Shown here piece after piece: positions 1 through 64,000 of a DNA stretch of 64,000 nt. Position numbers and translations under genes: made by a program. A model generated the notes under the pieces. That model saw only the letters and a list, made by a program, of their open reading frames with translations. It did no database searches and had not been told where the DNA came from. Each line of letters begins with the position of its first letter. Position 1 is the stretch's first letter. Source of the DNA: Flavobacterium limnophilum (lineage in GTDB: Bacteria > Bacteroidota > Bacteroidia > Flavobacteriales > Flavobacteriaceae); contig NZ_CP114289.2 in assembly GCF_027111315.2 (NCBI RefSeq), positions 4,439,649 to 4,503,648 of the forward strand, in the 5' to 3' direction.

Positions 1-1263
1 TTTATGGCAAGCACTTCAGGAATACTTAATTTTGCCAAATTGAGAGGAAGTTGGGGGCAAAACGGAAATGAAGATATAGAATCTTTTCAATATCAAGCAA
101 ATATCAATTACTCTTTCCCTGGTTACTTTTTTGGAGATACTAAACCTGTTTCTGGTACAACGGCTATACTTGCTAATGTTCCAAATCCTGACATTAAATG
201 GGAAACTTCAGAGCAATTGGACTTTGGTTTCGATGCTAAACTATTTGATTCTAAACTAGGAGTAACTTTTGACTGGTACAAAAAAACTACCAAAGATTGG
301 TTGGTTAAAGCTGCTGCTTTGGGAACTCAAGGCGCACCACCTTCTTTTATTAACGGTGGAGATGTTGAAAATTCAGGTATCGAATATTCTGTAAACTGGA
401 ACGACAAAATAGGTGATTTCAAATATGGTATCACGTTAAGTGGCTCTCACAACAAAAATGAGATTACCCGAATTGCCAATGCCGATGGAATCATTCACGG
501 ACCAAGCAATGTGCTTTCTCAAGGAACAGGAGAAGTTTCAAGAGCACAAGTTGGACAACCTATTGGATTTTTCTATGGTTACCAAACTGCAGGGATTATT
601 CAAAATCAACAAGAAGCAAGTGAATGGCTTACCCCAAGTGGAAAACCATACTTCAATGATCAACGTCCAGGAGATGTTCGTTTTGTGGATCAAAACCAAG
701 ACGGTGCAATTGATGAAAAAGACATGGTATATTTAGGCAATCCTAATCCAGATTTTGAATTAGGTATCCAATTAAACTTTGAATACAAAGGAGTATATTT
801 GAATACTACAATGGCCGGTAAATATGGCATGCAAGTAATGCAATCGTATCGTTCATTTGCTGACAGTCCTAAACAAAACTATACCTCTGATGTTTTCAAT
901 CGTTGGCATGGCGAAGGCACATCTAATAAAATGCCTAGATTGTCTGCTGTATCCAACAGAAATACCCAATATGTTTCTGATATCTACATGCATGATGCTG
1001 ATTATTTGAGAATTAATAATTTGACTTTAGGGTATAATTTCAGCAAAGTTCTTTCTGATTTTAAATTTGTATCTAACTTAAAAGTATATATGGCTGTAAA
1101 TAACTTATATACCTTTACTAAATATGACGGTATGGATCCAGAAGTACGTTTTTCAGGGAATAGCGATGCTAGTGATAGCACAACAAAATGGGCTTCGGGA
1201 ATTGACCTAGGTTTATACCCTCAAGCAAGAACAGTAATGTTTGGATTAAGTGCTGATTTTTAA
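1..1263 (+). CDS. SusC/RagA-family TonB-linked outer membrane transporter, C-terminal part
   Basis: This is the last ~420 residues of a SusC-type beta-barrel that imports oligosaccharides with its SusD partner. The reading frame is open to the window edge, so the ATG at base 4 is internal and the gene starts outside. Typical SusC barrel signatures are visible: KLRGSWGQNGN near the start, the NPDIKWETSEQLDFGFD strand, a DQNQDGAIDEKDMVYLGNP calcium-binding-like loop, the DADYLRINNLTLGYNF motif near the end, and a terminal aromatic (SADF). The plug and the TonB-box region are missing only because of the window edge. SusD follows after 18 bases, and the downstream glycoside hydrolases point to a beta-glucan oligosaccharide as cargo (inference). 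Confidence 0.95.
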   Translation, partial: FMASTSGILNFAKLRGSWGQNGNEDIESFQYQANINYSFPGYFFGDTKPVSGTTAILANVPNPDIKWETSEQLDFGFDAKLFDSKLGVTFDWYKKTTKDWLVKAAALGTQGAPPSFINGGDVENSGIEYSVNWNDKIGDFKYGITLSGSHNKNEITRIANADGIIHGPSNVLSQGTGEVSRAQVGQPIGFFYGYQTAGIIQNQQEASEWLTPSGKPYFNDQRPGDVRFVDQNQDGAIDEKDMVYLGNPNPDFELGIQLNFEYKGVYLNTTMAGKYGMQVMQSYRSFADSPKQNYTSDVFNRWHGEGTSNKMPRLSAVSNRNTQYVSDIYMHDADYLRINNLTLGYNFSKVLSDFKFVSNLKVYMAVNNLYTFTKYDGMDPEVRFSGNSDASDSTTKWASGIDLGLYPQARTVMFGLSADF

Positions 1264-1281
1264 TATATAAACTCAAAGACA

Positions 1282-2988
1282 ATGAAAAAATTAATATATA
1301 TAGTAGCCATTTCAGCAACTCTTGCAACAACAAGTTGTACAGACTACTTAGATTCTGAGAATCTTTACGGAAAAAACACCGAGAATTTTTATAAAACACC
1401 TACGGACATCAACGAAGCCATGGCGGGTGTTTACAATGCCATTTATATCCAAAATGCCATGAGCGAGGAACAATTGGCTGCCAATTTGCTGGACAATATG
1501 ATGTTAGGTGGTGGTGGGCCAGATGACAAAGCGGCCAAATGGGTCGATAATTTTGAAGACCCTCTTGAAGATACGTATCGTGATATGTGGGTACAATCGT
1601 ATTATGGAATAACGAGAGCCAATGCGATTATCGATAAAACACCAGCTGCCGATTTTTCCAAATATTTCACAACTGTAGCAGAAGCGGATAATTTCAAAAA
1701 ACAAGCCATTGGAGAAGCATTGTTTATGAGAGCCTTCTTCAATTTTAGATTGGCTAAATTCTTTGGTGGGGTTCCATTAATCAACTCACTTGACGCAGAT
1801 AGAATGGTTGGTAGAGCAACTTATACTGAAACTTTTGCACGAATAGCCACTGATTTAAAAGCTGCAATTGAGTCATTGCCGGCCACTCCATTCCCAAGCA
1901 TACCAACCGCTAGTTATGGTCATGCCAACAAATGGGTTGCCGAGGCCTATATGGCACGTGTATATTTATTCTACACGGGTTATATGACTAATATCGAACA
2001 AAAAGCAACTACAGATTTACCATTAGTTGATGGAAAAACATTGAGTGCTGCTGATGTTACTGCTTATTTGAATGATTGTATGACCAATAGTGGTCATGCT
2101 TTGGCCTCCGACTTTAGAAACTTATGGCCTTATTCTTATGTAAACAAAAGTGCCGGCAAAACAGTATTGCCGTGGGCTGCAACTGAAAATTTGTCATGGG
2201 TAGGACAAGATGGTGCTACACCAACTTTTGGCACAGGCAACAAAGAAACCATGTTTGTACAAAGATTCTCCTTTGGAGACTGGAATTGGACCAATGGTCC
2301 AATGTACACCAACAGACTTGCTCTGTTTACAGGAATGCGCGACAACTCCTTGGTGCCTTTCGGAACAGGTTGGGGAATGGGTACTGTAAGTCCAAAATTA
2401 TGGAACAATTGGGCTGATGCCGATCCAAGAAAAGTAGGTTCCATCATTCAAGTTGGAAAAGCGGAACAAGGAACAGATGGCTATAAAGGAGACAAAGGAG
2501 ATCATGAAACAGGATATTTCAATAAAAAATATACATCTCTTCAACATCCCAATGCAGCCAATAGCAATGTAGGTATGTTTGTTCAAATGTATAAATGGGG
2601 TAATGCAGACATGCAATTGATGCATGCCCAAGATTTCATCTTTATGCGTTATGCCGATGTATTGTTAATGCACTCCGAAATAACCAAAACAGCAACTGGA
2701 ATGAATGCAGTAAGATCCAGAGCGGGATTGCTACCTATTGCTTATTCATTAGATGCCATAAAAGAGGAACGTTTGCACGAATTTGCATTCGAAGCTTTAC
2801 ACTGGTATGACATTGTTCGTTGGGGAGATGTGAAAACAGCATTTAGTGATTCTTTCCCAGTGAGAAATTCCGGTACGGATGCTATTTATAGTGCAAAATA
2901 CAGAGCAGAAACCAAAGGGTTGTTGCCAATTCCAGAAACGGAAATAAGATTGTCAAATGGTGTTTATACTCAAAATCCAGGTTGGTAA
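1282..2988 (+). CDS. SusD/RagB-family glycan-binding lipoprotein
   Basis: This is the surface lipoprotein that lids the SusC barrel and captures oligosaccharides. The N-terminus is a lipoprotein signal with Cys19 (ATTSC), followed by the family start motif around YLDSENLYGKNTENFYKTP. The middle carries the TPR-like helical repeats (MRAFFNFRLAKFFGGVPLI), and the C-terminus has the RAGLLPI and LLPIPETEIRLSNG signatures that end in NPGW. Its 568 residues are normal for the family. It is co-transcribed with the upstream SusC. It is probably specific for laminarin-type glucan, judged from the neighbouring GH16, GH30 and GH3 enzymes rather than from its own sequence. Confidence 0.95.
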   Translation: MKKLIYIVAISATLATTSCTDYLDSENLYGKNTENFYKTPTDINEAMAGVYNAIYIQNAMSEEQLAANLLDNMMLGGGGPDDKAAKWVDNFEDPLEDTYRDMWVQSYYGITRANAIIDKTPAADFSKYFTTVAEADNFKKQAIGEALFMRAFFNFRLAKFFGGVPLINSLDADRMVGRATYTETFARIATDLKAAIESLPATPFPSIPTASYGHANKWVAEAYMARVYLFYTGYMTNIEQKATTDLPLVDGKTLSAADVTAYLNDCMTNSGHALASDFRNLWPYSYVNKSAGKTVLPWAATENLSWVGQDGATPTFGTGNKETMFVQRFSFGDWNWTNGPMYTNRLALFTGMRDNSLVPFGTGWGMGTVSPKLWNNWADADPRKVGSIIQVGKAEQGTDGYKGDKGDHETGYFNKKYTSLQHPNAANSNVGMFVQMYKWGNADMQLMHAQDFIFMRYADVLLMHSEITKTATGMNAVRSRAGLLPIAYSLDAIKEERLHEFAFEALHWYDIVRWGDVKTAFSDSFPVRNSGTDAIYSAKYRAETKGLLPIPETEIRLSNGVYTQNPGW

Positions 2989-3018
2989 AAATTAACAATT
3001 ATTAATAAAATTATAATT

Positions 3019-3822
3019 ATGAAAAATAGTAAAGTATTGTATCTTATTCTGGCTTCGTTCGTGCTGCTTTTTTCGGCATGCGATCCAATTGTTGAAGAAC
3101 AGCATTTAGAGAATACCACCAATATTGATGGTGTTGAACTCAAAGCCACAAATACCACATCAGGAGGTAATGAAATTAAACTTGAATTACTTACCACAGG
3201 AATCAGTGGTCATTGGAATTACATAATAGGGAAAGCTTTAACAGACAGAGCTACAGTTGTTTTTCCAGTTATGGGGACTTTTAATTTTGTATATAGGGGT
3301 ACTTTAGGCGCTGAATTATTTGAAAAAAAGGTTTCAGTGACTATTAATAAGTTAGATCATCCAGTTCCGCCTGAATGGGGTGCTTTGTTAGGAGCAGATG
3401 CCGTTAAAGGTAAAACTTGGGTTTTTTATAAAGATAATCCTGCGGCAAATGGTGACGGTCCATTATGGTGGTTTATGTCCCCTCCTAATGATCCAAGTAC
3501 AGCGATGAATGCTTGGTGGAATGCGGGAATATGTTGTGGTCCTAGTGATCAAAATGGGAAAATGCATTTTGATTTAAATGGCAATGCAAATTATACACAT
3601 TATGAAACTGCAACATCTACTGGAACTAAAGGTTTATTTACTTTGGATGTGGCAGGTAAAAGGTTGATTATTAGTGATGGTGCAAAGATGCTTGGTTCTG
3701 CTGCTGGTAATAAAGACGGAGTTTACACAATTGTAGAACTTACACCAACCAAAATGGTGCTTTATTTAAATAATAGTGAGGCCTATGGCACTGGTTGGAC
3801 TTTTGTTTTCAAGCCTGAATAA
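3019..3822 (+). CDS. probable surface glycan-binding lipoprotein
   Basis: A 267-residue lipoprotein (Cys21 in LFSAC) directly after SusD, the position usually held by SusE/SusF-like glycan-binding proteins. An N-terminal Ig/PKD-like beta domain (about residues 25-115) is followed by a C-terminal beta-rich domain with clustered tryptophans (LWWFMSP, NAWWNAGICCG, TGWTFVF) that could stack on sugar rings. No catalytic motif was recognised. The role as an accessory laminarin-binding protein is inferred from position and Trp clusters. A hairpin just after the stop probably ends the SusC-SusD-lipoprotein transcript. Confidence 0.7.
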   Translation: MKNSKVLYLILASFVLLFSACDPIVEEQHLENTTNIDGVELKATNTTSGGNEIKLELLTTGISGHWNYIIGKALTDRATVVFPVMGTFNFVYRGTLGAELFEKKVSVTINKLDHPVPPEWGALLGADAVKGKTWVFYKDNPAANGDGPLWWFMSPPNDPSTAMNAWWNAGICCGPSDQNGKMHFDLNGNANYTHYETATSTGTKGLFTLDVAGKRLIISDGAKMLGSAAGNKDGVYTIVELTPTKMVLYLNNSEAYGTGWTFVFKPE

Positions 3823-3841
3823 TTTAGTTGGTTTGTTTGTT

Positions 3842-3877
3842 TTCGAAAAGGGAAGATTAAAACCTTCCTTTTTCGAA
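3842..3877 (+). terminator. hairpin after the SusC/SusD/lipoprotein genes
   Basis: A TTCGAAAAGG...CCTTCCTTTTTCGAA inverted repeat starts 19 bases after the lipoprotein stop. The right arm contains a T-run, so it fits an intrinsic terminator for the susCD part of the locus. Confidence 0.6.
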
Positions 3878-4064
3878 TTACTTTCCATTATCTGTAGAAT
3901 AATTCATTCAAAATGCCATTTTCATATTTACAGTTCTTCAAATGACTTTGAAGGAGATGTTAATTCTGGTTTTATCTTTTTCAACTGAAAGAATTGAGAT
4001 GAAATTTATAATAATTTGGTTAGTTAGTTAGGTTAAATGGGGATTAATTATTTAACTTAAGTTG

Positions 4065-4122
4065 TTCATCAAGAGCTTCTGTGGCAGGTAACCCAGAAGC
4101 TTTGATGAATTAATTCTTTTTT
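4065..4122 (+). terminator. second hairpin in the gap before the first GH16 gene
   Basis: TTCATCAA-G-AGCTTCTG pairs with CAGAAGCT-TTGATGAA across a 12-base loop, and a T-rich stretch follows. The 466-base gap (3823-4288) otherwise holds no gene that I can support. This hairpin could be a second terminator or a leader structure upstream of the enzyme genes. Confidence 0.45.
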
Positions 4123-4288
4123 AAATCCAACTTTTTATTTTGCTTAATAGTAATGCTCAGTTATGGGCAAAAATTAAAGTTGCCATCTCTGTCTTCAATA
4201 GGGTTTGTAGTTATTCTTTGTTTAAAGATTTAAAATAAAAAATATCTTTTGGCCTTATTATGGCGTTAATTCAAAAATAATATTCTAA

Positions 4289-5377
4289 ATGATTCAAAAC
4301 AGTTTGTTTTCAAAATGGCAAATGGCTATATTAATGTGTAGTTTATTAATTGGTGCTTTTGTTTCCTGCAGCTCGGATGGAGGCTCTTCTGGAGGAAATT
4401 CCGGATCGGGTACAATACCTTCGGATCTTGTGGTAACTACCGAAATTGTTGGCGTAAGTACACAATATCCAAACGGAAACGGTAGTGGTACGGTAAAATT
4501 TAGCATTACTCCAAATAATGCCACATCCTATAAAGTTGTTTTTGGAGATGGTGAAACTATTGAAACTACAACAGGAGTTTTTACCCACACCTATAGTTCA
4601 AGTGGTACTAAAACCTATGAAGTTCAAGTTACGGCATTCAACGGTTTAAAATATTTCAATATATCAAAATCTATTATCGTTTTTGTTGCAACTACCCAAA
4701 TTTGGGGTGACGAATTTGATGTTGATGGAGCACCAAATAGCACAAAATGGGGTTATGATTTAGGTGCTGGAGGTTGGGGAAACAATGAACCACAATATTA
4801 TACCAATAGAACAGAAAATGCCATCGTTCAAGGAGGTGTATTAAAAATTATTACAAAAAAAGAAAGTTATCTGGGTAGTAATTATACTTCTGCAAGACTT
4901 AAAACAGCCGGGAAATTTTCATTTAAATATGGCAAAGTAGAAATAAGGGCAAAAATGCCTTCGGGTGGAGGAACTTGGCCTGCCTTGTGGATGTTGGGCG
5001 ATAATATTGGTACAGTTAGTTGGCCAGCTTGTGGAGAAATAGATATTATGGAACACCTAGGCAATCAACTTAATAAAATTTATGGAACACTGCATTATCC
5101 AGGTCATTCAGGTGCAACTGGTGATGGATCAACAACAATGATTTCTAATGCAGCAACAGAATTTCATGTCTATTCCTTAGATTGGCGTGCAGACACAATT
5201 AAATTTTATGTGGATAATCAGTTATTCAAGACCTTTGTGAATTCGGCAAGTGTTCCTTTCAACCAGAATTTTTTCTTAATTATTAATTGTGCAATTGGAG
5301 GTGATTTTGGTGGAACAATAGATCCAAATTTTGTTTCCTCAACTTTAGAAGTAGATTACATTAGAGTTTACAATTAA
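4289..5377 (+). CDS. GH16 endo-beta-1,3-glucanase (laminarinase), lipoprotein
   Basis: A 362-residue surface lipoprotein (Cys27 followed by a SSDGGSSGG spacer) with a PKD/Ig-like domain (about 45-133) and a GH16 catalytic domain (about 137-362). The catalytic motif EIDIME covers Glu250 (nucleophile), Asp252 and Glu255 (acid/base). The flanking WGNNEPQYYT, KFSFKYGKVEIRAKMP and WPALWMLG motifs are typical of laminarinase-like GH16 enzymes, and the protein ends in the usual DYIRVYN. It would cut laminarin at the cell surface into oligosaccharides for the SusCD pair. It is followed by a second GH16 gene with a different accessory domain. Confidence 0.93.
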   Translation: MIQNSLFSKWQMAILMCSLLIGAFVSCSSDGGSSGGNSGSGTIPSDLVVTTEIVGVSTQYPNGNGSGTVKFSITPNNATSYKVVFGDGETIETTTGVFTHTYSSSGTKTYEVQVTAFNGLKYFNISKSIIVFVATTQIWGDEFDVDGAPNSTKWGYDLGAGGWGNNEPQYYTNRTENAIVQGGVLKIITKKESYLGSNYTSARLKTAGKFSFKYGKVEIRAKMPSGGGTWPALWMLGDNIGTVSWPACGEIDIMEHLGNQLNKIYGTLHYPGHSGATGDGSTTMISNAATEFHVYSLDWRADTIKFYVDNQLFKTFVNSASVPFNQNFFLIINCAIGGDFGGTIDPNFVSSTLEVDYIRVYN

Positions 5378-5543
5378 AACAATATTTTCTTAATCCTCTG
5401 AAAATAAACGTCGAAAATGCAATGTTTAAAAGCAAATCATTTGCCTGCAATGAACTCGTTTAGAAAACAAAGTATAAATAATTCTTGGGACACATATACA
5501 TTCATAAAGAATAAAATAATTGATTTGAAAAGTAAAGATATTT

Positions 5544-6848
5544 ATGCGGTATAGAAAATTAGTAAAGCAATTCTTTTTGCAATTGATGATGATTTTGTTT
5601 TTGGCTAATTGTGCTAATGCAAATACTCGTAGAAAAGGTGTAAGTAATAAAAGTAGTGCTATGCCAATACTTGTTGAAGCAGAAACTTTTAGTGCAAACT
5701 CGGGAAATATTACAGTTTTAAAGGACAAACCTAATGTTGGATTTGTAAAAACAGGCGATGGAGGTTCGTGGCTGGGTTATAGTATAAATTTTCCTGTTTC
5801 CGGTAGGTACATTGTGCGTCTTTTTGCAAAAAACGAAGAGATAAAAGAAGTCAATTGCTGGCTCGAAGATAATATCGATAATAAAGAGGGGCGAATTTAT
5901 AACATTACCGGCAATATTGCTGTAGCTGGAAAAAGTTCCAATAATTTTGTCCAAAAAGACGGTTCTCCCTTGGAGGCAAAGACTCATTTGATGAAACTTC
6001 ACATAGAAAAAAGCCCTTTATTAATTGATAAAATCGAGTTCATTTTAATAAAAGAACATAAATCATCTCCAATTGTTTTCAAACAAAATACCACCGGAAA
6101 AGAATGGGAATTAACTTGGAGTGACGAGTTTAATGGCGAGGGATTGCCCGATGGGACAAAATGGACTTATGATATCGGAAATTGGGGTTGGGGTAATAAC
6201 GAAGCACAATATTATACCGAAAAAAGGCTAGAAAATGCCAGACAAGAAAATGGAAATCTTATTATCGAAGCCAGAAAAAATGATGATGGAAAGCCGTGGA
6301 CTTCAGCAAGGTTAACAACAAGAGGAAAAGAAAGTTTCTTGTTTGGAAAAATAGAATTTAGGGCCAAAGTTCCAGTAGGAAAAGGATCTTGGTCTGCAGG
6401 ATGGTTGCTGGGCGATTCCTATGTAGATGAATTGTCCTGGCCTAATTGTAGTGAAATTGATGTGTTGGAAAATGTAGGTTCTGAAATAGATGACATAACA
6501 GGGAATGGGAAAACACACGCTTCAATTCATTATGAAGGCTATTATTTTAAAAAAGGAAATCAAATTCCATTTGTTACCGATGTTGAAAATATGAATGGAG
6601 AATTTCATGACTACACACTCGAATGGTTGCCATCAGGAATGGCCATGTATATTGACGGAAAAAAATATTTCGACTATCAAGTAACTACAGCTAGAAGTGA
6701 GGCTTGGCCTTATAACAAAATACCGCAAAACCTTATTCTAAATCTTGCAATAGGTGGCGGAATGGGAGGAGATATAGACCCAGTGATGACTTCGCAAAAA
6801 ATCATATTAGATTATGTGAGGGTTTATGAACTGAAAAAAGCAGAGTAG
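5544..6848 (+). CDS. GH16 glucanase with N-terminal CBM6-like domain, lipoprotein
   Basis: A 434-residue protein with a lipoprotein-type signal (Cys23 in LANC). Residues about 42-168 form a CBM6-like beta-sandwich (VEAETFS..., GDGGSWLGYSINFPVSGRY..., LLIDKIEFIL). Residues about 187-432 form a GH16 domain with catalytic motif EIDVLE (Glu304, Asp306, Glu309). WGWGNNEAQYYT and LDYVRVYEL match laminarinase-type GH16. It is probably an endo-beta-1,3-glucanase with its own binding module, complementing the PKD-linked GH16 upstream. The signal region is short and the exact start is not certain. Confidence 0.9.
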   Translation: MRYRKLVKQFFLQLMMILFLANCANANTRRKGVSNKSSAMPILVEAETFSANSGNITVLKDKPNVGFVKTGDGGSWLGYSINFPVSGRYIVRLFAKNEEIKEVNCWLEDNIDNKEGRIYNITGNIAVAGKSSNNFVQKDGSPLEAKTHLMKLHIEKSPLLIDKIEFILIKEHKSSPIVFKQNTTGKEWELTWSDEFNGEGLPDGTKWTYDIGNWGWGNNEAQYYTEKRLENARQENGNLIIEARKNDDGKPWTSARLTTRGKESFLFGKIEFRAKVPVGKGSWSAGWLLGDSYVDELSWPNCSEIDVLENVGSEIDDITGNGKTHASIHYEGYYFKKGNQIPFVTDVENMNGEFHDYTLEWLPSGMAMYIDGKKYFDYQVTTARSEAWPYNKIPQNLILNLAIGGGMGGDIDPVMTSQKIILDYVRVYELKKAE

Positions 6849-6899
6849 TAAGCTCCGATTTATTAATCTTTCAAATAACAAACAATAAAACTAAAATCC

Positions 6900-9101
6900 A
6901 TGGTTAGAAATATTTTTAAAATTTCAGTAGTAGCAATTATTTGTAATGCAATGACGGTTATGACTGTTAATGCTCAAGATATAAATAGTTCAAAATCCAT
7001 AGAAACTAAAATAGAAAATATAATTTCCTTGTTAACTATCGAGGAAAAAGTGGCAATGTGTCATGCACAATCTAAATTTAGTACTCCAGGAGTAGAAAGG
7101 CTTGGTGTTCCCGAATTATGGATGTCTGATGGTCCTCATGGGGTTCGCGGAGAAATAAATTGGGATAATTGGGGATACGCTGGATGGACAAACGATTCTA
7201 TAACGGCATTTCCTGCGTTGACTTGTTTGGCAGCAACATTTAATCCTAATTTATCTAAAGATTACGGAATAAGTATTGGCGAAGAAGCTCGCTACAGAAA
7301 AAAAGATGTGCTTTTAGGTCCAGGTGTAAATATGTATCGATCTCCTTTGAATGGGCGAAATTTTGAATATATGGGCGAAGATCCGTTTTTGGCCTCAAAA
7401 ATGGTGGTTCCGTACATTCAAGGGGTACAACAAAATGGAGTGGCCGCCTGCGTGAAGCATTTTGCGCTAAATAATCAAGAAGTTTGGAGAGACCATATCA
7501 ATGTTGAAGTCAGTGATAGAGCTTTGCACGAAATCTATTTACCAGCATTTAAAGCCGCGGTCGAAGAGGGAAAAGTCTGGTCAATTATGGGTTCCTATAA
7601 CCAGTTTAGACGTCAGTTTTGTTGTCATAATGATTTGCTGTTGAACAAAATATTAAAAAAAGATTGGAATTTTGATGGCGTTGTAATCACCGATTGGGGA
7701 GGTGCGCATGATACAAAACAAGCAGCGCTAAATGGTTTAGACATAGAAATGGGAACGGGTACCGATGGTTTAACAACATCTACAAAAAACGCTTACGATT
7801 CTTATTATCTGGCTAATCCATTTTTGAAATTACTCAAAAGCGGCGAAATTGCAGAAGACGTTCTAAATGATAAAGTTAGAAGAATTTTGCGTTTAATGTT
7901 TCGAACTAATATGAATCCTAATCGTTCTTTTGGAAGAATGAACAATCAAGAACACATAGATGTAGCCAGAAAAATTGCTGGTGAAGGAATTGTGTTATTA
8001 AAAAATGAGGCTTCATTTTTCCCAATTGATGCATCAAAAAAGATAACTATTGCGGTTATTGGCGAAAATGCCACAAAATCAATGACAATTGGTGGTGGTT
8101 CTTCCGAATTGAAAGCCAAAAATGAAATAGCTCCTTTAGAGGGATTGAAAAATCGATACAAAAATGCAACTATAAAATATGCAATGGGATATGCCTCTGG
8201 CCCTTCGGCTTATGACAGGGTTATTCCTTCCACATTAGACGCAAATAAACTAAAACAAGAAGCAATTGAAGTAGCTACAAAAGCAGATATTGTGCTGTTT
8301 TTTGGTGGACTTAATAAAAATCACCTTCAAGATTGTGAAGGAGCGGATAGAAAAGAGTTTAAACTGCCTTTTGGACAAGACGAATTATTAAATGAACTTA
8401 TAAAAGTAAATCCAAATATAGGGGTTGTATTAATAAGTGGAAATGCTGTCGAGATGCCGTGGATTTCCGAAATCAAAGCCTTAATGCAAACTTGGTATTT
8501 GGGCAGTGTTGCCGGAAATGCAATTGCCGACGTGATTAGTGGCGATGTAAATCCTTCGGGGAAATTGCCGTTTTCATTTCCTAAAAAATTAAGTGATAAT
8601 GCGGCACATTCTTTTGGAGAATTGAGTTATCCCGGAGACGGAGTCAATCAATACTACAAAGAAGATATTTTGGTGGGTTACAGATGGTTCGACACCAAGA
8701 AAATTAAACCCCTGTTTGCTTTTGGAGAAGGACAGTCTTATACAACATTTGAACTTTCTAAATGGACTGCAGATAAGAAAGAGTATACAAAAAATGAATC
8801 AATTTTAATTTCGGGAAATGTTTCCAATACCGGTAATATTGATGGCTCAGAAGTAGTTCAGGTTTATGTTGGAAAACTAAATTCAAAAGTTAATAGAGCG
8901 GAAAAAGAATTGAAAGGTTTCCAGAAAATTGAAGTCAAAAAAGGGGAAAATGCCGCCGCCTCAATTTCGATTGATGTAAATAGTTTAAGTTTTTATGATG
9001 AATCCATTTCAAATTGGAATCTAGAAAAAGGGGACTATATAATTTACATCGGGAATTCATCCAACAATATTTCAAAAAAAATAAAAATAACAATCAAATA
9101 A
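6900..9101 (+). CDS. GH3 beta-glucosidase
   Basis: A 733-residue GH3 enzyme with a cleavable signal peptide (to about NAQ, residue 26), so probably periplasmic. The (beta/alpha)8 domain carries the nucleophile Asp265 in the VVITDW motif and the KHFALN motif around residues 186-191. The alpha/beta sandwich and the C-terminal fibronectin III-like domain (EVVQVYVGKL, ELKGFQKIEVKKGE) are complete. It would release glucose from imported beta-gluco-oligosaccharides. It differs clearly from the second GH3 of this locus, so the two likely divide linkages or chain lengths between them. Confidence 0.92.
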   Translation: MVRNIFKISVVAIICNAMTVMTVNAQDINSSKSIETKIENIISLLTIEEKVAMCHAQSKFSTPGVERLGVPELWMSDGPHGVRGEINWDNWGYAGWTNDSITAFPALTCLAATFNPNLSKDYGISIGEEARYRKKDVLLGPGVNMYRSPLNGRNFEYMGEDPFLASKMVVPYIQGVQQNGVAACVKHFALNNQEVWRDHINVEVSDRALHEIYLPAFKAAVEEGKVWSIMGSYNQFRRQFCCHNDLLLNKILKKDWNFDGVVITDWGGAHDTKQAALNGLDIEMGTGTDGLTTSTKNAYDSYYLANPFLKLLKSGEIAEDVLNDKVRRILRLMFRTNMNPNRSFGRMNNQEHIDVARKIAGEGIVLLKNEASFFPIDASKKITIAVIGENATKSMTIGGGSSELKAKNEIAPLEGLKNRYKNATIKYAMGYASGPSAYDRVIPSTLDANKLKQEAIEVATKADIVLFFGGLNKNHLQDCEGADRKEFKLPFGQDELLNELIKVNPNIGVVLISGNAVEMPWISEIKALMQTWYLGSVAGNAIADVISGDVNPSGKLPFSFPKKLSDNAAHSFGELSYPGDGVNQYYKEDILVGYRWFDTKKIKPLFAFGEGQSYTTFELSKWTADKKEYTKNESILISGNVSNTGNIDGSEVVQVYVGKLNSKVNRAEKELKGFQKIEVKKGENAAASISIDVNSLSFYDESISNWNLEKGDYIIYIGNSSNNISKKIKITIK

Positions 9102-9194
9102 TTAAGGATTTCATATTGAAAACACCCTCCTTTTTTATTCCTTTTTTTAAAGCATCTTGTGATGTTTTTTAAAAATAAATCACAATAAAACAAT

Positions 9195-10652
9195 ATGAAA
9201 ACAGCCATTTCCCTATTGATTTTACTAGTTTCATTTAGTATATATTCCCAGCCAAAAAAGAAAATGGAATCCAAACCTTTTTCAACAAAAGACAGGATGG
9301 TTGTAGTTTATACTACTGCTGAAAATTCTAGTTTGAGATTGTCAAAAACAGATAATCTGAAATTCAAGGAGTTAAAACAGCCTACAGAAAAACAAGTTTG
9401 TGTTTTTGTAAATCCACTCAAAACTTTTCAGACTCTTCTAGGAATTGGAGGTGCTATTTCAGACGCCAGTGCTGAGGTTTTTGCAAAATTGTCTAAGGAA
9501 AAACAGCAGGAATTACTCAATGCTTATTATAGTTCCGACAAAGGAATTGGTTATTCGTTGATGAGAACGAACATAAACAGTTGTGATTTCAGCAGTGATA
9601 GGTACACTTATATTAAGGAAGGGGATAAGTCATTAAAAACCTTCAACATTGATCACGATAGAAAATACCGTATTCCAATGATAAAAAGAGCAACGGCAAC
9701 GGCAGGTGGAAAAATGACCTTATATGTCAGCCCTTGGTCAGCGCCCGCTTTTATGAAAAGCAACAATGATTTATTGCAAGGAGGTTCTTTATTGGCAGAA
9801 TATTATCAGCCTTGGGCGAACTATTATTCCAAATTCATAAAGGCGTATGAGAAGGAAGGAATTCCAATTTGGGGATTGACGCTACAAAATGAACCAATGG
9901 CCATTCAAAGATGGGAATCCTGCATTTATACCGCAGAAGAGGAAAGAGATTTTTTGAAAAATTATTTAGGACCAACATTGGCAAAAGAAGGGTTGGGAGA
10001 TAAAAAAATAATTGTATGGGATCATAATCGGGATTTGATGAATCAAAGAGCCGATGTTATTTTTTCGGATCCCGATGCTTCAAAATACGCTTGGGGATTG
10101 GGCTTTCATTGGTACGAAACCTGGGCTGGCGGAAAACCGATGTTTGAAAATGTAGGGAAAGTGCACGAAGCGTATCCTTCAAAAAATCTAATTTTTACCG
10201 AAGGTTGCGTCGAAAAATTCGATGCGTCTAAATACCAATTTTGGGCTAATGGAGTGCGATACGGCACTTCGATGATAAACGATTTCAATAACGGAACCGT
10301 GGCCTGGACCGATTGGAACATACTTCTTGATGAAAACGGTGGGCCAAATCACGTCGGCAATTTTTGTTTTGCACCCGTTCACGGAGACACAAAAACAGGC
10401 GAATTAATTTATACGCCTTCTTATTATTATATTGGACATTTTTCAAAATTCATTCGTCCAAATGCCAAAAGAGTCAGCACCGTGGTCAGTAGAGACAGTT
10501 TGTTGAGCACGTCTTTCATTAATTCAAACGGAAAAATGGTGACTGTCGTGATGAATCAAAGTAATGAAAAAGTGGTTTATAATTTATGCATTGGAACACA
10601 AGCCACAGAGGTTTCTATTTTGCCCAATGCCATTCAAACATTGGTTTATTAA
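9195..10652 (+). CDS. GH30 beta-1,6-glucanase/glucosylceramidase-like enzyme
   Basis: A 485-residue GH30 protein with a signal peptide ending near IYSQ. The acid/base is Glu233 in LQNEP and the nucleophile is Glu336 in FTEG. A small C-terminal beta-domain follows (VVMNQSNEKVVYN...). Characterised bacterial GH30 members of this type cleave beta-1,6-glucosyl links, which fits removal of laminarin side branches. The function is inferred from family and context. It lies 63 bases before the second GH3 gene and is probably in the same operon. Confidence 0.9.
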   Translation: MKTAISLLILLVSFSIYSQPKKKMESKPFSTKDRMVVVYTTAENSSLRLSKTDNLKFKELKQPTEKQVCVFVNPLKTFQTLLGIGGAISDASAEVFAKLSKEKQQELLNAYYSSDKGIGYSLMRTNINSCDFSSDRYTYIKEGDKSLKTFNIDHDRKYRIPMIKRATATAGGKMTLYVSPWSAPAFMKSNNDLLQGGSLLAEYYQPWANYYSKFIKAYEKEGIPIWGLTLQNEPMAIQRWESCIYTAEEERDFLKNYLGPTLAKEGLGDKKIIVWDHNRDLMNQRADVIFSDPDASKYAWGLGFHWYETWAGGKPMFENVGKVHEAYPSKNLIFTEGCVEKFDASKYQFWANGVRYGTSMINDFNNGTVAWTDWNILLDENGGPNHVGNFCFAPVHGDTKTGELIYTPSYYYIGHFSKFIRPNAKRVSTVVSRDSLLSTSFINSNGKMVTVVMNQSNEKVVYNLCIGTQATEVSILPNAIQTLVY

Positions 10653-10715
10653 AAAAGCGAGGATTTATAAAGACATAATTAGACGATTGAACAACAAGAA
10701 ACACGGATTTAAAAG

Positions 10716-12944
10716 ATGAAAAAAACAATAACCACAACACTTTTATTGGCATTCTTTTTTGCTTTTTCACAACCAAAAACAATAGACCAAAAAGTCGATG
10801 CTTTATTAAAGCAAATGACGCTTGAAGAGAAAATTGGACAGCTAAATCAATACAATGACGATTCGAAAGCCACGGGGCCAATTACGGTTGACAATGACAA
10901 AGCTAGCCAAATTCGAAATGGACAAGTTGGCTCATTGTTGAATTGTCTTGGAACGGAACGCACAAGAAGTTGGCAAAAAATGGCGATGGAATCCCGTCTA
11001 AAAATCCCGTTGTTGTTTGGTCAAGACGTCATTCATGGTTATAAAACAACATTTCCGGTTCCGTTGGGCGAAGCCGCAAGTTGGGATTTGGAAGCCATAC
11101 AAAAAGCAGCAAGAATAGCCGCCGTCGAAGCTTCGGCCTCAGGAATTCATTGGACATTTGCGCCCATGGTGGACATTGCCCGTGATCCGCGTTGGGGACG
11201 TGTAATGGAAGGCGCTGGCGAAGATCCGTATTTAGGTTCTTTGATTGCCAAAGCCCGAGTAATTGGTTTTCAAGGCGAAAAGTTAGGAGGAATTGATGCA
11301 GTCATGGCTTGTGTCAAACATTTTGCAGCTTATGGTGCAGCCGTTGGCGGAAGGGATTACAACTCGGTGGACATGAGCGAAAGAATGCTTTGGGAGGTTT
11401 ATCTTCCACCGTTCAAAGCGGCTCTTGATGCGGGTGCAGCCACTTTTATGAATTCTTTTAATGACTTGAACGGAATTCCTGCAACCGGAAATAAATACTT
11501 GCAAAGGGACATCCTGAAAGGAAAATGGGGTTTCAAAGGCTTTGTGGTTTCAGATTGGGGTTCCATTGGCGAAATGCAAAATCACGGCTATGCCAAAGAC
11601 GGAAAAGAAGCAGCTTATCTTGCCATCACGGCGGGAAGCGATATGGATATGGAAAGCAGATGCTACAAAAACAATTTGGAAGCATTATTGAAAGAAAAAA
11701 GAATTGACATCCAGTTAGTGGATGATGCCGTCAAGCGAATTTTACGCAAGAAATTCGAGTTGGGATTATTCGATGATCCGTATCGTTTTTGCAATGCCGA
11801 AAGAGAAAAAGCGGCACTAAACAATCCAGAACATACCAAAGCAGCAAGGGAAATTGGTGCCAAAAGCATCGTGTTGTTGAAAAATGATTCAAATGTATTG
11901 CCGCTTTCTAAAGACACGAAAACTATCGCTTTTATTGGCCCTTTGGTTAAAGAATACAAGCAAAACATGGGATTTTGGGATGTGGATTTGCCTGGAGTTG
12001 ATTATGAAAAATTGGTGGTTTCACAATGGGATGGTTTGCAAAACAAGGTTGGAAAAAATACAAAATTGTTATACGCCAAAGGTTGCGAAATTGAAGGAGA
12101 CAACAAAGATGGTTTTGCCGAAGCCGTAAAAATAGCTTCACAAGCCGACGTGGTCATTATGAGTATTGGAGAAAAAAGAGATATGAGCGGCGAAGCCAAA
12201 AGCAGAAGCAATATCAACATTCCAGGCGTTCAGGAAGAATTGGTCAAAGCCATTCAAGCCACGGGAAAACCGGTGGTGGTTTTGATAAATACGGGACGAC
12301 CATTGGTTTTTAATTCTACTGCCGATACCGTGCCTGCCATACTTTATACTTGGTGGCTGGGAACAGAAGCCGGAAATTCGATTGCCGACGTGTTGTTTGG
12401 AGACGTCAATCCAAGTGCAAAATTGCCAATGACTTTTCCAAGGGAAGTGGGACAAATTCCGATTTATTATAACCATTTCAATACCGGAAGACCGGCCAAA
12501 AACGATACGGATTTGATGTATACTTCCGCTTACATTGATTTGTCCATTAGTCCCAAATTTCCTTTTGGATTTGGATTGAGTTATACGGCTTTTCGATATT
12601 CCGATTTGAAAATGTCCAAGAATAAAATGAAAAACAATGAAACAATTGAAGTTACTGCAAACATCACCAACACGGGAAAATATGCCGGGGAAGAAGTGGT
12701 GCAATTGTATTTGCGGGATAAATTCGGCTCCGTGGTTAGGCCTATAAAAGAACTGAAAGGATTCGAGAAAATCAAACTCAATGTGGGGGAAACCAAAACC
12801 GTGAAATTTGTGATTGACAACCAAAAATTATCTTTTTACAACGATAAACTGGAATTCAAATCAGAACCGGGCGATTTTGACTTGATGATTGGTTCGTCTT
12901 CGGAAGATATTCGCTTGAAAGGGGATTTTGAATTGCTGAACTAA
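10716..12944 (+). CDS. GH3 beta-glucosidase, BglX-like
   Basis: A 742-residue periplasmic GH3 enzyme with an N-terminal signal (FFAFSQP). The nucleophile is Asp280 in FVVSDWGSIGEM. The KHFAAYGAA and GRDYNSVDMSERMLWEVYLPPF segments and the C-terminal fibronectin III-like domain match BglX-type beta-glucosidases. It is the last enzyme of the glucan locus. Its codons look more GC-rich at third positions than those of the first GH3, a hint that the enzymes were assembled from different sources (weak). Confidence 0.93.
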   Translation: MKKTITTTLLLAFFFAFSQPKTIDQKVDALLKQMTLEEKIGQLNQYNDDSKATGPITVDNDKASQIRNGQVGSLLNCLGTERTRSWQKMAMESRLKIPLLFGQDVIHGYKTTFPVPLGEAASWDLEAIQKAARIAAVEASASGIHWTFAPMVDIARDPRWGRVMEGAGEDPYLGSLIAKARVIGFQGEKLGGIDAVMACVKHFAAYGAAVGGRDYNSVDMSERMLWEVYLPPFKAALDAGAATFMNSFNDLNGIPATGNKYLQRDILKGKWGFKGFVVSDWGSIGEMQNHGYAKDGKEAAYLAITAGSDMDMESRCYKNNLEALLKEKRIDIQLVDDAVKRILRKKFELGLFDDPYRFCNAEREKAALNNPEHTKAAREIGAKSIVLLKNDSNVLPLSKDTKTIAFIGPLVKEYKQNMGFWDVDLPGVDYEKLVVSQWDGLQNKVGKNTKLLYAKGCEIEGDNKDGFAEAVKIASQADVVIMSIGEKRDMSGEAKSRSNINIPGVQEELVKAIQATGKPVVVLINTGRPLVFNSTADTVPAILYTWWLGTEAGNSIADVLFGDVNPSAKLPMTFPREVGQIPIYYNHFNTGRPAKNDTDLMYTSAYIDLSISPKFPFGFGLSYTAFRYSDLKMSKNKMKNNETIEVTANITNTGKYAGEEVVQLYLRDKFGSVVRPIKELKGFEKIKLNVGETKTVKFVIDNQKLSFYNDKLEFKSEPGDFDLMIGSSSEDIRLKGDFELLN

Positions 12945-13114
12945 CTTCAAGAACACATTTTCTCGTCAAGATTTGGTGGAAAATGAAAAATTTGAAGGCA
13001 ACAAAAAGAGTAGTTTATCCGAAATATTGGAATTGTAACGGTGAATATTGCGGCTTTTGCTTTTTTAGGGTTGATTTGTAAACCAAATAGGGGTCTTGGT
13101 TTTTAAAAAGACGA

Positions 13115-13924
13115 ATGGGGTTTATGAATTTTATGAAAACAGCAAAAGAAATAGTTGGGATTGTAGTGGTGCTTTTGATGACACTTTGTTCTTGCACCAG
13201 CGACCCAATCGAACAAGTGCAGTTCTTGAAAAAGGTCGTTGAGGTTTCAGTTGACGGAACTTCAAATACAACGATTCTTTCTTACGATGGAAATAAGTTA
13301 GTGGCTATCGACAAAGCGGACCAACTTTCTAAATTTTATTATACAGGCAATTTAATTACCAAAGTTGCGGTGTTGGATAAAACAACGCAACACGCCAATA
13401 CATTGGACTATTCCTATTCAGAAGATGGGAAATTGACCAAGATCACGTCGTCTGATAATTACGTGATAAATTATATTCACAACAATGATGGTTCTGTTTC
13501 TTATGAAAAATTGACCAAGGATTCCAGCAATTTTGAAGTTAAAAACCATCATGGAATCATGTATTTTCAAAACGGAAATCTCGTTAAAGACGAAAAAACT
13601 TTAGACGATGCAGGAAAAGGAATTTCGGCTAAAAACAGCGTCAGTGTAGAGTACGACTATAAAAACAATGCCTTGAAAAACATTTTGGGGTTCGATAAAT
13701 TGTTGAATTATTCTAAAATAATTTCCTCAAATAATGAAATTAGTAGTACCGAGGTTTCATCGGTTAAGTATTTGGATGACGACCAAGTTGTTTCTGCCAT
13801 AAAAAGAATCGACAGCAAATACCAATACAATTCAAATGGCTATCCAACAGAAATTGTTTCAGAAAACATGGTGTTTGGCGGTTCTGATTCCAACCATTTA
13901 AAATCGCAATTATTCTACAATTAG
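13115..13924 (+). CDS. lipoprotein with YD/RHS-like strand repeats
   Basis: A 269-residue lipoprotein (LCSCTSDP) made of short beta-hairpin repeats such as YDGNKLVAIDKADQLSKFYY and YSYSEDGKLTKITSSD. These resemble the repeat domains found in Bacteroidota DUF4595-type lipoproteins. A later in-frame ATG (MKTAKEIV) six codons in is an equally good start. The function is unknown. It sits between the glucan locus and the GSCFA gene, with no link to either that I can support. Confidence 0.65.
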   Translation: MGFMNFMKTAKEIVGIVVVLLMTLCSCTSDPIEQVQFLKKVVEVSVDGTSNTTILSYDGNKLVAIDKADQLSKFYYTGNLITKVAVLDKTTQHANTLDYSYSEDGKLTKITSSDNYVINYIHNNDGSVSYEKLTKDSSNFEVKNHHGIMYFQNGNLVKDEKTLDDAGKGISAKNSVSVEYDYKNNALKNILGFDKLLNYSKIISSNNEISSTEVSSVKYLDDDQVVSAIKRIDSKYQYNSNGYPTEIVSENMVFGGSDSNHLKSQLFYN

Positions 13925-13948
13925 TTCTATTTTTGTAAAAAATAATAG

Positions 13949-14896
13949 ATGCAGTTTAGAACTAAAATTTCCATTCCCAAAAACGACAATCCAATAGATT
14001 ACAATTCGAAAATGGTGTCTTTGGGTTCTTGTTTTGCCGTGAACATGGCCGAGAAATTAGATTATTTCAAGTTCCAAAACACCTGCAATCCGTTCGGGAT
14101 TTTATTTCATCCATTGGCAATAGAAAAATTGGTTGATTTTGCCGTTTCCGGAAAACAATTTACGGAAGAAGACGTTTTTTTTTACAACGAACGTTGGCAT
14201 TCTTTCGACCTGCATTCGGATTGCAGTAATTCCAGCAAGGAGGAATTAATCGCTAATTTGAATGCCATTGTAAAATCAACTCGCCAACAAATAAGCGAGG
14301 CAACCCACATCATCATCACTTACGGAACTTCTTGGGTATATAGAAACATTGATGCAAATCAAATTGTTGCCAATTGTCATAAAGTACCCCAAAAGCAATT
14401 TGGCAAAGAAATCTTGTCGGTTGCAATTATCGAAAATTCGATTCAAAACACAATCGATTTAATCCAAAAAATCAATCCAAAAGCGAATATTATTTTCACG
14501 GTTTCGCCCGTTCGCCACCTCAAAGACGGCTATGTGGAAAATCAATTGAGTAAATCGCATTTGATTTCTGCTTTGCATTCTTCCAGCTTCCAACTTCCAA
14601 CTTCAAGCTATTTCCCTTCCTACGAAATCATGATGGACGAACTTCGCGACTATCGATTTTATGCCGAAGACATGATTCATCCCAATCAGGTAGCGATAGA
14701 TTATATTTGGGAACGATTTTCCGAAACCTCTATTTCTGAAGAAAGTCATTCGGTTATGAAAGAAGTCGAAACCATTCAAAAAGGATTGCAGCACCGTCCC
14801 TTTAATCCAAATTCCGAAAGTCACCAGCAATTTTTATCGAAACTTCAAGATAAAATGGCTAAATTAGTATCGCAATATTCATTTATGAAATTTTAA
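13949..14896 (+). CDS. GSCFA-domain protein
   Basis: A 315-residue protein with the family-naming motif (SLGSCFAVNMAEKL, about residues 25-38) and the conserved ITYGTSWVYR, FTVSPVRHLKDG and DMIHPNQVAIDYIW blocks. GSCFA proteins are SGNH-hydrolase-like and common in Bacteroidota. Their substrate is not established. Cytoplasmic by appearance (no signal). The DUF4230 gene starts two bases after its stop, so the two are co-transcribed. Confidence 0.88.
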   Translation: MQFRTKISIPKNDNPIDYNSKMVSLGSCFAVNMAEKLDYFKFQNTCNPFGILFHPLAIEKLVDFAVSGKQFTEEDVFFYNERWHSFDLHSDCSNSSKEELIANLNAIVKSTRQQISEATHIIITYGTSWVYRNIDANQIVANCHKVPQKQFGKEILSVAIIENSIQNTIDLIQKINPKANIIFTVSPVRHLKDGYVENQLSKSHLISALHSSSFQLPTSSYFPSYEIMMDELRDYRFYAEDMIHPNQVAIDYIWERFSETSISEESHSVMKEVETIQKGLQHRPFNPNSESHQQFLSKLQDKMAKLVSQYSFMKF

Positions 14897-14898
14897 TT

Positions 14899-15519
14899 AT
14901 GCAAAGAAGAATTTTATTGGCAGCGGGAATCATGGTGGCAATCATCTTGCTTTTCAAATTCTGTGATTTCAAAAAAGAAGACGATTCCACCTTGGAATAC
15001 AACACCAATCTCATCCAGCAACAAATAGTCAATGTGGGAAAATTGGTCGTTACCGAAGGACATTTTGCCGAAGTGGTTACCTATAAAGATCAGGACAAAT
15101 ACCTGATGGACATGGTTTCTTTCGAAAAGAAAGCCATCGTAATTGTCAATGCCGATGTAACGGTAGCCTACGATTTACACCAAATGAAATACGACATCGA
15201 CGAAAAAAACAAGACCATCACTATCGTGAATATCCCAAAAGAAGAGATAAAAATAAGCCCGGACATTAAATATTATGATGTGGAGCAAAGCCAAATGAAT
15301 CCTTTTACGGGAGATGATTACAACAAAATAAACAAAATCGTCCGAGCCAATTTGGCCAAGAAAATTGAAAAATCTTCCCTGAAAACCAACGCCAAAAACC
15401 GATTGATTTCGGAACTTTCGAAAATGCTGATTCTGACCAATACTATGGGGTGGACTCTTAAATACGAAGGCGAAATTATAGAAAAAGAAGCTGATTTTAA
15501 TCAAAAAATGAAAGGGTAA
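14899..15519 (+). CDS. DUF4230 membrane-anchored protein
   Basis: A 206-residue protein with an uncleaved N-terminal membrane anchor (residues about 4-22) and a periplasmic domain matching DUF4230 (KLVVTEGHFAEVVTYKD, KAIVIVNADVTVAYDL, ARANLAKKIEKSSL-like helix). Function unknown. Its transcription terminator was interrupted by an insertion sequence 46 bases downstream. Confidence 0.8.
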   Translation: MQRRILLAAGIMVAIILLFKFCDFKKEDDSTLEYNTNLIQQQIVNVGKLVVTEGHFAEVVTYKDQDKYLMDMVSFEKKAIVIVNADVTVAYDLHQMKYDIDEKNKTITIVNIPKEEIKISPDIKYYDVEQSQMNPFTGDDYNKINKIVRANLAKKIEKSSLKTNAKNRLISELSKMLILTNTMGWTLKYEGEIIEKEADFNQKMKG

Positions 15520-15536
15520 AAATCTTCTTTTAATGC

Positions 15537-15565
15537 AAAAAGCCACATCTTTTGAGGATGTAGCT
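15537..15565 (+). terminator. intrinsic terminator split by an insertion sequence
   Basis: The left arm AAAAAGCCACATC and loop TTTTGAG are followed by GATGTAGCT, where the IS begins. The missing T-run is found on the far side of the IS, where the duplicated ATGTAGCT continues into TTTTTGATTTG. Joining the halves rebuilds a standard hairpin plus T-run. Confidence 0.75.
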
Positions 15566-15619
15566 GACACTATCCCAAAAAGTGTGTAAGTTTAAAAATA
15601 TAGGGGTTTGATTTTTTAA

Positions 15620-16816
15620 TTAAAGTTGAACCCTTTTTTCAAATATAGTTAAGAACTGGTTGAGGATTAATCCCCAGTTTTGGATTGGCATCGACCATTT
15701 TTTGGTTGCCTCTCTCAAAGCCAAATATACAGATTTTAAAACAGCTTCATCCGTTGGGAATGATAATTTGTTTTTAGTGTATTTTCTGATTTTACCATTG
15801 AGGTTTTCGATTAAATTTGTGGTGTAAATTATCTTTCTGATTTCTACTGGAAAGTCAAAGAATACGGTAAGTTCCTCCCAATTTTCTTCCCAGGATTTAA
15901 TCGCATAAGGATATTTATTATTCCATTTTTTAGAAAAATCTCCCAGAGATGCTTTAGCAGCTTCTTTAGTTGGAGCATTGTAAATAAGCTTCATATCTGC
16001 CGAAAATTCCTTTTTATCTTTCCAAACCACATAACGAGCTGAGTTTCTAATTTGATGTACTACACAGATTTGGGTTTGTGATTCTGGGAATACATTTTTG
16101 ATAGTTTGCGTAAAACCATTTAGATTGTCAGTAGCAGTAATTAGTATATCTTCAACTCCTCTAGCTTTTAAATCTGTTAAAACGCCAAGCCAGAAACTAG
16201 CACTTTCATTCTTTCCTAGCCACATTCCAAGGACTTCTTTTTTACCTTCTCTATTAAGTCCAACGGCTAAATAGATGGTTTTATTGACTATTTTTGAGTT
16301 TTCTCTAACTTTAAAAACAATTCCGTCCATCCAGACTATCAGATAAACAGCCTCTAAAGGTCGGTTTTGCCAAGCAATAATATCACTCGAAACCGTGTCG
16401 GTTATCCTAGAAATAGTACTAGTGGAAACCTCAAAATTATAAACTTCTCTTATTTGTTCTTCGATGTCGCTATTGCTCATTCCTTTGGCATAGAGAGAGA
16501 TTATTACGTTCTCTAAACCATCGAGCATATTTTGCCTTTTGGGCACAATTAAAGGGTTAAATGAGGCTTCTCGATCTCTGGGAACTTGAATCTGAGATTC
16601 GCCAAATGAGGTTTTTATTTTCTTGTTAGAAAAACCATTACGAGCATTGGATTTTGTAGTTTTCTCGTGCTTATCATAGCCTAAATGGGCGTCTAATTCG
16701 CCTTCGAGCATTTTCTCTATTCCTCGCTTTTGTAGTTGGGCTAAGAAGCCATAAAGGTCTTCGCCTGTTTTGAATTGCTTCAAAAATTCATCGGATAATA
16801 AATCTTCCTTTTTCAT
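15620..16816 (-). CDS. IS256-family DDE transposase (MULE-like)
   Basis: A full-length 398-residue transposase. The catalytic triad is visible as Asp164 (VWMDGI), Asp230 (TATDNLNG) and Glu337 ([14 protein letters not shown]), with the family's CVVHQIRNS motif at about residues 251-259. No frameshift or stop interrupts it. It is the only gene in the element. Confidence 0.96.
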
Positions 16817-16844
16817 AAAATGTGTAAAATATTAAAATTAAGTA

Positions 16845-16884
16845 AAAAAAGTATTAGGGTTTGCACAAACCCTAATACTTTTTT
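16845..16884. terminator. palindromic hairpin inside the IS right end
   Basis: GTATTAGGGTTTG pairs perfectly with CAAACCCTAATAC around a 2-base loop, with A-run and T-run flanks on both sides. It stands between the right end and the transposase start. It would stop transcripts entering from outside, a common self-limiting feature of insertion sequences. Confidence 0.65.
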
Positions 16885-16913
16885 TACTTACACACTTTAT
16901 AGGATACTACCAT

Positions 16914-17010
16914 GTAGCTTTTTGATTTGTTTTGCCTGCTCGACTTTGTGGGTGCGAAGTCAGGAGACATTCGCACAGCACGATCCTGTGTTTTAAGGTT
17001 GTTTATTCTT
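16914..17010. repeat. direct repeat copy 1 flanking an AT-rich gene
   Basis: About 95 bases starting TGTAGCTTTTTGATTTG are repeated with few differences at 17629-17726. Inside is a GC-rich inverted motif (GTGCGAA...TTCGCAC). The rest of the 16912-17161 gap shows no supportable gene. Confidence 0.75.
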
Positions 17011-17161
17011 TATGAATACTTCTAGCAGCCAGGAATCTTTATGTATCACACTAATTTAAGATATTTATTGCTTGCTATGGTGATGACAATTACTCTCATC
17101 GTTTATCATTATGTTTTGTTTTTGTAAAACATTGACAATCATAAAGTTTTTATGTGAATAA

Positions 17162-17560
17162 CTATTTATATTTAATTTTCCAATTAATTTTTTCAAGATC
17201 TTCAATTGAATATAAATATTTTTTGTTGTAAATATTTTTCTTTAAAATATTTGCCATACCATACTTAATGATGCTATCTTCTTTAATAATATAAATTCTT
17301 ATTTTTCCGTCTTCGCAAGATTTAAAATACTGCTCCCATCGGATTCTAACTGGATTTATTGTTCCGAAATTATTTGTTTTGACGTCTGCTCCCGAGTCAC
17401 TTTCTGTTATTGCAGACATTTTATTCATATCCTTTTTAGATATAAATGAAATTATATTTTGATTTGAGTGATTTTCAATATATATAAATCTATTTTCTGT
17501 AATATCACATGAAAGTAAAATTGCAATAATTGTTATTGTTAAAATATATTTTTTCATCAA
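17162..17560 (-). CDS. small lipoprotein, unknown
   Basis: A 132-residue lipoprotein (signal to ILLSC, Cys18) of unrecognised family. It is strikingly AT-rich compared with its neighbours and rich in Ile, Lys and Asn. It lies alone between two ~95-base direct repeats, which suggests it arrived by insertion or duplication. No function is proposed. The signal peptide and the intact frame argue that it is a real gene. Confidence 0.6.
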   Translation of the reverse strand: MMKKYILTITIIAILLSCDITENRFIYIENHSNQNIISFISKKDMNKMSAITESDSGADVKTNNFGTINPVRIRWEQYFKSCEDGKIRIYIIKEDSIIKYGMANILKKNIYNKKYLYSIEDLEKINWKIKYK

Positions 17561-17628
17561 TTATGATTTATAATGGGTATGTAATTTTCTATTATCTTAT
17601 GAATCGATAATTAGTTTTCCCCAGCTGG

Positions 17629-17726
17629 TGTAGCTTTTTGATTTGTTTTGCCTGCTCGACTTTGTGGGGGCGAAGTCGGAGACATTCGCCCAGCCCGACC
17701 TTGTTTTTTAAGGCAATTTATTTTTT
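17629..17726. repeat. direct repeat copy 2, running into the DUF4136 gene end
   Basis: This matches copy 1 from TGTAGCTTTTT onwards. The internal inverted motif is GGGCGAA...TTCGCCC here: the GTGC/GCAC pair of copy 1 is changed on both arms, so the stem is kept. The repeat overlaps the last codons of the DUF4136 gene. Confidence 0.75.
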
Positions 17727-18287
17727 CAAAACTGGAGGATATTGCATTAAAATTTTGGACACAAATTCATTGATGACGGCTTCTTTTTGAGAGCGATCTT
17801 GGGTCAAATATCCCACTCCTTCGCCTTGCCAAACCAGCTCATTTCTCTTGGTGTCAACAAAATCTATAAATAAAGTTCCCTCAGTCGAAGTGCTTACATA
17901 AGGGTAGCCGTATCCACCCCAGTAATAAGGATAATAGCCTCTATAGCCCCAATAGGGGTATCCATAACCCCAGCCATAGCCCCAACCGCCATAATAACTG
18001 GATACATCTACTTGTTCTTTTTCTTTGGTAAATATGCCTACCAATAAATCAGGATTATCACTTTTGGTCATTCCTTTTTTGCCAAGTTCCGTTTCGATGG
18101 CATTAAGAATCCTTTTCTTGTCGAGGGTTGAAATTTGTACTTTGTCAATGGCATTTTTATTGAAAGCATAAGTCCTGTATTGACTAAAATCCACACTTTT
18201 GTCAAAATCAGAATATACGCTAATCGAGGATCCACAAGAACTCAATATAAAAAGTAATAGAACGGGGATAAATTTAATTGCTTTCAT
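17718..18287 (-). CDS. DUF4136 lipoprotein
   Basis: A 189-residue lipoprotein (LSSCGSS, Cys18) with the DUF4136 pattern: VYSDFDKSVDFSQYRTYAF near the start, a Gly/Tyr/Trp-rich low-complexity stretch (about residues 100-130), and FIDFVDTKRNELVWQGEGVGYL near the end. Such proteins are outer-membrane or periplasmic and functionally uncharacterised. The gene is transcribed alone on the minus strand. Confidence 0.85.
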   Translation of the reverse strand: MKAIKFIPVLLLFILSSCGSSISVYSDFDKSVDFSQYRTYAFNKNAIDKVQISTLDKKRILNAIETELGKKGMTKSDNPDLLVGIFTKEKEQVDVSSYYGGWGYGWGYGYPYWGYRGYYPYYWGGYGYPYVSTSTEGTLFIDFVDTKRNELVWQGEGVGYLTQDRSQKEAVINEFVSKILMQYPPVLKK

Positions 18288-18353
18288 ATTCTTAAATTTT
18301 AAAAGTTTTCAAGTTTGTTTACAAACCAATTTTTCAAAATAACAATGCTCAAA

Positions 18354-20330
18354 CTAAAATAAATGTTCGTCAACTATATTTGGAATGGTCACTTTCAACA
18401 AAGGTTGTATTTCCATTGCTCTTTTTATGGCAAAAATGGCGCCTTCGTTACGAGCCCAACTTCTTCTGGAAATTCCGTTGTTGACATCCCAGAAAAGCAT
18501 TGATTCTATGCGCTTTGACGCTTCTTTTGTACCATCAAGAACCATACCAAAACCACCGTTTATAACTTCGCCCCAACCGACACCGCCGCCATTGTGGATG
18601 GAGACCCAAGTGGCTCCCCGAAAACTGTCGCCAATCACGTTTTGTATTGCCATATCGGCAGTAAAACGGGAGCCGTCATAGATATTCGAGGTTTCTCTAT
18701 AAGGGGAATCCGTACCCGAAACATCGTGATGATCGCGACCCAAAACGACCATTCCTATTTCGTCTTTGGCAATGGCCTGATTAAAAGCTCCTGCAATTTT
18801 CATTCTTCCTTCGGCATCGGCATACAGGATTCGGGCTTGCGAACCCACGACCAATTTATTTTCCTGAGCGCCTTTTATCCAATGGATGTTGTCCTGCATT
18901 TGTTGTTGGATTTCGGCTGGAGCCGACTTTGCCATTATTTCTAAAACCTTGCAGGCAATCGCATCTGTTTTTTGCAAATCGTCTGGATTTCCGGAGGTGC
19001 AAACCCATCTAAAAGGACCAAATCCATAATCAAAACACATGGGACCCATAATATCCTGGACATAACTCGGATACCTGAAATCGACATGGTTTTCGGCCAT
19101 CACGTCGGCACCGGCACGGGAAGCTTCCAGCAAAAAAGCATTTCCATAATCGAAAAAATAGGTTCCATTTGCGGTGTGTTTATTGATGGCGGTGGTGTGA
19201 CGTCGCAAGGTTTCTTGCACTTTTTCCTTGAATAATTCGGGATTGTTGGCCATCATTTTATTGGCTTCTTCAAACGAAATATCCACGGGATAATAACCGC
19301 CAGCCCAGGGATTGTGTAATGAAGTTTGGTCGGAACCCAAGTCGATATAAATATTTTCGTCGTAGAATTTTTCCCAGACATCCACAACGTTTCCCAAATA
19401 ACCTATGGAAACTATTTCTTTATTGGCCTTCGCCAAAGCCACTCTTTTGACCAATTCATCGATGTCCTCAATGACTTCGTTGATCCAGCCTTGACTGTGG
19501 CGAATGTGCGTGATTTTTGGATTTACCTCGGCACAAACCGTGATGCAGCCGGCAATATTTCCGGCTTTTGGTTGCGCTCCACTCATTCCGCCCAATCCTG
19601 AAGTGACGAATAATCCGCCTTTGGGTTTGGTTTTAATTTTCCTGAAACCATTCAAAACCGTAATGGTGGTGCCGTGGACAATGCCTTGCGGACCAATGTA
19701 CATATAACTTCCCGCAGTCATTTGTCCGTACTGTGACACGCCAAGCGCATTGAATTTCTCCCAATCGTCGGGTTTCGAATAGTTGGGAATGACCATTCCA
19801 TTGGTTACCACAACTCGCGGTGCTTCTTTGTGCGAAGGAAATAACCCCATTGGATGGCCGGAATAGATTGTGAGGGTTTGTCCCTCTGTCATTTCAGACA
19901 AATACTGCATCGTCAATAAATACTGCGCCCAGTTCTGGAAAACGGCTCCATTTCCGCCATAAGTGATCAGCTCATGTGGATGTTGCGCCACGGCATAATC
20001 CAGATTGTTTTGGATCATGAGCATGATGGCTTTTGCTTGTTCGCATTTTCCGGGATAATCCGAAATGGGGCGGGCATACATTTTATAATCGGGGCGAAAA
20101 CGGTACATGTAAATCCTGCCGTAAGTGTTCAATTCTTCGGCAAATTCCTTGATCAATTCCGCATGATGTTGCGGTTCAAAATAACGAAGCGCATTGCGAA
20201 GTGCCAATTTTTTCTCCTCCGCCGACAGAATATCTTTTCGTTTTGGCGGATGATTTATGGCTGATTCATACGGTTTTGGTTTGGGCAATTGGGATGGAAT
20301 TCCTTGCTGAATTTGTTCTTGGAAAGTCAT
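18354..20330 (-). CDS. hutU: urocanate hydratase
   Basis: Cytoplasmic enzyme of histidine breakdown that converts urocanate to imidazolone propionate with a tightly bound NAD+. Conserved blocks include YGGNGAVFQNWAQYLL, YSGHPMGLFPSH, VTSGLGGMSGAQPKA, YIDLGSDQTSLHNPWAGGYYP and GGGVGWGEVINGGFGMVLDG. I chose the ATG that gives MTFQEQI; an earlier ATG would add nine residues. The protein of ~658 residues is the longer form seen in Bacteroidota. No other hut gene is in the window. Confidence 0.95.
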   Translation of the reverse strand: MTFQEQIQQGIPSQLPKPKPYESAINHPPKRKDILSAEEKKLALRNALRYFEPQHHAELIKEFAEELNTYGRIYMYRFRPDYKMYARPISDYPGKCEQAKAIMLMIQNNLDYAVAQHPHELITYGGNGAVFQNWAQYLLTMQYLSEMTEGQTLTIYSGHPMGLFPSHKEAPRVVVTNGMVIPNYSKPDDWEKFNALGVSQYGQMTAGSYMYIGPQGIVHGTTITVLNGFRKIKTKPKGGLFVTSGLGGMSGAQPKAGNIAGCITVCAEVNPKITHIRHSQGWINEVIEDIDELVKRVALAKANKEIVSIGYLGNVVDVWEKFYDENIYIDLGSDQTSLHNPWAGGYYPVDISFEEANKMMANNPELFKEKVQETLRRHTTAINKHTANGTYFFDYGNAFLLEASRAGADVMAENHVDFRYPSYVQDIMGPMCFDYGFGPFRWVCTSGNPDDLQKTDAIACKVLEIMAKSAPAEIQQQMQDNIHWIKGAQENKLVVGSQARILYADAEGRMKIAGAFNQAIAKDEIGMVVLGRDHHDVSGTDSPYRETSNIYDGSRFTADMAIQNVIGDSFRGATWVSIHNGGGVGWGEVINGGFGMVLDGTKEASKRIESMLFWDVNNGISRRSWARNEGAIFAIKRAMEIQPLLKVTIPNIVDEHLF

Positions 20331-20378
20331 TTTGGTTTGTTTTTTGAGTTTATGCAAACTGAAAACTGCGACTGAACA

Positions 20379-20555
20379 CTATTTTTTTATTTCCCCCGTT
20401 TTTTTGTCAAATCCATAAGGGCAATGGCGACAGCCGCTTTTACAGCAAAACCCTTTTTTTAGATGGTACTTTTCGGTGAAGCATTTGTAACCTTCAGGCG
20501 TATAATAAAAATCTTCGCCTTCGATTAATTTAATTTCATTACTTTGTTCGTTCAT
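20379..20555 (-). CDS. small Cys-rich protein, DUF5522-like
   Basis: A 58-residue protein whose core, EGYKCFTEKYHLKKG followed by FCCKSGCRHCPYGF, has five cysteines in a CC-x3-C-x2-C arrangement typical of the small DUF5522 family. Metal or iron-sulfur binding is likely but unproven. It lies 48 bases upstream of hutU on the same strand. Confidence 0.75.
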   Translation of the reverse strand: MNEQSNEIKLIEGEDFYYTPEGYKCFTEKYHLKKGFCCKSGCRHCPYGFDKKTGEIKK

Positions 20556-20582
20556 ATTACAAATTTATACACTTTATAACCA

Positions 20583-20912
20583 ATGTTTTTAATTGCAGCC
20601 AAATATTTAATCCCGAAAGGCTATCGAGGATTGGCCTTGTTTCCGTTTGTGTTTGTAAAATATGCATTGGATAAAAATAATCCGGTTTTTATAAATCACG
20701 AACGTATTCATCTCAGGCAACAATTAGAATTGTTGGTTGTTCCTTTTTTTGCATGGTATTTTCTTGAATTTTTGGTTCGGTTCATCCAGTATAAAAGTTG
20801 GAATTTGGCTTATCGAAATATCAGTTTTGAACGAGAGGCTTATTCAAATGAAAAAGACCTAGGCTATTTGAAGCGAAGGTCTTTTTGGAGATTTTTGAAA
20901 TATATTTTTTGA
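20583..20912 (+). CDS. small membrane-associated protein with HERIH motif
   Basis: A 109-residue protein with a HERIHLRQQLE motif (His39, Glu40, His43) after a hydrophobic N-terminus and before a second hydrophobic stretch (LLVVPFFAWYFLEFLV). The H-E-x-x-H pattern and the following helix resemble the zinc site of membrane metalloproteases, but the protein is far too short for a known peptidase. It is divergent from the DUF5522 gene and convergent with the next gene (5-base gap). Confidence 0.7.
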   Translation: MFLIAAKYLIPKGYRGLALFPFVFVKYALDKNNPVFINHERIHLRQQLELLVVPFFAWYFLEFLVRFIQYKSWNLAYRNISFEREAYSNEKDLGYLKRRSFWRFLKYIF

Positions 20913-20917
20913 AGAAG

Positions 20918-21943
20918 TTATTCAATTACAAAATAGGAAAAACTAGGATTTGCCGTGGTATCCCCCTTGAAACTAATATCAAAAGTACTTGTAGTAACAT
21001 TACTTACCCAAGCTTTGTAATCTTGGGCAGCATCGTTTGCAAGTGTGAGCATTACTATGGGCGCACTGTTATATGCAACGTTGAAGTTGACTGTTAAGGT
21101 AACTTTGTTTGAATTTGTGGGTGTGCCAGTAATATTTATTAATCCTTTAATGTCCGTGGAATAACTTGCAAAGCTAGCGCTAGTTATTCCATTTGGAGTT
21201 GTAAGGGCTATCGTTGGGGCAGCAGTTTGTTCACTTTTGATATGTCCGTCTTTTAGGTGGAGCAATGTGGTGGGAGTAGTTGTTCCTAATCCAACCTTTC
21301 CGCTTCCTGTCCATGATAAAACATGAGTTCCTAAAAATTTCGGATCTGTGCCATAACCTAAGGACCATATATCTTGGGATGGGTTCGAAATAAAACCATA
21401 ATTGTCTCCATCTGAATTCATGATAAATTCATTTTTTCCTTTGTTGTTGGCATAAATATTTCCAGTGACGTCTAAGGTAGCCAAAGGGTTGGTATTGCCG
21501 ATTGCCAGTTCCCCAGTTGGGGTTACTCTCATCCATTCCGTACCACTGGTTTTGAATACGAGGGGTTGGGCGTCAGTTGTTCCTATGAAATTTGTTCCAG
21601 CAGTTGTTCCTGAATTTCCAGAAAGCGACCAGCTGGGAGAAGTTATCAAACGCGTCCATACAGTTCCGTTCCAAAAATAATAGCCTGGAGTTACATCTCC
21701 AGCGGTATTGGTGTTGTAAACTAAAGTTCCAGATAATGGCGATCCACTGTCTTGTGGATTTACTACTGGAGCCGATGTTGTGGTTAATGTTAGGGCTACT
21801 TGTGGAGCTACAAATCCATTTGTGCTGGAATTGATTTCGAGTGCGCCTCTTGGAGTTGTGGTTCCGATTCCTACCTGTGCTGATGAGTCAATACCCATTA
21901 TTAACATAAATAGACAAAAAGGCAATAGGGTAATTTTTTTCAT
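20918..21943 (-). CDS. secreted tail-fibre-like protein
   Basis: A 341-residue protein with a signal peptide (IDSSAQ) and VGIGTTTP-type repeats (GIGTTTPRGALEINSS near residue 26 and GLGTTTPTTLLHLKDG near residue 215). It also has a YYFWNGTVWTRL block. These are typical of flavobacterial surface proteins related to phage tail fibres. The C-terminal ~110 residues form a separate beta-rich domain. The biological role is unknown; adhesion is a guess. Confidence 0.7.
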   Translation of the reverse strand: MKKITLLPFCLFMLIMGIDSSAQVGIGTTTPRGALEINSSTNGFVAPQVALTLTTTSAPVVNPQDSGSPLSGTLVYNTNTAGDVTPGYYFWNGTVWTRLITSPSWSLSGNSGTTAGTNFIGTTDAQPLVFKTSGTEWMRVTPTGELAIGNTNPLATLDVTGNIYANNKGKNEFIMNSDGDNYGFISNPSQDIWSLGYGTDPKFLGTHVLSWTGSGKVGLGTTTPTTLLHLKDGHIKSEQTAAPTIALTTPNGITSASFASYSTDIKGLINITGTPTNSNKVTLTVNFNVAYNSAPIVMLTLANDAAQDYKAWVSNVTTSTFDISFKGDTTANPSFSYFVIE

Positions 21944-22569
21944 AATTAATTAGGCTATGATAAATAGTGTATGCTTTGTTGCAACTAAGTTAAGATATAT
22001 TTTTTTAAAAAAATGATTTTTTTTGGATTATCGGTAATTTTGTTCGGTAAACGGCATATATTTATTACAATTGACATATATGTCTTACAAAAAAATTGAA
22101 AATTGACTTAGGTTTAATTTAATTAAGATAAAAACATCCTTTATTGTAATTTCCTTTTCTTGGTAGAATTTTAATTTTGTTAAAAGAAGTGGGGTGTTTA
22201 TAGATATATAATTTATTTTAAAATACGCAAACGACTGTTTATTAGTGGTTTGAGTTTTTTTATACTCAAGGTTTTATAATAATTAAGATAATCTGGGGCA
22301 ATAAAATTTGATCATTCAATATGGTGTCAAGCAAACTTAATATATGGTTCAAAATGGAATCTTTTTCTTCATCCTGACGATTAAACCACCTAGTCTTTTA
22401 TGTAGTATTATGCTTAGTAAAATAATTAAAAACGCACTTAATCGATAAAAAATGCACTTAAATGATTTTTTTTCATAAAAAAGAATTAAATTTAATTTTG
22501 ATTTCGAATATTTTAAAGCCAATAATATTTAAGATATTCGAGAAATAATTATTAACACATTTTTTAGCT
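21944..22569. other. 626-base AT-rich divergent intergenic region
   Basis: I see no gene here. The region separates two divergently transcribed genes and must contain both promoters. It is very AT-rich and I could not assign a promoter with confidence. Confidence 0.6.
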
Positions 22570-24327
22570 ATGAAATCAAAAATACTATCAAAAACATTCG
22601 TGATTGCCGCAGGATTTTTATTTTGTCTTCAAGCATATTCCCAAGGTATGTATGTTAAAGCCGATACTTATATTTGTGCAAGCAATCAATATGTTTACGT
22701 AAAAAATGATATAGAGTTAAATGCTGCTACCAGCAACTTCTATTTAAGAAAAGGGGGGCAATTATTGCAGGGAACTACTGGAGCAGGAGCTAACAAAGGA
22801 ATTGGGAGTTTGTCAGTTTTTCAGGAAGGAACTGTTAATAATTATCAATACAATTATTGGTGTTCACCAGTTGGAAATGTTGAATCGGCTACTAGTGTGA
22901 ACAATCCTTTTGGGATTAAACAATTAGGAAGACCTACAACTGCAACAGCTACTACAATGGCTACTCTTTTAGCGTCGACTTCTTATGATGGTACGGCTTC
23001 TCCTTTAGCAATTGCACCTTTTTGGGTTTATAAGTTTATCAACACAAGTAGTTATTCAGATTGGATTAAAGTGGGTTCGACCACCACCTTGGCAGCAGGT
23101 GAAGGTTTTACCATGAAGGGTACTTCCGGAACAGATACGACAACAATCGATGGAGTTCAAAATAATCCCGATGGAAATCATCAGCGTTACGATTTTAGGG
23201 GAAAACCCAATGACGGGACCATCAATATTCCTGTTTTGGCTGGAGAATTGGTATTGACAGGAAATCCATATCCTTCTGCAATTAATTTGCAAGCTTTTTT
23301 GGTCGGAGAATTAAATTGTACGGGAACTGCCTATTTCTGGGAACAGGATAAAATGGCAAACTCTCATTATATCGCTGATTATAAAGGAGGATACGGTACT
23401 TATACCCAGGCAAACATCTATGCTCCAGCCATATTCTATTCTTATGATGGGTCGGGTAATGAAGTCTCAACTATAGGCAGTTCAGGATATTCTTATGAAA
23501 GAAAATATTCTCCTATTGGTCAAGGTTTTTTGATTGAAGGGACTGCGAATGGAAATGTCCAAATGAAAAACAGTTACCGAGTTTTTGTCAAAGAAGGAGC
23601 TGCAAATAGTTCAGAATTCGAGAGAACATCAAGCAACAAAAAAAGTGCTGCCGATACACCACAAATTCGGTTCAACACTTTATTGGATAATGGGCCGATT
23701 AGCCAGATAGTATTGGCTTTTGACCCTCTATCAACCGATGGTGTCGATCGATATGATGGAGGATCTCCAAATGATGGTCCTGCCAATAATTACTTTGTAA
23801 TCAATAATAGTGAATATGTAATAAATGTTCTTCCATTTGATATTGACAAGAAGATTCCAATTGGGTTTAGAAATTATGCTCAAGCCAATTATAAAATCAC
23901 GGTCAACCAAATATTGAATGTTCCCGAAGTTACCAATGTTTATTTGCACGATAAAACAACCAATCAATATTATGATATTAAAAACAGTGTCTATGATTTG
24001 ACATTGCCTGCCGGAACTTATTATACACAATATGAAATCACTTTTAAAAACGGTACTTTAGGAGTCGATGATTTGGAAAGTCAAAGATTTTTGGTGCAAC
24101 AAGATAATGTAAATAAAAGTTTGGTAATCAATAATCCACAGCAATTAGAATTGGCTAATTGTAGCTTATACGATGTAGTGGGAAGGTTGATTTTTAGTAA
24201 AAACAAATTAGGAACCAATTCCTCTTATTCATTTTCAACGGCAGATTTAAGCAATGGAATTTATATTGTAAAGTTGACCACAAATGACAAAGCGGAAATG
24301 GGAACAAAAATTATCGTAAATAACTAG
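22570..24327 (+). CDS. T9SS-secreted protein with type A sorting domain
   Basis: A 585-residue exported protein. The N-terminal signal ends near QAYSQG. The last ~75 residues form a type IX secretion sorting domain (LYDVVGRLIFSKNK...FSTADLSNGIYIVKLTTNDK...KIIVNN). The central part contains NYWCSPVGN, TLAAGEGFTMKGT, LVLTGNPYPSAIN and PIGQGFLIEG blocks, which recur in large flavobacterial adhesin-like proteins. It would be delivered to the cell surface through the T9SS. The ligand is unknown. Confidence 0.88.
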   Translation: MKSKILSKTFVIAAGFLFCLQAYSQGMYVKADTYICASNQYVYVKNDIELNAATSNFYLRKGGQLLQGTTGAGANKGIGSLSVFQEGTVNNYQYNYWCSPVGNVESATSVNNPFGIKQLGRPTTATATTMATLLASTSYDGTASPLAIAPFWVYKFINTSSYSDWIKVGSTTTLAAGEGFTMKGTSGTDTTTIDGVQNNPDGNHQRYDFRGKPNDGTINIPVLAGELVLTGNPYPSAINLQAFLVGELNCTGTAYFWEQDKMANSHYIADYKGGYGTYTQANIYAPAIFYSYDGSGNEVSTIGSSGYSYERKYSPIGQGFLIEGTANGNVQMKNSYRVFVKEGAANSSEFERTSSNKKSAADTPQIRFNTLLDNGPISQIVLAFDPLSTDGVDRYDGGSPNDGPANNYFVINNSEYVINVLPFDIDKKIPIGFRNYAQANYKITVNQILNVPEVTNVYLHDKTTNQYYDIKNSVYDLTLPAGTYYTQYEITFKNGTLGVDDLESQRFLVQQDNVNKSLVINNPQQLELANCSLYDVVGRLIFSKNKLGTNSSYSFSTADLSNGIYIVKLTTNDKAEMGTKIIVNN

Positions 24328-24441
24328 CCAAAGAAGCACTATAAAAACCTGAACTTTTATCGAAATCTAATTGCAATAAAATCAGGGCGTTAGCTTTTAA
24401 AACTAGAGGGTTTTATTTAGTTTTATCAAATTATGCAATTG

Positions 24442-24537
24442 GCACACAGATGACACAGCTTATGCAGATTTGCACGGATTTTTATCTATTATTTGAATAT
24501 CTGTGTAAAATTTGTTCCATCCGTGTCATCTGTGTGC
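24442..24537. repeat. 96-base inverted-repeat element (CACAGATGACAC type)
   Basis: The outer arms GCACACAGATGACACAG and CCGTGTCATCTGTGTGC pair with one mismatch. The interior contains TTTGCACGGATTT. This looks like an interspersed palindromic repeat. The rest of the 24328-24655 gap holds no gene I can support. Confidence 0.7.
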
Positions 24538-24655
24538 TTTTATACACAACTTAAATAGCTTATCAGTAACCAAAATTTTAAAAGCGAATGCCCTGCAACA
24601 AACCCAAATAATACAATCATTTAGTGTTGTATATTTGCACCAAATACTATTTGTT

Positions 24656-25561
24656 TTGCGAGAAATTCTTACCCAAAAAATAAAATTGTCCACAAATAAA
24701 GTCTCTGTGTCCATAAGGCGTGAAGACCTCATTCACCCATTTATTTCCGGGAATAAATTTCGAAAATTGAAATACAACTTGATTCAGGCAAAAGCCGAAA
24801 ACAAGGATGTCCTCCTCACTTTTGGAGGAGCATTTTCTAACCATATTGCCGCTGCCGCCTATGCTGGAAAACAATATGGATTCAAAACCATCGGAATTAT
24901 TCGTGGAGATGAATTGAGGGAAAAAATTTCTGAAAACCCCACCTTGAAGTTTGCCCAAAATTGCGGAATGCAATTCAAATTCGTCACTCGTGAAGCCTAT
25001 CGCCATAAAACCGAAGCTGATTTTTTGGAGCATTTAAAAGAAGAATTTGGTGATTTTTATCTTGTTCCCGAAGGAGGAACCAATGAATTTGCCGTCAAAG
25101 GTTGCGAAGAAATATTGACCAAAGAAGATGCTGAATTTGATTTTGTCTGTTGTGCCGTTGGAACTGGAGGAACAATTTCGGGTCTAATAAACAGTATTTT
25201 GCCACACCAAAAAGTTTTGGGGTTTCCATCCTTGAAAGGGGACTTTTTAAAAGAAGATATTCGTAAATTTGCCCGAAACCAGAACTGGGAAGTAATCACC
25301 GATTACCATTTTGGGGGGTACGGTAAAGTCAATCCGGAGTTAATCGCTTTCATCAACCAGTTTTTTGAAGAAAACAAAATTCCTTTGGATCCAGTTTATA
25401 CGGGAAAGATGGTTTTTGGCGTTATGGATTTAATCCAAAAAGATTATTTTCCGGAAAATTCAAAAATTTTACTCATTCACACTGGCGGACTTCAGGGAAT
25501 AGCAGGAATGAACATCAAATTAAAAAACAAACGTTTACCAACAATAGCCATAGATGTATAA
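24656..25561 (+). CDS. PLP-dependent D-cysteine desulfhydrase / ACC deaminase family
   Basis: A ~301-residue fold-type II PLP enzyme. IRREDLIHPFISGNKFRKLKYNL carries the PLP lysine in the SGNK motif, followed by LTFGGAFSNHIAAAAYA, VPEGGTNEFAVKGCEEI, CCAVGTGGTISGLI and IHTGGLQGI. No ATG fits, so I chose the TTG at 24656, which gives MREILTQ and a normal family length. A TATATTTG -7-like box ends 20 bases upstream. A longer upstream frame would run into the 96-base repeat and is unlikely. D-cysteine desulfhydrase is more probable than ACC deaminase in this lineage, but the sequence does not settle it. Confidence 0.85.
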   Translation: MREILTQKIKLSTNKVSVSIRREDLIHPFISGNKFRKLKYNLIQAKAENKDVLLTFGGAFSNHIAAAAYAGKQYGFKTIGIIRGDELREKISENPTLKFAQNCGMQFKFVTREAYRHKTEADFLEHLKEEFGDFYLVPEGGTNEFAVKGCEEILTKEDAEFDFVCCAVGTGGTISGLINSILPHQKVLGFPSLKGDFLKEDIRKFARNQNWEVITDYHFGGYGKVNPELIAFINQFFEENKIPLDPVYTGKMVFGVMDLIQKDYFPENSKILLIHTGGLQGIAGMNIKLKNKRLPTIAIDV

Positions 25562-26381
25562 AAAGATACTACTCCTAATCGTAATTTTAACCTTGATCGG
25601 TTGCAATACTTCCAAGTCGGTAATTGTAACCACAAAGGCAGGAAATTCAAAGTATAAAAAGACAACTTCCGCGGCGAACAAAAAGAACGAAACAACACAA
25701 TCGGCCTCCAAAACGGTGGTGACTTCGGATTTGATAAACGGTTATGTGTTTCATTATAAAGACATAGCGATGAGCAACATGCGGAATTACGGCATTCCGG
25801 CGAGTATTATTTTGGCCCAAGGAATTTTGGAGTCGGCTGCCGGACAGAGTAAATTGGCATCAACGGCCAACAATCATTTCGGGATAAAATGCTACAAGGA
25901 TTGGAAAGGAGAAACCACGAATCACGATGACGACGCCATCCAAGAATGTTTCAGAAAGTATAAAACCCCGCAAGAATCCTATCAAGATCATGCCGACATT
26001 CTCTCCAAAAGAACCCGGTATGCCACTTTATTTAGCTTGAAAAAAGGCGATTACAAAGCTTGGGCCAAAGGATTGAAAGCAGCCGGTTATGCCACGGATC
26101 CCAATTATCCAGAGAAATTGATTAATTATATCGAACGCTACCATTTGGATCAATACGACAACTTGGTTTTGGGCAAGGATTATGTTTTGGACAAAAGCCA
26201 AAATGCGCCAACGTCAACCAGGCCGGTTGCAAGCCGACAAGCCAATCAATACGAAGTCCAAAAAGGGGATACTTTGTATTCCATTTCCAAAAAATTCAAT
26301 ATTTCCATCGAAGAGTTAAAAAGACAAAACAATATTTTTGACAATGCCATTTCGATAGGGCAAACCATACTAATAAAATAA
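25554..26381 (+). CDS. glucosaminidase with C-terminal LysM domain
   Basis: A 275-residue lipoprotein (LIGC, Cys17). A peptidoglycan N-acetylglucosaminidase domain (about residues 55-205) carries the probable catalytic Glu93 in [14 protein letters not shown] and the NNHFGIKC motif. A LysM cell-wall binding domain follows (about 228-275, [23 protein letters not shown]). It is likely a cell-wall hydrolase. The start overlaps the upstream PLP gene by 8 bases and hemL begins 5 bases downstream, so the three genes form one operon. Confidence 0.92.
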
Positions 26382-26386
26382 AGATT

Positions 26387-27673
26387 ATGTTGTATCAAAG
26401 AAGCAGCCAGCTTTTTGCTGAAGCCGAAAAAGTAATTCCGGGTGGTGTAAATTCGCCTGTTCGTGCCTTCAAAGCCGTTGGAGGAACACCCATTTTTGTC
26501 AAAAGCGCCAAAGGAGCTTATTTATTCGACGAAGATGGAAACCAATTAATAGATTACATCAATTCTTGGGGGCCAATGATTTTGGGACATGCTTTCCAAC
26601 CCGTTGTAGATGCCGTAATCGAAAAAGCTAAACTGGGTACTTCTTTCGGAATGCCGACGGAATTGGAAACCCAAATCGCAGCTTTGGCCGTTTCAATGGT
26701 GCCCAATATCGATAAAATCAGGTTTGTTAATTCTGGTACCGAAGCCTGTATGAGCGCGATTCGTTTGGCTCGTGGATTTACCAAAAAAGACAAGATAATA
26801 AAATTTGCCGGATGTTATCACGGACATTCCGATTCGTTTTTGATTCAAGCCGGAAGTGGAGCCATTACTTTTGGTTCACCAAATAGTCCAGGAGTTACTG
26901 CTGGAACAGCCAAAGATACTTTGCTTGCAAAATACAATGATTTAGACAATGTCAAAGCTTTAATCGAAGCTAATAAAAGTGAAATAGCAGCCATAATTGT
27001 AGAACCAGTTGCTGGAAATATGGGTTGTATTCCACCAAATAAAGGATTTCTCGAAGGCTTGCGCCAATTGTGTACAGACAACGAAATTCTCCTAATTTTC
27101 GATGAGGTAATGACAGGATTCCGACTTGCAAGAGGTGGGGTTCAGGAATTGTTCAACATCAATGCCGATATTGTTTGCTTCGGAAAAGTGATTGGTGGCG
27201 GTTTGCCGGTGGGCGCTTTTGCAGCCAGAAACGAAATTATGAATTATTTGGCTCCATTAGGACCTGTTTATCAAGCGGGAACTTTATCTGGAAATCCATT
27301 GGCGATGGCTGCCGGATTGGCGATGTTGCAAGCTTTGGATTCTGATAGAGAAATTTTCAAAAGATTGGAAGAAAAAACAGCTTACTTGGCTGCGGGAATT
27401 GACAAGGTTCTAAAAGCAAACAAGGTAGATTTTACCATCAACAGGGTGGGTTCCATGATTTCGGTGCATTTTGATGCCGCTCCCGTTTATGACTTTCAAA
27501 CTGCGGCAAAAGGCGACAATGAAATCTTCAAAAAATTCTTCCACGGTTTGTTGAAAGAAGGTATTTATATAGCGCCATCGGCCTATGAAACTTGGTTCAT
27601 CACCGATGCGCTTTCTTATGAAGACCTTGATTTTACGATTAAAGCCATCGATAAAGTTTCCAAAACGTTTTAG
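26387..27673 (+). CDS. hemL: glutamate-1-semialdehyde 2,1-aminomutase
   Basis: Makes 5-aminolevulinate for haem from glutamate-1-semialdehyde. The 428-residue class III aminotransferase fold is complete. The PLP lysine is Lys267 in [15 protein letters not shown], and [26 protein letters not shown] and [10 protein letters not shown] are all present. It is the third gene of the operon with the glucosaminidase. Haem demand for the cytochromes further on is a plausible but indirect link. Confidence 0.97.
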
Positions 27674-27690
27674 TGATTAATACCATTTAG

Positions 27691-27746
27691 AAATATAAAA
27701 TAATCCAATTCTTGCTCCCTCTCCTTTGGAGAGGGTTGGGGAGAGG
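27691..27746. repeat. interspersed repeat copy A (CCCTCTCCTTTGGAGAGGG)
   Basis: A perfect hairpin of CCCTCTCC and GGAGAGGG around TTT, preceded by AAATATAAAATAATC. The same ~55-base unit recurs at 34019-34074 with few changes. Confidence 0.85.
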
Positions 27747-27753
27747 TAAAAAA

Positions 27754-27779
27754 AAACTTCCGGAACCACCCGGAAGTTT
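27754..27779. terminator. bidirectional terminator between hemL and the CpxP-like gene
   Basis: AAACTTCCGG and CCGGAAGTTT pair perfectly around a 6-base loop between two convergent genes, with A-rich flank on the left. Confidence 0.7.
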
Positions 27780-27810
27780 AACTAACTAACCAATTTAACT
27801 AACTATTTTT

Positions 27811-28275
27811 TTAACCTCTTCTTTCTTGATTTTTTGGATGTTTTCCTTGTTGGTTACCTTGGCGATTTCCTTTGCGGTCACCCTGATGTTCTTCTTTTAA
27901 AGCAGTCCATTTTTCAAATTGCTTTTCATTTAGTATTTTTTGCATTCTTTTTTTGGCGGCAATTTGTTCATCAAGCATTTTGCTTTTCATGGCGAAACGC
28001 TCGTCGCTGGTAGGCTTTGTTCCTTTTTCCCTCATCGCTTTCATTGCGGTTTTATGCGCCTCCATTTTGGTGTTCTTGTCGGCAATAAAGGCTTTTATCT
28101 CTTTTTGTTGCGACTCGTTTAAGTCTAGTTCCAGGGTAAGTTTTTTTACTTGCAATTCACTTCTTTGTTCTGAAGTGAATTGATCCATCCCGTTTCCTTG
28201 ATGCTTGTTGTTTCTTGGTTGCGCCATTATGGTCATCCCGGCCATAAGGAAGGTCATTAAAATTATTTTTTTCAT
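27811..28275 (-). CDS. Spy/CpxP-like periplasmic protein
   Basis: A 154-residue exported protein (signal to IMAQ). The helical core has two LTxxQ-like segments (LDLNESQQKEIKAFI, LNEKQFEKWTALKEE) and a strongly charged tail of Gln, Gly, Lys and Arg (GNRQGNQQGKHPKNQERRG). This pattern is common for envelope-stress chaperone-like proteins of the Spy/CpxP type. Its partner is unknown. Confidence 0.75.
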   Translation of the reverse strand: MKKIILMTFLMAGMTIMAQPRNNKHQGNGMDQFTSEQRSELQVKKLTLELDLNESQQKEIKAFIADKNTKMEAHKTAMKAMREKGTKPTSDERFAMKSKMLDEQIAAKKRMQKILNEKQFEKWTALKEEHQGDRKGNRQGNQQGKHPKNQERRG

Positions 28276-28402
28276 TTCTTTTAATATTTATGTTATAGTG
28301 ATAAGACGCAGAAGGATGACAAAGGTTTAAATGTTAACAAAAAATTATGGTTTGGTTCTTGAAATCAGGTATTTAATTATGGAAAATATTTTTTTTTCAA
28401 GT

Positions 28403-28446
28403 ATGATTGCAATCATAATCAATCGGTTAAAGTATTGCCAAATTTG
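28403..28446 (+). promoter_or_regulatory. Crp/Fnr-type operator and -7 box before the nos operon
   Basis: The operator ATGATTGCAATCAT (28403-28416) is a perfect palindrome. The -7-like box CAAATTTG ends at 28446, exactly 36.5 bases from the operator centre. This matches six other promoters in the window and suggests activation from about -41.5. Confidence 0.75.
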
Positions 28447-28472
28447 TACAAGAAATTTAAAACCTAACTTTT

Positions 28473-28946
28473 ATGTACAAATTATCTTTATTTATTGTTG
28501 CACTAATTATGTTTACTTCTTGCGGAAAGAAGGAAAATTCAAATGAAGACTTTTCAACAGGAGAAGCTGCTACCGAAACGGCCGCAGATCCATCTACTTA
28601 TGATCCAAATAGAGGTTTGGGGAAATATAGTTCTGTGGATTTAGGCGAAAAACTCGATGTGGCAATGGCTACCGAAGGTGAAAAAATCCAATCTGTAAAA
28701 TGTTCTGCTTGTCATAAATTGACAGACGAAAAATTGGTTGGACCAGGTTGGAAAGGAGTTACGGAACGTAACAAACCCGAGTGGATTATGAACTTCATTA
28801 CCAATCCGGATCCAATGATTGACAAAGACCCTAAACTTCAAGCCCAATTGGAACTTTGTTTGTTACGTATGCCAAATCAATCCCTTACCGATGCCGATGC
28901 AAGAAATATTCTGGAGTTCATGCGCCAAAACGACGGTGTAAAATAA
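28473..28946 (+). CDS. mono-haem cytochrome c lipoprotein of the nos operon
   Basis: A 157-residue lipoprotein (FTSC, Cys17) with one haem c site CSACH (Cys77, Cys80, His81) and a probable axial Met133 in LRMPNQSLTDADA. The fold is that of a class I cytochrome c, with the usual C-terminal NILEFMR helix. It is the first gene of the clade II nos operon, 32 bases before nosZ, and is the likely electron donor to NosZ. Confidence 0.92.
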   Translation: MYKLSLFIVALIMFTSCGKKENSNEDFSTGEAATETAADPSTYDPNRGLGKYSSVDLGEKLDVAMATEGEKIQSVKCSACHKLTDEKLVGPGWKGVTERNKPEWIMNFITNPDPMIDKDPKLQAQLELCLLRMPNQSLTDADARNILEFMRQNDGVK

Positions 28947-28978
28947 ACAATCGAAAACCAAATTAATAACCAATTAAC

Positions 28979-30955
28979 ATGAAAAATAAATTTTTGAAAG
29001 CGACGCTGGCTCTTACCATGGCAGCCGTATTTTTTACTTCTTGTAAACCTAAGAATTCAGGAGATGTCGTGAGTGGTGATGCTGCGCAAAAAGCGTATGT
29101 GGCACCGGGAAAATACGATGAATTTTACAATTTTGTTTCGGGAGGTTTTAGCGGTCAAGTGAGCGTTTACGGATTGCCAAGCGGAAGACTTTTGAGAGTG
29201 GTTCCTGTTTTTTCGGTAGATCCACAAAGTGGTTATGGCTACAGCGAAGAAACCAAACCAATGTTGAACACTTCTCACGGATTTGTACCTTGGGACGATC
29301 AACACCACGTTGAAATGTCTCAAACCAATGGTGAAGTGGACGGTCGTTGGCTTTTTGCCAATGCCAATAATACGCCTAGAATTGCTCGTCTGGATTTAAA
29401 AACTTTTAGAACCGCCGAAATTATTGAGTTGCCAAACAGTGCAGGAAATCACTCTTCCCCATTTATTACCGAAAATACGGAATATGTGGTGGCTGGAACT
29501 CGTTTTAGCGTTCCACCGGATAATGCCAACGGTGATGTGCCAATCAACACATACAAAGAAAATTTCAAAGGATATTTGAGTTTTGTAAAAGTGGGCAAAG
29601 AAGGACAAATGGATCTTTCTTTTCAAATAGAAGCACCGGGAGTAAACTTCGACTTGAGCCACGCCGGTAAAGGCAAATCGCACGGTTGGTTTTTCTTCTC
29701 GTGTTACAATACTGAGCAGGCAAATACATTACTTGAAGTAAATGCCTCCCAAAAAGATAAAGATTTTATCATGGCTGTGAACTGGAAGAAAGCTGAAGAA
29801 TACATCAAAGCGGGTAAAGGAAAAAAAGTGCCTGCAAAATATGTTCACAATACTTGGGACGAAAAAACACAAACAGCCAAATCTGAAATGAAATCGGAAG
29901 TGTTGGTTTTAAGTGCCAAAGAATTAAAAGACATTTGTTACATGATTCCTTGTCCAAAATCACCTCACGGTTGTGATGTGGATCCAACGGGAGAATACAT
30001 TGTGGGTTCAGGAAAACTGGCTGCCTTGATTCCTGTATTTAGTTTCGACAAATTGCAAAACGCCATCAAAAACAAACAATTTGACGGAGATTATGAAGGA
30101 ATTCCAGTGGTGAAATATGAAGCAGCTCTTCACGGAGAAGTTCAAAAACCAGGTCTTGGTCCATTGCATACCGAATTTGACGGAAAAGGAAATGCTTATA
30201 CCACGTTCTTCGTTTCTTCCGAAGTGGTGAAATGGGACATCAAATCATTGAAAGTCTTGGATAGGGTTCCAACGTATTATTCTGTGGGTCACTTGTGTAT
30301 TCCTGGTGGAGACAGCAAAAAACCATTCGGAAAATACTTGATCGCCTACAATAAAATTACCAAAGACAGATACTTGCCAACGGGACCTGAATTGGCCCAA
30401 AGTGCACAGATATTTGACATTAGCGGTGACAAAATGCAGTTGATTCTGGATTTTCCAACCATTGGAGAACCCCATTATGCACAAGCTGCTCCAGCCGATT
30501 TGATTCGAAATAACGGCCAGTTGAAGTTCTTCAAAATTGAAGAAAACAAACACCCATTTGCGACCAAAGGAGAAAAAGAGGCCAAAGTGGTTCGAGAAGG
30601 CAATAAAGTGCATGTCTACATGACATCGATTCGTTCCCACTTTGCATCGGACAATATCGAAGGAATAAGAGTGGGTGACGAGGTTTATTTCCACGTAACC
30701 AACTTGGAACAAGATTGGGATGTGCCTCACGGATTTGCCATAAAAGGAGCAGACAATGCAGAATTGTTGATTATGCCTGGCGAAACTTGCACCTTAAAAT
30801 GGGTTCCTAAAAAAGTGGGTATCTTCCCATTCTATTGCACCGATTTCTGCAGTGCTTTGCACCAAGAAATGCAAGGTTACGTAAGAGTTTCTCCTGCAGG
30901 AAGCAAAGTGCCTTTGACTTTTAGCTTGGGAACAAATCTTCCAGCAGTTAAATAA
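28979..30955 (+). CDS. nosZ: nitrous oxide reductase, clade II (Sec-exported)
   Basis: Reduces N2O to N2 in the periplasm with the multicopper CuZ and CuA centres. The 658-residue protein has a Sec/lipoprotein-type signal (FFTSC) rather than a twin-arginine signal, the hallmark of the atypical clade. DDQHHVEMS and the HSS, SHGW and CPKSPHGCDVDP segments supply CuZ ligands. The C-terminal cupredoxin domain carries the CuA motif with Cys620, Cys624, His628 and Met631. The operon order cytochrome c-nosZ-nosL-nosD-nosF-nosY lacks nosR, as usual for clade II. Confidence 0.97.
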   Translation: MKNKFLKATLALTMAAVFFTSCKPKNSGDVVSGDAAQKAYVAPGKYDEFYNFVSGGFSGQVSVYGLPSGRLLRVVPVFSVDPQSGYGYSEETKPMLNTSHGFVPWDDQHHVEMSQTNGEVDGRWLFANANNTPRIARLDLKTFRTAEIIELPNSAGNHSSPFITENTEYVVAGTRFSVPPDNANGDVPINTYKENFKGYLSFVKVGKEGQMDLSFQIEAPGVNFDLSHAGKGKSHGWFFFSCYNTEQANTLLEVNASQKDKDFIMAVNWKKAEEYIKAGKGKKVPAKYVHNTWDEKTQTAKSEMKSEVLVLSAKELKDICYMIPCPKSPHGCDVDPTGEYIVGSGKLAALIPVFSFDKLQNAIKNKQFDGDYEGIPVVKYEAALHGEVQKPGLGPLHTEFDGKGNAYTTFFVSSEVVKWDIKSLKVLDRVPTYYSVGHLCIPGGDSKKPFGKYLIAYNKITKDRYLPTGPELAQSAQIFDISGDKMQLILDFPTIGEPHYAQAAPADLIRNNGQLKFFKIEENKHPFATKGEKEAKVVREGNKVHVYMTSIRSHFASDNIEGIRVGDEVYFHVTNLEQDWDVPHGFAIKGADNAELLIMPGETCTLKWVPKKVGIFPFYCTDFCSALHQEMQGYVRVSPAGSKVPLTFSLGTNLPAVK

Positions 30956-30971
30956 TTATTTTCTTTAATCT

Positions 30972-31004
30972 AAAGGGAACAAAGTCTCTTTGTTCCCTTT
31001 TTTT
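30972..31004 (+). terminator. terminator between nosZ and nosL
   Basis: AAAGGGAACAAAG pairs perfectly with CTTTGTTCCCTTT around a 3-base loop and is followed by a T-run. Because nosL-nosD-nosF-nosY follow on the same strand without a clear promoter, it may lower their expression relative to nosZ. Confidence 0.8.
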
Positions 31005-31019
31005 ATACCAACAATTAGT

Positions 31020-32039
31020 ATGAACACTTCAAAAATAGCTGTATTTTCAAAAGTAGTTCTTTTGGCTGTGAGTGCTTTGTTTTTTGCTTCCCTTTGGTTT
31101 CCAATGTGGAGAATTGAACTCGAAGCACCTCAATATCCCGAAGGTTTGGTCTTGCAATTGCACGCCAACAAAATTGGCGGAGATGTCGAAATCATCAACG
31201 GATTGAATCATTACATCGGAATGAAAACCCTGCATACGGAGGACTTTCCCGAGTTTCAAATATTGCCTTACATCGTCGGATTTTTTGGATTATTTGCATT
31301 GGCAATGGTTTTTGTGAATAAAAGAAAAGGCGTGATTGCACTGTTTTCGTCTTTTATACTTTTCGGAGTTTTGGCAGGCGTGGATTTTTACAGATGGAAT
31401 TATGAATACGGACACAATCTCGATCCAAATGCCGCAATCGTGGTGCCGGGAATGGCGTATCAACCGCCTTTGATTGGTTATAAACAACTGTTGAATTTTG
31501 GGGCTTATTCCATTCCGGACGTTGGGGGTTGGATGTTGATTGCAGCGGGAGTATTGCTTTTTATTGTTGTGGCAAAAGAAACGCATTTGGTAAACAGGAT
31601 TTTTAGAAAACCCAAAATAGACGCCGTTTTAATTTTGTTCTTGTCCCTTTCTTTTATGTCCTGTGGAGATTTCAAAGTCGAGCCCATTAAATTGAATGCC
31701 GACAATTGCGACTTCTGTAAAATGAGCATTGCCGACGGAAAATATGCGGCCGAAGTAATTACCCAAAAAGGGAGAGTGTACAAATTTGACGATATTAGCT
31801 GTATGGTCAATTATTGCAAAGAAAACGCCAATACAAAAATGGGGGCTTATTACGTAAGTGATTTCACCAAAGACAACAATCTAATTCCAGCCGAAACTGC
31901 TTTTTTTCTTTCTGGAGGAACGATTCAAAGTCCGATGCACGGTGGAATCATTGCTTTTCCGTCTGAAAAAGAAAGTAAAGAATTTGCCGCCAAATTGAAT
32001 GCAAAACCTATTAATTGGGAAACGATTATATCTAAATAA
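31020..32039 (+). CDS. nosL: NosL-domain protein with N-terminal membrane domain
   Basis: A 339-residue protein in two parts. Residues about 1-200 form a membrane domain with a signal-anchor-like first segment and hydrophobic stretches such as LPYIVGFFGLFALAMVF, GVIALFSSFILFGVLAG and WMLIAAGVLLFIVVA. Residues about 210-339 match NosL, the copper chaperone for NosZ (NCDFCKMSIADGKYAAEVITQKG, KFDDISCMVNYC, ETAFFLSGG, SPMHGGIIAF). FMSCGD at the junction is the former NosL lipobox. The start was moved to the ATG giving MNTSKIAV because the longer frame begins inside the terminator. Confidence 0.88.
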   Translation: MNTSKIAVFSKVVLLAVSALFFASLWFPMWRIELEAPQYPEGLVLQLHANKIGGDVEIINGLNHYIGMKTLHTEDFPEFQILPYIVGFFGLFALAMVFVNKRKGVIALFSSFILFGVLAGVDFYRWNYEYGHNLDPNAAIVVPGMAYQPPLIGYKQLLNFGAYSIPDVGGWMLIAAGVLLFIVVAKETHLVNRIFRKPKIDAVLILFLSLSFMSCGDFKVEPIKLNADNCDFCKMSIADGKYAAEVITQKGRVYKFDDISCMVNYCKENANTKMGAYYVSDFTKDNNLIPAETAFFLSGGTIQSPMHGGIIAFPSEKESKEFAAKLNAKPINWETIISK

Positions 32040-32071
32040 TCTTTGTCAAAGTTCAAAACTTTGACAAAGAT
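32039..32071. repeat. intercistronic hairpin (CTTTGTCAAAG type)
   Basis: ATCTTTGTCAAAGT and ACTTTGACAAAGAT pair perfectly between nosL and nosD. A close relative lies at 41871-41902, where the stem differs by a compensated base pair. Confidence 0.75.
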
Positions 32072-32085
32072 ATTTTTCACAAACA

Positions 32086-33315
32086 ATGAAAAAAATCTTT
32101 TACATATTTCTTTTGTTTTCTTCCTTTCTTCAAGCCGGAGTGATTGAAGTTGGTGCCAATAAACCCATAAAATCAATCAAAAAAGCCATCGCATTGGCCA
32201 AAGTGGGCGACACGGTTTTGGTTCACAAAGGACATTATAAAGAAGGAAACATCATCATCAACAAGAGGATAGTTTTTATTGGCAAGAATTACCCAATTCT
32301 GGACGGTCAAAAGAAATACGAAGTCTTGTCCATAAAAGCCGACGGCGTAATTGTTAGAGGCTTCAAGGTAATAAAATCGGGTTATGCCACGCTCGAAGAT
32401 CCTTGTGGAATCAAGGTGTACAACAGAAAGAACGTCATCATCCAGAACAATATCCTCGACGATAATTTCTTCGGAATCTACATTCAAAACGGAGCCAATT
32501 GCATTGTCAAAAACAACAAGATTTTGGCTTACGGCAAAGAAGAACAACGTATCGGCAACGGAATTCATTGCTGGAAAAGTGACAAACTCCAAATTATTTC
32601 CAACACCATTTCGGGTCATCGCGATGGCATTTATTTTGAATTTGTAACCAATTCGATAATTAAAGGGAATTTTTCCACCAAGAATATCCGCTACGGATTG
32701 CACTTTATGTTTTCCAATGACGATGCCTATATTTCGAATGTTTTCAAAAACAATGGCGCCGGAGTTGCCGTGATGTTTACCAAAAGAGTCAAGATGCTCA
32801 ACAATCATTTCGAGGAAAATTGGGGCGATGCCGCTTACGGATTGTTCCTCAAAGAAATCTCGGACAGTTACATCATCGGGAACAAATTTGCTCGGAACAC
32901 TTCGGGAATCCACATGGAAGGAACGACCCGGATTTTGGTTCAAAAAAACATCTTTGAAGCCAATGGTTGGGGAATGAAAATCCAGGCCAGTTGTATGGAA
33001 AATGAAATAAAAAGCAATAATTTCTTGGGCAACACTTTTGATATCAGTACTAACGGAAGTCTGGTTCTAAATACCTTCAACGGCAATTATTGGGACAAAT
33101 ACGAAGGCTATGATTTAGACAAAAATGGAGTGGGCGACGTGCCATTTCATCCCTTGAGTTTGTTCGCCGTCATTACCGAAAACAATCCTTCGGCGATGCT
33201 GCTTTTCAGGAGTTTCATGATTACGCTTTTGGACAAATCGGAGAAAATATTGCCCAGTATCACGCCAGATAATTTTGTTGACAAAACCCCATTAATGCAT
33301 TCGTTACCCTTATGA
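32086..33315 (+). CDS. nosD: NosD periplasmic copper-maturation protein
   Basis: A 409-residue exported right-handed beta-helix protein (signal to LQAG) with repeated NNxI...N-type turns (GIKVYNRKNVIIQNNILDDNFFGIYIQNG; NGIHCWKSDKLQIISNTISGHRDGIYFEF). NosD works with NosF and NosY in assembling the CuZ centre of NosZ, probably in sulfur delivery. Its stop overlaps the nosF start (ATGA), showing translational coupling. Confidence 0.95.
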   Translation: MKKIFYIFLLFSSFLQAGVIEVGANKPIKSIKKAIALAKVGDTVLVHKGHYKEGNIIINKRIVFIGKNYPILDGQKKYEVLSIKADGVIVRGFKVIKSGYATLEDPCGIKVYNRKNVIIQNNILDDNFFGIYIQNGANCIVKNNKILAYGKEEQRIGNGIHCWKSDKLQIISNTISGHRDGIYFEFVTNSIIKGNFSTKNIRYGLHFMFSNDDAYISNVFKNNGAGVAVMFTKRVKMLNNHFEENWGDAAYGLFLKEISDSYIIGNKFARNTSGIHMEGTTRILVQKNIFEANGWGMKIQASCMENEIKSNNFLGNTFDISTNGSLVLNTFNGNYWDKYEGYDLDKNGVGDVPFHPLSLFAVITENNPSAMLLFRSFMITLLDKSEKILPSITPDNFVDKTPLMHSLPL

Positions 33316-34019
33316 TTGAAATTAAAAACATATATAAAAAATTCGGAAAATTAGAAGTCTTGAACGATGTCAATCTTGTTTTCAACAAAGGAGAATGCAT
33401 CGCGCTAATTGGTCCAAACGGTTGCGGAAAAACCACCTTGATAAAAAGTATTTTGGGAATGGTCATTCCTACCAAAGGTAATATTTTGTTTGATGAAAAA
33501 TCGATATTAAATAAATATAAATATCGCAACCAAATTGGCTATATGCCTCAAATAGGGCGTTATCCCGATTACATGACGGTGGGTCAAATCATCGAAATGA
33601 TCAAGAAAATCCGAAATTCAGACGAAGTTTTGGACGAAGATTTAATCAAGGCTTTCGAACTCGAAAAAATATTCGACAAACAAATGCGAACACTTTCCGG
33701 CGGAACCACCCAAAAAGTGAGTGCGATTTTAGCTTTCTTGTTCAATCCCGACGTGTTGATTTTGGACGAACCAACGGCAGGTTTGGATCCATTGGCTTCG
33801 GAAATATTGAAGGAAAAAATTATCAAGGAACGAGAAAAAGGAAAACTCATCTTGATTACTTCCCATCTTTTGAGCGAACTCGACGACATGATCAGCCAGA
33901 TTATTTTTATGCAAGACGGCAAAGTCCATTTTCATAAAACCATAGCCGATTTGTTGGAATCAACAAACGAACAAAAAATATCCAAGGCAATTTCAAGTAT
34001 TTTGAAATCAAATAACTAA
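33312..34019 (+). CDS. nosF: NosF ABC transporter ATPase
   Basis: A 235-residue ABC ATPase. Walker A is GPNGCGKTT (residues 34-42), the signature is LSGGTTQK and Walker B is VLILDEPTAGLDP. It drives the NosDFY complex that supports CuZ assembly. It is coupled to nosD by a 4-base overlap. A repeat element of ~55 bases separates it from nosY. Confidence 0.95.
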   Translation: MIEIKNIYKKFGKLEVLNDVNLVFNKGECIALIGPNGCGKTTLIKSILGMVIPTKGNILFDEKSILNKYKYRNQIGYMPQIGRYPDYMTVGQIIEMIKKIRNSDEVLDEDLIKAFELEKIFDKQMRTLSGGTTQKVSAILAFLFNPDVLILDEPTAGLDPLASEILKEKIIKEREKGKLILITSHLLSELDDMISQIIFMQDGKVHFHKTIADLLESTNEQKISKAISSILKSNN

Positions 34020-34074
34020 AATATAAATTAATCTCATTTCGGCTCCCTCTCCTTTGGAGAGGGTTGGGGTGAGG
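34019..34074. repeat. interspersed repeat copy B, inside the nos operon
   Basis: The same unit as at 27691-27746, with the CCCTCTCC/GGAGAGGG hairpin. It occupies the whole nosF-nosY gap and creates a false longer start for nosY. Confidence 0.85.
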
Positions 34075-34089
34075 AAAAAAACGAAAGCA

Positions 34090-34857
34090 ATGAACAGAAT
34101 CATTAAAATCATATTTCTCGACATTCTAAAAAACAAGATCGTGTTGGCTTACACCTTGATTTTAGCTTTGCTTTCCTGGAGTTCTTTCGGATTGGAAGAC
34201 AATTCGGCCAAGGGATTGCTCACGATTTTGAACGTAATTTTATTTACGGTTCCCTTGGTTTCCATCCTTTTTGCAACGATTTATTTGTACAACAGCTCCG
34301 AGTTTATTGAACTTTTGTTGAGCCAACCGGTGAAAAGAAAGAAGATTTGGTTGAGTTTATTCCTCGGTTTGTCGCTGTCAATGGTTTCGGCTTTTTTTAT
34401 TGGAGCAGGAATTCCACTTTTGGTTAATGCACCAGACAGCGTTGGGATAATGATGGTAATTGTGGGCTGTTTGATTTCCCTGATTTTTGTGGCTTTGGCG
34501 TTTTTGAGTTCGATTCTTACCCGAGACAAAGCCAAGGGAATTGGCATTTCCATAATGACGTGGTTGTTTTTTGCCCTGCTTTTTGATGGAATGGTTTTGT
34601 TCTTGTTGTTCCAATTTTCAGATTATCCCATCGAAAAAGCAATGGTGGCGGTTACCGCTTTTAGTCCTATCGATTTGGCGCGAATCCAAATCTTGTTGCA
34701 GCTTGACGTCTCGGCAATGATGGGTTATACTGGAGCTATTTTCAAGGATTTTTTCGGAACCGGATTAGGATTAACGGTTTCATTCCTATTATTGTGTTTG
34801 TGGATAATAATTCCGTTTTATGTTTCCCTTAAAAAATTTAAAAATAAAGATTTGTAA
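34090..34857 (+). CDS. nosY: NosY ABC transporter permease
   Basis: A 255-residue inner-membrane protein with about six hydrophobic segments (IVLAYTLILALLSW, ILFTVPLVSILFATIYLY, MVSAFFIGAGIPLLV, MMVIVGCLISLIFVALAFL, SIMTWLFFALLFDGMVLFLLF, LTVSFLLLCLWIIIPFYV). LLSQPVKRKKIW matches the NosY/ABC-2 family. The start giving MNRIIKII was chosen because upstream codons fall in the repeat. It partners NosF. Confidence 0.93.
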   Translation: MNRIIKIIFLDILKNKIVLAYTLILALLSWSSFGLEDNSAKGLLTILNVILFTVPLVSILFATIYLYNSSEFIELLLSQPVKRKKIWLSLFLGLSLSMVSAFFIGAGIPLLVNAPDSVGIMMVIVGCLISLIFVALAFLSSILTRDKAKGIGISIMTWLFFALLFDGMVLFLLFQFSDYPIEKAMVAVTAFSPIDLARIQILLQLDVSAMMGYTGAIFKDFFGTGLGLTVSFLLLCLWIIIPFYVSLKKFKNKDL

Positions 34858-34956
34858 AAAAGTTAAAAAATGAAATGAGCATAATCGATAAATTGGTCAC
34901 AAAAAACAATGGTGATATGCGAAACGAAGTTCGATGACAAAAAAAAACAATATTAA

Positions 34957-34979
34957 CGGTCATCAATTACATATGACCG
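34957..34979. promoter_or_regulatory. inverted repeat upstream of the globin gene
   Basis: CGGTCAT and ATGACCG are exact inverted repeats separated by 9 bases, 25 bases before the globin start. It may be an operator, unlike the ATGATNNNNATCAT class. No clear -7 box was found near it. Confidence 0.4.
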
Positions 34980-35003
34980 ATAAAAAACAATAAATATCAA
35001 CAT

Positions 35004-35375
35004 ATGAAAACAGATATCAAGAATAGGGCAGACATTGAGAAGTTGGTTGATGTTTTTTACGGAAAAGTAAGGGAGGATGCGGCAATCAGCTGTTTTTTTA
35101 ATGATGTCGCCAAAGTAAACTGGGAAAATCATTTGCCTACAATGTGTGATTTTTTTGAAAACATTTTGCTGTCTTCTGGAAATTATGAAGGAAATCCGAT
35201 GGATGCCCACGAGAAATTACACAAAAAAAGTGAAGTAAAAGTAGAACATTTTCAACATTGGATTGTCTTGTTTGATACCACTGTCGATGAATTGTTTGTA
35301 GGTGCAAAAGCCGAGGAAATCAAGCAAAGAGCCACCAATATTGCTGCAGCAATGATGCACAAGGCGCATAGATAA
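35004..35375 (+). CDS. group 3 truncated haemoglobin
   Basis: A 123-residue globin-like protein (DVFYGKVREDAAISCFFNDV near the start; NPMDAHEKLHKKSEVKVEHFQHWIVLFD in the middle). Length and motifs match group 3 truncated haemoglobins. The histidines in the middle block include the probable proximal ligand. It lies between nosY and the fasciclin gene in a nitrogen-oxide cluster, so a role in NO binding or detoxification is a reasonable inference. Confidence 0.88.
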   Translation: MKTDIKNRADIEKLVDVFYGKVREDAAISCFFNDVAKVNWENHLPTMCDFFENILLSSGNYEGNPMDAHEKLHKKSEVKVEHFQHWIVLFDTTVDELFVGAKAEEIKQRATNIAAAMMHKAHR

Positions 35376-35394
35376 ATCGTAAAATCATTCCATG

Positions 35395-35429
35395 AAAAAA
35401 GCGTGAGTTGCTGTAACTCACGCTTTTTT
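35395..35429 (+). terminator. strong terminator after the globin gene
   Basis: AAAAAAGCGTGAGTT pairs perfectly with AACTCACGCTTTTTT around a 5-base loop. It works for both strands and separates the globin gene from the convergent fasciclin gene. Confidence 0.9.
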
Positions 35430-35459
35430 GTTTAACCTATATAGAAGTGAATTAATAAT

Positions 35460-36014
35460 TTATTTTGGAAGTAATACATCGCCAATCACGTGAATAATCC
35501 CGTTTGATGTTGGAATGGAAGCCACGATTTCTGAACCGTTGACAAAGGTTTTGTCTCCTTTTTTGGTGATTTTTACTTTACCGCCAAAGACCATGTCGAA
35601 CTCTTGACTGTCTTGCATATATTCTGTTTTCAAGGTGCCCACATAAGTATGATAACCTAGGATATTGGCCAAGTCTTCCTTTTTTTCGGGTTTCAATAAA
35701 CCTTCTACAGTTCCTGCAGGAAGTTTGTCAAAAGCGGCATTTGTTGGCGCAAAAACGGTGAATGGACCAGCATTGCTCAAGGCATCTACCAATCCGGCGG
35801 CTTTTACGGCTGCAACAAGCGTAGTGTGGTCTTTGCTTCCAGAGGCAACCTGCACAATGTTTGGTGCCGAAGTTTCGTCTTGGACACTCGATTGGCCTGT
35901 AGCTTGGACTTCCGTGGTTTCGGTTGAGGTTTCTGTTGTGGATTCGCTATTTTGTTTGCAACCAAAAGCGGCAACAAAACAGGTAATTAACATCAATTGG
36001 ATAGTTTTTTTCAT
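35460..36014 (-). CDS. fasciclin-domain lipoprotein
   Basis: A 184-residue lipoprotein (AFGC, Cys19). A low-complexity Ser/Thr/Glu linker is followed by a single fasciclin (FAS1) domain (HTTLVAAVKAAGLVDAL, GPFTVFAPTNAAFDKLP, NILGYHTYVG, VNGSEIVASIPTSNGIIHVIGDVLLP). I used the ATG giving MKKTIQLM; the longer frame adds a poor leader. It is preceded by an operator of the nitrogen-oxide class, so the protein belongs to the anaerobic regulon. Its role there is unknown. Confidence 0.9.
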   Translation of the reverse strand: MKKTIQLMLITCFVAAFGCKQNSESTTETSTETTEVQATGQSSVQDETSAPNIVQVASGSKDHTTLVAAVKAAGLVDALSNAGPFTVFAPTNAAFDKLPAGTVEGLLKPEKKEDLANILGYHTYVGTLKTEYMQDSQEFDMVFGGKVKITKKGDKTFVNGSEIVASIPTSNGIIHVIGDVLLPK

Positions 36015-36039
36015 AATTAAGATGCTTAAGTTTATCAAG

Positions 36040-36083
36040 CAAAGCACTTAATTTTCAAACACTTATTTTATGAGTGCAATCAT
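36040..36083 (-). promoter_or_regulatory. operator and -7 box before the fasciclin gene
   Basis: On the minus strand the operator reads ATGATTGCACTCAT (one mismatch to the palindrome) at 36070-36083. The -7-like GTGCTTTG ends at 36040, again 36.5 bases from the centre. Confidence 0.6.
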
Positions 36084-36160
36084 AAAAGGGGTTTGTTTTT
36101 AATTTTTTTTGAAGAAAAACAGGAGATAAATCCAATTCCTGGACGTAAACCAAAATAGCC

Positions 36161-36206
36161 AAAAAAAAGCAATACATTGACCTTTGCCAATGTATTGCTT
36201 TTTTTT
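36161..36206 (-). terminator. terminator after the NO reductase gene
   Basis: GCAATACATTG pairs with CAATGTATTGC, with an A-run on one side and a T-run on the other. It overlaps the last bases of the NO reductase gene. Confidence 0.85.
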
Positions 36207-38445
36207 ATTTGTTGGTTTTGTTTTTCAAAGTCAAATCAAACACGAACCAGGCAAAGGCGACAATTCCGATTCCGAAGATGCTGTCTCCTATGGCGCGAAG
36301 CCATTTCAATACAATCATTGTTGGTTCCTGCATCAATTCGGAGGAACGGGCATGCCACATTCCTTTTTCAATGCTTTCAATGGCTTGCCAAATTCCTATT
36401 GGCAATAAACTCAACATAGCCATTAAAAACAGACCGATATTTAGTGACCAGAAAGTAGTTCCAATCAGCTTGTTGTTCCATTGGATATTTCGGTACAAAC
36501 TTCTCAGAACGAATAATATCAATCCTATTCCAAGCATTCCATAAACGCCAAACAAAGCGGTATGTCCGTGAAGCGGCGTGGTATTCAATCCTTGAACATA
36601 ATACAACGCTATCGGCGGATTAATTATAAATCCGAAGATTCCGGCTCCAAGGAAATTCCAGAACGATACGGCCAGCATAAAATAGATGGGCCATTTGTAA
36701 TCTTCAATCCATTTTGTGGATTTTGAAAGTTTGTAATTATGATAGGCTTCATAACCGATAAGTGTCAAGGGCACAATTTCCAATGCACTAAAAGTGGCTC
36801 CCAAGGCCATTACGGCAGTTGGAGTTCCGGTAAAATACAAATGGTGAAAAGTTCCCAAAATTCCGCCAGACATAAATACGATGGTGGAAAACAAAACATT
36901 CAGAGTCGCCGTTTTTGTTTTCAAAAGGCCTAAACGTACAAAAAGGAAAGCGATTACAACTGTTGCAAAAACCTCGAAGAATCCTTCAACCCACAAATGG
37001 ACAACCCACCATCTCCAGTATTCGGCAATGGCAAGATTGGTTTGTCTTCCCCACATCAATCCTGCGGAATAGAAAAGCGCAATGGCAGAACAGGAAATTA
37101 AAAACATGATGATCAGATTCTTTTCTTCCGTTTTTCTTTTTAAGATGGGCAAAAGCGGACGAACCATTAAAGCCAACCACAAGAAAAGTCCAATGAGCAA
37201 GAAAATTTGCCAAAAACGACCTAAATCTACATATTCATAACCTTGATGTCCAAACCAGAAATTTTCAATTAGGTTCAATTTTTGCATCACTCCAAACCAT
37301 TGGCCTGCCATAGATCCCAAAACAATAATTAGCAAGGCAATAAACAGGAAGTTTACTCCGAAACACTGAAATTTAGGGTCCTTGCCTGAAACCGCCGGGG
37401 CAATGTACAATCCTGTGGCAAGCCAAGCGGTGGCAATCCAAAAAATGGCTAATTGGGTGTGCCAAGTTCTGGTTACGGCATAAGGCAAGATTTGGTCTAT
37501 TGGAATTCCGTATAAACCACCGCCTTCAACACCGTAATGTGCCGTAATGATTCCTAACAACATTTGTAGAATCATCAATAAGCTGACCACCCAGAAATAT
37601 TTTTTCACCAAATGCATCGATGGTGTCATTCCTTGTTTCAAAAGCGGGTCTTCCGCAGGAGTGGGTAAGGTTTCGTCCTCGCCCGATTTTGCGTGGTAAA
37701 AAACCAATAGTCCGATACACAAAATCAACAAAATGATGCTTACCCCGGACCAAGCCATCAAATCGGTGGTGGCTTTGTTTCCCACCAATTCATCGGCAGG
37801 CCAGTTGTGCGTATAGGATATGTCTGAATTGGGACGATTGGTAACCGTCGCCCAAGTTGCCCAAAAGAAGAAGGCACTCATTTTGTGCATTTTAGCTTCG
37901 TCTTTGATGGCGTTTTTAGGGATGGCATAATCTTTTCGCAACTGGTCAAATTCGGGCGAATCCATGAACAATCCCTTGTAATAGTTGCTTAAATGCTTGA
38001 TGGCCAAAGCCCTGTTTTGCGAAAGGGTTATGGTTTTCGAGTTGTCGTCATATTTGTTGTCACGCAAATCTGCCTGTAAACGGATTTTAAGGGCAGCCTG
38101 TTTTTCCTTGTCCAACGCATCAAAATCTTTTCCAAAATCTTTGTTGGCATAAATATTCAAGATGAAAACGGCTTCCCTGTGAAGCCAGTCGGCTGTCCAA
38201 TCCGGGGCAACATAAGCTCCGTGACCCCAAATGGTTCCCACTTCCTGTCCACCCATGCTTTGCCAAATATTTTGGCCGTCTTTTATTTCCTCTTCCGTGA
38301 AAATAACTTCATTGTTCACCGAAATTATTTTTTCGGGGACAGGAGGAGCCTGTTGGTAAATTTCGTAGCCATAATAGCCCAAAACGCAAAAGGACAGGAT
38401 TGTAACCAATGCAAAACCTATCCACAATTTCTTTTCTCTATTCAT
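36205..38445 (-). CDS. norZ: quinol-dependent nitric oxide reductase (qNOR)
   Basis: Reduces NO to N2O using quinol. The 746-residue single-chain form has the N-terminal periplasmic extension of qNORs (QNIWQSMGGQEVGTIWGHGAYVAPDWTADWLHRE) fused to a 12-helix heme-copper-type core. Metal-site motifs are RTWHTQLAIFW, VVHLWVEGFFEVFA, GTFHHLYFTG and HGHTALFGVYG. I chose the start giving MNREKKLWIG, which places the -7 box 32 bases upstream. Its product N2O feeds NosZ in the neighbouring operon. Confidence 0.95.
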   Translation of the reverse strand: MNREKKLWIGFALVTILSFCVLGYYGYEIYQQAPPVPEKIISVNNEVIFTEEEIKDGQNIWQSMGGQEVGTIWGHGAYVAPDWTADWLHREAVFILNIYANKDFGKDFDALDKEKQAALKIRLQADLRDNKYDDNSKTITLSQNRALAIKHLSNYYKGLFMDSPEFDQLRKDYAIPKNAIKDEAKMHKMSAFFFWATWATVTNRPNSDISYTHNWPADELVGNKATTDLMAWSGVSIILLILCIGLLVFYHAKSGEDETLPTPAEDPLLKQGMTPSMHLVKKYFWVVSLLMILQMLLGIITAHYGVEGGGLYGIPIDQILPYAVTRTWHTQLAIFWIATAWLATGLYIAPAVSGKDPKFQCFGVNFLFIALLIIVLGSMAGQWFGVMQKLNLIENFWFGHQGYEYVDLGRFWQIFLLIGLFLWLALMVRPLLPILKRKTEEKNLIIMFLISCSAIALFYSAGLMWGRQTNLAIAEYWRWWVVHLWVEGFFEVFATVVIAFLFVRLGLLKTKTATLNVLFSTIVFMSGGILGTFHHLYFTGTPTAVMALGATFSALEIVPLTLIGYEAYHNYKLSKSTKWIEDYKWPIYFMLAVSFWNFLGAGIFGFIINPPIALYYVQGLNTTPLHGHTALFGVYGMLGIGLILFVLRSLYRNIQWNNKLIGTTFWSLNIGLFLMAMLSLLPIGIWQAIESIEKGMWHARSSELMQEPTMIVLKWLRAIGDSIFGIGIVAFAWFVFDLTLKNKTNK

Positions 38446-38476
38446 TGTATTTCTTTTTTTATTCTTAATAATGATG

Positions 38477-38527
38477 CAAATATATGCAAACAAAATAATA
38501 GTGGATAAGTTTATCTACTATTATTTT
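38477..38527 (-). promoter_or_regulatory. 36-base palindrome and -7 box before the NO reductase gene
   Basis: AAAATAATAGTGGATAA at 38492-38508 and its partner at 38511-38527 form arms with a single mismatch around GT. A perfect TAnnTTTG box (TATATTTG, 38477-38484, minus strand) ends 32.5 bases from the centre. The sequence GATAAGTTTATC differs from the ATGATNNNNATCAT class, so a second regulator is likely. Confidence 0.6.
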
Positions 38528-38596
38528 AAAGAAAATGAATTACATAAAAGAAAGCGGCTCTAAAAGGCTTCGGTTCGAACGGGTTTTTTCAGAAAA

Positions 38597-39826
38597 TTAT
38601 AAAGGAGGATTGTTTTTGACTTTTTTAATGGAAAAATAGGCGACATATCCAATTCCGATGAATAACAGTATCGCAATGCCAAATAGAATGTAATTCACGT
38701 AGGGAATAGGGATGTAGCTAAAGGAAGCCAGACCCTGCACGGCCAAAACAATTTCGTTCAACAACACTCCAATCGAGAACAGGAATAGTCCATATTTTAT
38801 GTTCTTGTTGATGATTATCAGGTGATTGGCGTAAATGTAAAAAAGTATAAACAAGCTGATTATGGCCAGCAAAACCAAATGTAAATAGGCAATGACGATG
38901 GGTCTAAATCCAAAAGCCAATTCGCTAAGAAAAGGAATTGTCGATCCCAATTGCAGCAACAATTTGATGCTCAAGGCAAAACTAACGAACAACAAAATGT
39001 ATCGCAATAGTGGAGAAAAATTTTTCAGGAAATCTTTCTTTGTTTTTACTAAAATTATCAAAAGTTTGAACCAAGCAAAAACTTGGATTAGTGCGGCAAT
39101 CACCGCAATTGCATAGAGCCAAAGAGGCAAATCCAGCCAAAGCGTTGACAAAAAATAAGCGGGTACACAAGCTGCAGCAAACAATTTAAACGAAGTTTCA
39201 TAAAAGGGATTTTCAGATTTTTGAAGGTTTAAAAAACCAAAAGCCAAACCTATGCAAGCAAAGAAAAACCAACCGTTATACTGAAAGTGCAGATAAAAAT
39301 AAATCGAGGAATGGTACAAATCCAACACGACATTTTTGCTCGCCATCATATAGGCGAGATAAAAAGTACCCAAAGACGAAATGACATTGAAAAACACGGC
39401 CGCTTTTAACCAATTTTTTGCAATACAATCGGTATCCAATAATTTTAAATCCTTGATAAATCGGTAGGCAAAAACATAGGAAACGAATATGGATGCCGTG
39501 GATAATACAATGGAAACCAATCCGTAGCCTTCGATGATGAAGGAAACCAGCATTCCGTAGGAACAAATCAAGTTGGCAATAATGATGTTTTTATATTTAT
39601 TCCCGTCGAAATTTTGAATTTTTGTTTGAAGAAAATACACCATCAAAGCCATTAAAGTGTGGCTTAACCAACCTGCAAAAGCAAAATGCGAATGCGAATG
39701 TTGCAGATGTTTTTGGTCAAAATACGGAAATTCGAAACCTATTTTATATCGCATCAAAACACCAAGTGCCGCAACGATACAAAGGTTCAACAACGAAATT
39801 TTTAGCCAAAATTTAATCTTCAACAT
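38597..39826 (-). CDS. polytopic membrane protein with heme-copper-oxidase-like histidines
   Basis: A 409-residue protein with about 12 hydrophobic segments. Near the N-terminus, HLQHSHSHFAFAGWLSH (His40, 43, 45, 47, 56) resembles the helix-II haem-ligand region of NO reductase/oxidase subunit I. YHSSIYFYLHFQYNGWFFF (His172, His180) and a later FRPIVIAYLHLVLL add further membrane histidines. It is translationally coupled (one-base overlap) to the Crp/Fnr gene and sits just upstream of qNOR. A haem- or copper-binding role in NO metabolism is inferred, with no close characterised family recognised. Confidence 0.65.
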   Translation of the reverse strand: MLKIKFWLKISLLNLCIVAALGVLMRYKIGFEFPYFDQKHLQHSHSHFAFAGWLSHTLMALMVYFLQTKIQNFDGNKYKNIIIANLICSYGMLVSFIIEGYGLVSIVLSTASIFVSYVFAYRFIKDLKLLDTDCIAKNWLKAAVFFNVISSLGTFYLAYMMASKNVVLDLYHSSIYFYLHFQYNGWFFFACIGLAFGFLNLQKSENPFYETSFKLFAAACVPAYFLSTLWLDLPLWLYAIAVIAALIQVFAWFKLLIILVKTKKDFLKNFSPLLRYILLFVSFALSIKLLLQLGSTIPFLSELAFGFRPIVIAYLHLVLLAIISLFILFYIYANHLIIINKNIKYGLFLFSIGVLLNEIVLAVQGLASFSYIPIPYVNYILFGIAILLFIGIGYVAYFSIKKVKNNPPL

Positions 39827-40419
39827 TAATAATATATTTTGTGATTGATAATTTCCACTTTATTGTTTTTGTTCATTTGGGCAAAAACCCGAATAACGGT
39901 TTCTACCCGCAATCCTGTATAATTGGCGATTTCCTGTCGGGTGTACGGAATCAAGATTTTTTCATTGGCACATCCTGATTTTTTCTTGAAGGAATTTAAA
40001 AAAGCGACAATCCTGAACTCGGGTTTTTGATTGATGATTTCTTTCGAAGTTCTTGATTTCGAATGAATTTTTTGTGCCATTAAAATCAAAAAGAATTTCT
40101 GGATCGACGGATATTCATCGAGGATTTTGAAAAACTTGTCCTTGGATAATTTTATGATGGTGCTGTCCTGAATCGTCACGGCTTTGGAAGGATAGGTTTC
40201 ATTGATAAACAATGGAGGTTCGCCAAAACCGTCTCCTTTGCAAAAAATCCCTTGGGTAAATTCCTTGCCCTCGTCATTCGAATTGAATAATCTTACACTT
40301 CCATCAAGGATTTGGTAATAAAAATTAGCTACTTCATCTTCATCAAAAATAATTTCATTTTTCTTGTATTTTTTGGAAACGGCGCCCCAAGAATAAAGTA
40401 AATCTATGTCTATTTGCAT
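39826..40419 (-). CDS. Crp/Fnr-family transcription regulator
   Basis: A 197-residue regulator with an N-terminal cyclic-nucleotide-like sensor domain (about 15-115) and a C-terminal helix-turn-helix (IPYTRQEIANYTGLRVETVIRVFAQM). Only Cys60 and Cys150 are present and there is no N-terminal cysteine cluster, so it is not an oxygen-sensing FNR. It is closer in type to NO-responsive DNR/NnrR regulators (inference). The recognition helix VETVIR keeps Glu173 and Arg177 of the FNR pattern but has Ile176 where E. coli FNR has Ser212. The ATG giving MQIDID was preferred over upstream TTG starts. Its promoter carries the operator class found across this island, which suggests autoregulation. Confidence 0.9.
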   Translation of the reverse strand: MQIDIDLLYSWGAVSKKYKKNEIIFDEDEVANFYYQILDGSVRLFNSNDEGKEFTQGIFCKGDGFGEPPLFINETYPSKAVTIQDSTIIKLSKDKFFKILDEYPSIQKFFLILMAQKIHSKSRTSKEIINQKPEFRIVAFLNSFKKKSGCANEKILIPYTRQEIANYTGLRVETVIRVFAQMNKNNKVEIINHKIYY

Positions 40420-40483
40420 ATCTGATTGTAGGGTAATTTTATGTATTTTTCGTAGTTTACTTGGCAAATACAACTGATGGCCA

Positions 40484-40559
40484 CAAATTTAATTTTTATA
40501 AAGTTAAAAAAATTATGACCGGAATCATAAAAATAATTTTAATTCTAGACCTATATTTG
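40484..40559. promoter_or_regulatory. divergent promoter with one central operator (crp / copper operon)
   Basis: The operator ATGACCGGAATCAT (40515-40528) lies exactly midway between two consensus -7 boxes: TATATTTG on the plus strand (40552-40559) and TAAATTTG on the minus strand (40484-40491). Each ends 37.5 bases from the operator centre. One bound dimer could therefore serve both directions. Confidence 0.75.
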
Positions 40560-40563
40560 CATT

Positions 40564-40938
40564 GTGAAAAAGATAATATTCCTATTAGCGTTGTTCATGT
40601 TACTGAAGCCGGTACTTCCGGTTATAGATTATGTAGTTAATTATGAGTATATTTCTACCGTGCTATGCGAAAATAAGGCCAAGCCAAAAATGCATTGCAA
40701 TGGTAAATGTCATTTGATGAAAGAGCTTGCCAAAACTTCCGAAAATGAAGCGCCAATTTCTTCAGACAAAAAAATGGCTGCACAACAATTTGAAGTCTTG
40801 TTTTTGGAAGAAATCAAATCTTTCAAAATTGCACCCATTTATTTTTTCGAAACACAACAAACAAACAGCAACTATTCTAATTTATACTTCCGTTTGAATA
40901 CTGCTTCTGTATTTCATCCGCCGATTTTCATTTCATAA
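40564..40938 (+). CDS. small exported Cys/His/Met-rich protein
   Basis: A 124-residue protein with a hydrophobic N-terminus (KKIIFLLALFMLLKPVLPVIDYVV) and a metal-binding-like cluster MHCNGKCHLM (Met43, His44, Cys45, Cys49, His50, Met52) plus Cys35. Such Cys/His/Met clusters suit Cu(I). It starts with GTG only five bases after the -7 box, so the transcript is probably leaderless. It opens an apparent operon with the YtkA-like lipoprotein and the OprC-like receptor. Copper handling is inferred. Confidence 0.75.
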   Translation: MKKIIFLLALFMLLKPVLPVIDYVVNYEYISTVLCENKAKPKMHCNGKCHLMKELAKTSENEAPISSDKKMAAQQFEVLFLEEIKSFKIAPIYFFETQQTNSNYSNLYFRLNTASVFHPPIFIS

Positions 40939-41020
40939 TTTTTCAAGTTTTTACATTGACTTTATTCGATAATGATACTATCGATCTGTCTTTTATTATC
41001 AAAATTTAAAAAAATATAAA

Positions 41021-41860
41021 ATGAAATTTTTAAGAATATTACCATTGGTTTTAGTAACCATTTTTGCGGCATGTACTTCAGACAATGATGATGCGCCAGT
41101 TGACGAATTAGCAGGATTGACCAAATTTAAAGAAATCTCCAACACGACCCACACCATAGAATTGTACAAACACATGGGCGGTCTGGAGCAAGGTTTCAAC
41201 GAAATCGCATTAAAAATCAAGGACAAAACAAGCAATCAATACATAACAAATGCCACCGTTTCCTGGATGCCTTTGATGCACATGACGATGAAGACGCACT
41301 CTTGTCCAAAATCGCCGGTGACGAAAGTATCAACAGAAGGGTCTGTTTATGAAGGATACATTGTTTTCCAAATGGCTCAAAACGCCACGGAATATTGGGA
41401 TTTAAAAATAGATTACACCATCAACGGCACGGCATATACTGCCACGTCTGTTATTGATGTTCCCGCTTCTACAAAACAAAGAGTGACCACTTTTACGGGT
41501 TCTGACAATGTGAAATATATTGCTGCTTATGTTGACCCACACCATCCAAAAGTAGGAATCAACGATATGGTGGCAGGTGTTTGGAAGATGCAGGATATGA
41601 TGACTTTTCCGGTTGTGGACAACTACAAATTGAAAATTGACCCAAGAATGCCAAGTATGGGCAATCATAGTTCTCCCAACAATGTGGATTTATCCCAAAT
41701 AGCTGCAGGTGATTTATACAACGGAAAATTGTCGTTGACCATGACGGGTTATTGGAAAATAAATTTGCAATTACTCAACGCTTCAGGAACTGTCTTGAAA
41801 GGCGAAACCATCACCGATGCTGTTCCGGCAAGCAGCATTTACTTCGAAATAGAGTTTTAA
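41021..41860 (+). CDS. YtkA-like lipoprotein, probable copper-binding
   Basis: A 279-residue lipoprotein (FAAC, Cys18) with two beta-sandwich halves of the YtkA/FixH-like type. The first has SWMPLMHMTMKTHSCP and the second has KMQDMMTFPVVDNYKLKIDPRMPSMGNHSSPNNV. Both show the Met/His-rich MP-M-H pattern associated with copper-related YtkA domains. It is followed, after a hairpin, by an OprC-like TonB receptor. A periplasm-facing or surface copper-capture role is inferred. Confidence 0.75.
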   Translation: MKFLRILPLVLVTIFAACTSDNDDAPVDELAGLTKFKEISNTTHTIELYKHMGGLEQGFNEIALKIKDKTSNQYITNATVSWMPLMHMTMKTHSCPKSPVTKVSTEGSVYEGYIVFQMAQNATEYWDLKIDYTINGTAYTATSVIDVPASTKQRVTTFTGSDNVKYIAAYVDPHHPKVGINDMVAGVWKMQDMMTFPVVDNYKLKIDPRMPSMGNHSSPNNVDLSQIAAGDLYNGKLSLTMTGYWKINLQLLNASGTVLKGETITDAVPASSIYFEIEF

Positions 41861-41870
41861 AAACACAAAA

Positions 41871-41902
41871 ATCTTTGCCAAAGTATAGGCTTTGGCAAAG
41901 AT
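41871..41902. repeat. intercistronic hairpin (CTTTGCCAAAG type)
   Basis: ATCTTTGCCAAAG and CTTTGGCAAAGAT pair perfectly. It resembles the hairpin at 32039-32071 except for a compensated C-G in place of T-A. Confidence 0.75.
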
Positions 41903-41920
41903 GATTTTACAATTTTAAAA

Positions 41921-43918
41921 ATGAAAAACTTTATAATTAGTATAGGGTTGTGTTCTCTCATTACCACAATTGGTATAGCCCAAGAAAAACCCGCCGACAC
42001 CATAACTCCAAAGGATTTGAAGGAAGTGATTGTCATTGGAAAGAAATCCCAATTGTATCAAAAACAGGCCAAACCATTGGCGACCATTGACGAATATCTG
42101 CAACAATCCACCAAAGTGGACATGATCAGGCGAGGGAGTTATGCTTGGGAACCAATGATTAATAGCATGACCACCGAAAGAACCTTGGTAACCATCGATG
42201 GAATGCGTGTTTTTGGGGCTTGCACCGATAAAATGGATCCGATAACTTCCTATGTCGAGGTTTCCAATTTGTCCGAAGCGACGATAAAATCAGGTCAACA
42301 AGGCAGTTGTCACGGTGCAACCATTGGCGGCTCGATAGATTTGCAAAGAAACCGCAGCGGATTCTCGGATTTGGGTTGGGACACTTCCGTAAATACGGGT
42401 TTTGAAACCAACAGCCAACAAAAAATTGTGGGTTCGGCCGTAAATTATACTGATAAATCGTTTTACATCGACACGGATTTCATGTTTCGGGATGCCGAGA
42501 ATTATACCGATGGAAATGGGCAGGAAGTGCAATTTTCACAGTTCCGAAAATTCAATGTTTCGGCAACTTCTGGTTTTTCTTTGGCCGAAAATAAATTGAT
42601 TGAAGGTTCGATAATTTATGATAAAGCGACCAATGTGGGTTATCCGGCCTTGCCGATGGATGTTTCCTTGGCCGAAGCGTTAATCACTTCATTGAAATTT
42701 GAGTATGTTCCAATATCGTCCAAAATCACGAATTGGGAAACTAAAATGTATTACAATACCATCACTCACAAAATGGATGACACCAAGCGACCTTCGGTTC
42801 CAATTCACATGGACATGCCGGGTTGGAGCGACACTTTCGGGTTTTATTCAAAGCTAAAAGGAGTTCTTAATAGCCATCATTTTCTAGCTGATTTGAACTC
42901 ATTTTACAATCGTTCAGTAGCCGAAATGACGATGTATCCAGCGGATTCGAACGAAAAATTGATGTTCATGTACACTTGGCCAGACGTGAAAACGTTTTAT
43001 TCTGCATTGTTCTTGGAAGACAATATTGCTCTGAATTGTCATTCGAGTTTGAAGTTTTCGGGAAGTTTGGCGAATCATTATAATCAGGTTGCCAGTCAAT
43101 TAGGTTTAGAAAGTTTGCAAATTTTTTATCCTAATATGAAAGAGAGCAAAAACCGAATTTTGCCAAGCATTTCTTCTAATTATTTGTTCGATGAAAATGG
43201 TTTTTCGTATGGTTTTGGTTTAGGATATGGCGAGCGTGCACCATCGGTTTCAGAAGGCTACGGATTTTATTTGTTCAATAGTTTTGATAATTATGATTAC
43301 ATTGGAAATCCAGAGATGAAAAACGAAAATTCAATCGAAGGAAACTTATTTATTGGCTACAAAACCCAAAAATGGAGTGCAAAAATGTCATCTTCCTATT
43401 TCCATGTTTCCAATTATATCGTAGGAAAACCAGACGAGACTTTGGTACCAATGACCATTGGTGCCAGCGGAGTAAAAATCTATACAGCCCTTGATTATGC
43501 TGCAATTTTCAACACCGATTTGAATTTAGAATACCAGTTTTCAACAGATTGGAAATTGAAAGGACAATTGGTTTACAGCTACGGAAAAGATTTCGAAGAC
43601 AAGAATTTGCCTTTCATAAGTCCGTTGCGTTATTTTTCTTCCTTGAATTTCAAAAAGCAAAATTTTTCATCGGAAATTGCCGTTCAGGGGAATGCAACCC
43701 AAACCCAATACAGCCCTTTTTACGGAGAAGACAGAACGCCTGATTATGCCATCTTGAATTTTGATGCTGGATATTCTTTTGCTTTCGAAAAAGTGAAATG
43801 CAATGTAAAAGTAGGAATAGAGAATATTTTCGATACTAATTATTCCACTTTTTCGGACTGGAACAACATTCCCAGAAAGGGAAGAAATTTCTTTTTGAAT
43901 GTTGCTTTTGGATTTTAA
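41921..43918 (+). CDS. TonB-dependent receptor, OprC/NosA-like copper receptor
   Basis: A 665-residue outer-membrane barrel with signal peptide (GIAQ), plug domain (residues about 30-150) and a C-terminal Phe. The plug contains GACTDKMDPITSYVEVSN, with Cys101 and Met105 in the CxxxM spacing described for the copper site of Pseudomonas OprC. Extra Met/His motifs are VPIHMDMPGW and EMTMYPADSNEKLMFMYTW. OprC/NosA receptors supply copper for nitrous oxide reductase in pseudomonads, and this gene sits beside nos genes, so copper uptake is the best inference. Confidence 0.82.
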   Translation: MKNFIISIGLCSLITTIGIAQEKPADTITPKDLKEVIVIGKKSQLYQKQAKPLATIDEYLQQSTKVDMIRRGSYAWEPMINSMTTERTLVTIDGMRVFGACTDKMDPITSYVEVSNLSEATIKSGQQGSCHGATIGGSIDLQRNRSGFSDLGWDTSVNTGFETNSQQKIVGSAVNYTDKSFYIDTDFMFRDAENYTDGNGQEVQFSQFRKFNVSATSGFSLAENKLIEGSIIYDKATNVGYPALPMDVSLAEALITSLKFEYVPISSKITNWETKMYYNTITHKMDDTKRPSVPIHMDMPGWSDTFGFYSKLKGVLNSHHFLADLNSFYNRSVAEMTMYPADSNEKLMFMYTWPDVKTFYSALFLEDNIALNCHSSLKFSGSLANHYNQVASQLGLESLQIFYPNMKESKNRILPSISSNYLFDENGFSYGFGLGYGERAPSVSEGYGFYLFNSFDNYDYIGNPEMKNENSIEGNLFIGYKTQKWSAKMSSSYFHVSNYIVGKPDETLVPMTIGASGVKIYTALDYAAIFNTDLNLEYQFSTDWKLKGQLVYSYGKDFEDKNLPFISPLRYFSSLNFKKQNFSSEIAVQGNATQTQYSPFYGEDRTPDYAILNFDAGYSFAFEKVKCNVKVGIENIFDTNYSTFSDWNNIPRKGRNFFLNVAFGF

Positions 43919-43923
43919 TGTTG

Positions 43924-45126
43924 CTAAAAAGCCTCTCCAATATTCAAATAGACGCTGGCATAATCTTTACTGATTCCAAAATCGAAAGCCACATTTACTT
44001 TGGTGTATTTGTTGAATTTCAATCTAACTCCTGCTCCAACCGCGGGTTGCCAATGTTTAAAATGTTGGCTGTCGTATTCCGATGCTGAAGTGGTATTGGC
44101 AAACAGGACACCACCCACAAAACCATTTGGCGTAATGTTGAATCGGTATTCGGATTCAAAAAAGAGCATGGCATTGCTTCGATACCTGTTTTTTTGAAGT
44201 CCTCGCGATGACATTCCGGTGCTGGGTTCTGTTCTTGTGGAAGGCAAATCGAAATAGGGAACCTTGCCCGAAATAATTGACCAATAATATGACCGAAATC
44301 CCAAAACACTTCGGGCGTAAGGGATTGAAAAATATTTCCGAACATCAAAAAAAATGGATTGCCATTTGTTGTCACTCCCAAAAGAGGGACTGTTGTAGAG
44401 ATAAGTAAAACTGGAGTAAAACCCTTTTTGGGGATTGATGATGTTCTTCCGGTTGTCATAAACGATGGGGAAAGACAGTCCGGAAGAAATGCTTTTTCGG
44501 GTGGTTGTCTCAGGGGATTCAGTATTGTCCGCATCGATGTTGGAATCTTTTATCTCAAGTTCGTAATGCTCGTCAAATTGATAGCCCAATCCGACGGCGA
44601 GGTTGGGAAAAATCCCTTTCAATACATTTTGATGAAAACGAATTTGTTTGCCGTCAACCAATGTTTCGTTGCTTTCGGGAGTGTTGCCTCCCAGACCCCA
44701 AGTGTCCTGCGGGAAGTTTAACGCAAAATATTCGCCAACAAAATTCCAGCTGTTTTCCTTGAGCCAAATCGTGGGATATAGTTCAATGCCGTATTGATTA
44801 TTAAATGAAATATAGGGAATAAGATAAACGGTGGAATTGTTGGTATTGGATTTGTCGCCCAACAAAAATGTCGCGTTGAAAGAAGAAACCAGCACTCTTT
44901 CGCCTGCGTTTCGGGCATCGGTCGGGAAAAACGAAAAATTGACTTTCTTGTTTTGAATCTTTTCCTGACTCTTCTTGATTTTGAATAATTGAATCAAATA
45001 ATCGACCCCGTCTTTTTGGATAATGGTGTCGTTGTCGGGCGTGATAAAATAAATGTCCTTGTCTTGGGCCTTGACGTCAAGAACTGCCAATAGCAACAGT
45101 AGAGGTAAAAGAAATTTATTTTTCAT
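43924..45126 (-). CDS. Omp85-type outer membrane beta-barrel without POTRA domains
   Basis: A 400-residue exported protein (signal to VKAQ) that forms a surface-antigen/BamA-like barrel: FPIVYDNRKNIINPQKGFYSSF, GKVPYFDLPSTR, GMSSRGLQKNRYRSNAMLFFESEYRF and a C-terminal strand ending in IGEAF. No POTRA repeats are visible before the barrel, so it is not BamA. The function is unknown. It converges with the TonB receptor gene, 5 bases apart. Confidence 0.8.
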   Translation of the reverse strand: MKNKFLLPLLLLLAVLDVKAQDKDIYFITPDNDTIIQKDGVDYLIQLFKIKKSQEKIQNKKVNFSFFPTDARNAGERVLVSSFNATFLLGDKSNTNNSTVYLIPYISFNNQYGIELYPTIWLKENSWNFVGEYFALNFPQDTWGLGGNTPESNETLVDGKQIRFHQNVLKGIFPNLAVGLGYQFDEHYELEIKDSNIDADNTESPETTTRKSISSGLSFPIVYDNRKNIINPQKGFYSSFTYLYNSPSFGSDNKWQSIFFDVRKYFSIPYARSVLGFRSYYWSIISGKVPYFDLPSTRTEPSTGMSSRGLQKNRYRSNAMLFFESEYRFNITPNGFVGGVLFANTTSASEYDSQHFKHWQPAVGAGVRLKFNKYTKVNVAFDFGISKDYASVYLNIGEAF

Positions 45127-45214
45127 TCCATAAAACTAATAAAAAATAATCAAAAATAATTGCTTTCATCTGTTTTAGTGGGCGAAAAAAGAGTCTTTTT
45201 TTTGGTTTTTTATG

Positions 45215-46747
45215 CTACGATTTTGGATTGATTTTTACTAATCCACCACGATTTTCGTCTCGGTCAATAGATTGCTGAACAATCAAGTTTCCAATGGTAA
45301 TCATATTTAATAATTCATACAATTCGGCATCTACATTGTGGCTTTTTATCTGTTCTTCCACTTCTTTTTTCCAATGGGAAAGTTGCTCTTTGGCTTTGAT
45401 TAAATCGGTATCATTGCGGACAATCCCAGCGTTTTGGCGCATCAAAAGCTGCAATTCGGCTTTGGTTTTGGCTACATAATCAGGGTTGATTTCGGGTTTT
45501 GCAGTTACTTTCCAATCCGAAACGGTTCCAATGGATGAATCTTTTTCCAAAGAAGTTTCGGCCAAATAATGGTAGATTTTATCGGAATAAACCAAGGCTT
45601 CCAAAAGGGAATTGGAGGCCAAACGATTCGCACCATGCAATCCGGTTCGGGAACATTCGCCACAGGCAAACAAGTTTTTCACGGAAGTTTTTCCATTTTT
45701 GTCCACCACGATTCCGCCACAAAGGTAATGTTGCGCAGGAACCACGGGAATCCAGTCTTTCGCAATATCTATGCCCACGCTTTTGCATCGGTCGTAAATC
45801 ATCGGGAAATGTTTCTTGAAACCTTCCAAATCCAAATGGGTACAATCCAGATAAACACATTCGTCTCCTGTTTTTTTGAGTTCCAAATCAATGCTTTGCG
45901 AAACAATGTCACGCGAAGCCAAATCGCCCCTGGAATCATGATCGGGCATAAAGCGATGGCCGTTTTTGGTACGCAAATAAGCGCCAAAACCACGAACCGC
46001 CTCCGAAATCAAGAACGAAGTTCCTGTCGAAGCGTCATATAAAGCGGTGGGATGAAACTGGATAAATTCCATTTCCTTGATCACGGCATTCGCTCTTGCA
46101 GCCATGGCAATTCCGTCACCGGTAGCAATCACTGGATTGGTGGTATGACCATACAAATGCCCAATTCCGCCAGTGGCCAATAAGGTAAAATCGGATTGAA
46201 AAGTGAGTACTTCCTTTGTTTTTTGATCCAAAACATAAGCTCCCAAACACTTGTTGTTTTCGGTAATTAAATCAATTGCTAAATGATAATCTAAAACCGT
46301 AATATTTTCTTTTTGATGTACTTGGGATAAAATAGCGCGTTGAATCTCTTGTCCCGTTTGGTCTTTATGATGCACGACCCTGTTTTCGGAATGACCGCCT
46401 TCTTTGCCTAAATCCAAGGTTCCTTGGGTGTTTTTGTCAAATTTGGCACCCCATTCAATCAATTCCTTTAATCGTTTCGGGCCTTCGGTGATGACCATTT
46501 CCACAACGGATTCGTCACACAAACCATCGCCGCAAATCAAGGTGTCCTGAATGTGTTTCTCGTAGGAGTCTTCGATTTTGTCGGTGACAATCGCAATTCC
46601 GCCTTGGGCATAGCGCGTGTTGGATTCGTTCTCGTTGGCCTTGGTCACAATCGTGACTTTTTTATCGGGAAATCGTTCGGCAATTTTTACGGCAAAAGTC
46701 AATCCCGCCACGCCGGAACCTATGATTAAGTAATTGGTTTGGATCAT
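45215..46747 (-). CDS. nadB: L-aspartate oxidase
   Basis: First enzyme of de novo NAD synthesis; oxidises aspartate to iminoaspartate with FAD. The 510-residue protein shows the Rossmann motif IGSGVAGLTFAVKIAE, the NTRYAQGGIA segment, FLLATGGIGHLYGHTTNP and GECSRTGLHGANRLASNSLLEA. It can use fumarate as acceptor, compatible with anaerobic growth. Its start overlaps the nadA stop by one base. Confidence 0.96.
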   Translation of the reverse strand: MIQTNYLIIGSGVAGLTFAVKIAERFPDKKVTIVTKANENESNTRYAQGGIAIVTDKIEDSYEKHIQDTLICGDGLCDESVVEMVITEGPKRLKELIEWGAKFDKNTQGTLDLGKEGGHSENRVVHHKDQTGQEIQRAILSQVHQKENITVLDYHLAIDLITENNKCLGAYVLDQKTKEVLTFQSDFTLLATGGIGHLYGHTTNPVIATGDGIAMAARANAVIKEMEFIQFHPTALYDASTGTSFLISEAVRGFGAYLRTKNGHRFMPDHDSRGDLASRDIVSQSIDLELKKTGDECVYLDCTHLDLEGFKKHFPMIYDRCKSVGIDIAKDWIPVVPAQHYLCGGIVVDKNGKTSVKNLFACGECSRTGLHGANRLASNSLLEALVYSDKIYHYLAETSLEKDSSIGTVSDWKVTAKPEINPDYVAKTKAELQLLMRQNAGIVRNDTDLIKAKEQLSHWKKEVEEQIKSHNVDAELYELLNMITIGNLIVQQSIDRDENRGGLVKINPKS

Positions 46748-47676
46748 TATTTGGATAATTCAAGCATGCGTTCGATAGGAACCAATGCTTTTTTCATGAT
46801 GTCTTCTGGAACAGTGATTTCAGGAGTTTCGTTGAGTAAACAATCGTACACTTTTTGCAAGGTGTTCATTTTCATGTAACCACATTCGCTGCAAGCACAA
46901 GTGTTGTCTTCGTTGGAAGGTGCCGGAATTAATATTTTTTCAGGAACTTCCTGTTTCATTTTATGAAGAATACCTGCTTCTGTGGCCACGATAAATTTGT
47001 TGCTCGGGTCTTTTTTGACAAAATCAATCATTCCCGCAGTCGAACCAATATAGTTCGCAGTTTTCAGGATATGCGTTTCCGATTCTGGATGCGCAATGAT
47101 TTTGGCGTCTGGATTTTCTTTGTACAAGGCAATCAGTTTGTCCAATGAAAAAGCTTCGTGCACCACGCAGGAACCGTCCCAAAGCAGCATTTTGCGACCT
47201 GTTTGTTCCATTACATATTTACCCAAGTTTTTGTCCGGAGCAAAGATGATAGGTTTGTCTTTTGGAATCGAGTTTACAATTTTTACGGCATTCGATGAAG
47301 TCACCACGATGTCGGTCAAGGCTTTCACTTCGGCAGAACAATTTACGTAAGTAATGACAATGTGGTCAGGATGTGCTTCTGTAAATTTCTTGAACTCTTC
47401 CGGAGGACAGGATTCGGCGAGGGAACAACCCGCTTTCAAATCGGGAAGAATTACTTTTTTGGAAGGGTTCAATATTTTTGCCGTTTCGGCCATAAAATGC
47501 ACACCCGCAAAAAGGATAATATCGGCATCCACTTTCATCGCTTCTTGAGACAAGCCCAAGCTGTCACCCACATAATCTGCCACATCTTGAATATCGGCTT
47601 CTTGATAATAATGCGCCAAAATAACCGCATTTTTCTCTTTTTTCAGTTCCAGTATTCGTTCTTTAAGACTTTTCAT
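46747..47676 (-). CDS. nadA: quinolinate synthase
   Basis: Condenses iminoaspartate with dihydroxyacetone phosphate to quinolinate using a [4Fe-4S] cluster. The 309-residue sequence has [54 protein letters not shown] and the cluster cysteines in the [18 protein letters not shown] and CACSECGYM regions. It is the upstream gene of the nadA-nadB operon. Confidence 0.97.
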
Positions 47677-47858
47677 CCTTAATCAATTTTAGTATTCTTG
47701 TTGTTGATTATTTTTTGACGTAAAAATAATATCGCACAAAGATACACTTATTTTGAAAAACAATAAATTGAAAAAAAGTTATGTATCTGTCTTTTTTTAA
47801 TTGGAGAAACCATTCCGAATGTTAAAAAAACATCCTATATAATTAAGGATAAGAAGGT

Positions 47859-47902
47859 ATGATAATTATCAGGTTTTATGCTGATGGCTTTCACGACCTT
47901 TG
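47859..47902 (+). promoter_or_regulatory. operator and -7 box before the unknown 604-residue protein
   Basis: ATGATAATTATCAG (one mismatch at the last base) at 47859-47872. The -7-like GACCTTTG ends at 47902, exactly 36.5 bases from the centre. Transcription would start near 47908, which supports the ATG at 47935 as the real start. Confidence 0.6.
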
Positions 47903-47934
47903 CTCCATATATATTAAACCAAATTATTTTACGC

Positions 47935-49749
47935 ATGACAACAAATAAACCGTTACATACTTTCCACATTCCAGTTATGGGGTTGGCGTATACGATTGAT
48001 AGCCCAATTCGAGTGGCAAAATTCGGAATTTCATCCGTTATTGCTCTTGCCGATGATGAACTGATTGAGAAAATGAGGGCTTTTTACAGTGAGAAATTTG
48101 ATGTTCCTTATCAAGAAATAACAAAGAAATTTCACGATTACCGTGCTGAACGCATCACTTCTTATTTGAACTTGGTCGATAAAATAGTAAAAGTAAAATT
48201 CGAAAGTTTCAAGACAGAATTATCCGAAAGCAAACACGCATTAGAAAATTATATTGCAATGTTGCCCAACAAATCCGAAATCAAACAGGGATTGGAACAT
48301 CTTTTGGAAGACGGAATTACCATGAAGGAAAACGTCATGAAATATCTGGAAGAGCATCTTTATTCAGGTGATATTGACGTGAATATCATGACCAAATTGG
48401 ACAAGGACAATTTTGCCAATAACGAACAATTGCCAGTGGAATTCAACGATGCACACGCTGCTCTTCGTGGATTTGCCAACAGTAATTTGTCTTCTTCTAT
48501 AGTATTGTCGGCAGGGATGAATCCGAGATTGTTTGCTTATTTCGAGAATTTTTCTTGTTTCTTTCCCGATGCCAACAACAATCTGGAAAAGAAAATTATC
48601 CTGAAAGTAAGCGATTTCCGTTCGGCGATGATTCAAGGGAATTACTTGGCCAAAAAAGGGCTTTGGGTTTCGGAATACCGTATCGAATCAGGATTAAATT
48701 GTGGTGGACACGCTTTTGCCACAGAAGGAATTTTGCTGGGTCCAATCTTGGAAGAATTCAAACACAAAAAAGACCAATTGGTGCAATCGGCCCATGATAT
48801 TATGGTGAAAGTTTTGGCACAAAAAGAATTGCACGTTCCAGAACAACCGTTGGATTTGAAAATCACCGTTCAAGGTGGAGTGGGAACTTCAGAAGAACAT
48901 GATTTCTTGCTGGATTTTTACAATGTGGATTCCGTGGGTTGGGGAACGCCGTTTTTATTGGTTCCGGAAGCCACTTCAGTTGATCCTGAAACAAGAAAAC
49001 TATTAATGAATGCCAAAGAAGAAGATTTGTATTTGAGCCACATTTCACCATTGGGAGTTCCATTCAACACTTTGAGAGGCACGACCAACGAAATGTTCAA
49101 ACAAAAACGTATTGACGAAAACAAGGCGGGAAGCTCTTGTCCGAAAAAATTCTTGGCATTGAGCAAAGAATTTGGACCGGAAGGAATTTGTACTTCATCC
49201 AAAAAATTCCAAGACGTGAAATTGGCGGAATTGAATGAAATAAAAGATACTTTGTCGGCTTCGACTTTCGAGAAAATGAAATTCAACATTACCGAAAAAG
49301 CCTGTCTTTGCGTGGGTCTTGCCAATGCATCTTACCTGGAAAACGATATCAGGATTTCTGGTCAGGAGCAAGGCGTGATCGTTTGTCCTGGACCGAATAT
49401 GGCTTATTTTGACAAGGAAGTTTCGCTGGCCGAAATGATGAAACACATTTATGGCAATGCCAATGTAATGACAGATGCCAATCGTCCGAATTTGTTCGTG
49501 AAAGAATTGAAAATGTACATTGATTATTTGAAAAATGAAATCAGTGAAACCACTGCCGATTTGACCGCAGGACAAATCAAGAAATGGAATGCCTTCAAAA
49601 ACAATATGTTGGAAGGGATCGAATTTTATCACAATTTGTTCTCGACTTCCCATTATTTCGAAAACAGCATCAAGGAAATTCAAAACCAACTTGATTTGTA
49701 TAAAGCAAGAATAGTTGAAATAAAAGTACCTGAATTAGTACCTGCATAA
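47935..49749 (+). CDS. large conserved protein of unknown function, TIM-barrel-oxidoreductase-like
   Basis: A 604-residue cytoplasmic protein that I cannot assign to a characterised enzyme. HIPVMGLAYTIDSPIRVAKFGISSVIALADD at the start, ESGLNCGGHAFATEG (Cys256) and VQGGVGTSEEHDFLLDFYNVDSVGWGTPFLL resemble the start, glycine-rich phosphate site and final strands of FMN TIM barrels such as nitronate monooxygenase. A helical insert fills about residues 45-170. The C-terminal part has further cysteines (SSCPKKF Cys402, GICTSS Cys419, ACLCVG Cys457/459, VCPGPNMAYF Cys484) that could bind an iron-sulfur cluster. It is a single gene with its own terminator. The longer upstream start was rejected because it lies before the predicted transcription start. 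Confidence 0.75.
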   Translation: MTTNKPLHTFHIPVMGLAYTIDSPIRVAKFGISSVIALADDELIEKMRAFYSEKFDVPYQEITKKFHDYRAERITSYLNLVDKIVKVKFESFKTELSESKHALENYIAMLPNKSEIKQGLEHLLEDGITMKENVMKYLEEHLYSGDIDVNIMTKLDKDNFANNEQLPVEFNDAHAALRGFANSNLSSSIVLSAGMNPRLFAYFENFSCFFPDANNNLEKKIILKVSDFRSAMIQGNYLAKKGLWVSEYRIESGLNCGGHAFATEGILLGPILEEFKHKKDQLVQSAHDIMVKVLAQKELHVPEQPLDLKITVQGGVGTSEEHDFLLDFYNVDSVGWGTPFLLVPEATSVDPETRKLLMNAKEEDLYLSHISPLGVPFNTLRGTTNEMFKQKRIDENKAGSSCPKKFLALSKEFGPEGICTSSKKFQDVKLAELNEIKDTLSASTFEKMKFNITEKACLCVGLANASYLENDIRISGQEQGVIVCPGPNMAYFDKEVSLAEMMKHIYGNANVMTDANRPNLFVKELKMYIDYLKNEISETTADLTAGQIKKWNAFKNNMLEGIEFYHNLFSTSHYFENSIKEIQNQLDLYKARIVEIKVPELVPA

Positions 49750-49773
49750 TAATAGAGTTTATATGTTTTCCGG

Positions 49774-49818
49774 AACAAGCCTGCTTGGAATTTTTTTCTG
49801 AGCGGGCTTGTTTGTTTT
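49774..49818 (+). terminator. terminator after the 604-residue protein gene
   Basis: AACAAGCCTGCT pairs with AGCGGGCTTGTT (one G-T pair), followed by TGTTTTTA. Confidence 0.75.
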
Positions 49819-49917
49819 TACGATGGTACAGAAGGGTTTTAAGTATTATTTTTTGTGAAGACTTTGAGGAGTGGGGAGAAAATGTAAAGGAAATTTATAA
49901 GAATAAATAGTTTTGTG

Positions 49918-50214
49918 TTACACTTTTTTTGTTTTAAGAAGGTGAATAATTCTCTCTGTAATAAAGCTATAAAGCACACAGTTTATAAAAAGTCCTGAAA
50001 AGTATATCGGTGCTCCCAATCTTGAAATATATGTCCATAACAAAGTATGTGTCGGAAAGCGAAGTATATTAAAAAGTTTCGCAAATGTTGTGCAAATAAT
50101 ATTTGTTCCAAGTGTTCTCTCATCTTCTGCCCAAGCTCCGATAAAACTCAGTGTCATAGGAAGTCCAAAGAAAATTGTCGCAATAAAAAGTATTCTCTTA
50201 TTTATAGATTTCAT
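49918..50214 (-). CDS. small membrane protein, unknown
   Basis: A 98-residue protein with two hydrophobic segments (ILFIATIFFGLPMTLSFIGAW and IYFSGLFINCVLYSFI). The ATG giving MKSINKR was preferred to a longer frame with a poor leader. I do not recognise the family. It is AT-rich and isolated between two terminators. Confidence 0.5.
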   Translation of the reverse strand: MKSINKRILFIATIFFGLPMTLSFIGAWAEDERTLGTNIICTTFAKLFNILRFPTHTLLWTYISRLGAPIYFSGLFINCVLYSFITERIIHLLKTKKV

Positions 50215-50288
50215 TTGTTTGGATATTATGCTAAAGTTATAGATAATTCGTTTATACAATCCTAAATGCCCTGAAACCACCCCAAAAA

Positions 50289-50318
50289 AAAGCTGGCTCT
50301 TTACTAAAAACCAGCTTT
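50289..50318 (-). terminator. terminator after the carbonic anhydrase gene
   Basis: AAAGCTGG pairs with CCAGCTTT. The A-run on its left is a T-run for the minus strand. Confidence 0.7.
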
Positions 50319-50373
50319 CAATTCCGTAAATATAAGATTATTCCATAATCAAGACCTCGTAAAAAACTTGTTG

Positions 50374-51030
50374 CTACAAACTCACAACTTTCCCAGTATG
50401 GATATCGTATTGCATTGGAACCACTTTGGCATGTTTTTCTTTGACAATAGGGTTGTCTTGAATCATTTTCAAGGAGTGTTTGATATTGGCAATGATGCAG
50501 GCATCCAAATGGTTTTCCTTGGAAATTTGTTTTTCTTCTTTTTCATCGGCGATGGTTTCCACGATGTCGTCAATATGGGAACGGTGTTTTTTGTATTCGT
50601 TGTTTTTGTCTCCCACATAGGCTTTTATGGCTCCACATTCAGTGTGCCCCAAAACTACAATCAGTTTGGCGTCAAGATGCTCCACGGCATATTCAATGCT
50701 TCCCATGTCGATGTCGGAGATTAGGTTTCCGGCATTTCGAATCACGAACAAATCGCCAATTCCTTGGTCAAAAAGAATTTCGGGAGAAACTCGGCTGTCC
50801 GAACAAGTCAGGATAACGGCAAAGGGATGTTGGGCATCCTGGTTGGCCAAAACGGTTTGCTTGTTTTGGTGCGGATGGATCGTTTTTTCGTCCAAAAATC
50901 GTTTGTTTCCTGAAACTAATTTTTCGACAGGAGATTCATTTTTGTTGGCAGCTACTTCTGGAGTTGTTTCTTTTTTGCAACTCAAAGTGGTTGCCAAAAT
51001 AAGTGCCAGTGCTAAAATTCTATTTTTCAT
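50374..51030 (-). CDS. beta-carbonic anhydrase, lipoprotein
   Basis: A 218-residue enzyme with a lipoprotein signal (TLSC, Cys18), so it acts outside the cytoplasm. Zinc ligands Cys76 (TCSDSR, with Asp78 and Arg80), His129 and Cys132 (GHTECGA) are present, as is IRNAGN. It hydrates CO2 to bicarbonate. It lies 61 bases after the Rrf2 gene on the same strand and may be the end of that transcript. Exported beta-type enzymes are less usual than cytoplasmic ones. Confidence 0.93.
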   Translation of the reverse strand: MKNRILALALILATTLSCKKETTPEVAANKNESPVEKLVSGNKRFLDEKTIHPHQNKQTVLANQDAQHPFAVILTCSDSRVSPEILFDQGIGDLFVIRNAGNLISDIDMGSIEYAVEHLDAKLIVVLGHTECGAIKAYVGDKNNEYKKHRSHIDDIVETIADEKEEKQISKENHLDACIIANIKHSLKMIQDNPIVKEKHAKVVPMQYDIHTGKVVSL

Positions 51031-51091
51031 TATTTATTCTTTTGTTGGTTTTTTACAACCGTAATTTAGGTTGGAATTAATGATTTATGAA

Positions 51092-51541
51092 CTACAATTG
51101 CGTTGCGGAATATCTCAAAAAAGTTTCGCCAGACACGACGCCCAATGCCAGTTCTTCAAGATTGGTGTTCTCCAGCATTGTGGCCAGTTCAGTTCGGATA
51201 GTTTCAAATTTGAAGTGGGCCGGACAAGGATGTTCGTCAGAGCATTTGCTTAAACCCAAACCACAACCCGTAAAAACCACGTCGCCATCTATGGCCTTCA
51301 CGATTTGTGTCATGTTGATTTTTTTCATCTTCTTTTTGGGGATTTCAAACCCGCCGCCAACGCCTTTTATGGAATTGACAATCTTGTTTCGAGCCAGAAT
51401 TTGTAGAATTTTGGCAGTAAAAGCCTCTGGGGAATCAATTTTTTGGGCGATATCCTTTAGGCCTACTCTTTTGTCTTGATAGGATTCTGACGCTATAAAA
51501 ATGGCAGCGCGAATTCCGTACTCACACGTTTTTGAAAACAT
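51092..51541 (-). CDS. Rrf2-family regulator, NsrR/IscR-like
   Basis: A 149-residue winged-helix regulator (MFSKTCEYGIRAAIFIA, VGLKDIAQKI, GVGGGFEIPKKK) with the three-cysteine cluster GCGLGLSKCSDEHPC expected for a [2Fe-2S] or [4Fe-4S] sensor. Such regulators sense NO (NsrR) or iron-sulfur status (IscR); the sequence does not decide which. It follows nrdG by 22 bases and belongs to the ric-nrdD-nrdG operon. Confidence 0.88.
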   Translation of the reverse strand: MFSKTCEYGIRAAIFIASESYQDKRVGLKDIAQKIDSPEAFTAKILQILARNKIVNSIKGVGGGFEIPKKKMKKINMTQIVKAIDGDVVFTGCGLGLSKCSDEHPCPAHFKFETIRTELATMLENTNLEELALGVVSGETFLRYSATQL

Positions 51542-51563
51542 AGTTTTATAAATATAATTAGTT

Positions 51564-52292
51564 TTATTCTCTCAGAATAATTTTTATGGTTGGTGTCGAT
51601 AGTTTTTTACTGTCGATTTTATTGTTGGAACGCTCCAGTTTGCCCAGAGTGTTGACGTTGTTTCTGAAATATTGAATGTAATAATTGCCCACATAGTTCT
51701 TGGTTTCCAAAAAATGAACCATGGCTGCCAAATCTTCCTCGGTCAACAAATCAGAATGAAAAGTAGTGCGAACCTCAAAAGGGATTTTGGCTTTCAATAT
51801 CAAATCCAGTGTTTTTTCGAAAGGTTCGTATAAATCTGATTTTGTTACGGCTTTGAATTTGGATTTTGGCGCCTTGAAATCCAAGGCCACATAATTGACG
51901 AGTTGCTGGAACAGCAATTCTTGCATCGCCTCAGGCGAACTTCCGTTGGTGTCGATTTTTACCAAAAAACCCAACTTTTTGACTTCGGTAACAAACGGAA
52001 TAAAATTTTTGTGCATCACGCATTCGCCTCCACTGAAGACCACGGCATCCAGCAAGTTTTTTCGCGAAAGCAGGAAGGATATGGCTTTTTCAAAAGAAAT
52101 CGTTCCTTTTCCTTGAACAATTTCGGGATTATAGCAATACAAACACCGCATATTACAGCCTGCAAACCAAAGTATGCAGGCCATTTTATCCGGGTAATCC
52201 AATAAGCTGAACGGCGTTAAGCTGTAAATTGGCGTACTAACATTTTCCTTCACTGAAATGGGTGCGTTGTTTGTGTTCTCCTTTTTTACCAA
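51564..52292 (-). CDS. nrdG: anaerobic ribonucleotide reductase activating enzyme (radical SAM)
   Basis: A 242-residue radical SAM protein with the cluster motif in GCNMRCLYCYNPE and the FSGGEC glycine-rich motif. It generates the glycyl radical on the anaerobic reductase. The conserved core starts at IYSLTPFSLLDYPDK, so the ~20-residue N-terminal extension may be an overcalled start; a GTG at 52253 is an alternative. The called start overlaps the upstream 54-codon gene that holds the glycyl-radical motif. Confidence 0.9.
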   Translation of the reverse strand: MVKKENTNNAPISVKENVSTPIYSLTPFSLLDYPDKMACILWFAGCNMRCLYCYNPEIVQGKGTISFEKAISFLLSRKNLLDAVVFSGGECVMHKNFIPFVTEVKKLGFLVKIDTNGSSPEAMQELLFQQLVNYVALDFKAPKSKFKAVTKSDLYEPFEKTLDLILKAKIPFEVRTTFHSDLLTEEDLAAMVHFLETKNYVGNYYIQYFRNNVNTLGKLERSNNKIDSKKLSTPTIKIILRE

Positions 52293-52401
52293 TGTTAAAA
52301 CTTTCTACCGGTCTGTGGTAGCCCATAACTCTTGTGTAAACCAGGCATTTGGTTCTCAAATGTTGATTTTCTTCTAGATATTTATTGTTTTTTGCATTCA
52401 T
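52237..52401 (-). CDS. detached glycyl-radical C-terminal domain of NrdD
   Basis: A 54-residue protein: after YLEENQHLRTKC comes VYTRVMGYHRPVESFNIGKK. RVMGY corresponds to the conserved RVxGY motif whose glycine carries the radical in class III reductases, and the tail resembles the end of full-length NrdD proteins. The main NrdD upstream lacks this segment. The gene lies 12 bases after a small duplicated gene and overlaps nrdG by 56 bases, so it is in the same operon. It is probably a separately made radical subunit (inference). Confidence 0.8.
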   Translation of the reverse strand: MNAKNNKYLEENQHLRTKCLVYTRVMGYHRPVESFNIGKKGEHKQRTHFSEGKC

Positions 52402-52740
52402 AATATTTAATTGTTAGTTTATTGATTTTAAAATTTTTTCGTCCAGTTTAATTAAAGTGTCATCACATTTTGGGCAATATTCATGTTCGCCATTCAAATA
52501 ACCGTGAACCGAACAAATGCTAAACATTGGCATATATACTATGCATTTGGTTCTCAAATGTTCGTTTTCTTTCAGGTACTGATTGTCGTTTATTGTTTTC
52601 ATTATATTTATTCTTTATTCTTTATTGTTAATTGATCGTTTTTAAGTTTTTTTCGTCCAGTTTAATTAAAGTGTCATCACATTTTGGACAAAACTCGTGT
52701 TCGCCGTTCAAATAACCGTGAACGGGGCAGATACTGAATA
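52346..52740. repeat. partial tandem duplication in the nrdD 3' region
   Basis: About 93 bases at 52648-52740 (zinc-finger end of nrdD) recur at 52434-52526, with the first ~40 bases identical. A second pair, 52544-52602 and 52346-52401, matches around CATTTGGTTCTCAAATG. Offsets are ~214 and ~200 bases, so a ~200-base unit was duplicated. Confidence 0.8.
52414..52602 (-). CDS. small NrdD-like zinc-finger protein (duplicated segment)
   Basis: A 62-residue protein. Its first half (YLKENEHLRTKCIVY) matches the start of the 54-residue radical protein, and its second half (SICSVHGYLNG, YCPKCDDTLIKLDEK) matches the zinc finger at the end of NrdD. It thus looks like a hybrid copy made by the local duplication, with the zinc-binding residues kept and the RVxGY motif lost. 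It may be functional or a relic; the intact frame favours the former slightly. Confidence 0.7.
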   Translation of the reverse strand: MKTINDNQYLKENEHLRTKCIVYMPMFSICSVHGYLNGEHEYCPKCDDTLIKLDEKILKSIN

Positions 52741-54739
52741 CCGGCGTTACCGTGATGTAAGGCAATTTAAAGCTGGACAACACTTTTTTGACAAACTGTT
52801 TGCAAGCTTCTGGCGAACTTATTTTTTCGCTCATGTACAAGTGTAAAACGGTTCCGCCAGTGTATTTGCATTGCAATTCGTCTTGTAAAAGCAAGGCCTC
52901 AAAAGGGTCTTCGGTATGATCTGCCGGAATCTGGGAACTATTGGTGTAATAGATGTTTTCTTCTTGTCCTGCTTGGTGAATATTTGGAAAACGTTTTTTG
53001 TCTTCTTTGGCAAAACGATAGGTGGTTCCCTCGGCTGGCGTGGCTTCGAGATTGTATAAGTTTCCTGTGGATTCCTGGAATTCTTTCATTCGACCACGAA
53101 TATGGTCTAAAAGGGCTGAAGCAAATTCGATTCCCGTAGTTGAAGTTACCGTGTCCTGTTTTCCCGTAAAATTAACAATCATTTCGTTGATTCCGTTCAC
53201 GCCAATGGTCGAAAAGTGGTTTCTGAAATGTTGCAAATAACGTTTGGTGTACGGATACAATCCTCGGTCGTACATTTCCTGGATGAACACGCGTTTTTTC
53301 TCCAAGGTCGATTTGGCGATATACAGTAGCTTGTCCAGTTGTTTGTATAGTTCGGCTTCGTTTCCTCTATATAAATAACCCAATCGCGCCATGTTGATGG
53401 TCACGACTCCAATGCTTCCCGTCATTTCGGCACTTCCAAAAAGGCCGTTTCCACGTTTCAATAATTCGCGCAAATCGAGTTGCAAGCGACAACACATACT
53501 GCGAACGGCATTGGGCTTGTAGGCATTTTCATTTTCCACTTTATTGCCGTCCTCATCTAGTTTATATTGGCTTCCGATGAAATTTTGGAAATAAGAGGAG
53601 CCTATTTTTGCGGTATTTTCGAAAAGCAAGTCGGTGTTTTCGCCATCCCAATCAAATTCTTCGGTAATGTTTACCGTCGGAATCGGGAAGGTGAAAGGCT
53701 GTCCGTTGGCATCTCCTTCGGTCATTACCGTATAATACGCTTTGTTGATGAGGTTCATTTCCTTTTGAAAATGCTCGTAACGCAAATCGGTCACTTTGGC
53801 AACGCCGCGTTCTTGGGCTCGAACCAAAAGATCATGATTGAAATTGTTTTCGAAAAAATGGTAATCGTTTTTCGTCGGGATTTGGGTTTTCAAATCTTCC
53901 GGCACAATCCAGTCCAAAGTGATGTTCGTGAAAGGCGATTGCCCCCAACGAGCCGGAACATTCAAGTTGTAAACGAAGCTTCGAACGGCTTTCAAGACAT
54001 CGTCAAAAGACAAATCATCCTTGAAAACATAAGGAGCTAAATAAGTATCGAACGAACTGAAAGCTTGTGCGCCAGCCCATTCGCTTTGCAAAATCCCCAA
54101 GAAATTGGCCATTTGTCCCAAAGCTTCACGGAAATGAGAAGGTGCCTTGCTTTCGACACGACCGCGAACTCCGTTGAAACCTTCGTTGAGCAAAACACGC
54201 AAACTCCAACCGGCGCAATAGCCGGTCAAGCAATCTAAATCGTGAATGTGGATATCGCCGTTTCGATGTGCATAACCTTCTTCTTTGGTATAAACCTTGT
54301 CCAGCCAATAATTGGCAATGATTTTTCCGGCTACATTGTTTACCAAACCGGCATTCGAATAGGAGGTATTTGCATTGGCGTTGATGCGCCAATCCGTTTG
54401 CTCGATATATTCGGAAATGGTTTGCGAACTGTCGACATAAGTGGTGTCTTCGTTCAAGCCTTCAATGTGTTCCCGTTGCAATTTACGGGTGTGGCGATAC
54501 AGCATAAAAGAGCGCATCACTTCGAAATATTCTTTTTCAAAAAGACTTTTTTCGATTAAATCCTGGATTTCTTCCACCGCCCATGTGTCCTTGGCTTGCA
54601 ATCCTTTGATTACGTTTTCAAAAATACTTTCATCAAATGGCGTGGTGGCGCTGCTGAAACTTTTTGCGATAGCATCTTCTATTTTAAAATTTTCAAACGG
54701 TTTGTAATCCCCGTTTCTTTTGATGACGTACTTTTCCAT
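52628..54739 (-). CDS. nrdD: anaerobic (class III) ribonucleoside-triphosphate reductase, lacking the glycyl-radical end
   Basis: A 703-residue reductase that makes deoxynucleotides without oxygen. It has an N-terminal ATP-cone (YVIKRNGDYKPFENFKIEDAIAKSF), the catalytic barrel (HIHDLDCLTGYCAGWSL, QSPFTNITLDWIVP, GLFGSAEMTGSIGVVTINMARLGYL, TIGVNGINEMI) and a C-terminal zinc finger with Cys671, His674, Cys684 and Cys687. The protein then stops at LDEKNLKTIN, without the RVxGY glycyl-radical segment that normally follows. That segment is encoded separately at 52237-52401. It is 42 bases downstream of the ric gene. Confidence 0.93.
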   Translation of the reverse strand: MEKYVIKRNGDYKPFENFKIEDAIAKSFSSATTPFDESIFENVIKGLQAKDTWAVEEIQDLIEKSLFEKEYFEVMRSFMLYRHTRKLQREHIEGLNEDTTYVDSSQTISEYIEQTDWRINANANTSYSNAGLVNNVAGKIIANYWLDKVYTKEEGYAHRNGDIHIHDLDCLTGYCAGWSLRVLLNEGFNGVRGRVESKAPSHFREALGQMANFLGILQSEWAGAQAFSSFDTYLAPYVFKDDLSFDDVLKAVRSFVYNLNVPARWGQSPFTNITLDWIVPEDLKTQIPTKNDYHFFENNFNHDLLVRAQERGVAKVTDLRYEHFQKEMNLINKAYYTVMTEGDANGQPFTFPIPTVNITEEFDWDGENTDLLFENTAKIGSSYFQNFIGSQYKLDEDGNKVENENAYKPNAVRSMCCRLQLDLRELLKRGNGLFGSAEMTGSIGVVTINMARLGYLYRGNEAELYKQLDKLLYIAKSTLEKKRVFIQEMYDRGLYPYTKRYLQHFRNHFSTIGVNGINEMIVNFTGKQDTVTSTTGIEFASALLDHIRGRMKEFQESTGNLYNLEATPAEGTTYRFAKEDKKRFPNIHQAGQEENIYYTNSSQIPADHTEDPFEALLLQDELQCKYTGGTVLHLYMSEKISSPEACKQFVKKVLSSFKLPYITVTPVFSICPVHGYLNGEHEFCPKCDDTLIKLDEKNLKTIN

Positions 54740-54781
54740 AGCAGTAAATGATTAGTGGTTATATGTTATTTTAAATTGACT

Positions 54782-55504
54782 TTATTCTTTGTCCGAGAAG
54801 AATTTCTCTAACGCTTTTGCTTTTGGAAACAAAATATTGCTTTCCAAATGGATGTGTTTGTGTAAATCTTGCTCAAACTCTTCTAGCATGGCATACGTTA
54901 CTCTATAGGTATTGCAGGCATCTTCCGGTGGCGTGTAATTATTGGTCAAGACTGCAATTTTTTTGAAACGTTCGCCTTCATTGTCGTGTTCTTCCATCAT
55001 CATCTTGATGGGATTGTTTACGGTTCCAAAATGTGGAGGATCGACCGAATCATGACTTTTCGTGGCTCCCATCATTTCTTTGATGAACGGAAACAAAATC
55101 AATTCCTCTTTTTTCATGTGTTGTGCCAATTCGCCAGCGCTTCTCAAGAATAATTCGTTGATTTGGAACAATTCAGGGTGATTGTTTCCGTGAACGTTGC
55201 ATAATTTATCCAAATATTGAATGATTACCGGAGTTTTTTGTTCTACAAATCGGTGGTGGGTTTTCTCGATATAAACCACCAATAAATCTAGTGGCCAAGA
55301 ATTAAAGTCTATTCCATAGTCGTTTTTTAAATCCATTACAGTGTTCAATTCTTCCAATAAATTGGCTTCATTTAGGTTCTTTATTTTGCAGACTTCTTCA
55401 AGGGTTCGTTCTCCTTTGCAGCAAAAATCAATTCCATATTTTGAAAAGATGGCCGCTGTCCTGAAGTCTTGTGCGACAAAGTTACCAATAGTGTTTTTTC
55501 CCAA
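54782..55504 (-). CDS. ric: iron-sulfur cluster repair di-iron protein (RIC/YtfE/ScdA)
   Basis: A 240-residue protein with the N-terminal ScdA_N domain (VAQDFRTAAIFSKYGIDFCCKGERTLEE) and a hemerythrin-like domain with His/Glu ligands (EKTHHRFVE, HMKKEELILFP, MMEEHDNEGE, HIHLESNILFPKA). It repairs iron-sulfur clusters damaged by NO. It is the first gene of the ric-nrdD-nrdG-Rrf2 operon, which protects and supplies anaerobic DNA synthesis. Its promoter carries the shared operator. Confidence 0.95.
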   Translation of the reverse strand: MGKNTIGNFVAQDFRTAAIFSKYGIDFCCKGERTLEEVCKIKNLNEANLLEELNTVMDLKNDYGIDFNSWPLDLLVVYIEKTHHRFVEQKTPVIIQYLDKLCNVHGNNHPELFQINELFLRSAGELAQHMKKEELILFPFIKEMMGATKSHDSVDPPHFGTVNNPIKMMMEEHDNEGERFKKIAVLTNNYTPPEDACNTYRVTYAMLEEFEQDLHKHIHLESNILFPKAKALEKFFSDKE

Positions 55505-55582
55505 GGTTTGTGTGTTTTTGTAATTTTTAAGAGGTTTAATGTCAGTTTGTTGTAATTTTTTTTCCCTCTATTTTTTGGACTA

Positions 55583-55626
55583 TAAATTTGCAGGTTTTTA
55601 AATGTATTTTATATGATTTATATCAT
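55583..55626 (-). promoter_or_regulatory. operator before ric-nrdD operon
   Basis: ATGATTTATATCAT (55613-55626) has both half-sites perfect. On the minus strand CAAATTTA ends at 55583, 36.5 bases from the centre; its last base differs from TTTG, so this is the weakest -7 box of the set. Confidence 0.55.
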
Positions 55627-55744
55627 ATTCCATTTTTATTATCATTTTCTTATCAACAGATGTTGATAAAAAAAAGAAGCCTAAAGAGGTTCTTTTCGAG
55701 GTTTGCGGATGATGCAATTTTATGGAAAAAACATTTCTTTAAGC

Positions 55745-55788
55745 ATGATTGGAATCATACTCAACCAAATATTTCAATGCGAACTTTG
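55745..55788 (+). promoter_or_regulatory. operator and -7 box before the DUF438 gene
   Basis: ATGATTGGAATCAT (55745-55758) has both half-sites perfect. GAACTTTG ends at 55788, 36.5 bases from the centre. The 320-base gap between ric and the DUF438 gene holds this and the ric operator and no gene. Confidence 0.72.
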
Positions 55789-55824
55789 CGACATTAAAAA
55801 GTAGAAATATAACAGACATTAATA

Positions 55825-56790
55825 ATGAGTGAGACCTTAAATACAACTTCACTTCCCGAAGGACATCCGGTGAGTGTTTATTATCAAGAAAAAGAAATCA
55901 TCAATATACTTTTAGGAGAATTGTTGGCAGTGGATGCCAAAACAGAATTGCAGAAATACACGAATATTTTCAACCAGCTCCAAACCATAGAAAAACGATT
56001 TGCTCGAAAAGAAAACCAACTTTTTCCTTTTTTGGAAAAGAAGGGATGGAATGGGCCTTCGCAGGGAATGTGGTCTTTTCATGATAACTTGAGGGAACAA
56101 TTCCGGTTGTTGCGCAAAAATATGGATGCCAAGGACTTTGACAAAATTAATTCGGACACGCCTTTTTTAGTCGATGGAATTAATCGATTGATGAATACCG
56201 AAGACATGGTTTTGTTTCCCAATTCCTTGAATATGCTCTCTGAAGAAGATTGGATTGCGATGCGAAAAGGCGAAGAAGAAATTGGTTGGATGCTCCCGGA
56301 AACGCCTGCTTCTTTCCCGGCCGTGGAATACATTCACCCAAGTCAGGATTTTACCAAAAGAGAAATGACATTTTCTTTGGAAAACACTTCACATTATGAC
56401 GAAGGTTACATGACGGTGGAGCAAGTAAATTTGCTGTTTAAAACGATGCCTTTGGATTTAACTTTTGTGGATGAAAACGACAAAGTGATTTTCTATAATC
56501 GTGGCGACGAACGTGTTTTTCCTAGAAGTGCCGGAATCATTGGTCGTGAAGTGAAGTTTTGCCATCCGCCAAAAAGTGTGGGGACGGTGCTCAAAATCAT
56601 AGAAAGTTTCAAAAATGGTACTCAAAACGAAGCTTCATTCTGGATTAATTTCAAGGAACGCCTGATTTACATCCGTTATTTTGCCGTGCGCGATGCCGAC
56701 AAAAACTACAGAGGCGTGATCGAAATCTCGCAAGACATCACCGATATCAAGAAAATTGAAGGTGAACAACGATTGTTGGATTGGGAATAG
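55825..56790 (+). CDS. DUF438/hemerythrin-like protein with C-terminal PAS domain
   Basis: A 321-residue cytoplasmic protein. The N-terminal DUF438 part (GHPVSVYYQEKEIINILLGELL) is followed by a hemerythrin-like helical bundle (NIFNQLQTIEKRFARKENQLFPFLEKKG, FHDNLREQF, NTEDMVLFPNS), then a PAS domain (about 205-315, KTMPLDLTFVDENDKVIFYNRGDERVF, IEISQDITDIKKIEG). This family often accompanies NO-stress genes and may bind di-iron or haem. Its target is unknown. It is divergent from ric, and both have their own operators. Confidence 0.88.
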   Translation: MSETLNTTSLPEGHPVSVYYQEKEIINILLGELLAVDAKTELQKYTNIFNQLQTIEKRFARKENQLFPFLEKKGWNGPSQGMWSFHDNLREQFRLLRKNMDAKDFDKINSDTPFLVDGINRLMNTEDMVLFPNSLNMLSEEDWIAMRKGEEEIGWMLPETPASFPAVEYIHPSQDFTKREMTFSLENTSHYDEGYMTVEQVNLLFKTMPLDLTFVDENDKVIFYNRGDERVFPRSAGIIGREVKFCHPPKSVGTVLKIIESFKNGTQNEASFWINFKERLIYIRYFAVRDADKNYRGVIEISQDITDIKKIEGEQRLLDWE

Positions 56791-56951
56791 GCAGCGGTTT
56801 TTGCAATCAATTACAGAAAAAGTATTATCCAACAGAGGAATTTTGATGCGTTTCTATTAATGCTAAAACTTATAAAGGACTAGTTCAATTGTTGTTTTGG
56901 TCTTACAGCTTTTTAATTTATGGGATAATATAAAAAATAGGATGTTCTATT

Positions 56952-56995
56952 ATGATTTGAATCATAAAAAAAGAAGGAAATGCCTTTTATTTTCG
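56952..56995 (+). promoter_or_regulatory. operator and -7 box before nrfHA
   Basis: ATGATTTGAATCAT (56952-56965) has both half-sites perfect. TATTTTCG ends at 56995, 36.5 bases from the centre, one base off TAnnTTTG. Confidence 0.7.
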
Positions 56996-57037
56996 CCTAA
57001 AAATTAAAGTGAAATAAATTGTTATATAAAATAAATT

Positions 57038-57661
57038 ATGAAAGCGAAATGGATAAGGAGAATGTACCCGCCACCCGAATGGAGACCAGGGGTAATATTG
57101 CTGATAGGAATCGTCATAGGATTGGGCTTTTACATGTTGAGTATTGCCAATGTTGCTTCCTATGCTTCGGACAATCCAAAAGCTTGCATCAATTGTCATG
57201 TCATGAATACGGAATATGCTACTTGGCTAACTTCTTCACATAGCAAAAGGGCTACTTGCAACGATTGTCACGTGCCGCACAACAATGTGTTCAATAAATA
57301 TTTTTTCAAGGCAAAAGATGGCTTGTACCACTCCTATGTCTATACCACCCGAACCGAACCCGAAGCCATAATCATGCACGAACCGGGCCAGAAAGTGGTG
57401 CAGCAAAACTGCATTCGCTGCCATGACAGACAATTGAAAAATCCAAAACAATCTAGTTTGATGGTTGATTATGATGTGCATAGAACCGACAGAAAATGTT
57501 GGGACTGCCATCGTGAGGTGCCCCACGGCAGAACAAAAAGTTTGTCAACCTCGTCGATGCTGGGAAAAAAATCAGAAGAAGGCGATGCAAGAATGCCTGC
57601 CTGGCTTTCGAAACAACTGGAAGACAAAAAAGAAAAAGTAGAAAATAAAGCAACTAAATAA
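57038..57661 (+). CDS. nrfH: NrfH tetrahaem quinol dehydrogenase
   Basis: A 207-residue membrane-anchored cytochrome (anchor about residues 19-41) that passes electrons from quinol to NrfA. Four haem motifs are visible: CINCH (50-54), CNDCH (74-78), CIRCH (125-129) and CWDCH (154-158). It is the first gene of the nrfH-nrfA-ccsB-ccsA operon, nine bases before nrfA. Confidence 0.96.
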   Translation: MKAKWIRRMYPPPEWRPGVILLIGIVIGLGFYMLSIANVASYASDNPKACINCHVMNTEYATWLTSSHSKRATCNDCHVPHNNVFNKYFFKAKDGLYHSYVYTTRTEPEAIIMHEPGQKVVQQNCIRCHDRQLKNPKQSSLMVDYDVHRTDRKCWDCHREVPHGRTKSLSTSSMLGKKSEEGDARMPAWLSKQLEDKKEKVENKATK

Positions 57662-57669
57662 CTATATAA

Positions 57670-59172
57670 ATGGATCCTATTAAAAAAAGAAACATAAGAA
57701 ATTGGGCATTTCTTGTAGGCACAATACTAATCGTGTTTGTGTTGGGCATATTGGCCACATCAATTATCGAAAGAAAATATGAATCAAGTTATGCTGGTTT
57801 AGAAAAGAAAGACATCAAACAAAACGATCCAAGAAATGCTGTTTGGGGAGAACAATTTCCGCAACAATATGAAAGTTACATGGCTACCGAAGATACCACC
57901 TTCAAGAGCATGTATAACGGAAGTGCCATGATTGACGAACTCAAGGATGATCCAAAATTGGTCATTCTATGGGCTGGTTACGCTTTTGCCAAAGACTACA
58001 ACCAGAGTAGGGGTCACGCCTATGCCATCAAGGATGTTCGAAACAGTCTTCGTCCGGGCAATTTATATCCAACGGATACCGCCAAAGGATTGCCGGGTAC
58101 TTGCTGGACTTGCAAAAGCCCCGATGTACCTCGTTATATGGCCGAAAAAGGTGTTGCCGAGTTTTATAAAACTTCTTTCGAAAAATTGGGTCCCGAAATT
58201 GTAAATCCAATTGGTTGTGGAGATTGTCACGATTCTAAAACCATGAATCTAACCATCACTCGTCCCGCATTGGTAGAAGCCTACATTAATCAAGGTAAGG
58301 ACATCAAAAAAGCAACTCATAATGAAATGCGCTCCCTAGTTTGTGCGCAATGTCACGTGGAATATTATTTTGATAAAAAAAATGTCAAAAACCCGAAAGT
58401 TCCCTATTTGACATTCCCTTGGACAAAAGGAATGACCGCAGAAAATATAGAGAAATATTATGATGAAAAAGAGTTTAAAGATTGGGTACATCCAATAAGT
58501 AAAGCCAAAATGATTAAAGCACAACATCCGGATTATGAAACGTACACAACCGGTATTCACGCCAAAAAAGGAGTTTCTTGTGCCGATTGCCACATGCCTT
58601 ACAAAACGGAAGGGGGAACCAAATTTACGGATCATCACATTCAATCGCCATTAAACAATATTCAAAATTCTTGTCAAGTTTGTCATAGAGACGATGCTAA
58701 TTCTTTGATAGATGATGTTTATACCCGTCAGAAAAGCATCAAGGAAAACGTGATTTCTTTGGAAGAAAACTTGGTGAAAGCCCATATCGAAGCCGGAGCA
58801 GCCTGGAAATTGGGAGCTAAAGAAGCCCAAATGAAAGATATTCTAATGGACATCCGTCACGCACAATGGCGTTGGGATTACGCCACTGCCGGACACGGAG
58901 CTTCATTTCACGCTCCAGTGGAAATTGGCAGAACCGTTTCATCCGGTCTAGCCATTGCATTGGATGCCCGTGTTAAATTGGCAAGATTGTTGGCCAGTTT
59001 AGGTCAGAAAAATCCAGTGGCGATGCCTGATATTTCGACCAAGGCAAAAGCCCAAGCCTTTATTGGTTTGAATATGGCTAAACTGAAAGCCGACAAAGAA
59101 AAATGGAAAAAAGAAATTCTTCCTACTTGGGATGCTAAAGCAAAGGTGAGAGAAAGCAAATATGGCAAATAA
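57670..59172 (+). CDS. nrfA: ammonia-forming cytochrome c nitrite reductase
   Basis: Reduces nitrite to ammonium with six electrons in the periplasm. The 500-residue protein has an N-terminal signal anchor, the diagnostic active-site haem motif CWTCK (Cys145, Cys148, Lys149) and four CxxCH motifs: CGDCH (183), CAQCH (225), CADCH (304) and CQVCH (335). HVEYYF gives the conserved active-site Tyr and calcium-site region. It forms the membrane NrfHA complex. Its stop overlaps the ccsB start by 11 bases. Confidence 0.97.
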   Translation: MDPIKKRNIRNWAFLVGTILIVFVLGILATSIIERKYESSYAGLEKKDIKQNDPRNAVWGEQFPQQYESYMATEDTTFKSMYNGSAMIDELKDDPKLVILWAGYAFAKDYNQSRGHAYAIKDVRNSLRPGNLYPTDTAKGLPGTCWTCKSPDVPRYMAEKGVAEFYKTSFEKLGPEIVNPIGCGDCHDSKTMNLTITRPALVEAYINQGKDIKKATHNEMRSLVCAQCHVEYYFDKKNVKNPKVPYLTFPWTKGMTAENIEKYYDEKEFKDWVHPISKAKMIKAQHPDYETYTTGIHAKKGVSCADCHMPYKTEGGTKFTDHHIQSPLNNIQNSCQVCHRDDANSLIDDVYTRQKSIKENVISLEENLVKAHIEAGAAWKLGAKEAQMKDILMDIRHAQWRWDYATAGHGASFHAPVEIGRTVSSGLAIALDARVKLARLLASLGQKNPVAMPDISTKAKAQAFIGLNMAKLKADKEKWKKEILPTWDAKAKVRESKYGK

Positions 59173-60397
59173 TATAAACAAGGAAGGCCTGTGGGGTTAC
59201 AAAGAATCTGTTTTTGTTGGAATTGCATTGCTTTTGATAGGATTGGCGTTGCAAGTTCTAGTAGGAAAGGATGTAAACATCGATCTTCACTGGCCTTTCA
59301 ATTGTATTGTTTTTGGCATTCACATTGTTTTATGTGTTTTAGGTTTTGTTTTTTTTAAGGGAACCACTTTTATTCGTTGGATAACCCGTGTTCCCGCTTC
59401 GATGGTGGCGATCGTGATGGTGCTTTTTTTGACGATGCTCATTGGAACCATCCCGCAAACATTGGAAAACAAAAGCACAATTATAGCGCTGTTTGGCCTA
59501 AACAAAATCACCCAAACCTGGTATTTTTTATTGATACTGTTCTTTTTTTCTACTTGTTTGTTGATGGTAAGCATCAAAAGAATAGCCTTGGGATGGTTGT
59601 CTAATTTGGGTTTTTTGGCCAATCATTTAGGGTTGTATATTGCCTTGAATGCGGGCGTTTTTGGTTCGGGCGATTTAATTCGCCACACCATGGAACTCAA
59701 GGAAAACAAAATTGCCTGGGTGGCCAATGACGCCAACAACAAAGCAGTCGTAATGCCAATTGCGGTCGTGTTGGAAGATTTTGTGATGGATGAATTTGCG
59801 CCCAAATTGGCGATTATCAATCACAAAGGCAATTTGTTGACCAAGAAAGGCAAGAATTTGTTTTTGGTAAAAAAAGGACTCAAAGTCGAATTGGAAAACA
59901 ATTACACGGTCGAGGTTGTCGATTATATTCCCGAAGCCGTAAAATTCAACAACAGTTATCGTCCCGTAAATCAGGAAGGGGCAACGCCCGCCGTTTACGT
60001 GAAAGTGACCAATGCCCAAACAGGTTTTAAGGCAAAAGGCTGGCTGGCATCAGGAACTTTTTTGTACGATCAGCAATATCTGGGGTTGGAAAAACATCAA
60101 TTTTTGGTGTTGACCAAGCCGGAACCCAAAAAATTTAGTTCAAAAATCAAGGTTTTCACCGTTGACAAAGAGGAATATTTGACTACTTTAGAAGTCAATA
60201 AACCGTTTGAGGTGATGGGCTGGAAAATGTATCAACTGAGTTATGACGAGCGTTTTGGTAAATATTCAACTACTTCTACCATAGAATTTGTAAAAGACCC
60301 TTGGTTGCCGGTGGTATATCTTGGCGTTTTCATGATGATAGGAGGAGCCATTTATCTATTCTTCATCGGAAACATAAAATCCAGAAACAATGATTGA
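59162..60397 (+). CDS. ccsB: cytochrome c biogenesis protein CcsB/ResB-like
   Basis: A 411-residue membrane protein with several N-terminal helices (SVFVGIALLLIGLALQVLVG, CIVFGIHIVLCVLGFVFF, MVAIVMVLFLTMLIGTIP, IALNAGVFGSGD) and a large periplasmic domain (VVDYIPEAVKF, MGWKMYQLSYDERFGKYSTTSTIEFVKDPWLPVVYLG). The latter segment matches ResB. System II cytochrome c maturation uses ResB with CcsA to attach haem. Overlaps with nrfA and ccsA show tight coupling and suggest a dedicated haem lyase for NrfA/NrfH, including the unusual CWTCK site. Confidence 0.88.
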   Translation: MANNINKEGLWGYKESVFVGIALLLIGLALQVLVGKDVNIDLHWPFNCIVFGIHIVLCVLGFVFFKGTTFIRWITRVPASMVAIVMVLFLTMLIGTIPQTLENKSTIIALFGLNKITQTWYFLLILFFFSTCLLMVSIKRIALGWLSNLGFLANHLGLYIALNAGVFGSGDLIRHTMELKENKIAWVANDANNKAVVMPIAVVLEDFVMDEFAPKLAIINHKGNLLTKKGKNLFLVKKGLKVELENNYTVEVVDYIPEAVKFNNSYRPVNQEGATPAVYVKVTNAQTGFKAKGWLASGTFLYDQQYLGLEKHQFLVLTKPEPKKFSSKIKVFTVDKEEYLTTLEVNKPFEVMGWKMYQLSYDERFGKYSTTSTIEFVKDPWLPVVYLGVFMMIGGAIYLFFIGNIKSRNND

Positions 60398-61175
60398 TTA
60401 TAATTCGTTTTACATACTAAGCAGTGTTTTATGGGGATTGTCGATTGTTTTTCTTTTGCTTTCGATAAAAAACAAGGAAAAATTTTTGAAAGCCGGTCTG
60501 CTTTTAAACGGGATGGCAATTCTGGTAATGGCCTGTTTCATTGTCTATTTATGGCAAAAACTGGATAGGCCGCCCATGCGAACTTTGGGCGAAACCCGGG
60601 TTTGGTATGCCTTGTTTTTGCCAACCATTGGACTCGTGTTTTATTTGAGATGGAAATACGTCTGGATTTTGTTTTATACCATGATAATGGCCTTTCTGTT
60701 CCTGACTCTCAATTTTTTGAACCCCGACATGTATTCCCAAACCTTGATGCCGGCCTTGCAAAGTCCTTGGTTTGTGCCGCACGTTGTCGTTTATCTTTTT
60801 TCGTATGCGGCACTTGGTGTTTCCTGTATTGTCGCCATCAAGGAATTGTTCAAACCTTCCAAAAACGGATTGCAATTGGCCGATAATTTGGTTTATATCG
60901 GAACTTCTTTTCTAACGCTTGGCTTGTTATTTGGAGCCTTGTGGGCCAAAGAAGCTTGGGGACATTACTGGACTTGGGATCCCAAAGAAACTTGGGCTTT
61001 CCTTACCTGGACGGGATATATTCTTTACATTCATTACCGATTTTATCATCCCAGAGAGGATAAAAAAGCGATGTATTTGTTGGCTTCGGCTTTCGTGGTG
61101 TTGCTGATTTGTTGGTTTGGGGTCAATTATTTGCCCACGGCCCAGAACAGCGTCCACACTTATGCCAATCCGTAG
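60390..61175 (+). CDS. ccsA: cytochrome c biogenesis protein CcsA (haem lyase)
   Basis: A 261-residue membrane protein with about eight helices and the tryptophan-rich haem-handling motif WGHYWTWDPKETWAF (190-204), flanked by His131 (VPHVVVY) and His216 as likely haem ligands. It pairs with the ResB-like protein, whose gene overlaps it by 8 bases. Together with nrfHA this forms a self-contained operon for ammonifying nitrite reduction. Confidence 0.93.
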   Translation: MIDYNSFYILSSVLWGLSIVFLLLSIKNKEKFLKAGLLLNGMAILVMACFIVYLWQKLDRPPMRTLGETRVWYALFLPTIGLVFYLRWKYVWILFYTMIMAFLFLTLNFLNPDMYSQTLMPALQSPWFVPHVVVYLFSYAALGVSCIVAIKELFKPSKNGLQLADNLVYIGTSFLTLGLLFGALWAKEAWGHYWTWDPKETWAFLTWTGYILYIHYRFYHPREDKKAMYLLASAFVVLLICWFGVNYLPTAQNSVHTYANP

Positions 61176-61185
61176 TTGGAAATTA

Positions 61186-61415
61186 ACCCGTTGAGTGTAA
61201 TTATTGTAATTTTAGAAAAATAGAAAAATGAAATGCATAGAAACATGGAAAAAAGAATAAGACAGACCAATTGCTTCGCCTGTTCGCTATCGCTCGGGTC
61301 TTGTTTTCGCATAGCTATGTTTTACTATAAAAAAATGAAATGCCTTTAATAGATTAATAAAAGCTATGTTTCTATGCGTTTAAAAAAAATATAAATCGAA
61401 TTACACCCAACGGGT
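61186..61415. repeat. 230-base nested inverted-repeat element
   Basis: Outer arms ACCCGTTGAGTGTAATT and AATTACACCCAACGGGT pair with one mismatch. Inner arms at 61231-61248 and 61364-61381 (AAATGCATAGAAACATGG and partner) also pair. The centre holds a GC-richer GCTTCGCCTGTTCGC segment. No gene was seen in this 311-base gap, and the element fills most of it. It looks like a MITE or large interspersed repeat. Confidence 0.75.
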
Positions 61416-61486
61416 GGAAATTATTCGAAAAGACATCAGCATTTCAATACTAAAAATCAAAACCCAAAATTAATAAATGAACCAAA

Positions 61487-62755
61487 ATGAATAGATTAAA
61501 AAAAATCACTCTATCCTTGATTACTTTAATTGGTGCAAACGCCATTGCCCAAGAATTCAGTTCCGATGTCCAAATTAGACCTCGTTATGAATATACCAAC
61601 GGGTTTGGAACTTTGTTGACGCCCACGACGGAACATACTTCGTTTATCGGAAATCGCACCCGAATTAACTTCAATTTTAATGATGCCAAATTGAAAATAA
61701 AATTGTCGCTTCAGAATGTGCATACTTGGGGAGATGCCGCAACAAGTACCGTGACCAGCAAAAACGGGATAGCAGCCTTTGAAGCCTGGGCCGAATATAA
61801 TCTTACCGAAAAATGGAGTGCCAAATTGGGGCGTCAGCCTTTGTCTTATGACAATCAAAGGGTTATGGGAGGATTGGATTGGGCAAATCAAGGACGCAGT
61901 TTTGATGCCGCTTTAATCAAATACAAAGGCGCAAAAAGCCAATTCGACTTGGGTTTTGCCCTCAACGCCGATTCTGAAGCAAAAGTAGCTCCGGCAACAC
62001 CTTATACTACTGATGTTTTCAAGGACATGCAATATGCTTGGTACCACACGAACATTAAAAAACTTGGCGTAAGTTTATTGGCGTTGAATGTTGGAAAAGA
62101 ATACTTGAAAACCCCGACGGAAGTTGGATTGAACTATTTCCAGACTTTTGGGACTTATGGCAAATACGCTGGCGCAAAACTGGGTGTTGATTACAGTTTA
62201 TACGGGCAAACGGGTAAAATTGGCAACAACATCGTTTCGGCTTGGGAAGCAGCCTTAAATGTGGGATATGCATTCTCGCCAAAATTCAAGGCTACGGCGG
62301 GTTATGAATTCCTGTCCGGAAAAGATCAAGGATCTTCTTCGACTATGGTGAAATCTTTTTCCCCAATATTTGGTACAAACCATGGCTTCAATGGTTTCAT
62401 GGATTATTTCTATGTGGGGAATCACGCCAATTCCGTGGGCTTGAATGATATTTCATTAAAATTGGATTTCCCGATCAAAAAAGTGAATGTATCAGTTGCT
62501 CCCCACTTTTTCTCGGCACCAAACAAAATTATTTCAGGTGGAGTAGAACAAGATGCTTATCTAGGAACCGAAATCGATTTGACGGCGGTTTACAAAGTCT
62601 ATAAAGACATCACCCTGACGGCAGGATATTCACAAATGTTCGCCACAGATTCCATGGTGGTGCTGAAAGGTGGAACAGGATTAAACGACATTACCAATAA
62701 CTGGGCTTATGTGATGGTAAACATCAATCCACAAATTTTCACGACAAAAAAATAA
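61487..62755 (+). CDS. outer membrane porin, alginate-export-like
   Basis: A 422-residue exported beta-barrel (signal to AIAQ) with IRPRYEYTNGFGT, GNRTRINFNF, AEYNLTEKWSAKLGRQPLSYDNQRVMGGLDW and TAGYEFLSGKDQGSS blocks typical of the alginate-export/porin family. It probably allows diffusion of small anions or substrates. Position after nrfHA-ccsBA hints at nitrite or nitrate passage, but no operator of the island class precedes it. Confidence 0.78.
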   Translation: MNRLKKITLSLITLIGANAIAQEFSSDVQIRPRYEYTNGFGTLLTPTTEHTSFIGNRTRINFNFNDAKLKIKLSLQNVHTWGDAATSTVTSKNGIAAFEAWAEYNLTEKWSAKLGRQPLSYDNQRVMGGLDWANQGRSFDAALIKYKGAKSQFDLGFALNADSEAKVAPATPYTTDVFKDMQYAWYHTNIKKLGVSLLALNVGKEYLKTPTEVGLNYFQTFGTYGKYAGAKLGVDYSLYGQTGKIGNNIVSAWEAALNVGYAFSPKFKATAGYEFLSGKDQGSSSTMVKSFSPIFGTNHGFNGFMDYFYVGNHANSVGLNDISLKLDFPIKKVNVSVAPHFFSAPNKIISGGVEQDAYLGTEIDLTAVYKVYKDITLTAGYSQMFATDSMVVLKGGTGLNDITNNWAYVMVNINPQIFTTKK

Positions 62756-62779
62756 GCAACTAACTAATTCAATGGAGAG

Positions 62780-62810
62780 AGGCCGTGGTATTTTTATCAC
62801 GGTCTTTTTT
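62780..62810 (+). terminator. terminator after the porin gene
   Basis: AGGCCGTG pairs with CACGGTCT (one G-T pair) and is followed by a T-run. Confidence 0.8.
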
Positions 62811-62834
62811 ATGGGTAAATCTCATTGGGATTTT

Positions 62835-62938
62835 ACACGAATTGCACCAATTTGCACGAAATGTATTTTGTTTTAAGCAGTTGAAATTCGTGTAATTTTA
62901 AAATCATTTTAATTCGTGATAATTGGTGGAATTCGTGT
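62835..62938. repeat. 104-base inverted-repeat element (TTCGTG type)
   Basis: A 26-base arm at 62835-62860 (ACACGAATTGCACCAATTTG then CACGAA) pairs with 62913-62938 with two mismatches. The size and TTTGCACG core resemble the element at 24442-24537. Confidence 0.75.
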
Positions 62939-63024
62939 CTAATTATTTTTAAGGGTCTTTTTTGTTTCGGCTACCAATAAATGAATTTTGAATTGTATTT
63001 TTGGATTTCTAAAACACAAATCCC

Positions 63025-64000
63025 ATGATTTCAGTTCAAGACGCTTTTTCAATATTGCAAAATAATTTGCCGACACTTCGCCAAGTTGAATATTCGTTGA
63101 TCCAAGCCAGAAAACATGTTTTGGCCGAGGAAATTTTCTCTCCCATCAATATGCCTCCGTTTCGACAATCGGCGATGGATGGCTATGCGATTTGTCTTTT
63201 TGAGGGTTTGGAGTATGAAATCATTGGCGAAATCAAGGCCGGCGATTCCCATTTGGTGCAATTGTTGCCGGGTCAAGCCCTGAAAATATTCACGGGAGCT
63301 GCCGTTCCAGATTCGGCGCAAGCGGTGATCCAAATCGAAAAGGTTACCGAAAAAGACGGTCGATTGTATCTTGAAGAAGTCGTTAAACCGGAAACAAATG
63401 TAAGACCCGTTGGCGAACAAATTTCGGTAGGTGAATTGGCTCTCGAAAAAGGAACTTTGCTCAACGCTGCCGCCATCGGATTTTTGGCAGGATTGGGATT
63501 CACTTCGGCCACGGTTTTCAAGAAACCAAACGTTGGAATTGTCGTAACCGGAAACGAATTGGTCAAACCGGGAGAACCTTTGGAATACGGAAAAGTCTAT
63601 GAAAGCAACGGCATCATGTTGGAATCGGCTTTGAAGGAAGGGTATTTTGAAAAGGTAACTTTGTATGAAGTCAACGATGATTTTGAAAACACTAAAAATA
63701 AACTCGCAGAAGCCTTGTCGGCGAATGACGTGGTCTTGGTTTCTGGTGGAATTTCCGTGGGAGATTATGATTTTGTGGCCAGGGCTTTGAAAGAATTGGA
63801 AGTGGAAACGCTGTTTTACAAAGTGAACCAAAAACCGGGAAAACCCTTGTTTGCAGGAAAAACAAATGACAAAATAGTTTTTGCCTTGCCCGGAAATCCC
63901 GCGGCGGCTTTGACTTGTTTCTATGTGTATGTGTTGTCCACGCTTTCGATACTTATGGGAAAAGCACCCAATTACAATCAGTCCAAACCCATTTCGATAG
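63025..64000 (+). CDS. moeA: molybdopterin molybdenumtransferase MoeA, N-terminal part
   Basis: Inserts molybdenum into molybdopterin. The 325 visible codons include MPPFRQSAMDGYAI (about 49-62), FTGAAVPDSAQAVI, IVVTGNELVKPGEPLEYGK, SNGIMLESAL, LVSGGISVGDYDFV and KPGKPLFAG...ALPGNPAA, the full catalytic core. The frame is open at the window edge. A molybdenum cofactor gene next to nitrogen-oxide genes suggests a molybdoenzyme such as nitrate reductase nearby, outside the window (inference). Confidence 0.95.
   Translation, partial: MISVQDAFSILQNNLPTLRQVEYSLIQARKHVLAEEIFSPINMPPFRQSAMDGYAICLFEGLEYEIIGEIKAGDSHLVQLLPGQALKIFTGAAVPDSAQAVIQIEKVTEKDGRLYLEEVVKPETNVRPVGEQISVGELALEKGTLLNAAAIGFLAGLGFTSATVFKKPNVGIVVTGNELVKPGEPLEYGKVYESNGIMLESALKEGYFEKVTLYEVNDDFENTKNKLAEALSANDVVLVSGGISVGDYDFVARALKELEVETLFYKVNQKPGKPLFAGKTNDKIVFALPGNPAAALTCFYVYVLSTLSILMGKAPNYNQSKPISI

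Follow-up and report, generated by a model that had tools for sequence, protein, structure and literature searches.

The window, that is, the whole stretch of 64,000 nucleotides of Flavobacterium limnophilum analysed here (contig NZ_CP114289.2, positions 4,439,649 to 4,503,648), contains nos, norB, nrd and nrf genes, a gene for a CRP/FNR-family regulator that we call REG, and operators with the palindrome ATGATNNNNATCAT. The base that follows the half-site ATGAT divides these operators into a T-type (ATGATTNNAATCAT) and an A-type (ATGATAWWTATCAT). The genes and operators are listed below by window position and strand.

28403..28416, + strand: T-type operator ATGATTGCAATCAT, before the nos operon (cytochrome c, NosZ, NosD)
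28473..34857, + strand: nos operon of six ORFs, from family search
28473-28946, + strand: cytochrome c-like, nos operon
28979-30955, + strand: NosZ, nos operon
30990-32039, + strand: ORF of the nos operon without family match, NosL-like by our own reading
32086-33315, + strand: NosD, nos operon
33312-34019, + strand: ABC ATPase, nos operon
34054-34857, + strand: ORF without family match, nos operon
36070..36083, - strand: T-type operator ATGATTGCACTCAT, before the fasciclin-domain gene 35460-36014
36205..38493, - strand: norB (NorB cytochrome-c-like domain and COX1, from family search)
38597..39826, - strand: 409 aa protein without family match, between REG and norB
39826..40419, - strand: REG, CRP/FNR-family regulator; a TTG ORF extends to 40473
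40515..40528: operator shared by REG and the copper-uptake operon and lying between them, ATGATTCCGGTCAT on the - strand
40564..43918, + strand: copper-uptake operon of three ORFs
40564-40938, + strand: ORF without family match, copper-uptake operon
41021-41860, + strand: YtkA-like, copper-uptake operon
41921-43918, + strand: TonB receptor; its best match is a copper-receptor model, below the cut-off of that model
47859..47872, + strand: A-type operator ATGATAATTATCAG, before 47935-49749, a protein without family match
55613..55626, - strand: mixed operator ATGATATAAATCAT with one A and one T half-site; downstream of it ric/ytfE (54782-55504), nrdD (52628-54739) and nrdG (51564-52292)
55745..55758, + strand: T-type operator ATGATTGGAATCAT, before the hemerythrin-PAS gene 55825-56790
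56952..56965, + strand: T-type operator ATGATTTGAATCAT, before nrfH (57038-57661) and nrfA (57670-59172)

A first-pass annotation of this DNA had placed seven operators before genes of anaerobic or nitrogen-oxide metabolism. All seven were found at the coordinates named there: four (28403, 55613, 55745 and 56952) are perfect, and the remaining three (36070, 40515 and 47859) each carry a single mismatch. In the whole window, ATGATNNNNATCAT with at most one mismatch occurs at 14 places against 4.8 expected, a number that none of 100 shuffles reached. The functional description is supported for five operators; those at 36070 and 47859 precede the fasciclin-domain gene and the gene without family match. 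In 34 of 37 relatives, the fasciclin gene retains both the operator and the TTTG. The protein encoded after 47859 (604-623 aa) matched no family of Pfam or NCBIfam (E 0.001) and no PDB sequence (E 0.1), and its predicted structure has a mean pLDDT of 53 and a pTM of 0.46. The half-site is indeed ATGAT in place of TTGAT, and it recurs before anaerobic and nitrogen-oxide genes both here and in relatives.

The -7 promoter of the Bacteroidota has the form TAnnTTTG. The corresponding boxes near the operators, which define eight promoters, are as follows.

28439..28446, + strand: CAAATTTG, nos promoter, end 36.5 from the operator centre
36040..36047, - strand: GTGCTTTG, fasciclin promoter
40484..40491, - strand: TAAATTTG, REG promoter, 37.5 from the operator centre
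40552..40559, + strand: TATATTTG, promoter of the 40564 operon, 37.5 from the operator centre, start codon 4 nt on
47895..47902, + strand: GACCTTTG, 47859 promoter
55583..55590, - strand: CAAATTTA, imperfect (TTTA), 55613 promoter
55781..55788, + strand: GAACTTTG, hemerythrin-PAS promoter
56988..56995, + strand: TATTTTCG, imperfect (TTCG), nrf promoter

An exact TTTG ends 30 nt past the operator (36.5 from its centre) at 28403, 47859 and 55745 on the + strand and at 36070 on the - strand, and 31 nt past it (37.5) in both directions from 40515; at offset 30, TTTA is found at 55613 (-) and TTCG at 56952 (+). The reported pattern of six promoters at 36.5 and two at 37.5 is therefore correct if the imperfect boxes are counted, but an exact TTTG is present in only 6 of 8. 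Over offsets 20 to 39 of the eight promoters, no TTTG ends elsewhere than at 30 or 31.

Could such an arrangement arise by chance, from AT-rich upstream DNA containing ATG and ATCAT words, with TTTG boxes found because they were sought? Two observations point that way: TTTG ends at 30 or 31 on 6 of 14 sides of the listed operators versus 1 of 14 sides (14932, - side) of seven unlisted palindromes in the window, a difference that is weak alone (Fisher P 0.077), and the matches to the composite pattern with three mismatches in the own genome, the counts of which are to be read as "at least", are mostly noise. However, the best two-offset bin holds 6 of 8 promoters, which none of 5000 dinucleotide shuffles reached (largest 4), so that the annotation was right to regard the spacing as beyond chance, and the exact pattern of operator, 22 nt and TAnnTTTG was matched 187 times, in 83 of 149 Flavobacteriaceae genomes, against 0 for a reversed-pattern control. 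Together with the conservation in orthologous promoters described below, these shuffles and family counts refute the chance reading, to which we assign a negligible probability. The own genome contains 25 perfect palindromes and 6 copies of the reversed pattern. Fifteen of these palindromes lie outside long frames; in 10 of the fifteen, a TTTG ends 29-31 nt off one side, in 6 exactly at 30, and for the 10 inside frames of at least 190 codons the corresponding numbers are 2 and 0. The composite matches listed for this genome include 2177235 (-).

At the level of sequence, the fixed distance of 36.5 or 37.5 to the box end agrees well with the earlier proposal of an activator centred near -41.5, which would probably be a CRP/FNR-type activator acting in class II fashion. 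Sigma-70 promoters around 40515 were also considered and rejected (6 found, 6.6 expected). At the copper-uptake promoters, the start codon follows TTTG by 4 nt in 20 of 22 cases, which suggests leaderless starts; this set covers 22 of 27 loci, L063, L064, L073, L077 and L090 being omitted as having no operator or another distance.

The annotation had further united the seven sites in a single regulon. This is too simple because the base after ATGAT splits them into two classes, a division that orthologous promoters preserve in many species. T-type sites precede nos, the nor-linked regulator with copper uptake, the hemerythrin-PAS gene, nrf and narK; A-type sites precede hemN, cco genes, an FNR homologue and ferredoxin oxidoreductases. 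In the window, the 47859 site is A-type and so differs in class from the sites of nos, hemerythrin-PAS, nrf and the nor-linked regulator, whereas the 55613 site is mixed. The split was measured on the 30 best-matching loci for each of three queries (hemN, nos and fnr). In hemN promoters, base 6 is A, base 9 is T and TTTG lies at 30 in 30/30; in nos promoters, base 6 is T and base 9 is A in 30/30, bases 7-8 vary, and TTTG lies at 30 (21) or 31 (9). A T-type operator with box was present at 30/30 nosZ loci examined, and hemN itself in 74 of 81 genomes searched. Both promoters were available from eight genomes, in each of which hemN is A-type and nos is T-type, and therefore base composition is no explanation. 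As in the typical Bacteroidota -7 promoter, TTTG is invariant in the hemN, nos and fnr sets, and so is an A that precedes the final G by six bases; note that TTTG was used for selection and the A was not. A difference is that the T of TA is G in 21 of 30 nos promoters, because of which the nos boxes are weaker.

Other sites in the own genome include a T-type site before corA and a mixed site before a TPR protein gene. A Fisher test on 7 versus 9 own-genome promoters was not relied on, since its labels were set post hoc; it counted 40515 twice and omitted the T-type corA site, a single A-type site and those of mixed or G type. A small RNA at the perfect A-type site 1606269 was rejected as well: some relatives encode there, by our own reading, a membrane protein of ~41 aa.

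REG belongs to the CRP/FNR family by its domains (PF00027, E 4e-18, followed by PF13545, E 3e-8) and by sequence matches to the structures of FixK2, FNR, DNR and CAP. No cysteine column is filled in more than 22 of 47 REG proteins; the conserved Fe-S cysteines that mark FNR proper were not found in this set. The recognition helix GLRVETVIR is kept in 35 of 39 REG-type proteins (two have one change and two were not read). The own genome also encodes the following protein.

2523161-2523838 (G000:C1), own genome: cysteine-bearing FNR homologue

This homologue has six cysteine columns, all of them filled in 29 or 30 of 30 proteins and including an N-terminal C-x2-C, and a recognition helix GTATES-x-IR whose E, I and R occur in 30/30. 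Its third N-terminal cysteine is not at the E. coli FNR spacing, and it has Ile where E. coli FNR carries Ser212. A third CRP/FNR protein, 857704, shares this E-x-x-I-R, has cysteines like those of FNR with C-x2-C-x4-C near the N terminus, and could read either class.

Since E-x-x-I-R is common to all three candidates, one regulator, the FNR homologue or 857704, might read every ATGAT operator, with base 6 tuning affinity or the order of induction. The mixed 55613 site would fit such a single reader, as would nrfH (T-type in the own genome, A-type in one relative and, by the standard applied, without a site in another) and the 47859 gene, for which 10 of 18 relatives have an A-type nearest site and 8 a T-type or other one (T-type at the usual distance in L092, L093 and L095). 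In addition, G192 and G196 (93% and 91% complete) have nosZ and T-type sites, but no REG was found in them. We nevertheless consider a single reader unlikely: bases 6 and 9 split 30/30 versus 30/30 even though nos bases 7-8 vary, and the residues just before the common E differ between the groups and are conserved within each. Moreover, REG tracks nosZ, an orthologue (E<1e-50) being present in 44 of 52 nosZ-bearing and 7 of 147 nosZ-lacking Flavobacterium genomes. Six further nosZ genomes have a distant REG only, in four of them less than ~7 kb from nosZ. The T form also prevails in the promoter of REG itself (half-sites T42:A7 over 40 of 47 loci and T18:A6 over 27 of 38). In the distant REG clade, a T-type operator with box likewise precedes a gene for a small membrane protein at 5 of 9 loci; the other 4 have no such operator. 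A-type hemN operators remain in 13 of 30 genomes where the search found no REG-like protein.

Alternatively, the split may hold and the A-type sites (ATGATAATTATCAT) may be read by another CRP/FNR protein, either 857704, with its compact N-terminal cysteine group, or the ~350 aa CRP/FNR proteins of the family, upstream of which an exact composite site lies at ~60-120 nt in some family genomes (e.g. G013, G040, G110 and G124). We find this improbable in view of the sites next to the FNR homologue: at 26 of 30 loci a site lies no more than 120 nt upstream, with the box pointing away from fnr, and 24 of these 26 (24 of the 30 loci) have A at base 6. The composite pattern also goes with this homologue, though far from perfectly, being present in 62 of 89 family genomes with a close FNR homologue (and absent from 27) versus 21 of 60 without one (P 5e-5).

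The operators, their spacing and conservation, the base-6 split and the two distinct conserved recognition helices are read from the sequences themselves. The reading that we prefer, and consider fairly probable, is that two paralogous class II activators divide the sites, REG acting on the T-type and the FNR homologue on the A-type. CRP/FNR-family dimers would bind the operators on the Bacteroidota -7 promoter, centred near -41.5 and standing in for an upstream promoter element, and the paralogues would share the core half-site ATGAT and differ in the next base. REG (39826-40419, - strand), without Fe-S cysteines and linked to nor and nos, would read ATGATTNNAATCAT and turn on nos, itself, copper uptake, the fasciclin gene, hemerythrin-PAS, nrf and narK, with nitric oxide as the most likely signal. 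The FNR homologue (2523161-2523838) would read ATGATAWWTATCAT at low oxygen and turn on hemN, cco, ferredoxin oxidoreductases, hydrogenase genes and the 47859 gene. The pairing of each protein with a class of site, activation as such, NO and oxygen as signals, and the transcript starts are inferred.

With less assurance, we lean toward extending this across the Flavobacteriaceae: oxygen-linked and NO-linked paralogues would share ATGATNNNNATCAT and the class II position, and a single base pair in each half-site, A or T at position 6 next to the core, would prevent cross-talk, matched by the helices TATES-x-IR and LRVETVIR. If true, this would show clearly, in a natural setting, how paralogous regulators whose sites overlap stay separate. 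Nitrous oxide reductase is carried by many Flavobacterium genomes (nosZ in 52 of 199 sampled), and a written rule of operator form, spacing and box allows candidate NO and low-oxygen regulons to be listed in these genomes.

Among known systems, E. coli FNR belongs to the same family, and acts from a class II position near -41.5, but its site is TTGATnnnnATCAA. FNR proper has conserved cysteines for a [4Fe-4S] cluster; the FNR homologue here, with its N-terminal C-x2-C and four further cysteines at another spacing than in E. coli FNR, might carry such a cluster. DNR of Pseudomonas is an NO-responsive CRP/FNR activator of nir, nor and nos whose sensing of NO depends on heme. REG is like it in family, in lacking the Fe-S cysteine motif, in its linkage to nor/nos genes and in a palindrome with an N4 centre, but belongs to another phylum and another promoter type, and the predicted sites start with ATGATT in 30/30 nos promoters, not TTGAT. 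The site given for DNR in PMC1274295 is TTGATnnnnATCAA. HcpR1 and HcpR2, which regulate hcp, are likewise described as CRP/FNR regulators of nitrogen-oxide genes without the cysteine motif, HcpR2 in Bacteroides and P. gingivalis, but with the motifs TGTGAnnnnnnTCACA, TTGACnnnnGTCAA or GTAACnnnnGTTAC (PMC1274295). The operators here differ from the HcpR2 motif GTAACnnnnGTTAC, and no Hcp name occurs among 30 window proteins (NCBIfam) that would indicate hcp co-localisation; a word search of the main text of PMC1274295 gave no occurrence of "ATGAT", "Flavobact" or "Cytophaga". Finally, the distant REG clade adjoins a group III truncated haemoglobin operon (in L225, L226 and L228, three of the five loci with operator, the gene after that of the small membrane protein matches 2ig3 with E 2e-8 to 2e-12), and in this it resembles Campylobacter NssR, a CRP/FNR regulator of a regulon with truncated haemoglobin according to a title listed in PMC1274295.

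The seven CRP/FNR-type operators of the window (palindromes with core half-site ATGAT, named by their start positions) lie where the first-pass annotation had placed them. They fall into T-type and A-type sites according to the base that follows ATGAT (base 6 of the operator), and precede the following genes, which were identified with NCBIfam and Pfam.

28403, T-type: cytochrome c-like protein, NosZ (TIGR04246, 942 bits), NosD, ABC ATPase
36070, T-type: fasciclin protein
40515, T-type, one side: CRP/FNR regulator, 409 aa protein without family match, NorB
40515, other side: small protein without family match, YtkA-like protein, TonB receptor nearest copper receptors
47859, A-type: protein without known family
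55613, one half-site of each class: Ric, NrdD, NrdG
55745, T-type: hemerythrin-PAS protein
56952, T-type: NrfH, NrfA

The annotation also held that every operator precedes a known anaerobic or nitrogen-oxide gene, which is unsupported for two of the seven (36070 and 47859) because family matches give them no such gene. Its operator-to-box distances hold once two imperfect -7 boxes are allowed, and fail if an exact TTTG is demanded: four promoters have an exact TTTG ending 30 nt past the operator, both divergent promoters of 40515 have one ending at 31 nt, and 55613 (TTTA) and 56952 (TTCG) have imperfect boxes at 30. When offsets 20 to 39 of the eight promoters were scanned, TTTG was absent except at 30 and 31, and the observed clustering was matched in 0 of 5000 dinucleotide shuffles.

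Among 22 copper-uptake promoters taken from 27 loci (40552-40566 and relatives L052-L094), 20 have a start codon that begins 5 bases past the G of TTTG, leaving 4 nt between it and the box. The copper-uptake mRNA is thus probably leaderless, starting at that codon. With such a start, promoters of the 37.5 spacing would have their operator centred at -42.5, and applying this rule to the 36.5 spacing gives -41.5.

Two proteins of the window are recorded here. The 409 aa protein (38597-39826), which may be an unrecognised N-oxide protein, adjoins the regulator gene in 41 of 47 relatives' loci; norB was detected in just two of these (L052, L054; loci of at most 12.6 kb). The 604 aa protein at 47935-49749 is 63-84% identical across three aligned relatives, with invariant cysteines; Pfam, NCBIfam and PDB sequence searches gave no match, and its structure model is of low confidence.

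In the 4.5 Mb genome (window at C1:4439649-4503648), the perfect palindrome occurs 25 times versus 6 for the reversed pattern. Ten copies sit within frames of at least 190 codons, with TTTG at 29-31 in two and at 30 in none; among the other 15, TTTG lies at 29-31 in 10 and exactly at 30 in six. The composite (operator followed at the fixed spacing by TAnnTTTG) with up to 3 mismatches gave at least 195 matches versus at least 88 in the control at the 36.5 spacing, and 264 versus 100 at 37.5; control counts are so high that many weak matches must be noise, and the best alone are to be trusted. Several two-mismatch matches among the loci examined look like chance. In the family Flavobacteriaceae, the exact composite with 22 nt between operator and TAnnTTTG is found in 83 of 149 genomes (187 matches, control 0). 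Among the own-genome loci examined, the following lie beyond the window and have an operator that is not within a long frame and is accompanied by TTTG at 29-31 (gene names partly by our own reading).

831127: narK
1070557: TPR protein, no evident link
1399000: hypA, with divergent hydrogenase genes
1455646: pckA
1733351: corA, no evident link
2177235: ferredoxin and 2-oxoacid oxidoreductase genes
2512786: hemN (our reading)
2520607: small ccoS-like gene preceding cbb3 oxidase genes
2523104: heavy-metal P-type ATPase adjoining the FNR homologue
2707973: 2-oxoacid oxidoreductase

A second N-oxide cluster (about C1:829141-832817; L151 1142-4818) encodes a hemerythrin-domain protein and NarK and, by our reading, an Rrf2-like regulator and a Ric-like protein. 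At C1:1606269 there is a perfect A-type operator with a -7 box; the matching place in some relatives (L293, L295, L296, L298) carries what we read as a single-helix membrane protein of about 41 aa, for which no intact frame was seen here. Nearby (about 1606440-1606740; L149 4940-5240) lies a terminator-like hairpin stretch where what we read as an ABC transporter ATPase gene has its 3' end, with a near-identical repeat about 180 nt further on.

The two classes recur among relatives. In correctly oriented orthologous promoters, which come from the 30 best matches per query rather than from all genomes, hemN operators pair A (base 6) with T (base 9) in 30/30, with exclusively A or T between them, and nos operators pair T with A there in 30/30, with varied intervening bases; orthologues of one promoter are non-independent events. 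Because bases 7-8 vary in nos, the fixed bases 6 and 9 point to selection. Upstream of fnr, 24 sites out of 26 have A as base 6, and the hemN/nos split is present inside single genomes in all eight examined that have both promoters. Exceptions are a T-type site for the 47859 gene in L092, L093 and L095, and an A-type site in one nrfH relative.

Four CRP/FNR proteins of the genome exceed the PF13545 cut-off; two weaker matches resemble other helix-turn-helix proteins. The proposed T-type reader is the window's own regulator (REG, 39826-40419, minus strand), whose closest named relatives are mostly Flavobacterium. Its orthologues track nosZ (44 of 52 nosZ-bearing versus 7 of 147 nosZ-lacking genomes), and an operator with TTTG at 29-31 on one side lies near REG in 40 of 47 loci with close relatives; 34 of 37 fasciclin promoters likewise have an operator with such a box. 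In a distant clade (L220-L228), REG paralogues are divergent from an operon that encodes a group III truncated haemoglobin after a small membrane protein. Five of these nine loci have a T-type operator with its box ahead of the membrane protein gene; the adjacent gene matched group III truncated haemoglobin in all three tested among the five, and L222, which lacks this site, likewise carries a haemoglobin gene of this kind.

The proposed A-type reader is the cysteine-bearing FNR homologue (C1:2523161-2523838). In 28 of 30 loci, the TTTG box of the operator upstream of it points away from fnr, and the side towards fnr has no TTTG at 29-31. This orientation suggests that the operator activates the divergent gene, a P-type ATPase in this genome; perhaps it represses fnr itself.

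E-x-x-I-R in the recognition helix is common to three of the four proteins. FNR homologues have the helix version GTATES-x-IR (E, I and R in 30/30), whereas 35 of the 39 REG-type proteins have GLRVETVIR. Correlations described in PMC1274295 include those of CRP-type helix residues 180 and 181 with motif bases. The base-6 split sits nearer the dyad than the bases tied to these residues. Bending of the DNA matters near the dyad and, since base 6 lies there, its discrimination may work by indirect readout.
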